Origin: Zingiber officinale
Lineage: Eukaryota; Streptophyta; Magnoliopsida; Zingiberales; Zingiberaceae
DNA: 64,000 bases
NCBI RefSeq assembly: GCF_018446385.1
Contig: NC_055996.1
Location: 47,104,365 to 47,168,364, forward strand
Reading direction: 5' to 3'
Position 1 is the first letter of the stretch. Every line of letters starts with the position of its first letter. Made by a program: the position numbers and the translations under genes. The notes beneath the pieces were generated by a model. It had not been told where the DNA came from, did no database searches, and was given only the letters and a program-made list of their open reading frames with translations. Shown here one piece after another: positions 1-64,000 of the stretch.

Positions 1-1579
1 CTTCCCTCTGCTGAAATTTCAGTCCAATACCAAAACTGCAAATTCAGTTCAGCCTTCAGTTTCCAGCTTGTTTCCCTGTTAAGTGTCAAATTTCTTGTCT
101 AAAATCTTGTAAACTCTAGAGAAGAAAGATATCCAGTTATCACCACTGTAATCACAACTAGATTTCAAATTGTTCAGAGACGAATAACTTTGAACTCCAT
201 TTATGCATAAAGAAATAGATTTCATTTTCTTCTTCAATTCTGGACTTTGTATCAATTTATAACTGTTTATTCCCAGAAGACTTCAATTCTTCTTCATCTT
301 ATCTCTTAAGACCCTACACAATGCATAACTGAGAAGTTTACAGGTTTCAACAACTCTAAATGGTTACCATCCACTTCCCAATTTGGCACAAAATTGCCAC
401 ATTTTTCTACAAACTCTGCACTTCTTGAATTTCTGTATTATATTCATTTCTGTCATTTCAGCAATCATCCTCTTTTGTTTTCATTGTTCCATTTCAGATA
501 TGAAATTCCATTTTTTGAATCGAGGATCACTTCACAACCCAACAACCGTCACTATTTTATTTATTCTTCTCATTCAACCAAATTCAACCCTCAATTGCTA
601 TTAAGTGTCATTTCTATTCCATCTCTGCAGTAGTTGAAATGAATCTTGGTAGAAGCTATTGATGCCCACATTCCATTTGTTACTTCACGTTACAAAATTT
701 CATCTAAGCTTCTCCTTTCCTTGATGTCATTTCTAAATTTTTGATACCCATTCATTCCAAACTGCACAGCTTTCCAACTTTATCAGAATTGCTCAATTCT
801 GCATTAATCTCACAGGGTTCTGAATTCCAGATTGGTAACTCATTATTCACATATGATGTTCCTGCTTCTAACTTCAAGCTTAACAATTTATTCCCATAGA
901 ACTTTATAATCATTTAGTAAAATAATAGCTTGAATTCTCATCATGTTTCAGCAAGTGACATCAATTAGAAAGTTCACTGCAATTCAGAATTTCAGCAACT
1001 TGATACTGTCAAAATCCTGTCTAGCAGGTTTGTAAAATTTGGAAAGAAAATAAATAACAATTGCCTAGGAAATACAAGAATTTCAATTCATTTCCAAAGG
1101 TTTCAAGGGCTGATAATGAAAGAGTTACACACTCTTGTTTTCATTTGTTTCTGAATTCTGTTTCTAGCATTTTTACCTCACTGTTTAAAGTAAATGATAC
1201 TCCATTCAAGTGCTCAGTTGATGAAATAATTACCCACCAATTGAGTTCCGAATTCTGGTCCATTTAAATCACATTCCAGTAGCTACAAAAACCCACTGTT
1301 CTGGCATTTATTTGTCTAGAATGAATTCTCAAGGCATCCTTTCTTATTTTACAGATGCCATGAAAGGTAGCATACCATTTGTTCAAGCATCTTCTTAAAT
1401 TTCAACTGGATATTGCATTCCAAATCTTGATACAAAATTTTCAAAAAGAAAACACCATAGTATCAGTTCCCGGAATTCCAAGCTGTTCACAATACTCCTT
1501 TTCACAACCAAATGTATCAATTATTGGAACAATGACACACAGCCAACAACTTCCACTATGAAACTCAATCAAAGGCTAA
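1..1579 (-). repeat. Probable 3' LTR of the Athila element (partial)
   Basis: AT-rich sequence with no convincing reading frame, lying just beyond a purine tract (1580-1592 as read on the minus strand). That is where the 3' LTR of a minus-strand element should be. The second LTR is not in the window, so the boundary and identity are inferred from position only. Recurrent AATTC and TTCCA words are visible, but I see no ordered tandem repeat. Confidence 0.35.
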
Positions 1580-2247
1580 CCCTTCCCCCACACATAATTC
1601 TTTGTATGTCCCAAGGTAACCACATCCAAAGAAATAAGACATGAGAAAAGAATAAAGATATGATGATTCATGACAAGAAAAATAGCGAAGATAAATGTGG
1701 GCAATATGCTAATGGAGTAAATTTCATAAAGGGGACTTAAATCTTCTTAGTGGTACTAAATAGATTTAAAGCAGGTTCTAGAGTGGAATAAGCCACAAGA
1801 GCATCACTCAAATATGCCCAAACCTCACTAGGTAAATAAAAGTTATCATACCATTCCATCAATCAAGAATCCATCACTTAGTGTTCACCTCATGCAATCC
1901 TAGAGTTCATTCATGCCATAAAGTTCCTCAACTCAATAATCAAATTTAACGTTCCTTTCAAAACCTCCAAAAATGATACAAAAAATTGTTAAAAAGGATG
2001 AAGTACCATTTATTCCTAAAATAAAGACTACCAAACTTAAAGAAAAGGTAATTGCAATGAACATAAATCCAAAAGTCTGAAATAATAATGATGTAAACAT
2101 AAAAACTATTAAGGAGACTAAGGATTTATTAATGCAAAAAGAGAACTCAAAACCAAACCAAAAGCTCTATCTAAAGAAATAAGAAGACTACTAAGATCCT
2201 AAAATTTATTCATCTTCAAATGAAAAGAGATAGAGTGAAACTCCCCT
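1580..2247 (-). other. Athila 3' noncoding region with polypurine tract
   Basis: Between the integrase end and the presumed LTR. On the minus strand it finishes in a purine tract, TGTGGGGGAAGGG (1580-1592), the usual primer for plus-strand synthesis. The rest is AT-rich with no coding evidence, as expected for the long spacer that Athila elements carry after pol. Confidence 0.45.
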
Positions 2248-3520
2248 TTAGCCCGGGTAGATAACATCAAAATGGTCCATTTCCTCCACCACCAAACCAT
2301 TAACTCCTTCATGGAACTTCTTAAGCCTATGCCCATTCACTTTAAGAATCCGGCCAGTAGACATATCCTGAATCTCAGCCACTCCATAAGAGAAAACATT
2401 AGTAACACAAAAAGGTCCTTCCCATCTAGATCTCAACTTACCTTTAATCAATTTGAGATGAGATCAATATAAAAGTACTTTGTCACCAATTTCAAATTCT
2501 TTCACCTCAATTTGTTTATCATGAAATTTCTTGGTCTTTTCATTATAAATCCGTGAGTTCTCATAGGCTTCCAACCTAATTTCCTCGAGTTCTTGAGTTG
2601 CAATTTCCTCTCTTCTCCAACCATGTTGCTATCAAAATTACATGCTTTGACTGCCCAATACGCCCTATACTCAATCTCCACGGGGTAGATGATAAACTTT
2701 TCCATACACAATCTTGTTTGGAGACATTCCTATAGGGGGCTTGAAAGCAGTCCTATAAGCCCACAGTGCATCTTCAAGTCTTTTGCTTTAGTCCTTCCTA
2801 TCTAGTCCCATAGTCTTTTCAAGAATTACCTTCACTTCCCTATTAGACACCTCTGCTTGCCCATTTGTTTAAGGGTGATAGGATGTAGAAACTTTGTGGG
2901 TAACCCCATACTTATGTAGAAAAGCTTTTATATGTCTGTTACAAAAATGAGACCCTTGATCACTTATGATCGCATTGGGTATTACAAACCTGTAAAATAT
3001 GTGAGACCTGACAAAGCTAACAACAACAGAAGAGTCATCAACCCGAGTGGGAATGACCTCCACCCATTTGGAAACATAATCAACTGCCAATAAGATATAT
3101 GCAAATCCAAAAGAGGCAGGAAATGAACCCATAAAGTCAATACCCCAAACATCAAAAACCTCACAAAATAAAATGAATTGTTGAGGTAATTTCATTTCTA
3201 AGTCCTATGTTCCCAGTTCGTTGACACCTATCACATGATCTATAAAAAGCATAAGCATCACGAAAAAGGGTAGGCCAGTACAAAACATATTCTAAAACTT
3301 TTCTAGCAGTTCTTTGCGGTCCAAAATGTCCCCCACACATAAAAGAATGACAAAAAGTAAGTACAGACTGAAACTCATAATTAAATATGCATCTCCTAAT
3401 GATCTGACCACTACAAAATTTCCATAGATAAGGATCATCCCAAACATAAAATTTTGAATCGCTTTTTAATTTATCTTTTTGAGCTTTTGAAAATTGTTTG
3501 GGATAAACATGTGCTACCAA
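2248..3520 (-). pseudogene. Athila integrase (zinc-binding, core and C-terminal parts), broken
   Basis: Three frames together cover an integrase. At 3520-3161 is the N-terminal zinc-binding region, with histidines in LTFCHSFMCGGHFG and a cysteine pair in SCDRCQRTG. At 3195-2869 is the catalytic core, with [10 protein letters not shown] (first Asp) and IISDQGSHF (second Asp). The part that should hold the catalytic Glu, 2868-2500, is in shifted frames. At 2451-2248 is the C-terminal piece GKLRSRWEGPFCV. Integrase inserts the cDNA into host DNA; this copy has several frameshifts and cannot make the full protein. Confidence 0.8.
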
Positions 3521-3571
3521 GAAATTAACTAGATCCGCATACCATGGTGACTCACCATGCAGTTGTAAAAG

Positions 3572-3967
3572 CTACTCATCTATGAAATCATCATCAATAA
3601 CTGAATGATCCAAGTCTCCTTCAATCCTGCTAAAGTGATCTGCAACCAAATTCTCCTTCCCGCTCCTATCACGTATCTCTATGTCGAATTCTTGAAATAG
3701 AAGCATCCATCTGATTAACCTAGGCTTTCCATCAAGCTTCTTGAGGAGATATTTCAAAGCTGCATGATCAGAAAACACAACCACATGAGAACAAAGTAAA
3801 TATGGTCTGAACTTATCTAAAGAAAAAACAATAGAAAGAAGCTCTTTTTCTTTCGTGGTGTAGTTTGCTTGAGCTGAATCTAAGGTCTTGGAAGCGTAGC
3901 AAATAACATGTGGAGCTCCATCCACTCTCTGTGCAAGTACAGCTCCCACTGCATAATCTGAAGCATC
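3572..3967 (-). pseudogene. Athila RNase H domain
   Basis: One open stretch of about 125 codons with MGAVLAQR, YASKTLDSAQANY, FSDHAALKYLLKK and ENLVADHFSRIEGD, the order seen in Ty3 RNase H. Directly upstream (3968-3970) the Cys codon normally found in the CDASD motif reads TGA, which cuts it off from the RT; one base change explains it. The domain would degrade the RNA strand of RNA-DNA hybrids during reverse transcription. Confidence 0.85.
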
Positions 3968-5382
3968 TCACATCAACTCAAAAGGTAAGGACCAGTCTGG
4001 GGGTCTAATAATAGGTGTTGAAGTAAGAGCCTCCTTCAATCTGTCAAAAGCCTCTCTACACCTCTGATCAAAATGAAATGTAACATCCTTCTGAAGCAAC
4101 TGAGATAAGGGCAGAGCAATCTTACTGAAGTCCCTAATAAATCTCCTGTAGAATCCTGCATGGCCAAGAAAAGCTTGAACATCCCGCACGCATGCGAGGT
4201 AAGATAAAGAAGATATAGCACTAACTTTAGCAGGATCTACTTCAATGTCCTTCCTAGAGACTATATGACCTAAAACAATGCCATGCTCTACTGGAAAGTG
4301 ACACTTTCCAAAATTTATAACCAAATCCGTGTCAATGCATCTACTCAAAACTCGAGATAAATTTTCCAAACATGCATCAAAAGATGAGCCATAAATAGAA
4401 AAATCATCCATGAATACTTCCATGCAATGCTCTAATCAATCCCCAAAAATACTCACCATGCATCGCTGAAAAGTACCTGGAGCGTTGCATAGTCCGAATG
4501 GCATCTGACGATATGCGAATGTACCAAAAGGGCAAGTGAAGGTAGTCTTCTCCTGGTCCTCTGGGTCGATACAAATCTGAAAATAACCAGTGTAACCGTC
4601 GAGGAAGCAATAATGTGACTTGCTTGCTAGCCGCTCTAACATCTAATCAATGAAAGACAAAGGATAATGGTCCTTCCGACTTGCTTGGTTTAGCTTCCTG
4701 TAGTCCACACATACTCTCCAAGAATTCTTCACTCTCGTGGGCACCAATTCATTCTCCTCATTAGCTACCACTGTCACCCCTGACTTCTTCGGAACCACAT
4801 GGATAGGACTTACCCATTTACTGTCAGAAATCGGATAAATAATGCCTGCCTGTAATAGTCTAGTCATCTCCTTCTTTATCACATCCAAGATCAAAGGGTT
4901 CAGTCATCTTTGTGGCTATCTCACTAGCTTCACATCCTCCTCCAAATAAATCTTGTACATGCAAATAGAAGGACTGATCCCAGGAATATCTGCCAGAGTC
5001 TATCCAATGGCTTTCCTATGCTGTCTTAGAATCTTTAACAATCTTTCCTCCTGATATGGTTTCAAATTATGAGCTATAATGACAGGTAGCTGTTGATTTC
5101 TCCTAAATAGGCATACTTCAAATATTGAGGTAACGGCTTCAACTCATCCTGTGTCTGGTCAACAGAGAGCGATCCTAGGGGTAGAGCTTCTCCTAAGCAA
5201 TCCCCTACACATAATTCTTCTTCTCTGGGCGATTCTAGGGGTAATGCTTCTCCTAAGCAATCCCCTACGCATATACCTGAACTAACATCTACTTCTATAT
5301 CTACGATATCCTCTAACAATGAAACAAATTCATCTCCTTGATCAACATCCGTAGTATCCGAATCTGAATCAATTTTTGACAA
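3968..5382 (-). pseudogene. Athila reverse transcriptase and preceding linker
   Basis: Pieces in order on the minus strand. An acidic linker (5382-5074) holds an internal duplication in which ICVGDCLGEALPLES is followed by LCVGDCLGEALPLGS. RT fingers (4894-4643) show WVSPIHVVPKKSG and RVCVDYRKLNQASRKDHYPL. The palm (4642-4436) shows FGTFAYRQMPFGLCNAPGTF. The catalytic box FMDDFSIYG lies near 4410, followed by GHIVSRKDIEVDPAK and FLGHAGFYRRFIRDF. In-frame stops separate the pieces, including TAG where Gln normally follows FID (near 4640). Two catalytic aspartates are present in MDD, but the gene is interrupted. Confidence 0.87.
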
Positions 5383-5391
5383 AAAAATTGT

Positions 5392-5425
5392 TTGATCACA
5401 TTAAAATAACCTTGGGGTACCAACA
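5392..5425 (-). repeat. Stub of the Copia-1 3' LTR
   Basis: TTTGATCACATTAAAATAAC and the following bases up to CCAACA match the end of the full LTR at 8756-8789 almost base for base. Immediately to the right lies TCTCCCCCTTTTT, the complement of a polypurine tract, which fixes this as the LTR edge. Confidence 0.75.
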
Positions 5426-5426
5426 A

Positions 5427-6156
5427 TCTCCCCCTTTTTGATGTGAGCAACTCAAGTTAAGTTAAGGTAAACTAATATAAAGTAAAAGCAATAAATTTAC
5501 AATTAAAGTATAAAAATTTAAAAAGGTTAAACTACCTCCCCCTAGACTTAATCTTCCCTTCTCTCCCTTTGATCACATAAAAAATGGGGTACCAAAAAAA
5601 ATCTAAGGGTTAAATTTTTCAAAAAAATAAGAAAGTTTTTACTTAAAAAAAAACTGATTTTCAACATTTTGAAAAACTTATCAAGTTTTTTGAAAAACTC
5701 TGAAACTTTTGAAAATTATTTTGATAACATTTAAAATAATTTTAGAAAAATTTTCTAAGTAAAAAAAAATTGATATAAAAAATATCAATGCAGTCTCCCC
5801 CTTTTTGATGTGAGCAACTCAAGTTAAGTTAGGGTAAACTAATATAAAGTCAAAGCAATAAATTTGTAATTAAAGTATAAAAATTTAAAAAGGTTAAACT
5901 ACCTCCCCCTAGACTTAATCTTCCCTTCTCTCCCTTTGATCACATAAAAAATGAGGTACCAAAAAATATCTAATGGTTAAATTTTTCAAAAAAATAAGAA
6001 AGTTTTTACTTAAAAAAAAACTGATTTTTAATATTTTGAAAAACTTATCAAGTTTTTTGAAAAACTCTGAAACTTTTGAAAATTATTTTGATAAAATTTA
6101 AAATAATTTTAGAAAAATTTTCTAAGTAAAAAAAAATTGATATAAAAAATATCAAT
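5427..6156 (-). repeat. 367-bp tandem duplication including the polypurine tract
   Basis: Two head-to-tail copies, 5427-5793 and 5794-6156, each starting TCTCCCCCTTTTTGATGTGA and ending near AAAAATATCAAT. They differ by scattered substitutions and small indels. Because each copy starts with the complement of the purine tract, the element has two possible plus-strand primers. The duplication lies in the noncoding 3' part of Copia-1. Confidence 0.85.
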
Positions 6157-6775
6157 AATTTCCTAAGTTTGTAAAAACTAATTTTGTAGAAATAATTTTA
6201 AAAAAACTTTAAGTCCCTTTTTTAAAAAAAATTCTAAGTTAAAAAGACCAAAAAAATTTGAATGACTATTTAAAGTATTATTTAATTACAATTAAATACT
6301 TTATTAGTTAGTCAATTAAACATTTTATTTAATTAATTGGCTTACATGCTGTGGCGAGACACTATGCCTTCTTGATTATTGGAGCAACAACCACTTTCAA
6401 ACATTTAATTTTCTCACTGAAAGCGTTAAGTCTAATTAAAGTTTAATTTAGACAAGACTTTGAAACCTAATATAGGTTCCAACCAATTGGGTTAATTAAA
6501 AATCTCTTAGGAATATTTTCTTGAGAAATTTTCTTAATTTGTCCCTTATGAAATCTAAGATGTCAGCTTAGTCTATTATAATTTTAGGTTCTAATATTCA
6601 AGCATACAAGATTTTTCAAGTTCTTTATTTCATTTTGTAAATTATTATTTCCCAATTTTATTTTATCAAATTCTTCTAATGGATAAGATTTTGCTAGAAT
6701 TAATTTTAATTTTTTTAATTTCTTTTTCTAGCTCACAACAATTCTTTGTTATAAACTTAAAAGACTTATCAGGAG
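6157..6775. other. AT-rich noncoding interior of Copia-1
   Basis: No coding signal on either strand. It holds poly-A/T runs. One stretch, 6346-6386, resembles 62110-62150 in or near the Copia-4 LTR (both contain GAG or GGCACTA-like bases followed by GCCTTCTTG), which hints at a shared noncoding module of related Copia elements. Confidence 0.4.
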
Positions 6776-7859
6776 GAAGAGATCACACCTGACTTACCTT
6801 GTCGATCCCGTTATTCGTGGCTCCCCCTGAAGTGATGCTTTCTTCCAATGTCGCTCCCCTTCGTCAATGCTCTCAATATTCATTTCGGACGAGCTTGCTT
6901 CATTTTCGTCATCTTGACGCGAGTCCAGAGAAAGTCTCAATCTCTGATTCGGACGACATTTCGTCCCAAGTCACCTTCAGGTTTTTGTGTTTGTTCATTT
7001 GAATGAGCTTCTTGTTCTTGCCTTTGTCCTTGTTCTTCAATTTAGGATAGTTGTCTTTAACGTGCCCTTCTTCATTGTAGTGGTAGCATATGATTTTTCT
7101 TCTTTTTCTACCCTACAAATGATTAGTTTTTCTAGATTTAAATAACTTTTTAAATTGATTTACCATCATCGTCGTTTTCTCATCGTCGAAAGATGATTCT
7201 GAATCTATTTCATCCATCTTTGCCTTGAGGGCAATGTTGTGCTTCGGCTTCTTTGAACCTGCACATCGTGATTTATGAACTTCAAAAGTTGAAAATAACT
7301 CTTCTAAGGTAACAGATTTTAAATCCTTAGAGATATAGTAGGCATCTACTAATGATGCTCATTTCGTATTTCTAAGGAATGCATTAAGAGCGTACCTTAG
7401 CGAATCTCAGTTGCTTACCTTTTCTCCAAGATTCGAAAGTCAGGCGATGAGCTCCTTAATCCTCGAGTGAAGGTGTGTAATGGTTTCATCTTCTTCAAAT
7501 CGAAGGTTGGTGAGATGGTTGCGAAGTAAGTCCCATCTCACGAGCTTGGCTTTGGATGTCCCTTCGTGTAGCTCAAGAAACTTCTCTTAAAGCTCCTTTG
7601 CTGAGTTGTAGGGGTCGATCCGGTTAACTTCTTGTGGCGGTAGGGCGCTCAGCAGATGGAACTCTACTTTATCGTTTGCCACATAGTCGGTCTGCTCCTT
7701 CTTCGTCCACTAGTATTCTTCCTTACCTTCGGGTGCTATAAAATCGAACTTTATTATTAAAAACAATTCAAAATTGGTTTTAAAGAATACCTGCATTGTC
7801 TTTTTCTAACTCGCAAACTCCCCCTCGAACTTCGGTGGGTATATGCTCGGTCCGGCCAT
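6776..7859 (-). pseudogene. Copia-1 gag (UBN2-type capsid with CCHC knuckle), broken
   Basis: Starts at ATG 7859 with MAGPSIYPPKFEGEFAS and can be followed, through stops at several codons, to phrases typical of copia gag: VEFHLLSALPPQEVNRI, FLELHEGTSKAK, LRFEEDETITHLHSRIKEL and ALNAFLRNTK. A nucleocapsid knuckle CYHYNEEGHVKDNYPK sits near 7087-7040; its second and last cysteines are replaced (CX2C has become CX2Y, and the final C is Y), so it would not bind zinc normally. An acidic, Ser-rich tail follows. The start is about 46 nt inside the primer-binding site, usual for these elements. Confidence 0.7.
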
Positions 7860-7904
7860 TGATTCCGTGCTTTGATCAATGGTTAGTCCTCCTGAAGTGT
7901 CTTG

Positions 7905-7916
7905 GCTTTAATACCA
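7905..7916 (-). other. Primer-binding site of Copia-1
   Basis: On the minus strand it reads TGGTATTAAAGC, one or two changes from TGGTATCAGAGC, the usual match to initiator Met tRNA in plant LTR elements. It lies two bases inside the LTR end, which sets the orientation of Copia-1. Confidence 0.75.
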
Positions 7917-7918
7917 CT

Positions 7919-8789
7919 TGTTAGGACCCTTGGTAGCCGGCTAGAAGGGGGTGAATAGCCCCTGCATAAATCAAAACAAAAAACCTTTCTCGGATTATAA
8001 CTTAAAATAAAATAAATACTTGCATAAAAAAGAATAAGGAAACTAAAAGACAGAGGCACCGAAGTTTTACTTAGTTATAACTGGGGAAATTGTTAATCCA
8101 ATGAAGTTAAAGCGCACTAAGAATTTTCTTCAGGTGGAGAAGCCTCTTTACAACAATGAAAGCACAGAAATAGGAAGGTAAAACAGAACAGTGGATGTGT
8201 ATAAGTGTTGTTTCACAATTTCTTGTTGTTGAAAAGCTTTAGGAGCAAGGCTGCTTATATAGCCTTGCTCAGGGAGCTTGGAAGGGTTCCAGTCGCCTAG
8301 AGGGAGATAAAATTTTATCCTCTTCGCAATGGATCACGGTCAAACGTGATCTGGATAAACTTCGGTTCTAGGTGCCCGAACTTGGAAAGTCAACCATGTT
8401 GACTTTTTCAGTCCGAGCCTTCCGCTCCAATTTCGCTCGCCTCGATTCGGGTCTTCCGCTCCGGTTCCTCTTGCTTGGGTGATCTCGACCATCCAGAATA
8501 TGGCTCACCCGAATCCAATTTCTGGTCTTCTCGAGCAAGCTTCCGCTCTTGGCTTCTCGTCCCTTGGAAACGCCGTGCGTCTCCTCGTCCGCCCGCGTAC
8601 TCTTCTGCAGCTCCTCGTCCCTCCGATGCACCGAGCCCGTCGGCTCTCTCCCGTGTCGTCCTTCTTGCTAGTTGCGCCTTTTGCTCAGCGCCCTATGCTC
8701 CTAAGTCCCTGTACACTTAGACATAAGGTTAAATACAACACATAACTTAATTTATTTGATCACATCAAAATAACATTGGGATACCAACA
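7919..8789 (-). repeat. Copia-1 5' LTR (871 bp)
   Basis: Bounded by TGTTAGGACCC and ATACCAACA in plus orientation, next to the primer-binding site at its left edge. It is related in both ends and overall design to the solo LTR at 20223-21120. The middle is GC-richer than its surroundings and holds pyrimidine-rich repeats such as CTTCCGCTC (8400-8550). Open frames in it are shadows without a family match. Confidence 0.8.
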
Positions 8790-9385
8790 GCATATGCTCT
8801 TATGCCCACGTTCACGTTTATGTTCATGTATGTTTATGTTATGTATGTTCATGCTCATGTCTATGCTCTTATGCTCACATTCATATTTATATTCATGTAT
8901 GTTTATGTTTATGCCTATATATGTTTATGCTCATGTCTATACTCTTATGTTCATGCTCATGTGTATGTCTTTGCATGCAGTGCATTTACATTCATGCTTT
9001 AGTATGCCTATGCAAGGAAAGTACTTTAATATGAATAAAGATTTAGTTAGGTATGTTTCCCATTAGGATACATGGATATAGGAATTAATTAATGCATAAT
9101 ATGATTTGAATGTACTAAGTCTCTCGACTCACATATTTTAACTGTTTCAGATAATGAGACGAATGAGGCAAGAGACATTGACAAGTGAGCAAGCTCAAGA
9201 CAATGGTAGTACAACTCGAAGACCTTTTAGTTTAGTTTTTGCATTAGTTAAATGTTTCCCTTGAGGAATAAATTCTAGAACTATATGTCCAGTACCTAAT
9301 GTTGCTCATTTTAAAAACTATTTATGTATCTTAGTTAAATCAAGAGTATGTTATGTGCAATTGTAATTCGGGACGTCCGAGGGGC
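8790..9385. repeat. Degenerate TTCATG/TTTATG tandem repeat and unassigned flank
   Basis: 8795-9000 is a loose array of hexamers such as TTCATG, CTCATG, TTTATG and CTTATG, long enough to create frames of Met, Phe, Cys and Leu on the plus strand that are not genes. 9001-9385 is unassigned, with ATGAGACGAATGAGGCAAGA near 9153 but no clear family. CACTA-1 starts at 9386. Confidence 0.55.
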
Positions 9386-9397
9386 CACTACAAAAAT
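9386..9397. repeat. CACTA-1 left terminal inverted repeat
   Basis: CACTACAAAAAT, matched by the complement of the right end for 11 bases. Transposase cleaves at this end. Confidence 0.9.
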
Positions 9398-9404
9398 GCA
9401 TGAG

Positions 9405-9955
9405 TTTAACGACGGGAGTACCGACGGAATCTTAACTCCGTCGGCGTATACCGACTGAAAATACCTCTGTCGGTACGTACCGACGGGATTTATATTGGTC
9501 GGTAATTACCGACGGAATTAAACTTCCGTCGGTAATTACCGACGGAATTAATATTCCCGTCGGTAATTACCGACGGAATTAATATTTCCGTCAGTAATTA
9601 CCGACGGAATACTATTCCGTCGGGGAGTCCATAATATCGCCGTTAGGATTTTGTGTATTCCCGACGGACTTCTTATTCCGTCGGTAAATAGGCGGGTGCG
9701 GGCGTAAACATTACCGACGGAATTATATTCAGTCGGTAATTATCGGGTTTAGGGTTTTATTATACCGACGGAAATCATATTCCGTCGGTAAGTTTCTGCC
9801 CCGTACCCGTTTTCTTTGCATTCGCTAAACCTTACCCGATAACTAGCCGAAATCACCGACGGAATTAACCATTCCGTCGGTGATTACCGACTGAAGTATT
9901 ATTCCGTCGGTGATTACCGACGGAACTATATTTCCGTCGGTAAATCACGTTTTAG
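9405..9955. repeat. CACTA-1 left subterminal palindromes
   Basis: About a dozen units of ACCGACGGAA paired with TTCCGTCGGT, spaced by short AT-rich loops such as TTAA and TATAT. In CACTA elements such repeats bind the TnpA-type protein and bring the ends together (family knowledge). Variants with GACTGAA or CTGTCGG show decay. Confidence 0.9.
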
Positions 9956-10124
9956 GGCACAGATTGCCCCTTTCCTCTTCGCGCGACCTCTTTCTTTCCT
10001 CAGCGGCGGCGATTTCCGGCGGCTCTCTCCAGCGATCTCGGCGCCCTTTCCTCCCGTTCACACCGTTCCGGCGATCTCTCAGGTATGCTCTTCTATTCTC
10101 CTCTCTCGTTTGCGTTTTCACACG

Positions 10125-10445
10125 GCCGGCAGCCGCGCCCTGCTCGCGGATCGCTGCCGGCGGCCTGTTCACGGCTGGCAAAGTGCTTGCGGCCGGCGGC
10201 CTGCTCGAGGCCGGCAGGGTCCTTGCGGCCGGCGGGCTGCTCGCGGCCGCCGGCCTGCTCGGGGGTTCCTGGGCTGCTCGAGGCCGGCGGCCAGTGTGCT
10301 GCTCGAGGCCGGCGGCCAGCGGCCTGCTCGCGGCCGGCGGCCAGCGGCCTGCTCGCGGCCGGCGGCCAGCGGGCTGCTCGCGCCTCAATGCTCGCGGCTG
10401 GCGGCCTGCTCACGACTCGCTGCTCGCGGCCAGCAGCCTGCTTGC
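10125..10445. repeat. GC-rich minisatellite in the CACTA-1 5' region
   Basis: Imperfect tandem units of about 25 bp built on GGCCTGCTCGCGGCCGGC plus GGCCAGC; the cleanest copies are at 10310-10375. It is strikingly CpG-rich in an otherwise AT-rich element and keeps several frames open on both strands, giving Ala-, Arg-, Gly- and Pro-rich pseudo-proteins that should not be called genes. It sits upstream of the tnp2 gene, probably in its leader or promoter. Confidence 0.85.
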
Positions 10446-10788
10446 AATTGTAGCGATGCTTTGTTACTGTTCGTAGCTGAGCACAATGTAAACCCTAGAA
10501 AATTTAAGTGTCGTGACATATTTTGATCAATTTCGCTATTGTACTGGCATAAAATATAGTTTGATCGATGCTTCTCATATATGTATGATTATTTCATTTG
10601 ATAATGTTATAAGGAACAACATGTTTATAATAGTTTCATTTAATTGTTCTAGTGTAGAGGTGATTTATGGTAATATGATATGATGATCGTGAGATGAAAT
10701 TGTGCACATAATTCTTTATTTAAACTTATTTCAAGTGATACAACAAGTTTAATAATGTTTAAATTTATATTCTCTTTAGGTTATACCA

Positions 10789-13700
10789 ATGTATATGAAC
10801 AAAGCTTGGATGTACAATCGATTAGACAATGGTTTTATCAGAGATGATTTTATTGCTGAAGTTGAACAGTTTGTGATTTTTGCTAAAAGTCATCCAGAAT
10901 GTATGAATGGTTCTGAGTTACGGTGTCCATGCAATCATAAAAAATGTCAAAATAGAGCATTTCGTGATGAAGATACCGTAAAAATGCACATATGTAGAAA
11001 TGGATTTGTGCCAAATTACTACAATTGGTATTGCCACGGAGAACCTTATATATATGAACCAATTGGGTCATCTGGTGGTTCGTATTCTGGGACTACTGTT
11101 ACAGCTCCTGAAGCATCAAATAATATTGATATTTCAATGCAATCAATGGTTCAAGATGCGATGAATGCAGTTGATTATTCGAATATAGATGAAATACCAA
11201 CCCCTGAATATCAGCAACTATATGAAATGTTAAAGGCTAGTGAAAGAGAAGTGTGGGAAGGCATTCCTTCTGGTCATTCACAACTATCAGCTACAGCAAG
11301 GTTATTGAATATGAAAGCAGAACATCATTTCTCAGAAAGATGTTACGATGACATTTGTCAATTGATGTCAGAGTTGCTCCCTACTGATAACATAATGACT
11401 GATAGCTTCTATGAAACAAAGAAATTGATCAGAGGTTTAGGTTTGCCTGTAGAGAAAATTGATTGTTGTATAAACAACTGCATGATATTTTGGAATGAAG
11501 ACAGTGATTTGAATGAATGTAAAATCTGTACTCACCCTCGTTTTAAGCATCGTAATCGCATACCAGGGAAGAAGAAGAAAAATATTGCTTGGAAAGTGAT
11601 GTATTATTTTCCGTTAACTGCTAGACTTCAACGCTTGTATGCATCTGCAGCTACAGCTAACCACATGTTGTGGCATCATGAGCATGAGCATGAGCATGAA
11701 GGAGGTATAATGTGTCATCCTTGTGATTCTCCTGCATGGAAACATCTTGATACTGTCTTTCCCTCCTTTGCAATGGAACCACGAAATGTGAGATTGGGAC
11801 TTTCTGCAGATGGATTTCAACCATTTGGTCAGTCGGGACAACAATATTCATCTTGGCCAGTTATATTAACACCGTACAATTTACCACCATGGATGTGCAT
11901 GAAAGATGAATTTATGTTTCTTACCGTGCTTATTCCTGGTCCAACCAATCCAAAAGATAAGATAGATGTTTTCTTGCAACCTCTAATTGCCGAGCTTAAT
12001 GAATTATGGAATGAAGGGTCGGTTACTTATGATATTGCAAGTAAAACTAATTTTACATTGCATGCGGCCTTATTATGGACGATCAGTGATTTTCCAGCAT
12101 ACTCAATGTTGTCGGGATGGAGCACGGCTGGTAAATTAGCATGCCCACATTGCATGACAGAGTCCGATGCATTTTCATTGCCTTGCAGTGGGAAGGTATC
12201 TTGGTTTGATAATCATCGTAAATTTCTACCACTGGATCACCCTTTTAGGCGAAATAAGAAAAATTTTCTAAAGAATGTTGTAGTAAGAAAACCTCCCCCA
12301 GCAGTCCATACTTCAGGTGAAGAAATCATTGAACAAATAGATAGTTATAGATTCCTCCCACTATCTCAGCCTAATTCTGATGAGATAAATAAGTATCTTG
12401 TGAGGATGTGCAAGTGTGGTTGGAAGAAAAGGAGCATATTCTGGGAGTTGCCTTATTGGAAGTATCTACTCATTCGACACAATATAGATGTGATGCATGT
12501 TGAGAAAAATTTCTTTGATAATATCTTCAACACTGTGATGAATGTACCTGGAAGAACTAAGGACACTGCAAAATCACGTGAAGAATTAAAAGAACTAGTC
12601 AACAGACCAGAGTTGCATCAGAATGAAACAACCAATAAGTTTCCAAAAGCTTGTTATACATTGGACAAAGATGGTAAACAAGCTTTATGTAGTTGGTTAA
12701 AAGAAATCAAATTTCCAGATGGATATGCTTCGAATATGGCTCGATGCGTTGACATGAACAAATTAAAGATGTTTGGAATGAAGAGTCATGACTGTCATGT
12801 GTTCATGCAAAGACTTATTCCAATAGCTTTTCATGATTTACTTCCCAATAATGTTTGGCAAGCACTTACAGAGTTGAGTCTTTTTTTCAGAGATTTGACA
12901 ACGAGGTGTATTATAACGGTCGATATGATTCCACTAGAGACTGACATTCCTCTTATACTTTGTAAGTTGGAGCGCATATTTCCACCTAGTTTTTTGATTC
13001 AACATCTCTACCGGTACATTTACCATATGAGGCACGAATAGCTGGTCCTCTGCAATATGGATGGATGTACCCATTTGAAAGGTTTTAGAAAATTAAAAAA
13101 TAATGTTCGTAATAAAGCAAGAGTTGAAGGGTCAATATGTAATGCTTATCTGGTGGAGGAAGCATCTTCTTTCTGCTCTTATTATTTTGCTGATAATGTT
13201 AAAACCAGACACCGCAAATGTCCTAGAAATTCTGATGATACTCAGAATATAGATCCATCGATGCTTTCTATTTTCAAATTTTCTGGTAAACCAATGGGTG
13301 CATCTGTTTCTAGATGGTTAACTCAACAAGAATACCATGCTGCAAGAACATACATACTCTTAAACTGTGATGAGGTCAAACCATACATAAAGTAAGTTAA
13401 CTTCTCTAATCAAGCTTTTATTTCGTTGTAGTTAATTGCTTGATATCCTAATTTTCTTATAATTACCTTTTTTCAAAGCTTGTATGAGCAACAATTACAT
13501 CTTCAAAATCCATCAATGACTGCAAGTGAGGTTGCTGAAAAGTTAGAGACCGAATTTGCATTATGGTTTCAAATATATGTGAGTTAGAGAAATTTTCATA
13601 ATTCTTTATTAAAATAAATTCGGTCCTAATTTTTCTTATTACTATTTTGATAGGTGAAAGACAGAAGAATATCTAATGTACAAGACGATAGAATATTGAA

Positions 13701-14366
13701 TCTTGCATCAGGACCCATCCGCCAAATAATGGACTATTCAGGTTACTATGTTAATGGTCTCAAATTCCATGTGAGACAACGAGATTCGCAGAGATTAACT
13801 TTTAATTCTGGTGTCTGCGTTAAAGGATCTATCGACACCAATAACACTGAGTTTGATTACTATGGTAGACTTGAGGAAATTATAGAGGTTGAGTATCCTA
13901 CATTACCGATAAAAAGGTGTGTGTTGTTCAAATGTTCATGGTATGATCCAACCCCAAGAACAGGTACCAGAATACATCCAAATTATAATTTAGTAGAGGT
14001 TAATGCAAACAGAAGGTTCAATAAGTTTGAACCTTTCATTTTTGCAATACAAGCGGGTCAGGTGGTTTATCTTGAATATCCTACGAAGAGAAGAAGAGCT
14101 AGTGAATGGTTGTCTGTTTGTCGATTGAAGTCTCGTTTTACCATAGAAATGTCGAACACTATTGCTGCTCAAAACCATGATGCATTTCAGAATGACGAAG
14201 TAGAGAGACTTCGGTTGATTCACAAATCCAATCTACATCACAATTACTTGTAGATGGTAATGCCACTGACGAGGAGATAGATGATGGAGAGAAATCCAGC
14301 AGTGAGGATTTTGTTGAACTAACAGAATCTAGCGACGATGACTTACAAACTGTTAATGTTGAGTAG
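10789..14366 (+). pseudogene. CACTA-1 tnp2-type transposase, three exons with frameshifts
   Basis: Catalyses element excision and insertion. Exon 1 starts at ATG 10789, soon after TTTAG that may end a leader intron. It is open for 750 codons: a transposase-associated domain (RCPCNHKKCQNR, HICRNGFVPNYYNWYCHGEP), then the tnp2 domain (LGLSADGFQPFG, WTISDFPAYSMLSGWS, IRHNIDVMHVEKN). A one-base loss in the T6 run near 12990 breaks it, and the frame returns near 13085. GT-AG introns are 13392-13478 and 13579-13653; all joins keep frame. Exon 3 holds the DUF4216-like region (YYGRLEEIIEVEYP). A further shift near 14205 ends it at 14253, while an acidic tail (KSSSEDFVELTESSDDD) stays open in another frame to 14366. 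Confidence 0.9.
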
Positions 14367-14515
14367 AAATGCTTCCAGAGTCTAGGATTGATTAAATTTT
14401 AGCATTATTATTCATCTAGTAAGTTATGCTTTAATCATGTTTTGTTGCTTATATATCATGTTATTAAAGACTTATTATGATGTGTTGTAATATGTTTTTG
14501 TAGATATAAGGTATC

Positions 14516-15851
14516 ATGGCAGATCTTCCAGCACCACTCCGTGGATCCACCGTACTTAGGGTTGTTGGAGAGTCGTAAGTATTTTTTTTATTAGTAATTC
14601 AAGTTCTTTATTTATAACATATATCTTATGTCTTAATATCGCTTATATGTAGGTTTACTCCGATGACCATCAGTATCCACATATATCACACGGAAATTTA
14701 AGGAAAGAGTCTGCATATCCGGGAATACATCGAGACACGTAGAAGCTAGAACTAAGGATTTCTATTATCAAGAATTTGTGGTAAGTAAATTGAATGTGTA
14801 CATTATATTTATCCTTTAATATTCTAAAATTTTATTTTTAAATTGCAGAAAAAATATACATGGGAGGAGGGGCACGAGGTAGAATTTGCAAAAACTTGGA
14901 ATATTTATTGTGCCAAGTTGTACAAAGACCTATTATACTATGTGAGAAAGGATGGCACACGACCTGCTTATGTATCCGACGAGATTTGGAGTGCATGGAC
15001 GGCCACTTGGTCTGCAGAAAGATGGCAAACAAAGGCTCTAAAAGCTCGAGCGAATAGGAATACAGAGCCAGGTGGCCCGAGTACCGGATATGCTCGGCAT
15101 ACATCAGGATCTCGATCCATTGTTGAGCACGCTATGGATCTGGTAATTTTAATTTAAAGTTATATAAATTAAATTTTTATTTATTAATGAACTTGTATAA
15201 TTTTAGTCAAATTTATTTGTACATGCAGGAGCGTTCTTTAGAAAGACAACCCACTTGCTTGGAGATCTTTCTCAAAACTCACCAGAGAAAGGATGGCACA
15301 TATATTGATGATCGATCAAAGAACATTGGGGTTTGAATTATTAACTTGCAATTTATATTTAATCTTTAATAATGATTAATTAGCTTTAATAATTGTGTAT
15401 AATATATAAATTGTATATTTTTTCTACACAGGATGAAATGACAAGCAGGGTTGCTCAGGCATCTCAGCCACCAGTAGAGGGAGGGGAGTCACAGGATCTA
15501 TCCACCCAGGAAATAAATGAAATTTATTATGATGTTGTGGGTGGAAGGACAAAGAACTCCTCCCTCTACGGCCTTGGTTCCCAGGCCAAGGTGGTATTTG
15601 ATCGCTTGAGGACTCCTAGGGGCCGTGCGAGTTCCTCTTCTTCTTCTTCTGAGGTGGAGTCATTAAGAAAAGAAAACCAAGACTTGAAGACTCAGATGAC
15701 TACCATGGATCAGAAGTGGGAGAAGAAGTGGGCTGCACAGGAGCAGGCATTGGCCCAGATGCAAGCAATCATTGCACGATGGGACCCATCACAGCAACCC
15801 CAGTCAGAGGAGACCCCAGACCCATCAGACCCAGGCCCTGTTGATGATTAG
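14516..15851 (+). pseudogene. CACTA-1 second gene (Transposase_24 / TnpA-like), five exons
   Basis: Exons 14516-14574 (MADLPAPLRGSTVLRVVGES), 14653-14780, 14849-15142 (KKYTWEEGHEVEFAKTW), 15229-15330 (EIFLKTHQRKDGTYIDDRSK) and 15432-15851. Introns have GT and AG ends. Exon 2 is out of frame at its start: the useful frame (KERVCISGN to DFYYQEFV) joins the later exons but not exon 1, so a small indel has broken the gene. Exon 5 has a Ser run and a coiled-coil-like stretch (SLRKENQDLKTQM). The family is the plant Transposase_24 group, thought to bind the subterminal repeats. The stop at 15849-15851 fits a full C-terminus. Confidence 0.82.
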
Positions 15852-16497
15852 ATTTTGTTGAGGTATGTTTAACTATAACTTGATTTTTTTTAGATTTTTT
15901 TAGAAATTCATTAAGTCAAATATATTTATTGTATCGAGATATTATTAGAGGTTTATCTTAAAGTGTTTTACATTTTTCAGGAGTTCATACTGATACATTC
16001 ACCATCACCACTAATATTGGTTATCCAAAATATAATCCAGGTATTTTTTTTTACAAGTAAAATTAGTTATATATAACAATGTTTGAGTTATATTATATTT
16101 GCATCGATTTATTCTAATCATAATCTATTGTATTTGACTTTTACAGGATTATATTCGGATATATATATAAGTGATGTATCATGGTATGTATTTTGGATAT
16201 TTTGTATTTGTTGTTCACTTGTATATTTTTAGATATTTTTGATTGTGAGAACTTGATACTTAGATTTTATTATAGTTTGGAGATTTTCTATTTGTCGTTC
16301 AGTTATGTTTATATATTTGTTGTGTGTTGTATTTTGGAGATTGTGGATTGATTTATATTGTGATCTTGTTGTTGTATGTTGTGAATATATTGTGTGGATT
16401 GTGTTTGTGATACCATCGCCTGTGATGGTTTGTATTTGTATTAAATTTGTATATGGGAAACTAGCAAAACAGGGGCAGGATTTCAAAATTTTTCCAG
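15852..16497 (+). other. CACTA-1 3' untranslated and spacer region
   Basis: AT-rich DNA with possible further spliced leader or trailer pieces (CAG at 15980 and 16146 before GT-poor DNA). No coding evidence; open frames are low-complexity Ile, Tyr and Leu stretches. Confidence 0.4.
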
Positions 16498-17005
16498 GTT
16501 TTTACCGACGGAAACTAAAATTCCGTCGGTATATTATCGAAAAGTACAGTGGTTTTTTCGATATATTACCGACGGAAACTATAATTCCGTCGGTACACCC
16601 CGACGGAATCCGTAATTCCGTCGGAAAACACCGACGGAAACAAGTATTCCGTCGGGGTTTACCGACGGAAGCTTTTATTCCGTCGGTGTTTGCCGACGGA
16701 ATCCGTAATTCCGTCGGGAATTTGCCGACGGAAACTATAATTCCGTCGGTAATCCCCGACGGAATAAAAGATTCCGTCGGTAAGTTCCGTTTAGCGCCGT
16801 TTGACTTTTTACCGACGGGCAAGAAAGTCAGTCGGTAATATACCGACTGAATAGATAATTCCGTCGGTAACGACCGACGGATTTACTTTTCCGTCGGTAA
16901 AGTGAATGCCGACCAAAATACTTCAGATATCATAAATTCCGTCGGTATTCCGTCGGTAATGTCATATACCGACGGAATACCGACGGAAAATTCAGTCGGT
17001 AATAA
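16498..17005. repeat. CACTA-1 right subterminal palindromes
   Basis: Dense units of CCGACGGAA and TTCCGTCGG with AAACTATA-, ATCCGTA- or TAAAAGA-like loops, denser than on the left. They keep frames open on both strands, with repeated IPSV and TDGI words, which are artefacts of the repeat. Confidence 0.9.
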
Positions 17006-17010
17006 TGATA

Positions 17011-17022
17011 TTTTTTGTAGTG
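17011..17022. repeat. CACTA-1 right terminal inverted repeat
   Basis: TTTTTTGTAGTG, the complement of CACTACAAAAAA. It is followed by gac, against ggc before the left end. Confidence 0.9.
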
Positions 17023-17245
17023 GACGTTTCAGGGCACCTTGGAATCAGGGTGACAAGGAGACGAGGGCACCTCCTATTCGGAGTGTAAGTCGAGGGCGCC
17101 AAGGAGACGGGGCGACATGGAGTCGAGGGTGTCAAGGAAATGAGGACACCTTGAAGACAAGAGCACCTCGGAGTCGAGACGCCATGGAGATGGGATGCCA
17201 AGGAGTTGAGGGTGCTAAAAAGATGGGGCGCCAAGGATGCTCCAG
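17023..17245. repeat. Purine-rich minisatellite right of CACTA-1
   Basis: Imperfect units of about 15-21 bp around AAGGAGACGAGGGCACC, varied as GGAGTCGAGGG and GGAGATGGGATGCC. No protein family match. The left flank of CACTA-1 (GGACGTCCGAGGGGC) has similar wording, so CACTA-1 may have entered this minisatellite. Confidence 0.6.
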
Positions 17246-17746
17246 GGTCCTTTATTCATATGACACTTCTATATTATCTCCGGGTAAGTAACTAAATTAG
17301 TCATGCACATTAATATTAACCTACTCATTCGTCGTTATTAAGATTTTTTAATTAATCCATTGAAATAGACTGTATTCATTTTAATTCTTTCAGTTATGAT
17401 GTATTATTAAAAAAAAATTTCTTAATAGATAATTAATCTGAGAATACTAGTTATCAAGATAAACCTCTGTATATACTTCCTTGATTTATACAGAGGATCG
17501 ATAAAAAAAAAAAACTTTTTATAGAACTGATGGATCACCTAAGATCTGATTAATCATTCGTTTTAAATCTTTTTTCTTTTAAAACCGTGTGAAACTAAAA
17601 TAAATAAATATATAAAATATGACACTAAAAGAAATTTTCAATTTTAGCATTATTTGTTTTTGAAATAAAAAAAAAAGCAACCAACCACGGTTTATATCAC
17701 TGAAATCTGAACACCACGGTAAAATTACCAAAATTACAAAAGGAAA

Positions 17747-17777
<31 letters not shown>

Positions 17778-17836
17778 TTAAAAGCGGCATCTAATTGATA
17801 AACACAGCAAGCCTGCCGCCACCGTACGCACGTGAG
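17246..17836. other. AT-rich intergenic DNA downstream of the Dof gene
   Basis: No coding signal. It includes an A run and a perfect (AT)12 microsatellite at 17755-17778. As it lies 3' of the minus-strand Dof gene, it should hold the polyadenylation region, but I see no decisive signal. Confidence 0.5.
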
Positions 17837-18316
17837 TCAACAAAGGCCACCACCGTTGAAAGGTCCGCCGCACCCCTCCCTCGCCGGCGACTCCGGCCGC
17901 AGCAGCCACCTAGACACCACGTACGGCGGTGCCGGGTACTGCAATACACACGCCGAGGAGGCGGGGTGGTCCGGCGCGCGCCTCCCCCTCCGGCGGCCGG
18001 CGCCGACCGGTACGTTGCGCAGCGTGCCGCCGGCGGTCCAGTAGCGGTGGCACGCCTTGCAAAAGTGCCGCGGCTGGTTGACGTTATAGTTGTTGAAGTA
18101 GCAGAACTTGGTCTCCTTGCTCTTGCACCGCGGGCAGGGAAGAGCCACGGCCGCCGCGGCCTCCCTTGCCGCCGCCATTTCGTCCTGCACATCCCTGGGC
18201 GGCGGCGCCGCTGCCTCCTCCTCTTTCTCCTCGTTGGGTTGCTTCAAGATCACTGCTCCGAACAGCTTAATACTCGTTACTTGGTCCGCATCCATCATCA
18301 CCATGGATATCCACAT
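17837..18316 (-). CDS. Short Dof zinc-finger transcription factor (DOF1.5/CDF-like)
   Basis: 159 codons, no intron. The N-terminal part has IKLFGAVI, like the IKLFG motif of DOF1.5/COG1 and cycling Dof factors. Residues about 62-115 are a complete Dof domain: [20 protein letters not shown] followed by [20 protein letters not shown], with the CX2C-X21-CX2C zinc ligands and the basic tail GAGRRRGRR. Dof proteins bind AAAG-type sites in nuclear DNA. The C-terminus is only about 45 residues and lacks the long conserved C-terminal motifs of large CDFs, as in the DOF1.5 type. The first ATG (18316) is used here; the ATG at codon 5 has a better context (ATCCATGG) and may be the real start. Transposons surround it, but the frame is clean and codon use is GC-rich at position three. 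Confidence 0.88.
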
Positions 18317-18365
18317 GAACAGAGGTGAGAGCAGGGGTATTGAAACGGAGAAGGAAGAGAGGGGT

Positions 18366-18373
18366 TATTAATA
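18366..18373 (-). promoter_or_regulatory. Possible TATA box of the Dof gene
   Basis: TATTAATA, 50 bp upstream of the first ATG, in the only TA-rich word near the start. It would place transcription start about 20 bp before the ATG. Inferred from position and wording alone. Confidence 0.35.
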
Positions 18374-18379
18374 GGGCAA

Positions 18380-19689
18380 GCAAATGAGCTGCTCTCCCTT
18401 TTTCTCTCAAGAAACTTGAAAGACCATGCACTTTTTCCTTTTTCTAATATGTAAAACTTATTCCCTTCTTTTTTAAATTTATTTTTTTTTCTTTATGTAA
18501 AATCGCAGAGGTGAGCTTTTGATGTGCACTTGTTGAAGGGGAAAAGTATGCTGAGTGGTGGCAGAGTGGGGGAAAAGAAAAGAGAATGGGGTTACGAGAC
18601 GCAGGCAATTGGAGGAAACGGTCTTCCAATGTAATCTACTGTGCCAAAGTACAAATCATGATGGCCCATTTGTTGGAAAGCCAATGATGACTCAACACAT
18701 TGATCCGTAAGGAATTTCGTCAAACAAGACCCGTGATGAGTTTAAAAAAACAAAGAGTGCAAAAATGCTATCCTTTGCCGCCTCCCCTCCCCATCAACCC
18801 CTTGTGAAATAATAATGTTATTCTTTATCAAGCCGATTTAAGTTTTGGCAATTCAATTTAAAGTATTAATCTTAAATCGACATGGTGAGTTAGAATCGAC
18901 TATTTAGTTTAGGCAAAACTAGACCTACCATTCCGAATTATCCGTTGCTTCAAATTCTATCCCTTTCCCCTCACTCCCCATCTTCGCCGATCAACTCCTC
19001 CACCTACCCTCTTCCTAGCTACTTGCTCGTCGAAAGTATATTTGCATTTTAGGATGGGTTTACAGTTTGGTGTTCGTTAAGGTTTAGGACTCCACTTTTG
19101 CTTGCTAGGTCGTCTTTGCCGATCAACTCCGCCACTTGTCGTCTCCTTATCCATTTGTGTGTTGCCTCCACGGATTCAGCTGTTGTGATAAGTGGGTTGA
19201 CAGTACCAACACCAGGTCGTGGATTCGATTCATAAGGCTGGCGAGAAATAATACTCTTATATCATATGGTGGAAATATTCGGCCCCGCCATCCACTTGCC
19301 TCAACAGTTACTGTGATTTACCTCCTTCGTGTTGACCGTAGGATCCGCTGACGGGGCTCTGGGGACGAGGGTTATCGTCTTATCTATTTGTGTGTCAAAG
19401 GTATGTTTGTAATTTAGGACAGGTTTAGAGTTTGATGTTTGTCAAAGGGTTTAAGACTCTAGACTATAACATTGACAAGCTCTTAGTGTTTTACATTACT
19501 TTATGGTTTACGATACTAGATGAGGTTCAAAGTTGTCTATGATTTAGAATTTATGATATATATATTGTTACTTTGTTGCTAGAGTTCATATATTCGTCAA
19601 CCTTTATAACATTACTAGAAGAAGTTGAAGCAAGTTCAATAAAGTCTAAGGCTTCAAAGGAGCTCTACTTCAAATGGAATTTTAAGATG
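18380..19689. other. Dof upstream region and unassigned intergenic DNA
   Basis: 18380-18650 is the Dof promoter side, with CTTT/AAAG-rich tracts. 18830-19560 has two related copies of a phrase: GTATATTTGCATTTTAGGAT near 19037 and GTATGTTTGTAATTTAGGAC near 19401. They are about 364 bp apart, each followed by a GTTT-rich stretch and GACTC. No gene is evident. Confidence 0.45.
19150..19375 (+). repeat. Possible tRNA-derived SINE-like segment
   Basis: GGATTCGATTC near 19212 resembles a pol III B box, preceded at tRNA-like distance by GATAAGTGGGTTGAC. It lies between the two direct-repeat phrases described for this interval. No A-tail or clear target duplication was found, so this is only a suggestion. 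Confidence 0.2.
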
Positions 19690-22280
19690 GATTTGGATAT
19701 GACACAAGGGTGCCTGCACCATACACATCGACAAGCTTTGATTATTGGAAATCAAGAATCGAAAACTTCTTTTAATAGAGATAGAGTGGTTTGCTCTTAT
19801 GGAAGGATTTGAAACTCTAACAAATGGCAAAGGCAAAATTCTCAGCAAGAATAAATCCAAAGATGTGAGGCCAATGGTAAAGTGACAAAGCTATTGGTCA
19901 ATCTATTGCCTAGCAACAACTTGAAGCAAGTGGGAGAATATGAAGATACCAAGGAGCTATGGAGCAAATTGGCTAAAATTCATGAGGCCCCCTCCACTGC
20001 ACCAAACCAAGGGAAATCCAAAGAGGGCGACTCATTGGAACAAGACCAAGAGGAAGAGGACTCCAAAGTTGAGAGGTGCTCAACTCAAGAAGAGGAAGTC
20101 CAAGAAGCTTCATCCTCAAGGAAGTACAATGGAAAGGGTAAAGAGAGAGCATACTCTTTGTTTAATGGACAAGAGGATGAAGATGAAGGGGTTTCCACCT
20201 CTAGGATTGAGGGGGAGCATCATGCAGGACCGGGTAGGCTAGTTGGAGAGGGTTGAGTTGCCTGAAACACTAAAACAAAACACCTTTCTTGACTTTCAAC
20301 TTAGATTAGTAGCAATAGCATAAAAATAAATAATACAAAACTAAAAGAAAGAGACTTAGAATTTACTTGGTTACAACTGGGGTAGTTGTTAATCCAAGGC
20401 AAATGAAAGCTCACTAAGAATCTCCTTTGGTGAAGGCGAAGAAGTCTCTTACACACACTAACAGTTCAGACTATTGCTAGGAAATGAATACTCAAGTTGA
20501 TATATCTTTCCTAGGTCCAGGGGTCTTTTTATAGCCCCTGGAAAAACTTATCCGCAGGCTGAAGACGCCTCCAGCGAGGCACCGGTGGATAAAGTTTTAT
20601 TCACTGCAATGGCTCGAACCAGCTTGGTCGAAGGCACCTTCCATAGCCATGGAAGGCACCTTCCATAGCCATGGAAGGCACCTTCCATGATGAGTTGAAG
20701 GTGCCTTCCATGTGTAAGGAAGGCGCCTTCCATGAAGGCTTGAAGGCGCCTTCCATGCACGGTGAAGGCGCCTTCCCGAAGAAGGCTTCAGCTTATTTTT
20801 CTCTTCCTCTCGGTCTTCCTCTTGGGCGATTTCGGCCAACCGAAATAAGGTCCACCCGAACCCAATTTCGGCCTTCTCCTTGAGCAACCTTCCTCCCTGG
20901 TTTCTCTTTCCTCGGACCGCCGCGTGTCCTTCTCATCCACCGGTGTACTCTTCCACAACACCTCGTCCCTCAGACGCACCGAGCCTTTCAGCTCTCTCCT
21001 GTGGCGTCATTCTCGCTAACTGCGTCTTCCGCTCGACTTCGTGTGCTCCTAAGCTCCTACACACTTAGACACAGGGATCAGAACATAACAAGACCTAAAA
21101 ATAACCTTGGGGTTCCAACACATCATTCACTGACACCGAAACAAGAAGAGGCTTCCACCTCCGGGTCAAATGAAGAAGAAGAAGAAGATGGTGCCACCTC
21201 CACAAATTAAGAAAATTAAATAGAGGATCATGTACCACCCCTACAAGGAAAGAAGGTATAACTATTTCAATATTAAATAATAAAAGTCACATTATATGCT
21301 TTGAGTGTAAGGAAAAAGGGCACTACAAGAGTAAGTGTCCTAAATTGGCCAAGAAGAAAGGCCAAGTGGCACCTAAGGGCAAAGAGAAGTCCAAGGAGAC
21401 CGGCTCCGTGACAAACAAGAGCAAGGGACACATTGTGTATTTCTTGTTCCATCAAAAAGGGCATTATCGGAGCCAATGCCCAAAGGGGAAGAAACCAACT
21501 AAAGTCAAAGGAGGAAACTCAAATCAAGGGGGAGCTCTCAAGAGAAAACTCAAGATATCATTTATTGAGTCAATTCCTTTAAGTAATGATAAAAGGCATG
21601 TTAGAAATAGTTTATATTATTTAAATACTATTTATCATGAAAATATGAAGTATGATAGAATTAAGAAAAATTATGTAGCTTATCATGCTAAAACCACTCA
21701 ATCTAAGGCTAGAAAAATGGATAACAAGTTAGGTAATAACTCTAAGAATTTTAGATATAGGCCTAAAAATAGAAATGCTCATAGGAATCAAGGGAAATAA
21801 AAATCTAAGGATTTAAGGTTGGAAAGCCAAGCCTTGAGGTCAAGGCTTGATAAATTAGAAAAAACCCTAAAGAAAATGAAAAATGTTCTTAAGGGTCAAA
21901 ATGAGCAAAACTTAAGTTTAGATAAACAAGATTCATCTTATGACCATAGAGGTTTGGGATACAAATCCAAAGCTAAGAAGGATGCACCTTTTTATCATAG
22001 AGTTTCATATAGTTATGGAACCAACTCTAGGTCTAGGGGTCAAGTCAAAGATACAAGGGAAGCTATCCCTAGAAGTATTTTTGTCAAGACCAACGTAACT
22101 AAGACTTCTAAGAAGTAAACGAAAGTCACCAAGAAGGTCACAAGGGAGGCTATCCCTAAAGTTGACCTAGAGAAAGCGACCAAGACTTCTAAGAAGCCTA
22201 GAAAGGTCACTAGGAAGGTAGCTAGGGAAGTTATCCCTAGTGAGTACCTAGAGCATCCAAAGAGCACCAATAGATTTTAA
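19690..22280 (+). pseudogene. Copia-2 gag with one good and one damaged CCHC knuckle
   Basis: Opens with PAPYTSTSFDYWKSRIENF in one frame, shifts to LLVNLLPSNNLKQVGEYEDT and ELWSKLAKIHE (capsid part), then an acidic tail to 20217. After the inserted LTR it resumes with KQEEASTSGSNEEEEEDG. A complete knuckle CFECKEKGHYKSKCPK lies at 21297-21344, and a second, FLFHQKGHYRSQCPKGKK, has lost its first cysteines. A Lys-rich C-terminal region with repeated TREAIP/VTRKVAREVIP phrases runs to about 22280. Gag would package the element RNA. Stops and shifts are frequent. Confidence 0.75.
20223..21120 (-). mobile_element. Solo LTR of a Copia-1-related element inside Copia-2 gag
   Basis: 898 bp from TGCAGGACC to TTCCAACA, flanked by the perfect 5-bp duplication catca (20218-20222 and 21121-21125). 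Its ends match the Copia-1 LTR style (AGGACC near one end, ATAACCTTGGGGTTCCAACA at the other). The missing interior implies LTR-LTR recombination. 20640-20785 holds an array of GGAAGGCGCCTTCC-like palindromes. Confidence 0.88.
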
Positions 22281-23424
22281 GTTGCTAGGAATATATTTTC
22301 TACACCCTAGATGAGTTAGAGAGTGTCAACTCTAAATAGGTAAGGGTGGTTAACCCAACCTTAGAAAAGTTGACATTTGGAGGCATTTTCAAGGCTTTCA
22401 TTAACCTTTGAAAATGAAAAAGGATTAATTGATTACTCTTTGGAAGAGTAAAATGTGTTAAACTTTGAGAAAGTGGACTTAATTTTAATTGGCACAAGTT
22501 GGAAAGAGAAAAAGAAATGCCAAGTTGGGTTTTGACATTTTCTTGAGAAAATGGGGTTAATCTAAGATCAATTTTAGTTTAGCTAAGGATTTAAGATGCT
22601 TAGATTGATTATCTAGGTATATTTTATTTATGCTAATTGTCATGATTGTTTGTTAATCATATGACATGACATCACATTTTGCATTCATGCTTATTATGAA
22701 AAATAAACAAAAATACCATATCATGTTATACATACATCATGTAGCAAAAGTATATTTTATTTTAAAAATAATTTCTTTTTTATGTATGCCAAAACTCATC
22801 ATGCATCATTTTAAATTCCGTATAATTAAGGATAATGACATTTACTAACAAGTGATATCCTAGCTGAATGTACATGAATTAAAATGCCTAGATAGATATG
22901 CATGTTCCCTATGTTAGGGCAAAACCAAAATCTACATCTCACAAGGACTATAAGGTGACTTGTATGTGTTTAGTATACAGTAGATACAAGTGAGATATTA
23001 GAATGATGAACAAGACTCAAGATGTTGGTTCAGTGTATCTATTTGAGTTTTGATTTTATCAAAATACATAGTTATGTGTACTCCAATCATTGGGAAAGCT
23101 AATGTAGAAGTCATGTGCATTGAGCCTAAAGAACATGGTTGGAAATTATTTTTGAAAATTATTTTAAATATACTTTATAAAACCTTGGTGAAAGCTATCT
23201 TTTGATAGTAAACATCATTGAAAAGTTAGACACAAACTAGAAGAAAACATTGAAGTTTTCAAGTTTGTGTCAATCTTTGAAAATAAGATATATTTTCTTA
23301 GAAAACTATTTTTCCATGATAGTATATACCTTAAATAATATCTACAAGAAATTTCATGATTTTTCAAATTTTGTAGAATTTTTAGGGTATTTCTAAATTT
23401 GGGTTGAAATTTAGTTTCAAGAAA

Positions 23425-23640
23425 TCAGAGCTTCAATCGATCAGCCGATCGATTGAAGGGCCCCAATCGATCAGCCGATCGATTGAAGGGCCCCAATCGA
23501 TCAGCCGATCAATTCATTCATGTCTGGATCGATCAATGGATCGATTCAAAGGAATTTTTTACAAACAAAAGTTCACAGAATCGATCAGTGGATCGATTGA
23601 ACAAGTGGCAATCGATTGAGTCCCAACCCAATCGATTGAG
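23425..23640. repeat. ATCGAT-type palindrome array in the Copia-2 interior
   Basis: Three near-identical 30-bp units of CAATCGATCAGCCGATCGATTG plus AAGGGCCC start the array, followed by looser palindromes such as GGATCGATCAATGGATCGATTC and AATCGATCAGTGGATCGATT. Each unit can fold on itself. It lies in internal DNA, not in an LTR. Confidence 0.88.
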
Positions 23641-24049
23641 AATGCTAATTTTGACTGGAAAAGTCTGATTTCAGCATTTTAAGTCATTTTTAGTCTCTTT
23701 AACCACTCCTACCCCCTTGTAATATATTTATATACATATACGAGTAGTTTTCATAATGAAAATAAGGAGAAATGGTTAATGACCACTATATTAAAGTTTA
23801 GGATGAGGTTGGTTTCAATATTCAATCTTTTAAACCTCAAAACTTTATGTTTTGGGTTTCCTAAAGGTTTAGGGATTCCAAGTCATTATTGGTGCAATGA
23901 CAGAAGTTTGGACCATGTATTTAAGGAGAGTTACTCTTTAAGGACATGAAAATTAATTTTTCAAACACCATGAAAGGTGGTTAACCTTCGTTAGAATTAA
24001 TGCTTAAGGTTGAGCATTGAAAAATAATAGAGAGTGGCTATCTTCATTG

Positions 24050-24240
24050 TTAAGTTATGGATGCTCTAGGATGAGCATTATGAAGTGGATCAATGCTCAA
24101 GGGTGAGCATTGGATAGACTGAAGGGTATGAGACCTTCATTGTTAGAATGATGAATTCTTTTGGATGAGCATTATGAAGTAGTTTAATGCTCAAGGGTGA
24201 GCATTAGATACAATGAAGGGTATGAGACCTTCATTGACAT
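24050..24240. repeat. About 105-bp tandem repeat in the Copia-2 interior
   Basis: Two copies of a unit with AATGCTCAAGGGTGAGCATT (itself partly palindromic) followed by GAAGGGTATGAGACCTTCAT, with a partial third copy to the left near 24000-24080. Confidence 0.75.
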
Positions 24241-24453
24241 GTTGTGGACAACGTATGTGTAACTCTTCAGGCGGAGAATTTTTGATGTGTGTCAAAGGGG
24301 GAGAATGTAGGGTTTAAATTAGGCCTTAATTACCTAAAGAGGGAGTTTGCCCTCTAGGAAAGGGTGAGAATAAAGGAAACCCTCATTCATACTTTGGCAT
24401 GAAGAGAAGTTGAGGCTATGGGATTAGCCTAACTTAAAGGTATTGTCAAACAT

Positions 24454-24467
24454 AAAAAAGGAGGAGA
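24454..24467 (+). other. Polypurine tract of Copia-2
   Basis: AAAAAAGGAGGAGA directly before TGTTGGTG, the start of the 3' LTR. It fixes the element on the plus strand. Confidence 0.75.
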
Positions 24468-24468
24468 T

Positions 24469-26156
24469 TGTTGGTGCAATAGCCCCTGGGTTAGGTTGAC
24501 CAGGTTGACTAAGCTTGAGTTGACTCAAGCTTGAGTCTTATTGTTTGGGTTTCGATATTTGATAATATATGAAGATTGCAGATGCAATCATCTAATTGGA
24601 GATATTATTGATGCAATTCCCTTCTGGTTAAGGGATGATCAGTTTGATGTGAAGAAGAGTCAAGTAGGTCAAAGTTGACCGGATACTTGACTCGGAAAGT
24701 CCTAACTAGAGGTTAGGCAAGTGAAAGTCCTGAAGAGTGAAGCTAGGTAGTTGGAAAATCTTGGTGAGTGAAACCAGGTGAAAGACCTAGTGAGTGAAGT
24801 TAGACAGTTGGGAAATCCTGGTGAGTGAAGTTAGGTGAAGGACCTAGTGAGTGAAGCTTGGTAGTTGGGAAATCCTAGTGAGTGAAGCCAGGTGAAAGAA
24901 CTAGTGAGTCAAGTTAGGTGAAAGTCCTGGTGAGTGAAGCTAGGCAGATGGAAAGTTCCAGTGAGTGAAGCTAGGCAGATGAAAAGTCCTGATGAGTGAA
25001 GCCAGGCATGTGAAAATCAAGGTGGGTCAAGGTTTATCAGACACCTGGTGTTAGGAAGTCCAAGTATGTTAAAGGTGTGACTGGATACTTGGCATAAGGA
25101 AATCCAGATGGGCCAAGGATGACCGAACATTTAGTGGAAGGAAGTCTAAGTGGGTTATGGAGGACCAGCCACTTGGCACGAGACGATAAGTCCAAGTGGG
25201 TCAAGGTTGACCAAACACTTGGCACAAGGAGAAAAGTCCAAGTGGGTCAAAGGATTGATCGGACACTTGGTGAAAAAGTCCCAACAGGTCATGGTTGACC
25301 AGATGTTGGGTTTGGGAACCTTGAACTTAAGTTAAGCAAGTCAAAAGGAGGTCAATCGATCAACTGATCGATTGGAGGTGTGCTGCGAGTGAAAGTTTGC
25401 TAATCAATCAGCTGATTGATTGGGAAGTGAAGCCGCAAGCACATAATGGTCCCCAATCGATCGGCTGATTGATTGGGCACCACCAATTTATCGGGCCATC
25501 GATTGGGGGCTGGTTTTCTCGTGCGCATGTGAGGAAGCCTGAATCGATCGGTTGATCAATTTAGGCCTTTTCCAGCAAAGCACAGAGGCGCTCTGAATCA
25601 ATCAGCTGATTGCTTCAAGCCTCCCCAATCGATTGACCAATCGATTGGGATATGACCATTGGAAAGGAAGCGCACAAAAGCGTTCTTCCTTGCAACGATT
25701 CGGTAGCTCTTCTCTCCACTCCTTGCGATCATCTTTCACAAGTTTACACCAGTTCTTGAAGGTGTCTTAGAGTCAAGTGCTGCTGCACTTCCAAGGTCAA
25801 GAGGCATTCTAAACAAGAAGGAGAAGCAAGCTAGAGTTTCTTCATTATAAATCTTGTAAGATTTGATAGTGTATTAGCTTGTATTTTTTTCTTCTTGTAT
25901 TGTCTGTGTGAGAGTTTGTATGAGGCTTCTCTGCCTTCGGTAGTTACCAAGAAGGAGTGTTTTTATAGTGGATGAGTGAATGAGGGATGGATCCTTAGAT
26001 TAGTTACCTTTTCTTGAGTTGGATACCAAGTAAATATTTCTGTTAGTATTGTGAGTCTTGTTTCGTGTTTATTCCACTACATATCATCATCAGGAAGCAA
26101 AACAACAAGTGCGACGAGCTATTCACCCCTCCTCTAGCTACAAATCGACCCTAACA
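24469..26156 (+). repeat. Copia-2 3' LTR (1688 bp)
   Basis: From TGTTGGTGCAATAGCCC to GACCCTAACA. 24690-25020 is an array of about 24-29 bp units (GTGAGTGAAGCTAGGCAG with variants), followed by longer units around AAGTCCAAGTGGGTCAAGG up to 25330. 25350-25655 carries palindromes such as CAATCGATCAACTGATCGATTG, and a plain 3' part follows. The arrays lie where the U3 promoter region should be. Confidence 0.8.
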
Positions 26157-26341
26157 AAAGTTTGATGTTGTTATGAACTTTTCTCATGTTGCATGTAACA
26201 ATATTTGTGTTTCAGTTTTAGTTGTATCATATTTGAGTTGAAAAATTCATTATTGTTGTTTCACAATATAATTTTATAATTAGTTTGGCAGTTTGATGAT
26301 TTACAGTTTTGAATTTTTTTTTACACTTTCAGAATTATAAA
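26157..26341. other. Short spacer between Copia-2 and Copia-3
   Basis: 185 bp of AT-rich sequence with TTTGATGATTTACAGTTTTG. It resembles the DNA right of Copia-3 (58080-58400), as expected if Copia-3 inserted into one AT-rich repeat. No gene. Confidence 0.5.
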
Positions 26342-27719
26342 TGTAGGAACGAAAATAGCACCGGGGGGGGGGAGAGGGTGAATAAAGTTTTTTTTACTTG
26401 GTTTACAGTCTGTGTTGTTAGTCTAATGCCCGTAGTCTTTGAATGCTTTTGATGGGCAATCCGTTATTGATCTCTTTCTCAAAAGATAAATATAGATTGT
26501 GTTTTTTTTTTATAAAAAAAGGATCGATAACAACTTTACTATCCTTAACAAATAAAGCACATAAAAGCACAAATAAAAATTTTGCCAAACACAATGATTT
26601 GGAACTTAGTGTGGTTGTTGGAGAACTGATCTTGCATGGTGATGGAGTTTCAAAGTGTGACAAACTTGTAGCACTTGGAAGAATTGATGTTTGAGCCTCA
26701 ACATGAGGTCTTCTTTTTATAGGCTTGGATCGGTCTACTGATAACGTAATCGGTATACTGATTGACATAGAAACCAAATCTAGATCTAGTTGATCGGTCT
26801 ACCGATCCCCAAAATTGATCTATCTATCTAACTTTGGCCACTCCCATTTTGCCACGTTAGTTTATTAATGAAGCTTTTCTACCACATTAGTAGCTACGTC
26901 CTTATCCTTGACCAGTCCCTCTGCCACGTCAATAAGTCAAACCTTATCCCTTCTCCACGTTAGTGAGGTTGTCCTTATCTTGTGACACATCATCAATTTA
27001 AGACTCAGCTAGTCCAAATCAAATGCTACATCAACACACCAAAAGACCTGTCTAACACATCAACATTCGGTCTACTGATCGAGCTAATCAGTCTATCGAT
27101 ATTCCATCCAATCGGTCAATCGATCTTGCAAAACAAGTGTTACCACAGTAATATATAATTTAAGCATAAATGAGTTTGATAGTCACTTGATTGTCCAATC
27201 TTGACTTCGAACTTGGAGTGAATCCCTTAGTCAAATCGACACCTAAGATTGTCCTCACAAAAAGATCGTGTCCATACCTATTCTTTCTTTTGGAAGAACC
27301 ACTCTACTCCAGGAGCTTACCTTAACTTACCGTTGGCTAAACCTTGGTCTTCCAAATCTATTTGGGATTTCTTTGCTCAACATCTTATCACTTGATCCTT
27401 AGAACTTCCTGACTTGATCTCCAGTCCTCCCTAAGACCTTGACCCATCAAACCCTTCCTTCTTGATATTAGCTCAACTAACTCATCTAGACTTTCCACCT
27501 GATGTGCTTCATCTGCTAAGACTTTTGCCTAGTATACAGTCTAACCGACCTATAGATTTTTCTCTTGCCTAGTATCCAATCAACTTAACCTACTAGGTCT
27601 TTCCAGGTCAAGCTACCTACACACTTGATCAATTTTTTTATATCACAATAATACTTAACTTTGAATATTTGATAATATCAATACTTTGGTTAGATTATCT
27701 AGTGTTTCCTGTACCAACA
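26342..27719 (-). repeat. Copia-3 3' LTR
   Basis: Plus-orientation edges TGTAGGAACG and CCTGTACCAACA, next to the complement of a purine tract at 27720. Long stretches match 56892-58079, for example CATAAATGAGTTTGA near 27166 and 57783. It holds a G10 run near 26363 and several palindromes around TCGGTCTACCGAT (26725-27125). Confidence 0.8.
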
Positions 27720-27735
27720 ATCTCTCCCCTTTTAA
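27720..27735 (-). other. Polypurine tract of Copia-3
   Basis: On the minus strand, TTAAAAGGGGAGAGAT immediately before the 3' LTR. It confirms the minus orientation. Confidence 0.7.
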
Positions 27736-29990
27736 TTATGATAACTTGGTTCAAAGTTAAGAAAAGAATAAATTTAATTTTTTAAAAAGCTTCCTCTCAA
27801 CCTAAATTCTCCCTCTGAATTTAATATACTTGAGGTTTTGAAATACTTTTAATCTTTAACTTTAACATATCGTCTCTCCCTTTGACATACATCAAAAATC
27901 AATAGGGACACCCCCAAAACCAAAGCAATTTGTAAAAAAATATTTCCAAAAGATAATTACATAAGTATATGGAAATAATCTTTATGAGAACATTAAAAGG
28001 TACACTTCAAAACAAATTTTGAGTCCAAATAGCATAGAATGATTTTTAAGTACTCAAAGGATATTTTAAAAAGAATTTTGTTAAGTACTCAAAAATGCTA
28101 TTTTTCAAAAATTTTGAAGTACTCGAAAGATTTGTACATAATTTTTTTTCTAAGTACTCAAAAATGCTAATTTTCAAACTATTTAGAAAATAAGTTTTTC
28201 AACCATTCTTAAGTAAAAAAAATCATAAATATTTGGAAGCTGGAAATCGAACTTTCAAAAAGAGTTTTCAAAAATATTTCAAAGTAAAAAACATAAGTTT
28301 TCAAAAAGGATTTTCAAAAATATTTTACAGAATGATTTGCAAAAAATATTTTAAGTTTAGAAGCAAGCTTTTTTAAACAGGAAATAAATTTTCATAAATT
28401 TTCACAAATCTTTGAAATAAATTAAAGCGATTAACAAGATTTAAAAAAAAACTTGGAATAATATAGATTTGAGCAATACTTGTCATTTAAGAAGAATGAA
28501 TTCAAGAATGTTAAAGCTTGTAATAATTCAGTTTAGGCTAGTAATGCTTTAAGCAAGTAAACTAGGTCCTTATTGTCTAAGTATGCATAATCAACCATAA
28601 GTTTTCCATGCATATTTACATTATTCTTTCTTTTCATATTTTATTCAAGTCTAATTTAATCTTAGTCATTTCTATTTTCCCTTAATTTTTTTTCTTTTTC
28701 TTACTAAATTTCACAACTTACTAGATTATTTAAATATTTTGTAAAAAAATCTTGAAAAATCATTTATTATAATTGCACATTATCAAGTCTACTTAGTTTT
28801 AGCTCTTTTTGTGAATCACATATATCTAAGTGTAATGTTCAAGTATAGAGTTGTCTTGATATTTATTTTGATTCATAATTAATTTCAGATTAATTAAATC
28901 ATATTTATTCAAATTAATTTAATCTTGAATAAATATATCAAAGATTCTATTAGGGTTTTGATTAACTTGATCCCGATTAATTAAATTCAATAGGCTTTGA
29001 ATTAGTTAACCTAGATTAATTAAATTTGAGTTATCCATGTCAGATCTATTTTGATTATTTATTAATTTTGGATTAATTGATTTTGAATTATTCAAGTTTG
29101 ATTTTCTAGATTATTATTATCTTATCCTGAGATTAGTTTCAATTTTAATTGTTTAGAATTAGTTTGAATTTTTAAAGGTAATTTGACCTTGTATTAGATT
29201 TAAGTTTAGTCGTCAGTCAGTTAAATATATATTTTAAAAATTGACTTTCAAGTTATGGTAATGTACAGTGACCTCCTTTGATATAGGAGCAATGACAAAT
29301 TATTTAAACAAAGCCTTTTTAATAAGTTTTATATTTAAGATATGGTGAGGTAGTTTCAGTTAGTTCCTCTCAACTGATTGCACTCAATAGTGTACTCCTT
29401 ACCCAACTTGGATACACTTAGATAGAGCGCCCCTAACATACTATCATCATACCACATCTTGATTCTAAATTGTCAAATATCAAATCAACTATTTTCTTAT
29501 CTAGCTATTCTAACTTAACTAGAAAATAAACTAGACCTACAAAGTGAAAGAAGTAAATTAGACAAGTATGCAATTTTATCTAACAGGAAATTTTTTATCT
29601 ATTGGCTCCTCTTGAATTATAACCTCGATAAAATCTATCTAGGTAGTGAATCTGATTCTTGGAGATTCAATATTAATTTTGTCCAACTTGATTACTCAAA
29701 ATTGATTTAGGGACCCATGTTTGGACTTAGTTTCTAGTAGTTCGATTAAATAATGATAAGTACAATTTGAATAGAGTCTTAGCCTTGTATCTAACTCTGA
29801 ATTGATTATATATGGCCCTTTAAGTTCCACGTATCATATCAAGGTACTTGGAGCCTGAAGTGAACTATTCCAATAATCCTTTAAGGTCTTTAACGTGAAC
29901 TTTCAAAGTGGAATTTTCTTTATCAAGTTGTTGGACTTGAGTTAAAGTTCCATTTTGGACTTATTCAATTGAAGAGCTTAGGTTAGTCTT
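27736..29990 (-). other. Noncoding interior of Copia-3
   Basis: Very AT-rich, with many phrases of the type TTTTCAAAAATATTT and AAGTACTCAAAAATGCTA (27990-28330) repeated irregularly, and TTAATTAAAT-rich DNA at 28850-29100. No protein family match in any frame, so pol is absent. Confidence 0.55.
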
Positions 29991-30877
29991 CTCCTTAAGG
30001 ACTTCTACTTTATTTTAGAGGGATTTGACTCAGATATTTTATTTAGCTAATTGTTGAATCAAACTGTAAATTATGGAATATAACTTACTGACTAAGAGAG
30101 AGTCTACCTTGTTATTTGGTTTATCTAAAATGGATATGGAATGATGACTTGATTCAAACTTGGATTCATATTCAGGATCAAAGTAGGAATCAAACTCAAC
30201 TACTTGCTCTTTTGTCATTAGTGCCAAGAAGCTTGCTTTTTTTTTCGTCTGATTCTTCTGAAGACTTGGACCACATTGCTTTCTGGATCTTTTTTCTTCT
30301 TTGCTTTTTTGTTTCCTTTATGTTTGAACACTCTAGCTTGTAGTATCCTTTCTAATTGCACTTATTGCAGGTTACTTTTGACTTGAACTTTGTGGTTTAA
30401 TTCAGATCTAATTACTTTCCTTTTGATTAGATCACCTTCTTGCTTTCGTTCTTGGTGAACCCTTTCTTTTTCTTGAGAATTTTTCGAACTTGGTTGACTA
30501 GTTTGGAGCAAATTTCTTCATCATCTTCTAAATTTGATTCATCTTTGGATTTTAGTTTAGGTTAGAACTTGGGCTTTGGCTCCTTGTTCTTCTTCATTTT
30601 CCTTACAATTAAGGCAATACCTCTCTTGGTTTGACTCATATTAGTCTGTTGGTGTAACTCGAATTTGAAAAATAATTCATCTAATCTAATATTTAAAAGA
30701 TTCTTAGAAACCTTGTATGCATCTACTATAGATGCCAATAAGTTATTTTGAGAAAAACTTTGAAGGCATACCTTATTATATCTTGGTTCTCCACTTATTG
30801 TCTGATCGAGTAGAGTCCGTTGAGAAGATCTTGAATCTAGGTGTGCAGTTGACATGCCGACTATCCTTCCTACATTT
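29991..30877 (-). pseudogene. Copia-3 gag, 3' part (right of the insertion in gene order)
   Basis: Starts at the CACTA-2 edge with codons equivalent to EG-SACQLHT, then QDLLNGLYSI and VENQDIIRYAFK. After a shift come NNLLASIVDAYKVSKNLLN and LDELFFKFELHQQTN, the usual end of a copia capsid. A knuckle remnant near 30372-30325 reads CNKCN, stop, KGYYKLECSN, with the histidine replaced by Tyr. A Lys- and Ser-rich tail follows. Many stops. Confidence 0.72.
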
Positions 30878-30898
30878 CACTACAACAAAAACTGCAAA
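30878..30898. repeat. CACTA-2 left terminal inverted repeat
   Basis: CACTACAACAAAAACTGCAA, matched for at least 20 bases by the complement of 56324-56343. It differs from the CACTA-1 end, so this is a separate family. Confidence 0.93.
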
Positions 30899-31300
30899 TG
30901 ACAACGGATATTATCCGTTGTCGTAGGGTCAAAAAACCGTTGTAACTGAGGGTGTTGTAAAATGTATTGCCCTATGACAACGGTTTTGAATCTGTTGTCT
31001 TTGTAGACATTTGACAACAGTTTTTATCCGTTGTTGTTTATATGCCCAAAATTTGGCTACGAAGGATACGACAACGTTTTAAAACCATTGTGGTAGATAA
31101 TTCAACAACAGAAATAAACCGTTGTTGTAGACATTTTTTACAACAGATATAAACTGTTGTGGTAGATAATATTTGACACGTTTTATTTTTTTTACAACAG
31201 TTTTAATATATTTTACAACGGATAAAACCGTTGTCTTTTATCACTTTTTACAAAAAAAATTCATTATGGTTTACCTAGTTTTTACAACATTTTTAACTGT
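30899..31300. repeat. CACTA-2 left subterminal repeats
   Basis: Repeated ACAACGG and CCGTTGT words, often as facing pairs (GACAACGGATATTATCCGTT), in progressively decayed form. The likely binding sites for the partner element's TnpA-type protein. 31300-31460 is plain AT-rich DNA. Confidence 0.85.
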
Positions 31301-31460
31301 TGTTTTTAATGTTCATTAATACCAAACAACCAATCTTATTTTACTATAAGCAAACCACCAATACAAAACTAAATATTTACTACATTAAATCCAAAATAAA
31401 CATCCATATATAATTCATCTTGTAGCCACATATACAAAAATATACAAAATGAGTTATTAC

Positions 31461-33676
31461 TGTAACGCCCCAACTCCTGGGTACTAAGCTGTGAGCCGGA
31501 TCGCTACATTAACTACTGAAGCTACTGTGATGTACTGTGCCCTAAACTGAGTAAAATAAAGTTTCACTAACTGACTCTGTTAAACTGACAACTGGTATAC
31601 CCATGCTGTTATAAGGAAGGGTTCAAGACCTTTCCGGTTGGGGTATATGTGCTAAGGAGGATACTTGACCTCCCGTCTGAGTTGGAACTCAAAGCTAACT
31701 TCCCAGCTAGCTACTGTTCGATCCACGGCTCGACCAAACTTGCTGCGATTCTGTGCCCTGCTGGATCGGTCTGCGGACCGATCCAGTAGAGGCTGGATCG
31801 GTCGGCAAGACCGATCCAGGTGTGTCGGGCATTGATATCCAAGTCCAGCTTGATCTGGATCTATTGATTTCGAGATCAGGTTTTACACGACTCTGGTCGA
31901 TTGATCGATCCATCGGATCGGTCGACCGATCCAGCATGAATCGGTTTGTCGTCCGATCCAATTCTGATAGTCTGAAACAAATCAGAATTTCTGATTTCCA
32001 GCACTGATTCGTGCCAAAAATCACATACACAAGCTCTATATACATGAAAAACACTCTAGCATGTAAATACTAACGTTCTAAACATGATAAACTAAACAAG
32101 ACATAGTTTACTGAGCTATAACACCTAGTAACAAGACTAAGTCATAAAACTAGACATGTTAAGTACTAGAACTGAAATAAAAGCGTATAGATCCCAAGGA
32201 TCTTTATTCCAGACCCCTTGCACACACACATCATCGTAGCATCGCCCTCCTCCGCTAGTCCACTTTTCTTTTACCGGTATCTGCAGTATAAGAAAAATAG
32301 CATCTGTAAGCTAAGAAGCTTAGTAAGAAACCATCTACCTCACAAAACATGCAACGATGCGATCATGGTTTTAAATCATGCTGTTTGAAAACCGAACGGA
32401 GCATGGCAACATGGCATGGCATACAACATGTCTTGAATCGATCATGGCATACAAACAAGCTGAGCATAGCATACTGTATCTGAACTAAGCATAAATACTG
32501 AATCGATCATGCATATACATCTAACTGGTCATGAACTCAAATCATGAAACTTAATCGAGATAATTAACTAAAACTGAAACTAAGTTAGTGTTTCCATCAC
32601 CGATTACATATTTGGAAAACTATATATAATAATAGATGAAAATACTAAACATCTTTCTGCAATCTTATCAATCCCACGAGACCGGGATTGCAAGTTCGAA
32701 TCCAAAGAGGTTACTAGGTTATTCGAACCTAGGGACGATCGTGGGAGTCCAATACCATGGATATCGATCCAAGTATGCAATCGAATAAAAGTAAAATATT
32801 GAATCTGTTTTATTTTACTTTGCTATTCTAGGTTATCTGAACCTAGAGCTAGGTTATCTGAACCTAGAGGCTACTGTGAGAGCCCACCCAATGGATATCT
32901 GATCCATATAGCTGTAATAACTGATAATAAGCTGAATAAAATGTTTCTAATACATTTTACATGCTGTTAGGACGCCTACTGGTGCATCCTTCTGAACTGG
33001 GCATTCTACCGAATGCTTGGTGTGCACTAAAAGCACACCCTAAAACTGAAAACTGTAGAACTACTGAACTAACGCCAAAACTAACAAGCGAGAGCAATTA
33101 TACTGTAGGTGAGGGGTTTCTTACCTCCTGTTCGTAATTTCTTACGATTCTATTCGCTCGAATTCCGGTGGAGATGACCTTCTCGACGATCCGCTCACGT
33201 CTTTGCGTTCCTCTCGTGGAGAAGAACCACTTTCGTGTTGAAATCGTCGCCGGAAAGTGTCCTTGGGGCCCTAGAGAAAGAACCCTAGGTCTTCCTTGGT
33301 GTGGCGCCGAAAGAATGAGGAGGAAATGGGAGAGGTGGCGTGAGAGGGTTTCGGTGGAGAAGGATGTGCCGAACCAAAATAAAATAAACCAAACCCTCTT
33401 TAAGTTTCCTATTTATATTAAGTGGATTATTGAACCCAACTCCAATATAAATATAATTGGTTCCTCATTCTTTCAGCACGGCCCTGCTTGGTTCACCGGT
33501 TACTAGCATTATCCCTTACACTATAGGTCTCGGGTTCGATTCTCACTTAAGCTATTTTATTCTTTTAATTATATTTGCTACTTCCGCTACTCGGAAAATT
33601 TCGGAAAAATATCTAAAAATTCCAGAAAATTCATAGAATAATTCTAATGCAAGTTTGAGAATTTTCGGGCGTTACA
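31461..33676 (-). repeat. Gypsy-A 3' LTR (2216 bp)
   Basis: Plus-orientation edges TGTAACGCCCCAAC and GGGCGTTACA, next to the complement of a purine tract (ATCTCCCATACC). It contains GGATCGGTC/GACCGATCC palindromes at 31760-31945. Most of it matches the 5' LTR closely, but the palindrome block and 32690-32790 differ strongly. Confidence 0.9.
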
Positions 33677-33711
33677 ATCTCCCATACCTTATAAAAAGTT
33701 CATCCCCGAAC

Positions 33712-35210
33712 TTAAACCAATTCTGGGTACTTCTGTCTCATGCTGGCCTCTGTCTCCCAAGTCGCCTCTACTGCTGTGTGATTTTGCCAGCTGACTTTGA
33801 CTAATGGTATTTACTTGTTCCGTAATTTCTTTACTGCTCGGTCTATTATCTGAATAGGCCGACTGTCATAGCTGAGATCATCACGGACCTGTACCAACTG
33901 GGGCTCAATCACCTGGGTGTCGTCTGGAATATGTTTCTTCAGCATGGAGACATGAAATACGTTGTGGACAGCTGACATCTCCTGAGGTAGCTCTAGCTCA
34001 TATGCTACCTTGCCCACTCTCTTCGTGATAAGGTATGGTCCCACATATCTGGGAGCTAGCTTGCCCTTCTTCCCAAAATGCATGACTCCCTTCATGGGAG
34101 TTACTCTAAGGAAAACTGTATCCCCAACTGAAAACTCTAGGAGTCTGCGTCGTGTATCAGCATAGCTCTTCTGACGGCTCTGTGCTGTCTCTATCCTCTG
34201 GCGAATCTGCTGTATGGCTGCTATGGTATCTGCTACTAGATCTGTCTGAAGCTCTAGTTCCTTCTGTTCACCACTCTCATACTAGCAGATTGGTGATCTG
34301 CACCTCCGCCCATAGAGTGCCTCATAAGGTGCCATGCCGATAGTGGCCTGATAACTGTTGTTGTATGCAAATTCTGCTAGACTCAGATATTTGCACCAAC
34401 TTCCCTTGAAATCTAAGGCACAAGCCTCGAGTACCTGATTTACTCGCTCCGTCTGACCATCTGTCTGAGGATGGAAGGCTGTGCTGAATTTTAACTGGGT
34501 GCCCATAGCTGACTGTACACACTTCCAGAAGTGTGATGTAAATCTGCTGTCTCTGTCTGATATAATGGTTCGTGGGACTCCATGCAGCCTGACAATCTCC
34601 TTGAGATACAATTGAGCTAGCTGCTCCATGGAATAGGATATTCTGATAGCTAAGAAGTGGGCTGATTTAGTCAACCTGTCGACTATTACCCAGATGGCAT
34701 CAAAACCATTCGTGGTTCTGGGTAATCCCACTATGAAGTCCATAGAGATATCCTCCCACTTCCATTCTGGAATTGGACTCAGTAACTCCTCCCGGTCCCG
34801 ATGTTCCGCCTTAACCCTCGACAGTTAGACAGAATCGGACGATTCTGGCGATATCTCGCTCATCCTGTGCCACCAAAATCGTTTCTTTAGATCCCGATAC
34901 ATTTTGGTGGAACCAGGATGCATCGCATAGGGAGTCCTGTGAGCCTCGTCTAGAATCTGCTGTAGTTCCTCCCGATCCGGAACACAAAGTCTGCACCACA
35001 AGACACTACCCCATCGTGACACTCAACTCTCCACTTTCGATTACGCTAACCCTTGCTTGATTTTCTGGATTTCGGGATCCCGCCCTGAGTGTCTGGATAT
35101 CATCAAGTAAGGTAGATGCTAAGGACATAGTGGAAAGTTGCCCGACTATAAGCTCGAGACTAAAAGTTGTAATATCCTTCCTTAGGGGTGGTGACATAGC
35201 TGCTAAAGAT
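33712..35210 (-). pseudogene. Gypsy-A integrase and chromodomain
   Basis: Zinc-binding region in shifted frames (35020-34800, with MHPGSTKMYRDLKKRFWWHR). The core at 34743-34282 has MDFIVGLPRTTNGFDAIWVI, IISDRDSRFTSHFW and TERVNQVLE, so all three acidic catalytic residues are readable. The C-terminal part at 34095-33811 (MKGVMHFGKKGKLAPRYVGP) is cut by a stop where Glu stands in Gypsy-B. The chromodomain-like end continues to the stop at 33712 (ATWETEASMRQKYPEL). Against Gypsy-B a few codons are missing after NQVLE. Chromodomains of this lineage steer insertion to heterochromatin (family knowledge). Confidence 0.85.
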
Positions 35211-36793
35211 AATAAGGTAGCACTGGACTTCCTGCTGAGTGCGTCTGCTACCTTATTAGCTTTCCCTGGATGGTAGAGGATATCTATGTCATAATCCTTG
35301 ACCAGCTCTAACCATCTGCGCTGTCACATATTCAGATCCTTCTGAGTAAAGAAATACTTCAGACTTTGATGATCTGTATACACTCTGCACTGAGCTCCGT
35401 ACAAATAATGTCTCCAAATCTTGAGAGCGAACACCACTGCTGCAAGCTCAAGGTCGTGAGTAGGATAGTTCCTCTCATAATCCTTGAGTTGTCTGGAGGC
35501 ATAGGCGATCACCTTGCCCTGCTGCATCAGTACTGCTCCTAATCCCAATTTAGAGGCGTCACTGTAGATGTCGGTCGCCTCGTGTTTTCGGTATAGCTAA
35601 AATAGAGCACCGGGTCTCCGCTTTAGTTCACAAGTCGCTCGTAGTCCTCCGTCCACCGAAATTTCTTGTTCTTCTGGTGAGAGCCGCTGGGGAGGCTATC
35701 TGAGAAGTCCTCACGAATTTCTGTAGTAGCCTGCTAATCCCGTAAAGCTTCGATTTCACTAGCGTTCGGGTCTCTTCCGATTTCATCGCTTCTATCTTGT
35801 CGATCTACCATAACACCATCCTTGGAGATGATGTGACCTAGAAAGGCTACCTGGTCTAGCCAAAATTCACATTTCGTGAATTTGGCGTACAGCTGGTTCT
35901 GCTGAAGGATCTGCAAAACTGTCTTCAGATGCTCTGCATGGTCCTCCTGAGTGCCTGAATAGATAAGAATGTCATCGATGAACATGATGACAAACTTGTC
36001 TAAGTATTCTCTGAATACTCTGTTCATGAGGTCCATGAAAGTAGCTGGAGCATTTGTCACGCCGAAAGGCATGACTACGAACTCATAATGTCCGTATCTG
36101 GTCCTGAAAGCTGTTTTAGGTATATCACTTTTCTTGACTCTAACCTGGTGATATCCTGATCTGAGGTCAATTTTAGAGAACACTGTGGCTCCCTTTAGCT
36201 GGTCAAACAGGTCATCTATCCTGGGGAGAGGGTACCTATTTTTAATTGTGACCTGGTTCAAGGCACGGGTAGTCTATGTATAGACGCATGCTTCCATCCT
36301 TCTTCTTCACGAACAACACAGGTGCTCCCCATGGTGAGTGACTAGGGCGTATGAAACCCTTGTCAAGAAGCTCCTGAAGTTCCTTCAGTTCTGCTGGAGC
36401 CATGCGGTACGGTGCCTTGGAAATTGGATTTGTGCCGGGAATGAGCTCTATCTCAAATTCAATCTCCCTGTCTGGTGCTAAGCCTGGTAGCTCTTCAGGG
36501 AAGACTGCTGGGTAGTCACAAACGACTCGAACCTCTGATGGCTGTTGGTTCTTGTCCTGGCTGGTGTTGAGTACATTTGCTAAAAATCCCATGCATCCTG
36601 AATCCAATAGCTGCTGTGCTTTCAATGCTGAGAGAAACTTCCTGGCTTTTCTCTTTGGTTTTCCCATGTACTCAAACTGTACTCCTGCTTCAGGTTGGAA
36701 TATGACCTTCTGTTTATGGCACTCTATAGAAGCACCGTATCTGATCAGAAAATCCATTCCAAGGATGACATCGTAGTCAGTCATTTCTAGCAC
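35211..36793 (-). pseudogene. Gypsy-A protease end, reverse transcriptase and RNase H
   Basis: 36793-36242 covers [20 protein letters not shown] (protease end) to the RT fingers [16 protein letters not shown]. After a frameshift, 36261-35734 covers [28 protein letters not shown] and the catalytic FIDDILIYS. 35730-35570 is badly shifted and is one of the CTG/CAG-altered patches. RNase H at 35548-35324 has [20 protein letters not shown] and [11 protein letters not shown], ending at a stop where Gypsy-B reads Arg (CGA to TGA type). The connection from RT to RNase H is lost. Confidence 0.87.
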
Positions 36794-38227
36794 TATCAGA
36801 TCACCAAAAGTTCTCTCGCTATAATGACCGGCACCGCCTCGAGCCGCGTAGATGCCAAAATGTCTCCGAGGGTAGTGTTGTCAAACCGACTATTGAGTAC
36901 CTCCGAAGTGTTGCTAATTTCTCGGCAAATGCCCCGATACATAAGAGTGGGTTGCCCGATGTCGAATAAGACAACTGCATTATGTCAGAAATATCGATCC
37001 GACTGTGACAACCGCCGAGGCATTTGCTACGCCCTCTCCGGTCAGTGAGAAAATTCGTGCATTTGTCGTGGCTAATCGCCCGACCGATCTGTGGACCATC
37101 TAAGGCAGACATACATCTGATGTAGCTACCGGCCGAGCTCCATATTGTATCGGTCGAGGCCGAGGAAGATCGTTTTGTTCGGCATCGCTAGCCATGTGCC
37201 CTTCCCGTCCACATTCAAAACAACCTCGCATTGCCCTTGCGGTAAACTCCGGATGATGTTTCCCACAAGTAGCACAATTGGGATGTCCGGAATGTTTTCC
37301 ACCGGTCCTCCTTTTGGGTCACCGCTCCTTTGCTTGCTTCTTCCTTCTTGGAGCTATGTCCCCTGTTGTTTCACGAGTACCGAGCCACCTTGTCCCTTGG
37401 GCCTGTGGAAACCCGTCACTGGTGATGTCAGGCCGATAGTGCTCGGTGATCAGAGCACTACTCACTAGCTCCTCTGTGGTTTGTGGCCTATGAACGCCAC
37501 CAGCCACATTCATTGCGATCTCTGGTCTGAGCATCTTCAGCATCAACCGTACTCGTTCCTTCTCTGTGCTGACTAGTTCCGGACACAGACGGGCCAACCT
37601 GTTGAATTTCTTCACGGCTTCCTGAACTGATAGGTTGCCCTGACGAAATTTTGTAAACTCGTCATAGTATCAGTTCATGACTTGCATGTGAAAGAATTCC
37701 TCGAAAAATTCTTTCTCGAAGTTGGCCCATGTCATCTGGTTTACTGACCACTTCGATTTAATCCGCTCCCACCACATGCGTGCGTCTCCTGTTAAACAGA
37801 AGGAGGTACACTTCACCTTTTCGTGCTCTGGCCAGTCTAGAAGCTCCATCGTGCTTTCCAGTGTTTTAAACCATGCCTGAGCATCCCATGGTTCCTTGGT
37901 GCCTGAGAAGTTCTCGGGCTTAATTCTCTGCCACTGGATAAGGTAAGCTTCTCTCTTAGCCCCTGCTACTGGGGCTACTGGGACTGGTACTGCAGGCTGA
38001 GCTGGTACAACCTCTGTGATTACTGGAGTCGTGAGGTTCGGTACTGGAGTGACTGGGGGAGTAGTCTGCTGGTTAGCCTTTAAGGAGGCTATCTCCTGTT
38101 GCTGTTCAGCTAACTGCTGCTGTAGCTGAGCCACTAGTGCTGTAAGGTCTGGGGGAGGCACTGAACTGCCTGCCTCATGCTGGGGCTCAGCCGCTGATGC
38201 TTTCTTAGCTGGACGTCCTCGTACCAT
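36794..38227 (-). pseudogene. Gypsy-A gag and start of protease
   Basis: ATG 38227 opens MVRGRPAKKASAAEPQHEAG, a Gln-rich coil and a Pro/Val stretch. The Retrotrans_gag capsid follows (YLIQWQRIKPENFSG, DARMWWERIKSKW, NFEKEFFEEFF). A TGA at 37672 replaces the Arg codon seen in Gypsy-B. The capsid continues 37615-37319 (FNRLARLCPELVSTEKERVR). The knuckle near 37205 (GCFECGREGHMA) loses its last part to shifts. 37112-36819 holds the protease start in wrong frames. Confidence 0.85.
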
Positions 38228-38460
38228 TTTCTAAATAGCAGAGAACACATATATATAACTAGGCTATCATGTTATAGTTAACTACTGGTAACATGTTAAA
38301 TACTATCACTGTAAACATGAATTAATTAACTACCAACATGAGAGCAAACATGAAAGCACATATAACTGATATGAAAGCTGAAAACAAAACTGAGTGAGAG
38401 ATGTTCTTACTTGGAAGCTGTAGGCACAATGCTGATGTGTGTGTAGGAAGTAAGGAACTT

Positions 38461-38472
38461 GCTCTGATACCA
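38461..38472 (-). other. Primer-binding site of Gypsy-A
   Basis: Minus strand TGGTATCAGAGC, the full match expected for initiator Met tRNA, three bases inside the 5' LTR edge at 38476. Confidence 0.9.
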
Positions 38473-38475
38473 CTC

Positions 38476-40757
38476 TGTAACGCCCCAACTCCTGGGTACT
38501 AAGCTGTGAGCCGGATCGCTACATTAACTACTGAAGCTACTGTGCTGTACTGTGCCCTAAACTGGGTAAAATAAAGTTTCACTAACTGACTCTGTTAAAC
38601 TGACAACTGGTACACCCATGCTGTTATAAGGAAGGGTTCAAGACCTTTCCGGTTGGGGTATATGTGCTAAGGAGGATACTTGACCTCCCGTCTGAGCTAG
38701 AACTCAAAGCTAACTTCCCAGCTAGCTGCTGTTCGATCCACGGCTCGACCAAACTTGCCGCGATTCTGTGCCCTGCTGGATCGGTCTGCGGACCGATCCA
38801 GTAGAGGCTGGATCGGTCGGCAAGACCGATCCAGGTGTGTCTGGATCGGTCTGCAGACCGATCCAGGCACCTGGAGAAGCTGGGATGCCTTCTGTTCGAT
38901 GCTGGGTCGGTCGGCTGACCGATCCAGGGAGATACAATAGGCTACTGTATCCATCTGGATCGGTCGGCTGACCGATCCAGGAGAAGGAATGGCACTGGAT
39001 CGGTCTGCTGACCGATCCAGGTTCTGATAGTCTGAAACGAAATCAGAATTTCTGATTTCCAGCACTGATTCGTGCCAAAAATCACATACACAAGCTCTAT
39101 ATACATGAAAAACACTCTAGCATGTAAATACTAACGTTCTAAACATGATAAACTAAACAAGACATAGTTTACTAAACTATAACACCTAGTAACAAGACTA
39201 AGTCATAAAACTAGACATGTTAAGTACTAGAACTGAAATAAAAGCGTATAGATCCCAAGGATCTTTATTCCAGACCCCTTGCACACACACATCATCGTAG
39301 CATCGCCCCCAGCCTCCGCTAGTCCACTTTTCTTTTACCGGTATCTGCAGTATAAGAAAAATAGCATCTGTAAGCTAAGAAGCTTAGTAAGAAACCATCT
39401 ACCTCACAAAAACATGCAACGATGCGATTATGGTTTTAAATCATGCTGTTTGAAAACTGAACTGAGCATGGCAACATGGCATGGCATACAACATGTACTG
39501 AACTGATCATGGCATACAAACAAGTTGAGCATAGCATACTGTATCTGAACTAAGCATAAATACTGAACTGTTCATGCATATACATCTAACTGGTCATGAA
39601 CTCAAATCATGAAACTTAACTGAGATAATTAACTGAAACTGAAACTAAGTTAGTGTTTCCATCACTGATTACATATTTGGAAAACTATATATATAATAAT
39701 AGATGAAAACACTAAACATGTCATTGGCCCCGCAATCAGATTTCATCGCGCAGATCCCTACGAGACCCGGATTGCAAGTTTCAATCCAGCAGGTTACTAG
39801 GTTATCTCGAACCTAGGGACGATTGTGGAGTCCAGCCCATGGATATCTGATCCAAGTGCAGTGCCAACTGAATAAAATACTGAATACTGTTTTATTTTAC
39901 TTTGCTATTCTAGGTTATCTGAACCTAGAGCTAGGTTATCTGAACCTAGAGGCTACTGTGGGAGCCCACCCAATGGATATTTGATCCATATAGCTGTAAT
40001 AACTGATAATAAGCTGAATAAAATGTTTCTAATACATTTTACATGCTGTTAGGACGCCTACTGGTGCATCCTTCTGAACTGGGCATTCTACCGAATGCTT
40101 GGTGTGCACTAAAAGCACACCCTTAAACTGAAAACTGTAGAACTACTGAACTAACGCCAAAACTAACAAGCGAGAGCAATTATACTTCAGGTGAGGAGTT
40201 TCTTACCTCTTGTTCGTAATTTCTTACGATTCTATTCGCTCGAATTCCGGTGGAGATGACCTTCTCGACGATCCACTCACGTCTTTGCATTCCTCTCGCG
40301 GAGAAGAACCTCTTTCGTGTTGAAATCGTCGCCGGAAAGTGCCCTTGGGGCCCTAGAGAAAGAACCCTAGGTCTTCTTGGTGTGGCGCCGAAAGAAGGAG
40401 GAGGAAACGGGAGAGGTGGCGTGAGAGGGTTTCGGTGGAGAAGGATGTGCCGAACCAAAATAAAATAAACCAAACCCTCTTTAAGTTTCCTATTTATATT
40501 AGGTGGATTATTGAACCCAACTCCAATATAAATATAATTGGTTCCTCATTCTTTCAGCACGGCCCTGCTAGGTTCACCGGTTACTAGCATTATCCCTTAC
40601 ACCATAGGTCTCGGGTTCGATTCTCGCCTAAGCTATTTTATTCTTTTAATTATTTTTGCTACTTCCTCTACTCGGAAAATTCCGAAAAAATATCTAAAAA
40701 TTCCAGAAAACTCATAGAATAATTCTAATGCAAGTTTGAGAATTTTCGGGCGTTACA
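38476..40757 (-). repeat. Gypsy-A 5' LTR (2282 bp)
   Basis: Same edges as the 3' LTR, 66 bp longer. 38775-39022 holds five regular CTGGATCGGTCNNCNGACCG-type palindromes where the 3' LTR has a different, less regular block. Near 40610 GGTCTCGGGTTCGATTCT resembles a pol III B box on the plus strand, opposite to the element. Small open frames within are not genes. Confidence 0.9.
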
Positions 40758-40762
40758 ATTAC

Positions 40763-41996
40763 TCATCAAAATACACATGTTTTCCATTACTCTCCATATA
40801 CATTAAATCACATGTTTTCCATTTGCTATTCTCCATATGGCTTTTAATTTACAAATTAGCAAGGCAAACTACATCCTAACAAAGCTCACTTCTTGCATAA
40901 AAAAAACTCAAGCCTCACGAATTGCCCGACCTGCAAGAGAAAATTTAACAAAACTTATCAAATTCCAGATTTCCAAAAGGAGAATGTAATTAACCAATCT
41001 GTAGTGCATAGAAGGCAAAAACAAACCAAATGAAGGAAACAAAAAGAGGTGTTTATTAGAGAATAATAGTACATGGAATCTACTAGGAGCAGTGATACCT
41101 AGCTTAGCATAGTTTATTAAATAATTAGCACTGCATGCAGCTAACATTATTTAAGTGAACTATCATCCAAGATCAATAGAATCCATGCAAAGCGCATTAC
41201 ATTCATTAACATCTTGAAACAAAATATTCATGCAATTTTCTATGCCATTTTCCAGACTGCATTACCTTTGAGACCTGGTAGGCACAATATGCTTTTCCAT
41301 TTTGCAAGTAACAAGTTTCCAGGAGCTGCAAATTGATCTGAAATAAATAGACCCATCACAAAAGCATAAGTGAAAGTAAAAAACATGGGTTCAAAATCTT
41401 CCAATTAAAACTTGAACCAAAAGAATTGGATCATCATGATGAGTTATGGTAGGGTGAATTGTTTGTAGAGCTAAAACAATTCCACAAATTCCTCAAAATA
41501 GAAATCACATACGCACAACTTTAATAATTACATAGGATACCTAAAAGAACCAAAGTGTCAATTAAATAAGTGTAGATTAAGAGGTATAACATTCACTACA
41601 TTCCAGCTGGAAAAATAGATTTTTCATTCCCATTTCATCAATACAAAGAGAAAATCTAACAAATTTAGCTGCAATGCGCGTGCAATTCACGGGTAATTTA
41701 CACTGCTCATCCAAGCAAAAGTATATAGAGCAAACTATTAAGAAATCAAACTGCAGTATATAGATGTCAGCTACTCACACAACCCAGCCATTATTAATTT
41801 TGGACCACAAAGAGAGGCAATAAATAAGGGAAATGTCAGCTAATTCTGCTCATGGTAGAAATGCAAGAATGAAGTATTGAGCAAAGGAGATATCTAGTTG
41901 TGAACAAACAAATGATTAGCACTAAGGAATCAAAATCAATAAGTCATGGAGTCACAAACAAAGTGTTCAACCATCTTTTGAAGTCTAGTAATTTAT
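40763..41996. other. CACTA-2 DNA between the two nested chromoviruses
   Basis: 1.2 kb of AT-rich sequence left over from the body of CACTA-2. I see no reading frame or family match on either strand, and no subterminal repeats. It may be an intron or spacer of the original transposon. 41992-41996 is the left copy of the Gypsy-B target duplication tttat. Confidence 0.5.
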
Positions 41997-44453
41997 TGTA
42001 ACGCCCGAAAATTCTCAAACTTGCATTAGAATTATTCTGTGATTTTTCTGGAATTTTTAGATATTTTTCTGGAATTTTCCGAGTAGCGGAAGTAGCAAAA
42101 CTAATAGAAAAGTAAAATGGTTTAAGCGGGAATCGAACCCGGGACCTCTCGGGTCCGCTAAACCTTTAGTTAGCCTTAGTAACTGGTGAACCCAGCAGGG
42201 CCGTGCTGAAAGGAAAGGAGAATCAAATATATTTATATTTAAGTTGGGCTTAGTTATCCGCTTAGTATAAATAGGAAAAAAAAACTTAAGTGTGGGTTTG
42301 GTTTAATTTGGTTCGGCAGCCCTCTCCTCACAAAACCTCACGCCAATTCTTTTCTCCAAACCCTCACCGACGCCAACCCCTCCTTCCTCTCCTTCTCTCG
42401 GCGCCAACACCCAAACAACCTAGGGTTCTCTCCCTAGGGCCCCAAGGTCACTTTCCGGCGACGATTTCAGCACGAAGACGTTCCCCTCCGCGAGTAGAGC
42501 ACGTGGACGCGAGCGGATCGTCGAGAAGTCGTCTCCACCGGAATTTCTAGCAATTAGATTTGTAAGAAATCTAGTACACAAGGTAAGAAACCCCTCACCT
42601 GCAATATAAGTAGCTCCGTTTGGTTTTATACGCACTAGTTTAGCTATATGCTATTTTTATCGACGCATAGGGTGAATTTGACCCTCCTCGCAGATTTAGG
42701 GATTTAGTGAGTACTTCTAGATGGGCCGGACACGTATTCCCTCTTCAGTGGGGGTTCCTAGACGTTGTCGGGTGCCTAGAAGTGGTCTCCCTAATAGAGG
42801 GGATAGTTGGGGCACACTAGGTGTTCGATAAAATAACTAGTTAAGTTAAAATACAAATTAGGCATTTTAATAGCTCAGTTAAATGCATTAGAAGCATTTA
42901 AATCAGTAAATCAGTTTATTTTATCTTATATGGGACTACGGTCCAATGGGTGGGCTCCCACAGTCGCCCTAGGTTCAGACAACCTAGCTCTAGGTTCAGA
43001 TAACCTAGAAATAGCAAGTTAAAACAGTTAGTTATATTCAGTATTTTACTTTCAGTGGCACTGTACTGGATCAGATATCCATTGGGTTGGACTCCCACAG
43101 TCGTCCCTAGGTTTAGATAGCCTAGTTAACCCTACTAAATTCGGGACTTGCAAACCCGGGTCTAGTTAGGGATGCGCGCACAGCAAGTACAGTTGCCAGG
43201 GCCCATCAGCAGCATGTTTAGTATTTTCACTTACTATATGTATATGGTTTTCAACCTTTCACAAAGTAGTTTGCGAATTCAGTACAGTCCTAGCAGTAGC
43301 TCAGTTTTTAGTATCAGCTTAGTTCTTCATTGATACCATGTGATTGATATCAGGTTCAGCTTTAGATATGTCATGATTGTATGCTTATATGCCATGTCAT
43401 GTTTAGTTTATTCAGTATACTTAGCATATCCTTTCAAACAGCATGATTTAAAATCATATTTGCATCGTATGCATGTTTTAGTGAGGTAGATGGTTTCTTA
43501 CTAAGCTTTTTAGCTTACAGATACTATTTTCCTTATACTGCAGATACAGGTAAAAGGAAAATGGACTAGCAGAGGAAGCTGGAGGCCAATGCAGAGATGG
43601 TGTGTGTGGTAGGAACTGGAATAAAAGATTCTTAGGGGACTTAGCAAGTTTAAACCGTAGAACTCTTTAGTGTTTTACTTTCATGCACGTTTAGTTGTGT
43701 AATGCTATGAATCAGTGAACTATGTATCATGTTAAGTTTAGAATACTAGTTTTATGTTATTAGAATGTTTCTCATGTAGTGTATAACTCATATGTGAGAT
43801 TTTGGCACGCCCAAGTGCTGAAATCAGAGTTTCAGGCTGAAATCAGAGTTTCAGGTTGAAATCAGAACTCTGATCGGTCTACAGACCGATCAGGGAGTGG
43901 GTTGTGCCGCTGGATCGGTCAGCTGACCGATCCATGCGCGAACAGAGAGTTGGCCTCTGTTATGGATCGGTCAACCGACCGATCCAATGTGCGAACAGAG
44001 AGCACTGACGCTCACTGATCGGTCAGCTGACCGATCAGTGAGCTACTGGATCGGTCAAGCCGACCGATCAGGGTACTCCTGGATCGGTCGGTAGACCGAT
44101 CCAGCCGCATACAGAGGCGAGGGAGCATATGGATCGGTCTGCCGACCGATCTAGAGAGTTTTTCCGTGCCAGTAACAAGCTGGATCGATCACGGGATCGA
44201 TCCGACAGCCCAATCGATCTATGGATCGATTGAAGTGCCTGATTACAGCTAGCAGGCCATCCGAGGGGCATAGATTATCTTCCCTAACATGTGTATAACT
44301 CCTAGGTACACCCAGAACACTAAGTTAAACTTTACAGCATTTAGTTCAGTAAAATTTTAAATTAGCCAGTTTTCATTCCGCATTAATAGTCCAGCACAGC
44401 ATAACTGTAGCGACCGGCCTCGAAGCCTAGTCAGTAGGAGGCGGGGCGTTACA
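41997..44453 (+). repeat. Gypsy-B 5' LTR
   Basis: TGTAACGCCCGAAA to GGCGGGGCGTTACA. 43871-44236 has about eight palindromes such as GGATCGGTCAGCTGACCGAT and the related GGATCGATCACGGGATCGAT. Near 42128, GGGAATCGAACCCGGGACC is the complement of a tRNA-like B-box sequence, again opposite to the element. Confidence 0.93.
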
Positions 44454-44456
44454 GAG

Positions 44457-44468
44457 TGGTATCAGAGC
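44457..44468 (+). other. Primer-binding site of Gypsy-B
   Basis: TGGTATCAGAGC, three bases after the 5' LTR; initiator Met tRNA type. Confidence 0.92.
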
Positions 44469-44646
44469 AAAGTTCCATACTTCTTACACACACATCAGCA
44501 TTGAACCTGTAGCTTTCAAGTAAGAATACCTCTACTTAATTTATGCTCCTTGTTTTGTTATTACAGTTCATGTTTATATGCCTACTGCTTGTTAGTATGT
44601 GATAGTTTTTAAACATGATATCAGTAGTTATATAACTGTGAGTACA

Positions 44647-44957
44647 TGTAACGCCCCGGCCTGGGTGGGCCCCACCCGAACCGAACCGGGCACGCTACGA
44701 GAATTGTCCATCGGGTTGACGACTAGCTCCACAGACCACCGGAGGTCCTTTCAGCGTGCTTTGTCCTCACTCGCACGCACCCTGGAAAACTTCCCAAGAG
44801 GTAACCCATCCTCAGATTTCTCCAAGCCAAGCACGCTTAACTTTGGAGTTCTTAAGTTTGGGCTTCTGAAAAGGAAGGTGCACCTTGGTGATATGGATAG
44901 TACCATCTAACCCTTTTTAGCCATACTTAACTAGAATCTCAGAACCGGGGTATTACA
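44647..44957 (-). repeat. TRIM LTR, left copy
   Basis: 311 bp; differs from the right copy by a handful of changes such as CTGGGTGG against CTGGTGG. A short open frame in each copy is an LTR shadow. Confidence 0.93.
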
Positions 44958-45103
44958 ATCACCTCCACTTAAAGACACAACGTCCTCGTTGTGTAATCAC
45001 AAATCACACCACAGACAAATCCCAGAATCTCCCTCGCTAGGTGGTGCCCTGGGTGCTCCTGCCACAGGCGCACTCACGGTTGCAAGGTCGCTCTGATACC
45101 ATC

Positions 45104-45413
45104 TGTAACGCCCCGGCCTGGTGGGCCCCACCCGAACCGAACCGGGCACGCTACCAGAATTGTCCATCGGGTTGACGACTAGCTCCACAGACCACCGGAG
45201 GTCCTTTCAGCGTGCTTTGTCCTCACTCGCACGCACCCTGGAAAACTTCCCAGGAGGTCACCCATCCTCAGATTTCTCCAAGCCAAGCACGCTTAACTTT
45301 GGAGTTCTTAAGTTTGGGCTTCCGAAAAAGAAGGTGCACCTTGGTGATATGGATAGTACCATCTAACCCTTTTTAGCCATACTTAACTAGAATCTCAGAA
45401 CCGGGGTATTACA
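45104..45413 (-). repeat. TRIM LTR, right copy (5' LTR in element orientation)
   Basis: 310 bp, next to the primer-binding site at 45090-45101. Confidence 0.93.
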
Positions 45414-45450
45414 GTACATTAGTTATGTTATGTTCTCTATGTCTTTAGAA

Positions 45451-46700
45451 ATGGCACGAGGACGCCCAGCTAGAAGGGCACTAGCTACTGAGCCCCAGCA
45501 AGAGGCTGGCAGTTCAGTGCCTCCTCCAGACCTTACAGCATTAGTGGCTCAGTTACAGTAGCAGCTAGCTGAACAGCAACAGGAAATAGCCACCTTAAAG
45601 GCTAATCAACAGAGTACCCCCACAGTCACCCCGAAACCGAATTTGACGACTCCGGTAGTCTTAGAGGTTCCACCAGCTCAGCCTACAACACCAGCACCAG
45701 CACCAGCACCAGCACCAGCAGCTGAGCCAAGAAAGGAAGCCTACCTGATCCAGTGGCAGCGGGTCAAGCCAGAGAACTTCTCAGGCACTAGTGAACCATG
45801 GGATGCACAAGCCTGGTTCAAAACACTGGAGAGCACGATGGAGCTTCTGGACTGGCCAGAACACGAGAAGGTGAAGTGTGCCTCCTTCTGCCTGACAGGA
45901 GAATCAGAACGAAGCGCCCAGTGAACCAGATGTCATGGGCTGACTTCGAGAAGGAGTTCTTCGAGGAGTTCTTTCATATACGGGTTACAAACCGCCACTA
46001 CGATGAGTTCACTGAGTTTCGTCAAGGCAACCTTTCAATTGAGGAAGCCGTGAAGAAATTCAACAGGTTGGCTCGTCTTTGCCCAGAGCTAGTCAGCACA
46101 GAGAAGGAACGAATCCGGTTGATGCTCAAGATGCTGAGGCCAGAGATAGCAGTGAACATGGCTGGTGGCATACATAGGCCACAAACGACAGAGGAGTTAG
46201 TGAGCAGTGCCTTGACCACAGAGCATTACCAGAACAGCATAAAGCAGCAGAAGCAAGTCTCCTCAGAGTCCAAAGGCCAAGGAAACTCTCACACTCAAAA
46301 ACAGCAAGGTCACAGCTCTACCTGGAAAGGGAACTCCAACAGCAAGCGCAAATCAGGGAGTGACCCAAAAGGAGGACCATCTAGCAAGCGACCCAGTTAT
46401 CCAAAGTGTGCTACTTGTGGGAAATTCCACCCAGGGGTTTGTCGCAAGGGCACACGAGGATGCTTTGAATGTGGACAAGAAGGGCACATAGCCAAGCAGT
46501 GCCCGAACAAGACCGGTCTTCCTCAGCCACAGCAGATTCAGTATGCAGGCCAGCCAGCTCAGTTATATCAGATGCAGGCCGCTCTAGAAGGTCCAGGGCA
46601 GATTAGAAGCCCCTCCAGCTATGGCGAATGCGAGGATCTACTCACTCACCAGAGAGGACGTAGCCAATGCCTCGACAGTTGTCACAGGTCAGATTAGCAT
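45451..46700 (+). pseudogene. Gypsy-B gag (capsid and CCHC knuckle)
   Basis: ATG 45451 starts MARGRPARRALATEPQQEAG. Codon 37 is TAG where Gypsy-A reads Gln. An Ala-Pro repeat (PAPAPAPAPA) and the capsid YLIQWQRVKPENFSG follow. At about 45900 a deletion of roughly 28 bp removes the DARMWWERI stretch present in Gypsy-A and shifts the frame. The capsid then continues to 46697 with FEKEFFEEFFHIRV, EEAVKKFNRLARL and the nucleocapsid knuckle CFECGQEGHIAKQCPN, after an upstream CATCGKFHPGVC. Gag would form the virus-like particle and package RNA. Confidence 0.9.
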
Positions 46701-47229
46701 TTTTCAGTATAGTGCTACTGTTCTATTTGATACTGGGGCAACCCATTCATATATAGCCAGGCTGTTCTCCGAAAAATTAGAAATACCCTCCGAGGTACTC
46801 AGTGGTCAGTTTTTGACGGCACTACCTTCAGGAGATATCATGGCATCCACGCACTGGCTCAGAGCAGTGCCGGTCATTATAGCAGACAGGGAACTCTTTT
46901 GTGATCTGATCCTGCTGGAGATGACTGACTACGACGTCATCCTTGGAATGGACTTCCTGATCAGATACGGTGCTTCCATAGAGTGCCGTAAATAGAAAGT
47001 CGTATTCCAACCCGAAGCAGAAGCATAGTTCGAGTACATCGGAGAACCAAAGAGAAAAACCAGAAAATTTCTCTCAGCTATGAAGGCACAGAAGTTGATG
47101 GATTCGGGATGTACGGGGTACTTAGCACATGTAGTCAATACCAGCCAGGACAAGGACCAACAGCTAGCAGGGGTCCGAGTTGTATGTGACTACCCAGCAG
47201 TCTTCCCTGAAGAGTTACCAGGCCTATGT
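46621..47229 (+). pseudogene. Gypsy-B aspartic protease region
   Basis: In a frame shifted from gag, MANARIYSLTREDVANASTV leads to the active site FDTGATHSYI (Asp near 46729) and [20 protein letters not shown], the second conserved protease block. A TAG at 46993 interrupts where Gypsy-A has Gln, and another follows near 47026. The linker to RT then shifts frame near 47226. The protease would cut the Gag-Pol polyprotein. Confidence 0.87.
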
Positions 47230-48682
47230 CAGGGAGATTGAATTTGAGATAGAGCTCTTCCCCGGCACCAATCCTATTTCCAAAGCGCCATATCGCATGG
47301 CTCCAGCAGAATTGAAGGAACTTCAGGAGCAACTACAGGAGTTGCTTGACAAGGGCTTCATATGCCCTAGTCACTCACCATGGGGAGCGCCTGTACTGTT
47401 CGTGAAGAAGAAGGATGGAAGCATGCGGCTATGCATAGACTACAGGGCACTGAATCAGGTCACGATCAAGAACAGGTATCCTCTTCCCAGAATAGATGAC
47501 CTGTTCGACCAGTTAAAGGGAGCAGCAGTGTTCTCTAAGATTGACCTCAGTTCAAGATATCACCAAGTCAGAGTCAAGGAGGGTGATATACCGAAGACAG
47601 CATTTAGAACCAGATACGGACATTACGAGTTCGTAGTCATGCCCTTTGGCGTGACCAATGCTCCAGCTACATTCATGGATCTCATGAATAGAGTATTCAG
47701 GGAGTATTTAGATAAGTTTGTTATTGTGTTTATCGATGACATTCTTATCTACTCAGGAACTCAGGAAGAACATGCAGAGCACCTGAAGACAGTACTACAG
47801 ACACTTCAGCAGAATCAGCTATATGCCAAGTTCACGAAATGTGAATTCTGGCTTGATCAGGTGTCTTTCCTAGGTCACATCATCTCAAAGGATGGTGTCA
47901 TGGTAGACCCCAGCAAAATAGAAGCAGTAAGTAACTGGAAGAGACCGAAGAACGCCAGTGAGATCAGAAGCTTTCTGGGATTAGCAAGTTATTATAGAAA
48001 GTTTGTAGAGGACTTCTACAGGATAGCCTCCCCACTGACAGCTCTCACCAGGAAGAACAGGAAATTTCAGTGGACAGAGGACTATGGGAACAGCTTTAGC
48101 GAGCTAAAAAGAAGATTGACCAGTGCTCCCATTTTGGCTCTACCAGACAACACCAGCAGCTTTGACATCTATAGTGATGCCTCTAAGTTGGGACTAGGAG
48201 CAGTATTGATGCAAAACGGCAAGGTGATCGCCTATGCCTCCAGACAACTCAAGGATTATGAGAATAATTACCCTACTCATGACCTGGAGCTTGCAGCAGT
48301 AGTGTTCGCTCTCAAAATTTGGAGACATTACTTATATGGAGCTCAGTGCAGAGTGTATACAGATCATCAGAGTCTGAAGTACTTCTTCACTCAGAAGGAT
48401 CTGAACATGCGACAGCGCAGATGGCTTGAGCTGGTCAAAGACTACGATATAGATATCCTCTACCATCCAGGGAAAGCCAATAAGGTAGCTGACGCACTTA
48501 GCCGAAAATCCAGTGCTACCTTATTATCTCTTACAGCCATGTCACCGCCCCTCCAGAAGGAGATCGTAGATTTCGGTCTAGAACTCATCGTTGGACAACT
48601 CTCTACTATGACCTTAGAGTCTACCTTGCTTGGTGATATTCAGTCAGAGACCCTGAAATTCAGAAAATCAAGCAAGGGCTAG
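47230..48682 (+). pseudogene. Gypsy-B reverse transcriptase and RNase H
   Basis: One open stretch of about 480 codons, the longest in this element. RT motifs in order: [48 protein letters not shown], the catalytic FIDDILIYS (47726-47752) and [16 protein letters not shown] tether follows with [15 protein letters not shown]. RNase H has [46 protein letters not shown] and [17 protein letters not shown] reads RYHQV here. The frame ends at 48682 just before the integrase. Domains look complete, but they cannot be translated with gag. Confidence 0.92.
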
Positions 48683-50011
48683 CAGAATCAGAAAGTAGAG
48701 AATTCAGAGTGTCCGATAGCGGGGTGTTGTATTTTGGTGACAGACTCTGTGTTCCAGATCAGGAGGAGCTACGGAGACAGATTTTAGATGAGGCTCACAA
48801 GACTCCCTATGCGATGCATCCAGGTTCCACCAAAATGTATCAAGAACCATTTTTGGTGGCCCGGGATGAAGCGAGACATCGCCAGATATGTTAGCATCTG
48901 CCTCACCTGTCAGAGGGTCAAGGCAGAACATCAGCGACCAGGAGGAGTTCTGCAGCCTATACAGATTCCAGAATGGAAGTGGGAGGATATCTCCATGGAT
49001 TTCATAGTGGGACTGCCCAGAACCACGAATGGTTTTGACGCCATCTGGGTAATAGTCGACAGGTTGACTAAATCAGCCCACTTCTTAGCTATCAAGATAT
49101 CCTACTCCATGGAGAAGCTAGCTCAGTTGTATCTCCAGGAGATCGTCAGACTACATGGAGTCCCACGAACCATCATTTCAGACAGAGACAGTAGATTCAC
49201 ATCACACTTCTGGGAGTGTGTACAGTCAGCGTTGGGCACTAAGTTAAAGTTCAGCACAGCATTCCATCCTCAGACAGATGGTCAGACGGAGCGAGTAAAC
49301 CAGGTACTCGAAGATATGCTCCGAGCGTGTGCCCTAGACTTCAAGGGAAGTTGGTGCAGATATCTGGGCTTAGCAGAATTTGCATACAACAACAGCAATC
49401 AGGCCACTATCGGCATGACACCCTACGAGGCTCTCTACGGGCGGAGGTGTAGATCTCCAATCTGCTGGTATGAGGGTGGTGAACAGAAAGAACTAAAACT
49501 TCAGACAGATCTAGTAGCAGATACCACAGCAGCTATACAGCAGATCTGTCAGAGGATAGAGACAGATACACGGCGCAGACCCTTAGAGTTCTCAGTTGGG
49601 GATTCAATGTTCCTCAGAATGGCTCCCATGAAGGGAGTAATGCGTTTTGGGAAAAAGGGCAAGCTAAGTCCCAGATATGTGGGACCATACCTTATCAGTA
49701 GAAGAGTGGGCAAGGTAGCATATGAGCTAGAGCTACCCCAGGAAATGTCAGCTGTCCACAACGTATTTCATGTCTCTATGCTGAAGAAGCATACCCCAGA
49801 TGCCACCCAGGTGATTGCGCCCCAGTTGGTACAGATCCGCGAGGACCTCAGCTATAATAGTCAGCCTATTCAGATAATAGACCGAGCAGTTAAGAAATTA
49901 CGGAACAAGGAAGTACCATTAGTCAAAGTCATTTGGCACAGTCACACAGCAGAAGAGGCAACTTGGGAGACAGAAGCCAGCATGAGACAGAAGTACCCAG
50001 AATTGTTCTAA
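48683..50011 (+). pseudogene. Gypsy-B integrase with chromodomain
   Basis: 48683-48790 carries the start in another frame. From 48788 one frame of 407 codons covers the cysteine pair ICLTCQRVK and the catalytic core (MDFIVGLPRTTNGFDAIWVI, IISDRDSRFTSHFW, TERVNQVLEDM, giving D, D, E). The GPY-like region is FGKKGKLSPRYVGPYLI and VFHVSMLKKH. The terminal chromodomain-like stretch is RNKEVPLVKVIWHSH to WETEASMRQKYPELF. The stop at 50009 lies 38 bp before the 3' LTR, the normal compact layout. Against family expectation a segment around QRIETDTRRR is shortened. Confidence 0.92.
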
Positions 50012-50046
50012 GTTCGAGGACAAACTTTTTATAAGGTATGGAGGAT

Positions 50047-52505
50047 TGTAACGCCCAAAAATTCTCAAACTTGCATTAGAATTATTCTGTGATTTTTCTG
50101 GATGTTTTAGATATTTTTCCGGAATTTTCCGAGTAGCGGAAGTTGCAAAACTAATAGAAAAGTAAAATGGTTTAAGCGGGAATCGAACCCGGGATCTCTC
50201 GGGTCCGCTAAACCTTTAGTTAGCCTTAGTAACCGGTGAACCCAGCAGGGCCGTGCTGAAAGAAAAGGAGAATCAAATATATTTATATTTAAGTTGGGCT
50301 TAGTTATCCGCTTAGTATAAATAGGAAAAAAAAAACTTAAGTGTGGGTTTGGTTTAATTTGGTTCGGCATCCCTCTCCTCACAAAACCTCACGCCAATTC
50401 TTTTCTCCAAACCCTCACCGACGTCAACCCCTCCTTCCTCTCCTTCTCTCGGCGCCAACACCCAAACAACCTAGGGTTCTCTCCCTAGGGCCCCAAGGTC
50501 ACTTTCCGGCGACGATTTCAGCACGAAGACGTTCCCCTCCACGAGTAGAGCACGTGGACGCGAGCGGATCGTCGAGAAGTCGTCTCCACCGAAATTTCTA
50601 GCGATTAGATTTGTAAAAAATCTAGCACACAAGGTAAGAAACCCCTCACCTGCAGTATAAGTAGCTCCGTTTGGTTTTATACGCACTAGTTTAGCTATAT
50701 GCTGTTTTTATTGACGCATAGGGTGAATTTGACCCTCCTCGCAGATTTAGGGATTTAGTGAGTACTTCTAGATGGGCTGGACACGTATTCCCTCTTCAGT
50801 GGGGGTTCCTAGATGTTGTCGGGTGCCTATAAGTGGTCTCCCTAATAGAGGGGAGAGTTGGGGCACACTAGGTGTTCGATAAAATAGCTAGTTAAGTTAA
50901 AATGCAAATTAGACATTTTAATAGCTCAGTTAAATGCATTAGAAGCATTTAAATCAGTAAATCAGTTTATTTTAGCTTATATGGGACTACGGTCCAATGG
51001 GTGGGCTCCCACAGTCGCCTCTAGGTTCAGACAACCTAGCTCTAGGTTCAGATAACCTAGAAACAGCAAGTTAAAACAGTTAGTTATATTCAGTATTTTA
51101 CTTTCAGTGGCACTGTACTGGATCAGATATCCATTGGGTTGGACTCCCACAGTCGTCCCTAGGTTTAGATAGCCTAGTTAACCCTACTAAATTCGGGACT
51201 TGCAAACCCGGGTCTAGTTAGGGATGCGCGCACAGCAAGTACAGTTGCCAGGGCCCATCAGCAGCATGTTTAGTATTTTCACTTACTATATGTATATGGT
51301 TTTCAACCTTTCACAAAGTAGTTTGCGAATTCAGTACAGTCCTAGCTGTAGCTCAGTTTTTAGTATCAGCTTAGTTCTTTATTGATACCATGTGATTGAT
51401 ATCATGTTCAGCTTTAGATATGTCATGATTGTATGCTTATATGCCATGCCATGTTTAGTTTATTCAGTATACTTAGCATATCCTTTCAAACAGCATGATT
51501 TAAAATCATATTTGCATCGTATGCATGTTTTAGTGAGGTAGATGGTTTCTTACTAAGCTTTTTAGCTTACAGATACTATTTTCCTTATACTGCAGATACA
51601 GGTAAAAGGAAAATGGACTAGCAGAGGAAGCTAGAGGCCAATGCAAAGATGGTGTGTGTGGTAGGAACTGGAATAAAAGATTCTTAGGGGACTTAGCAAG
51701 TTTAAACCGTAGAACTCTTTAGTGTTTTACTTTCATGCACGTTTAGTTGTGTAATGCTATGAATCAGTGAACTATGTGTCATGTTAAGTTTAGAATACTA
51801 GTTTTATGTTATTAGAATGTTTCTCATGTAGTGTATAACTCATATGTGAGATTTTGGCACGCCTAAGTGCTGAAATCAGAGTTTCAGGCTGAAATCAGAG
51901 TTTCAGGCTAAAATCAGAACTCTGATCGGTCTACAGACCGATCAGGGAGTGGGTTGTGCCGCTGGATCGGTCAGCTGACCGATCCATGCGCGAACAGAGA
52001 GTTGGCCTCTGTTATGGATCGGTCAGCCGACCGATCCAATTTGCGAACAGAGAGCACTGACGCTCACTGATCGGTCAGCCGACCGATCAGTGTGCTACTG
52101 GATCGGTCAAGCCGACCGATCAGGGTACTCCTGGATCGGTCGGTAGACCGATCCAGCCGCATATAGAGGCGAGGGAGCATATGGATCGGTCTGTCGACCG
52201 ATCCATAGAGTTTTTCCGTGCCAGTAACAAGCTGGATCGATCACGGGATCGATCCGACAGCCCAATCGATCTATGGATCGATTGAAGTGCCTGATTACAG
52301 CTAGCAGGCCATCCGAGGGGCATAGATTATCTTCCCTAACATGTGTACAACTCCTAGGTACACCTAGAACACTAAGTTAAACTTTACAGCATTTAGTTCA
52401 GTAAAATTTTAAATTAGCCAGTTTTCATTCCGCATTAATAGTCCAGCACAGCAAAACTGTAGCGACCGGCCTCGCAGCCTAGTCAGTAGGAGGCGGGGCG
52501 TTACA
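50047..52505 (+). repeat. Gypsy-B 3' LTR
   Basis: Preceded by the purine-rich AGGTATGGAGGAT. Same structure and length as the 5' LTR, with the palindrome array at 51923-52290. It ends 8 bp before the stop codon of the CACTA-2 protease gene (52513). Confidence 0.93.
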
Positions 52506-52512
52506 TTTATAC

Positions 52513-53580
52513 CTAGTAATGAATATAGTCTAGTACGCAATCCGCCCATTCGGATCGCACTTCGTCAATTTCTTCGTTAGAGTAAATTGTTTTCATGAAC
52601 TGTTAACAAACCCAGATTATATTAGTAAAAAAATCAGTAATGAAGAAGCAAAGTCAAATAAAAGAAATTATTTGAGAAAATTGAGAATATGTCAAATATT
52701 ACCATTAAGCTAAGTGAATCCTTCTCACCGGTAGAATTTCCTTCAATAATTTCTCTCATAAATTTCATCACATAAAACCCACATTATTTAGCATCAGGTT
52801 GTCAAGGACCCTATGTTAACAAAAAATTATCAACGAATAATGCACAGTTAAATATTTTTAAATTAATCACAAGTAAACATATGTGTGTATATATAATATA
52901 CAAACCTTTACGACTTTCCACATAGGCTTCTTTTTCCCTTTCCTTTGCTTGTGTGAATTGAACAATTTCAAGCTCCTTTGTACAACAAGAGTTGATGTAT
53001 GATTAATAAATTAAATTAAATGCTTAATTAAAAAATAAATATGTACTCACATATCCACTACATATTTCCAGTCCTCATAACGATTGTGATGATTAAATGA
53101 ATCGAACAAATAAACCATCTCCACATAAGGGTCGATGACAGTCAAAATCCAATGACAACTATGCACAAAACAGAGTCAATGCATAAATTCAACAGAATTG
53201 TTGAAATAAATCTATTAAAAATGAAATTGTAATATTTATTTACCCAACATTATGAGATGCCAAAACTAGCTGATTTTTTGTTGCACCACTCAGCCTATCA
53301 GCCAAAACACTTGCCTAGCTATTCAAGTATTCAATCTTTTCATTTTTGTCAAGTTTGGATACATATGGCATTACTGGAAGCGTTTGTGGATCCAAAAATC
53401 TGAACTTATCCCTAATGAACAGATTAGGGATAAGTTAACTAATAGAATACTAATAAGTTAATTAGTAAAACGTAAGAACAGTGCAATAAATATTAATAAG
53501 TAAGAGAATTACTCAATATAAGGATCAACGTCAACATCATTTTCCAAGACATAACGATGTGCTTGATGCAATGGACTATG
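52513..53580 (-). pseudogene. CACTA-2 Ulp1-like (C48) cysteine protease exons
   Basis: Exons, minus strand: end of a chimeric exon 53580-53513 ([19 protein letters not shown]), then 53411-53244 (DKFRFLDPQTLPVM, ADRLSGATKNQLVL), 53158-53051 (GCHWILTVIDPYVEMVYLFD), 52975-52906 (LKLFNSHKQRKGKKKPMW), 52810-52703 (QPDAK, stop, CGFYVMKFMREIIEG) and 52599-52513 to a stop. All joins are GT-AG and keep frame. The HW, the Asp of LFDS and the QPD...CG layout match the His-Asp-Gln-Cys site of Ulp1/SUMO proteases often carried by plant transposons. A TAG in the second exon, TGA in GP-stop-QP and TAA just before the active Cys inactivate it. The N-terminal part was probably lost or replaced by PEPCK. Confidence 0.85.
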
Positions 53581-55931
53581 CACCAGAGCAGTGTAACCGC
53601 TGATGAAGTGATACATTGTTTGCGGTAAAGTAAGTTTGCTAACTGGTGGAAGCACGCCAAAAGCATCACATGCCAAGAGGATGACATTCTTAGGGTGCGG
53701 ACCAACACACGGTATCTTCGCATTAGGAATATACTCAATTGGATATGAAGCTTGAGTGTTCTCTGCAACATCAACAATTCCATTGAACCAAATTCCCTTT
53801 CACACAATACCAATTCACTCAAGAAGTTTGTTTCATATTGTTAATCACCTGTAATAGAGTTATCAGAGTAGTCTACTTCCCTAGTGTGTTCATCGAAAAC
53901 GACGTTTTCCAACACTGCAAGAAATTTGCAAACATTAGGACAAAAAAATATAAATGGTTCCAGTTCAAAGTGCATGTCGAGTTTGATAGGGCACTTGCCG
54001 GTTCCAAATTTGACGGCATTCCAAATGTCAGGTTCCTTCTTCTTTGATAGGTCGATACATTTTGCATAGCAACCTCCTTCAATGTTTGAAATACCATTTT
54101 CACTCCAGCAATGCTCATCATCGCCAATAAGAAGCCTGTTGTGGTATGTAGACAGAGTAGTTTTCCCTGTGCCTAAAACAACAAAGCAAAAGTCATAAGA
54201 ACAAAGAAGCCATATGGCAAAAACACTGCAGTGTAACATAATTCTACACATTTACACATGGAATGCTTCTAGTTAAGTTGCAAAGGGCAGTATAGTAACC
54301 ATGCAATGGTCAGGTGATGCACCAGAATCTCGTCCGACCAACACTTACCTGATAGTCCAAAGAAGAGGGCAACATCACCATCTTTGCCCATATTGTTGCT
54401 AGAGTGCAGGGAGAGAATGTTTCTTTTAGGCATTAGATAGTTCATCACACTGAACAAACCCTTCTTCATCTCCCCGGCATACTGTGTGCCAAGGATGACC
54501 ATTTCTTTCCTATCAAGATTAAGATCAATGCTGGTGGAGGTAGTCATGTAGTGTGTGTATCGATTACATGGAAACTGGCCAGCATTGTAAATTGTGAAGT
54601 CCGGAGTACTGAAATCCTCCAGTTCTTCAGGCGTAGGACGGATGCACCTGCAATCCTTCCAATTATTTCATGCAAAAGAGAGTTTTTATTCTTCTAGTTT
54701 ACATGTTTTCCCTTGGCATTAAGGAGAGAAAGAGGAGCTAGTTAGCTCACTAACACTAATATATGCATATGTATGATCCAGCCTGCTACTAACACAACTA
54801 TGATTCACTACTAGAGATCAACAGAACAAATTGGTCATTCACAAATACCTTGTATCATTCAGATGACATATTAGGATCTATGAGGAATTACATCAAACAC
54901 TTGATGTGCATGTGTACCTTATCCAAAGAGTTGAGGTAATTGACAACCCTCTCCCTGTTCACTAGGAAGGTGTGCTCATCCATCTCTATGTTCGGTGAGC
55001 CTTTGCATGAATAGTGCACATACATTTTGAGAAGGAACCATCAATGGAAGGATCATGAATTAGTTGTGTGGACTTACTTTCCCCACCAAAGCTCATTGGC
55101 AGTGGTTTCATCCTTGACGACGCGCTTGTCCCTCGGCGAACGGCCAGTCTTCATGCTGGACAAGGTAGCCAAGGCTTCGGTCGATGTTATGAATGATCCA
55201 TGTTCATGTTTTATGGCTTGCTCGTAGAGTTCTACAAGGAATTCGTGATTCTTTCAATGAGAATGAAATGTGATGATTTGAGTGATGAAGAGGAGATGAG
55301 AGCAGATACCGGGCGGGGAGAGGTTGTAGAGGACATGGGTAAACTTGAGGGTGCTGTCGCTGACGCTGATGGTCGGCGTCAAGTAGTGGTGGTGCTCGGC
55401 TGCGACCTTGGTCGCCTCCGCCTTCCTGGCCGGATCGCCCCTCACCACCTTCGGCCCTGTCTCCCTCGTCAGCGACGCCAATGAATCACTGCGCACAGCA
55501 CGATTTCATTACAAGAAACGCGAGAGAAAGATTGGATTCCACCTTCTTGTTCTCAAGAATTATTTCCTTTTAGGTTTAGAAAAATCGATCCGCCGGTGGC
55601 CCACCAGTATCCGGCAAGGAATCTGGATGTTTCCCCCTTTTTTTATTATTGAGAAAGAGATGTTTGTTTGGAGATTAAATATTGACCTGATGGATTGGAG
55701 CAGGAGCTTCTGGCGCTCCTCCTCTGAGATGGTGGCAAAGGCAGCGTTGCCCTGCTGCGCACCGTCCTTGATGGGGGTGGTCGGCGCCGACCTCTTCTTC
55801 TGCAGGGAGTGCAGTTCATCGATGGTCTTCGCCTTCACCGGCGGCGCGCTGTCGTCATGGCAGATCCCGTTCTCCGATTTCATCCTCCCGTGCGTCTGGA
55901 TCTTCGGCAGCCCATTGGAGAACGCCGCCGC
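53581..55931 (-). pseudogene. Captured phosphoenolpyruvate carboxykinase (ATP) gene fragment
   Basis: PEPCK turns oxaloacetate plus ATP into phosphoenolpyruvate and CO2 in the cytosol. Exons on the minus strand: 55931-55687 (5' end cut), 55488-55310, 55231-55078, 55000-54918, 54647-54349, 54172-53999, 53914-53849, 53762-53581, about 460 of some 650-670 residues. Clear matches: [47 protein letters not shown], the P-loop GLSGTGKTT across a splice join, and LIGDDEHCW. The next Asp of the P-loop region (STDHNR in the family) is Tyr. One exon (about 34 codons after NSLDK) is missing, and the 55078/55000 join shifts frame. The intron at 53998 starts GC. The C-terminal third is absent; the last exon passes in frame into the transposon exon. 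Confidence 0.92.
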
Positions 55932-55984
55932 TCACCAGGAAACGAGAAGGAGCACAACGTCGTATGAGGAGAAGGAAAGATAAA

Positions 55985-56343
55985 TGACTTAGATTTGGGA
56001 ACACGAAAACACAGCGCCTAAAAGAAAACAACGAGGGAAAGGAAAATAGCGAAGGGGAGAAATGACCAAATTCAATTACAACGGTTTTTTCAAAACTGTT
56101 GTCGTAGCCGCTAAAAACGCGGATAAAGACAACGGTTTATAAAACCGTTGTAAAAAGTGTTGTCGTTTTAAAAAAAAGTCACTCAATGACAACAGTTTTG
56201 CTAAAACCGTTGTCTTTTATATTTAATTGGGAGTTCAAAGACAACGATTTTGACAAAAACCGTTGTCTTTGAACAAATACGCAACGCTTTATCTTAAAAC
56301 CGTTGTCGTAGGGGTGTTGTCGTTTGCAGTTTTTGTTGTAGTG
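55985..56343. repeat. CACTA-2 right subterminal repeats and terminal inverted repeat
   Basis: From about 56080, pairs of ACAACGG and CCGTTGT with short spacers, then the end TGCAGTTTTTGTTGTAGTG (56325-56343), followed by the target duplication ttt. 55985-56080 joins the captured PEPCK to the repeats and may include its promoter or leader. Confidence 0.88.
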
Positions 56344-56346
56344 TTT

Positions 56347-56700
56347 TAATATTATATAATTTGTTCAAAAATAAATCATGTTTACTTATTTTGGTGTTGG
56401 AAATCCCTTCGTGTAGTTCAATTAATTTGTTCCATAGGTCCTTCACACTGATGAATGGTCCAACTTGGTTAAGTTCTTCCTTGGTCAAATTGCACTAGAG
56501 GGTCTGATTAGTTTTAGCATTAGCTTCAATCTTCTTATTCTTGGCGTTGTCCCATTTTTCACATTCGAATGGTACTCTTTCATTGTTGATGGGGAGAGTG
56601 AATCTTGTTTGGATGACTATCTACATCTCCACCTAAGTCTTTAAGTGGTACTCCATCCAACCCTTCTAATAGCCAAATCTTTGCTAGAGAAGAGATGCGG
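56347..56700 (-). pseudogene. Copia-3 gag, 5' part
   Basis: Minus strand: VPFECEKWDNAKNKKIEANA, a stop, LTKEELNQVGPFISVKDLWN, then KLIELHEGISNTKISKHDLF and LNKLYNIK, ending exactly at the CACTA-2 edge. The sequence continues on the other side of the insertion (30877). Typical UBN2-type capsid phrases. Confidence 0.75.
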
Positions 56701-56891
56701 TTGGGTCATACTTTACCCTTTTTTATGGGTCATTTAGTAAAAATCTTGCATGAAAAAATAAGAAGAATGTACCAAGACTTGATCATGAATTAGTAGTGCT
56801 TGAGAGAGAGAATAAATGAAAAAATAAAGTGATAAAAAATTGCTCAAATGGTTGCTGCACCAATTCAGAGCACCCCCAGTTTGATACAAAT
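56701..56891 (-). other. Copia-3 leader and primer-binding site
   Basis: Just inside the LTR edge the minus strand reads TTGTATCAAACTGGGGGTGC (56890-56871), a decayed TGGTATCA-type primer-binding site. The rest is leader or a degenerate gag start (MNYPSKVVKDHEPW in a shadow frame). Confidence 0.55.
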
Positions 56892-58079
56892 TGTAGGACT
56901 AAAAAAGCGCTAGAGGGAGTAGGTGAATAGCACTTTTGAAAACTTGTTTTAACGTTTAGAGTTGGCAACAGAAATAGAAAATAATACAAAGAATACTTTT
57001 TTTTACTTAGTTCATAGCTTGCGCTGCTAGTCCAAGGCTCATGGTCCTTGACCACTTTTGATGGGTAATTCACTATTGATCTATTTCTTGAAAGAGAAAG
57101 AGAATGTACTTTTTACAAAGAAATAGGATTGGTAGCAACTTTACTGTCCTTGACAAATAAATCATGAAAAAGCACGAATAAAAATTATATCGAATACAAT
57201 GATCTAGAACTTATTGTGGTTGTCAGAGCAGTAATCTTGTGTGGTGATGACATTTCAGAGTGTGACAGACTTGGAACACTTGGAAGAATTAATGTTTGAG
57301 CCTTAGCACAAGACCTTCTTTTACAGGCTAGGATCGATTTACCGATTAGCTTGATTGGTATACCAATCAACATATAAATTGGATCAAGATTTGGTCGATC
57401 AGTCTATTGATCCTCGAGATTGGTCTACCAATTCGGCCTTGGCCACTTATGTTATGCCACATTAGCTTGTCAATGAGGCTTTTCAACCATGTTAGCAAGT
57501 CAATCCTTATCCTTGACTGGTCCTTCTGCCACATCAACAAGTCAAACCTTATCCCTTTGCAACATCATCTAGGTTGTCCATATCATGTGCCACATTAGCA
57601 ATTTGAAACTTAACCAATCTATGTTAGATGTCACATCAACACATTGATGGACTTGGCTCACACATCAGCATTCAATCTAGGGATCCAGTTGATTGGTCTA
57701 CCGAACCCTTTCATTCTACCAATTGAGCCTATCAGTCTATCAATCTTGCAAAATAAGAGTTAGTAGAGTAATATATAATTTAAGCATAAATGAGTTTGAC
57801 TGTCACTTGATTTTCTGATCTCGACTTGGAAATTAGAGTGAATCCCTTAGTCGGATCGATGCTTAAGGTTGTCCTCACAAAGATGACACGTCCTTACCTA
57901 TTCTTCTTTTTGGATGAACCACTCCATTCTAGGAGCTTTCTAGTCAACTTAACCTACTAGGACTTTATAGGTTAAGCTACCTGTACACTTGATTTACCTT
58001 GTTAGATTCTAATAATATTTAACTTTTAACCTTTGTTAATATCAAAACTCAAGTTTGATTATCTAGTGCTCCCTTCACA
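56892..58079 (-). repeat. Copia-3 5' LTR
   Basis: Starts TGTAGGACTAAAAAAGCG in plus orientation and resembles 26342-27719 throughout (TTTTGATGGGTAAT, GGAAGAATTAATGTTTGAGCC). The right edge is placed at CTTCACA, but the clear CCAACA end of the other LTR is not kept. It has weaker palindromes around TTGGTCTACCAAT (57335-57750). Confidence 0.7.
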
Positions 58080-58739
58080 TATATGATTTATTTTACAATC
58101 TCATGATGTATAGTTTCATGATGTTTGATCGTTTGAATATTTACAATTTCAGAGATTTATTTTACAATTTTAGGAAGTTTCAAATAGGTGTAGTTTTAAA
58201 GTCATGACAAATTACTTATACAATTATAGAGAATTTCATGTATTCACTGTTTTAGAGTTTTAGACATTCATTTTATAGTTTTAGAAAACTTTAAATATTC
58301 ACAATTTCAATGATTGTCAAATATGCTTTATAGTTTGAATATTTGACTATTTTTGAAATTGAGATTTAGACACTCAGTTACAAAGCCTGAGACAATTTCA
58401 CTCAAATTATAGCAACTAAGGTTTCTCATAGCTGCTATAAATAACATTACATACACGTTATATCAACTATAAAATTAAAGCTATTGCAATTTACACTATA
58501 TACATATTGTAGCATCTATGAAACTATAGCTGCTACAACATTATAGCAAATATAATTCATAGTTACTACAATGAGGACTTGACCAATTCACATTACATAC
58601 TCATTGTATAAGCTATAGTTTTATAGCTTCTATAATAAGGACTTGATTAGTTTACACTATCTACTCATTGTAACAACTATGAAACTGTAGCTTCTATAAC
58701 ATTATAGTAGCTATGAATACAAGCACTTGATGTAAAGTT
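58080..58739. other. AT-rich repeat right of Copia-3
   Basis: No coding signal. 58500-58735 has two loose copies of a unit with ATGAAACTATAGCTGCTACA or ATGAAACTGTAGCTTCTATA and GGACTTGA(C/T) phrases. The left part resembles the spacer at 26157-26341. Confidence 0.45.
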
Positions 58740-58849
58740 AAAATAATCTTCATATGCTTTTAAATCATATGTTACCTCAATTAGCTGATATGATTATTCA
58801 TATTCCTCTTGTGTTGTATACACAAGACCCATCCGGTTACTGAATAAAT

Positions 58850-59533
58850 CCATAAGATTGGATCACTTTATTAAATCGGATGTTCTAAGATCTCTTGCTT
58901 CATTATATATCCAGGGATCAGGTTCATGTTCACCAGGGATCAAGTCCAAAGACTCTCCCAAAAATAACCCTCCCACTACAATGAGACATTACTTGTAATT
59001 GTGCATCATTTGTGACACGTGTTGAAGTTTCTTGTGGTATCTCATCTTATACCATTGGTACTAAAGTAGACGTGTCTTCTCTAATTTCATCAAGAGTAAT
59101 TTTACTCATGGGCTTGTGGTTTATTACATAGTCCTCTTCTAAAAATCAGGCATTGGTGCTAACAATGACCTTCTGATTTTTTTTAGGACTATAAAATAAT
59201 CCTTCTTTCGTTCCTTTAGGATAACCCACAAACAGGAAAACTTCTGTACGTAATTCCAACTTATCAGTGTCTCCCTTCAGCACATGTGCTGGACTACCCT
59301 AGATCCGAATATGTTTCAGACTAGGCTTACGCCCATTCCATAATTCTGTGGGAGTAAAGGGTACTGACTTAGAAGATACCAAGTTCAGAATGTACATTGT
59401 CGTTTCTAAAGCATATCCCTAAAACAAATTTTGTTGTATCATGGGAGTTATTGGATTTAGAGTATACAAATTATCAGCCAACGTACTAGAATAGATAACT
59501 GCTCTATTTTCTTTACCAAAAGAAACAGAATAT
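58850..59533 (-). pseudogene. Copia-4 integrase remnants
   Basis: Phrases DNLYTLNPITPMIQ, GYALETTMYILNLVSSKSVP, TPTELWNGRKPSLKHIRI, GSPAHVLKGDTDKLELRTEV and FVGYPKGTKEGLFYSPK, typical of the region after the copia integrase core. The core with the catalytic D-D-E is missing between LNPITP and GYALE. A few codons like NHKPMSKITLDEIREDTSTL follow. Stops are present. No RT continues from it. Confidence 0.75.
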
Positions 59534-59797
59534 CTATCCATAATTTTTAGAAACTGAATTCAAATTCTTTCTAAAACTTGGTACATAAAGATAATTTCTC
59601 AAAATCAATATTTTATTCCTATCTAAAGATAGATAAACATCTCCCACTGCAATAGCCACCATTTTCGTAGCATTGCCCATGTAGACGGTAATCTCATCTT
59701 CATGTAGTCGTTGAGTTTCCTGGAACCCCTGCAATGAATTGCAAACATGATTAGTGGCTCCTGTATCTACACACCAGGTACCGGTAGATAACACCAC
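59534..59797 (-). pseudogene. Copia-4 protease
   Basis: 87 codons: TWCVDTGATNHVCNSLQGFQ carries the aspartic protease site (DTGA), followed by VYMGNATKMVAIAVGDVYLS and LILRNYLYVPSFRKNLNSVS, the copia pattern. The upstream frame is connected to gag only through shifts. Confidence 0.85.
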
Positions 59798-59819
59798 TAA
59801 ACATGTTTTAACTACTAGA

Positions 59820-60644
59820 GAATAAAATATACCTTTATTGTTCTTCTTTCTAAGAGGACAGTCTACCTTCCAATGTCCAGACTACTTGCATGTGAAGTAC
59901 TTACCCTTCGGCTTCTTCACACATGCTTTCAGTCCAGTCCCTAGAGATCGATTCACTTTCTTTGCTTGTTTCTTATTCTTCATGCCTTTCGGTTTAGAAG
60001 GAGAAACGTTCTCAGTAATATGAATTTGAGAACTTTGATGAAATGGCCCTTCTGCTGCTTGAAGTTCTGTCAGAAGTTTCGCCAACGAATAAACCCTTTT
60101 GTTCATGTTATAGTTCAGGCGGAACTGCTCAAAACTTTTTGGCAGCGTCTGGAGAATGATATCAACCTAGGTTTCCCCATCGATTTCTGCTCCAAGGACT
60201 TCTATCTCATTCAAAAGAGCCATCATTTTGAGGATATGATCCCTCACGGGTGTCCCCTCAGTCATGGTGGTCATCATCAAGTTTCTCATAGCTTCCTGCC
60301 TAGCAGCCTGATTCTGGTGTCCGAAGAGTTCCTTGAGATTGCGCATCATGTCATAAGCAGTAGGCATGGCCTGATGCTGATGTCGCGGCACATTTGACAT
60401 AGAAGCCAAAATGTAACATCGTGCCATCTCATCTACCCTGACTCATCTCCTCTTCACTAGAATCACTATTAGGCAAGCTTCTTGGATAGATATCAAAAAG
60501 TACGAACTTATAGCCTTCAGCAGTTAAGACAATGTCCAGGTTTCGTTTACAATCAATGTGACTGGGACCAGTAAGTTTGTTTTCTTTCAATATAACAACA
60601 AGGGGATTGAAGGTCATCCTAAGAATCATAAAACATTTGGTCAA
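59820..60644 (-). pseudogene. Copia-4 gag with CCHC knuckle
   Basis: Pieces in order: NKLTGPSHIDCKRNLDIVLT and EGYKFVLFD (60600-60490), then MARCYILASMSNVPRHQHQA to EVLGAEIDGET (60427-60167), LPKSFEQFRLNYNMNKRVYS, LAKLLTELQAAEG, and the knuckle KYFTCKQSGHWKVDCPLRK near 59890-59850, where a stop (TAG at 59880) stands for Gln and the first Cys is Tyr-Phe-shifted. Shadow frames exist on the plus strand. Confidence 0.75.
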
Positions 60645-60702
60645 GACTTTAGAATTTAAAATAATATTGATTCCTCAAATAATATAATTTAGATTCACCA
60701 AC

Positions 60703-60948
60703 ACCTCAAACATCATGAATTTTGTATGCCATGTTAGTGTGAACGTATACAAAATTAAACATTTGTAAGAGGAGGGTTTTACCCATTAATTATCTTATCA
60801 TCCTAACTTTATGACAAATAAAATTACCTCAAACACCGTGAATTTTGTATGCCACGTTAGTGTGGATATATACAAATTCAAACATTTGTAAGAGGGGGGT
60901 TTACCCATTAATTTTATTATCTTGTCAACTTAACTTTATGACAAATTA
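60703..60948. repeat. 123-bp tandem duplication in the Copia-4 leader
   Basis: Two copies starting ACCTCAAACA(T/C)C(A/G)TGAATTTT at 60703 and 60826, both with ACATTTGTAAGAGG(A/G)GGG and TTTACCCATTAATT. They lie upstream of gag in element orientation. Confidence 0.85.
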
Positions 60949-61838
60949 ATAATTGATTTTTCTTCGGTGACACAAATAATAGTAGTGACTCCGATGGGGA
61001 GGATATTATTAAATGTGTCTAAGTGTATACCATTACTTGATACTTAGTCCATTAAATAGGATTGTGCCCCTTCAGTTGGAGAAGATCACACGCTCCTAAA
61101 TAATTTTCTATAACCATCCAATAAGGAAGTTTGTCTAGTGATCCGCAAACAAACTCATTCGTTGTGGAGGAAGGCACTCAGAGCCAATACGCAAGTTTGA
61201 ATGCATCACTTATAAACCAGTAATGGAGACCGCAGAATTTAAATAAAATTCCTCTCCCACTTAGTTATTTAGAGACGAGGAATTTTAACATGCACACAAG
61301 CACACAAACACAAGCACACACATCATAAAAGGCAATAAATAAGAAAAATAATTTTCCAACTATTATGGCCTCATCCAATGCTGTCATCCGTATGCCACCA
61401 ACCTTAGCCATCGCCAAAGGGTTTACATTGTCACGTCGATCATGCTACCTTTTTTCCACTGCCCCTCTGGTCCTCAAATAGCACCACGCCTAGCAAGGAT
61501 AGGATCCACGACAAAAAATAAAATTTTACATTTATCGATCTTATATTCCATGAAGGAATGTACATGTAATCTAGATCGAACAAAATGTAAATTCTAAAAC
61601 TAATACAGCTCTTGCTATATTTAATAATTACAATCATGCACACATATAAAATGCCCTCGACATGTCCGAGGGTCCAATCATACACAATCACAATAAGTCA
61701 TAATAGTTTGAGCCTGCAACCACAGAGTTAATCTATTTTCACATCCTACTATTATCCTACCTAAGCTTATGTATGAAAAGTGCATAATTAACTGAAAACC
61801 AAACATAGAGGCAAAAACCTAGCTTTGATACCAATTGA
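60949..61838 (-). other. Copia-4 leader
   Basis: Noncoding, from the tandem duplication to the primer-binding site (61822-61833). A short palindromic phrase CCTCGACATGTCCGAGG is at 61654. Open frames have no family match. Confidence 0.5.
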
Positions 61839-63282
61839 TGGTTGCTACACCTGGATTCCATTCCGTTTCCCCTGTACAAAAATTTGTACAAGCACAGACT
61901 TAACCTAGCTACTCATGTGCTCTATTGAAGTTAAACTTGGTTTGCAAACAATGCTTAACATTATTAATCCAAGTTTCTCTTCAGAAGTTAAACTTGGATT
62001 GGAAAGATACTTAACATTTTTACTCCAAGTTTAACCGATGTGATCTTCCTAAGTTAAACCATATTACAAAAGTTGATTAAATATCTATTTCAAAGATTGG
62101 CTTGCAGGTTAACATGGAGAGGCACTAGGCCTTCTTGGTTATGAGATCATCCACCACTTCCTAGACAAAGCCTTTCAAAGAAATTGGATATTTAACTTTT
62201 TACAGTAACCCTAGGTTTAACTACAGAGACCACAATAGAGACACAAGATCGAAACGCAAAATCGAAATACAAAATCGATAGCATGAAATCAAAACATAAG
62301 ATCGCTAGCCTCTTGTGTTGGTGTTTCAGAATCCATGCAAAGAAAACTAACTAATTAATTTGAAGTGGAAACCATTAATTAGTTATACCTTTCTTTGTAG
62401 CTAAAGACCTCTTGATCTTTTGTTGTATTTCTCTCCTCCTCTTAGACGTTATGTGGGCAACGATCTACCAAGATGGAATCCACCCGAATCACTTCTTCTT
62501 CTCTGAGACTCTCGAGCCACCAAGGGATGCCAAAATAGGAAACTTTCTTCCTCTTCTTCTCCTCCAAGCAACCGACCACCAAGTGCTTCTCTTCTTCTTC
62601 TTCTTCCTCGTCTCCAAGCAACCAGCCACAAGGACTTTTCAATCCTTGATACCATCGACCCTAAGGAAGAAAAAGAGGAGATAAGTGGGGCACTGGCCTA
62701 AGAGAAAGGAAGAAGGGAAGGGGTCGGCCACACCAAGGAAAAGAGAGAAGGCTTAAGATTATGTGTGCTAATGAGGCACCCTCTCCTTGTCTTTTATAAT
62801 CCTTGGTCATGGCAAAAAAGGAAAGTTTAAAACATAATTAAAACTTCCTTATTTGTGGCCTCCCTTTAAAAAAGGAAATTTTAACAACAATTAAAATCTA
62901 ACTTTTCTAAATTTCCTATTGTACATGGCAATAAAGGAAAGTTTTAAAATTAATTTCTCTCTTTTAAATCATATAGACATCTACAAAAAAGGAAAGATTA
63001 AAATTAAAACTTCTCTTTTAAATCATGATTACAAAAAAGGAAAGTAATATCAAAAATTAAAATCTCTCTTTTAAAGAAATATTTTAACATTTAAAACTCT
63101 CTTTTAAAACCATGTGGATGACTATAAAAGGAAAGATTAAATCTCTTTTAAATTCCCATAGTAGATGACTATAAAAGGAAAAGTTTTAAACAAAATTAAA
63201 ATCTTTCTTTTAACCATTGTAGATAACTACAAAAAAGGAAAGATTTTAACAAAAATAAAATCTCTCTTTTAACCATTGTAGT
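61839..63282 (-). repeat. Probable Copia-4 5' LTR and attached repeats
   Basis: Begins TGGTTGCTACACC directly beyond the primer-binding site. It contains a CT- and CTT-rich block at 62490-62620, usual near the start of LTR transcripts. The far edge is not certain; I place it before the new TG at 63283 because the sequence type changes there. Confidence 0.45.
62815..63282. repeat. About 60-bp AT-rich tandem repeat
   Basis: At least five imperfect units of AAAAAAGGAAAG, then a stretch like TTAAAATCTCTCTTTTAA, then CCATTGTAGATAACTA; the cleanest are at 63110-63282. Each unit has a partly palindromic middle (AAAGATT...AATCTCTTT). Confidence 0.8.
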
Positions 63283-64000
63283 GTTGGGTTTTTCGGGCCA
63301 TAAAAACTGCTTTTTGCGTTACGGAAACCCCGAAATTCCCATGCCACGGATCCGTGCGAAGAAATAAAATTTCGTAAAAACTTTCACGTACGAGTTTTCT
63401 AAGCCTAGATCTATTTTAGATCTACAAGATAAGAATTTACCCTTGATGCGAAGCCCTTCGCTTAATCCCGCTTGTCCAAAGTTCGCCGGATCTCGAGAGT
63501 ATCAAAGTAGATACTCCTCTACGTGTATCCACACAAGCAAGAGATGGAGAAACCAAACAAAAAGGTGTGCTAGCACCTTTGAATGCTTTGGCCAAGGTGG
63601 AGGAGAGGGAGAGCAGAAAGATCTTGAGGAGGAAGATGGAGGTTTCAAAACAAAATGAAAAACTCCCAAGATGATTAAGTGGCCGGCCACTTTCATGAAA
63701 GGCTTTTAAACCCCATGGAATATCAAGAGTCAAGGCTCTTGATCTCCCTCATGAGGTGGCATACACATATGCTAGCCTTGATGATGTGGCACATCACCAT
63801 TAGCCACTTAATGTCAACTCACCAATGAGGTGGCAAATGGTCAAGTCAAACTTGACTCTTCATCTTCCTCTCAAGTCAAGTCAAACTTGACCACTTCTCT
63901 CCCATGGTTGATCAAATCTAACCATTGATTCAAGTTAATTTTAATTTAATGAATCTCTATTCATTGAATTAAATTGACTCAATGAGTCTAAGTCCAAATT
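63283..64000. repeat. LTR-like sequence at the right edge
   Basis: Starts TGTTGGGTTTTTCGGGCC, the style of an LTR edge. It contains purine-rich and CT-rich blocks and ends in AGTCAA/TTGACT-rich DNA (63830-63980). It has no second copy in the window and the end is outside, so its identity is open. Confidence 0.35.

Follow-up and report, generated by a model that had tools for sequence, protein, structure and literature searches.

Gene capture by CACTA elements is already well known, and several described systems resemble the locus analyzed here. A close precedent is Tgm-Express1 of soybean wp, a 5.7-kb CACTA element that carries five fragments of host genes, with introns kept (PMC1947982). Pack-CACTA elements of Arabidopsis, rice and maize are non-autonomous, have CACTA TIRs and carry host coding DNA, and the cargo of those in maize often comes from more than one locus (PMC8903248, PMC13317346). 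Furthermore, CACTA families with a ULP domain have been described in grapevine and proteins combining Tnp2 and ULP1 in rice; in grapevine the Ulp1 domain lies within the elements Cactavine-2, -3, -4, -5 and -13, and some Cactavine-5 copies also carry a piece of a host gene (PMC2528002).

The 64-kb window, the whole stretch of DNA that was analyzed, very probably contains a non-autonomous, gene-capturing CACTA element of about 5.65 kb in which a phosphoenolpyruvate carboxykinase (PEPCK) sequence replaced the front of the transposase gene, and into which two Ty3-type retrotransposons inserted later (Table 1). The host is a plant, probably a flowering plant. It shares with Tgm-Express1 the CACTA ends, a similar size and intron-bearing host gene pieces, which in the soybean element include malate dehydrogenase and CDC2. 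However, Tgm-Express1 as described has five fragments, whereas one long PEPCK stretch and a possible CDC27 exon are present here; Tgm-Express1 interrupts the second intron of a host gene, and the element described here a retrotransposon; and remnants of the element's own genes are found here, unlike in the description of Tgm-Express1 (PMC1947982). Retention of part of its own genes also distinguishes the element from the Pack-CACTA elements as described (PMC8903248, PMC13317346). Compared to the Cactavine elements, the front of the transposase is missing, with PEPCK apparently in its place (PMC2528002). No PEPCK carried by a CACTA element was found in the literature searched, which was covered partially and included few subscription papers, and phosphoenolpyruvate carboxykinase in combination with Pack-MULE gave no literature match. 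What is particular to this element is its PEPCK cargo, together with the in-frame joint and the nested insertions.

Table 1 Features of the CACTA element, its target site and its contents (positions in the window)
Feature	Position	Strand	Remarks
CACTA element	30878-56343		bounds exact; span 25,466 bp including nested insertions
Target, upstream half of decayed copia-type gag	56344..56494	-	50 stop-free codons before joint
Target, downstream half of same gag	30562..30874	-	4 stops in first 34 codons after joint, then one apparent frame switch
TSD TTT, left copy	30875..30877
Left TIR	30878..30898	+	CACTACAACAAAAACTGCAAA
Left subterminal repeats	30899..31310		exact ACAACGG/CCGTTGT, 8; 15 counting ACAAC[AG]G
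LTR retrotransposon 1, putative Ty3 type	31461..40757	-	LTRs 31461-33676 and 38476-40757; K2P 0.065 (computed with edges a few bases off); TSD ATTAC 31456-31460 and 40758-40762
CDC27/APC3-like exon	41266..41337	-	24 codons between AG and GT; within core piece 40763-41996
LTR retrotransposon 2, putative Ty3 type	41997..52505	+	LTRs 41997-44453 and 50047-52505; K2P 0.0215 (computed with edges a few bases off); TSD TTTAT 41992-41996 and 52506-52510
Degenerate Ulp1/Peptidase_C48 exons	52513..53404	-	E 4.2e-11; three in-frame stops
Stretch like C-terminal tail of tnp2-type CACTA transposase	53512..53580	-	23 codons; in frame with PEPCK exon 9
Captured PEPCK fragment	53581..55931	-	nine exon pieces, introns kept; total 1,404 nt
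PEPCK exon 1	55931-55687	-
PEPCK exon 2	55488-55310	-
PEPCK exon 3	55231-55078	-
PEPCK exon 4	55001-54918	-	without in-frame AG acceptor
PEPCK exon 5	54848-54828	-	21-nt remnant
PEPCK exon 6	54647-54349	-
PEPCK exon 7	54172-53999	-	GC donor
PEPCK exon 8	53914-53849	-
PEPCK exon 9	53762-53581	-
Right subterminal repeats	56075..56322		exact ACAACGG/CCGTTGT, 6
Right TIR, inverted	56323..56343	-	CACTACAACAAAAACTGCAAA
TSD TTT, right copy	56344..56346

Ends and target site of the CACTA element

A preliminary description had the element bounded by TIRs, subterminal repeats and a ttt target duplication, and this was borne out in every respect. The TIRs begin with CACTA and are identical at 21 of 21 positions, with TTT on both sides; no further copy of the 21-mer with up to 3 mismatches occurs elsewhere in the 64-kb window. 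The motif ACAACGG/CCGTTGT was found 14 times in the 64 kb, exclusively in the ends of the element (eight times in 30878-31320 and six times in 56060-56343) and at each end in both orientations. The 3-bp target-site duplication is a hallmark of CACTA (En/Spm) elements, which also have subterminal repeats at each end, in direct and inverted orientation. With TIRs, 3-bp duplication and subterminal repeats all present, the element is a member of the CACTA (En/Spm) superfamily. Because TIR and subterminal motifs are restricted to both ends, the two ends belong to one kind of element.

The target site was identified as a decayed copia-type gag. This gag lies on the minus strand, with its first half in the right flank and its second half in the left flank, and when both flanks are rejoined with one TTT the gag similarity continues in the same frame over the joint, where the alignment gives no sign of missing sequence. 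The rejoined peptide, with stops read as X, scored 29.3 bits with Pfam Retrotran_gag_2 (cut-off 27 bits; residues 1-84, profile 46-126), and a variant with one frame switch farther downstream scored 32.2 bits, while the first half alone reached 15.6 bits and the second half alone gave no match with this profile. A counterpoint is the presence of the four stops within 34 codons after the joint. Because the gag similarity runs through the joined flanks, these represent the empty site, and both TIRs belong to one insertion. The finding that the preliminary description itself named as speaking against it, namely two TIRs belonging to different elements, is contradicted by this continuity. Direct repeats with 74-79% identity are present at 26388-27710 and 56997-58074, one on each side of the CACTA element; possibly these are the LTRs of an old copia element that holds the gag.

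These observations also bear on a reading in which PEPCK is a native gene or pseudogene situated between unrelated CACTA ends. Such an origin would account for the kept introns and the normal order of the exons. However, the gag similarity is continuous between the outer ends with one TTT, the TIR and subterminal motifs are common to both ends and found nowhere else in the window, and the PEPCK frame continues into a tail like that of a transposase (see below). On the basis of gag continuity, end-restricted motifs and tail joint, a native PEPCK pseudogene between two unrelated CACTA ends was rejected as almost certainly incorrect, in favor of a single inserted element that contains PEPCK.

A second, different CACTA element is present at 9386-17022. 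A single 753-aa frame encodes both Transposase_21 and Transpos_assoc, and later frames encode DUF4218 and DUF4216. The element has TIRs CACTACAAAAA and subterminal repeats of the CCGACGGAAT type, and is flanked by GGC and GAC, which is no perfect 3-bp duplication. A Dof zinc-finger frame (17840-18364, minus strand, Pfam E 1.5e-31) lies near this second element. Ten of the 26 outside reading frames were submitted to Pfam, and this is the only one of the ten that is likely to be a host gene. The window also harbors a tandem duplication of 366 bp (5424-6156, 97% identical), and Rfam gave 0 matches in the window at gathering thresholds.

Nested retrotransposons and the core

Self-comparison revealed two pairs of long direct repeats within the CACTA element, which are the LTRs of two retrotransposons. 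Three reading frames, one from the first and two from the second retrotransposon, were analyzed with Pfam. Both contain reverse transcriptase. The second also matched RNase H and an integrase zinc-binding domain, and its matches with integrase core and chromo remained below the Pfam cut-offs. The domain order points to the Ty3 type for these insertions. The two are also mutually related: aligned in opposite orientation, they are 80% identical over 5.3 kb. Together with their duplicated target bases they occupy 19,816 of the 25,466 bp, and the CACTA core comprises 5,650 bp. The preliminary description, which took the 25.5-kb span as the element, had missed these two complete LTR retrotransposons. 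With a substitution rate of 1.3e-8 per site and year, the K2P distances would date the insertions to about 2.5 and 0.8 (0.83) million years ago. Since both retrotransposons lie within the CACTA element, this element is older than the first of them.

The core piece between the two retrotransposons contains a 72-nt stretch that reads INLQLLETCYLQNGKAYCAYQVSK. In a search of a structure database at E up to 10, all five distinct sequences listed were CDC27/APC3, with whole-sequence E values of 0.036-0.082 and i-Evalues of 0.41, 0.68 and 0.68 in the three alignments shown; Pfam gave no match for this stretch. Plant CDC27 presumably fits the stretch better than the listed structure sequences do. The similarity makes a CDC27 origin fairly probable, and suggests, less firmly, that this exon may be a second captured gene fragment.

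The PEPCK fragment and its joint

Eight PEPCK exons had been counted in the preliminary description. Nine exon pieces were found, with exon 5 reduced to a remnant. The spliced reading of 468 aa matched Pfam PEPCK_ATP with 468.5 bits (E 3e-140) and solved PEPCK structures, for example 1ii2 (E 4e-97). In tblastn, with the 80 best of 580 confirmed bacterial PEPCK loci as queries, all 80 shared a base in each of the intervals 53581-53781, 53811-54242 and 54329-54643, and 78 of these 80 shared a base in 54876-55433; the same 80 queries revealed no other PEPCK intervals in the 64-kb window at E<1e-3. The homology stops sharply at 53581, within exon 9, and the best PEPCK_ATP stretch ends at profile position 359 of 465, leaving about 23% of the domain absent at the end. 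Because the fragment is truncated, it may well be a copy of a PEPCK gene elsewhere.

Reading frame and homology were used to set the exon boundaries, and the splice-site counts exclude the donor of exon 5, which is a remnant. The donors have GT in six of seven cases (GC follows exon 7) and the acceptors AG in seven of eight; at exon 4, AA would have to serve as acceptor for the frame to be kept, and use of the nearby AG would shift it. The retained introns rule out a processed, mRNA-derived copy and argue for capture from genomic DNA, in agreement with what had been proposed before.

Several features show that the PEPCK copy is broken. TGA directly precedes codon 1, at a position where ATG would presumably be expected in a plant PEPCK, and an in-frame ATG is first reached at codon 17 (55883). 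A block following exon 5 in five bacterial PEPCK rows is absent, while exons 1-3 and 6-9 are free of stops. As judged from its sequence, the captured copy is unable to encode a whole PEPCK. Conservation was also checked at 121 columns that are at least 97.5% invariant in the 80 best of the 580 bacterial PEPCKs. The captured copy differs at 12 of these 121, compared to 0 to 6 (mean 0.51) for each bacterial sequence versus the other 79, a difference that was set aside as evidence of decay, since some mismatches may be ordinary plant differences.

Beyond the break in exon 9 the same frame is continued by 23 codons whose translation is similar to the C-terminal tail of a tnp2-type CACTA transposase. 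In a comparison with 1,973 window peptides (itself included), the best non-self match of this tail was the end of the transposase region (the DUF4218 part) of the second CACTA element, with a score of 45 against 33 for the next, and none of 2,000 shuffles reached 45; this match was not reported in two tblastn runs. Both tails end with PYI and two further bases followed by GTAA, an intron donor at the same place and in the same phase. No matches of tnp2, DUF4218 or DUF4216 from the second CACTA element were found in the core below E 0.5, and core reading frames of at least 90 aa coincide with PEPCK and its surroundings or with repeats. The only putative transposase remains in the core are the 23 tail-like codons, and the element is predicted to be without a functional transposase.

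The C48 domain lies on the same strand as the transposase-like tail and behind it. Because this tail and then the Ulp1/C48 exons come after the PEPCK break, the element looks like a derivative of a CACTA-ULP element in which PEPCK would stand in place of the front of its own transposase. Since one random joint in three keeps the frame, little weight was given to the in-frame position of the joint at 53580/53581.

It could be argued that the chimera of PEPCK, transposase tail and Ulp1 is an expressed gene kept under selection, in view of the in-frame joint, the stop-free exons 1-3 and 6-9 and the in-frame ATG at codon 17. This is highly improbable: TGA instead of ATG precedes codon 1, exon 4 is without an in-frame AG acceptor, the remainder of exon 5 is missing, the Ulp1 part has three stops with a retrotransposon directly behind its end, and the frame at the joint would be kept by chance in one case out of three.

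Origin of the composite element

The TIRs, target-site duplication and subterminal repeats, the finding of no transposase core, the truncated, intron-bearing host gene and the empty site together support classification as a Pack-CACTA element. The preliminary description had arrived at the same classification, and had overlooked the nested retrotransposons, the tail joint with the Ulp1 domain behind it, and an exon possibly derived from CDC27.

The ancestor would have been a CACTA element with both an Ulp1 domain and a transposase of the tnp2 type. Genomic PEPCK sequence, reaching from approximately the beginning of exon 1 to a point within exon 9, would have taken the place of the front of the transposase gene, most likely by aberrant excision and repair or by fusion of neighboring copies. 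Breaks repaired from another template provide one route of capture. In the other, the uptake model proposed for Pack-CACTA elements, two insertions close to each other are mobilized as a single unit after losing the ends that face each other (PMC8903248, PMC13317346). The capture of PEPCK fits either route. Since the tail and the Ulp1 exons remain, PEPCK may have entered a CACTA-ULP element rather than the space between two bare ends.

The composite would then have been mobilized in trans by an intact relative acting via the TIRs and subterminal repeats, and have inserted into the old copia gag. Mobilization in trans is proposed, if the composite moved at all after the capture, because no transposase core was found. 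Alternatively, the element reached the gag without PEPCK, which was copied into it at this site when a failed excision was repaired. The abrupt junction within exon 9 agrees with this order of events, a single copy would look the same under it as under capture before insertion, and nothing decisive speaks against it, as the mechanism is the same, only later in time; it is considered unlikely. Two Ty3-type retrotransposons landed in the CACTA element afterwards, at dates estimated at about 2.5 and 0.8 million years before present.

It is a speculative and improbable idea that the PEPCK fragment, in the presumed place of the transposase front, is transcribed and gives rise to a chimeric PEPCK-transposase-Ulp1 RNA, or to small RNAs tuning the parental PEPCK gene. 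The current view of Pack-CACTA elements is left unchanged by this locus. It adds a well-bounded case to the catalogue, in which one stretch shows TIRs, an empty site, an exon-internal breakpoint and an in-frame joint to a transposase-like tail, and in which two subsequent insertions set a minimum age.
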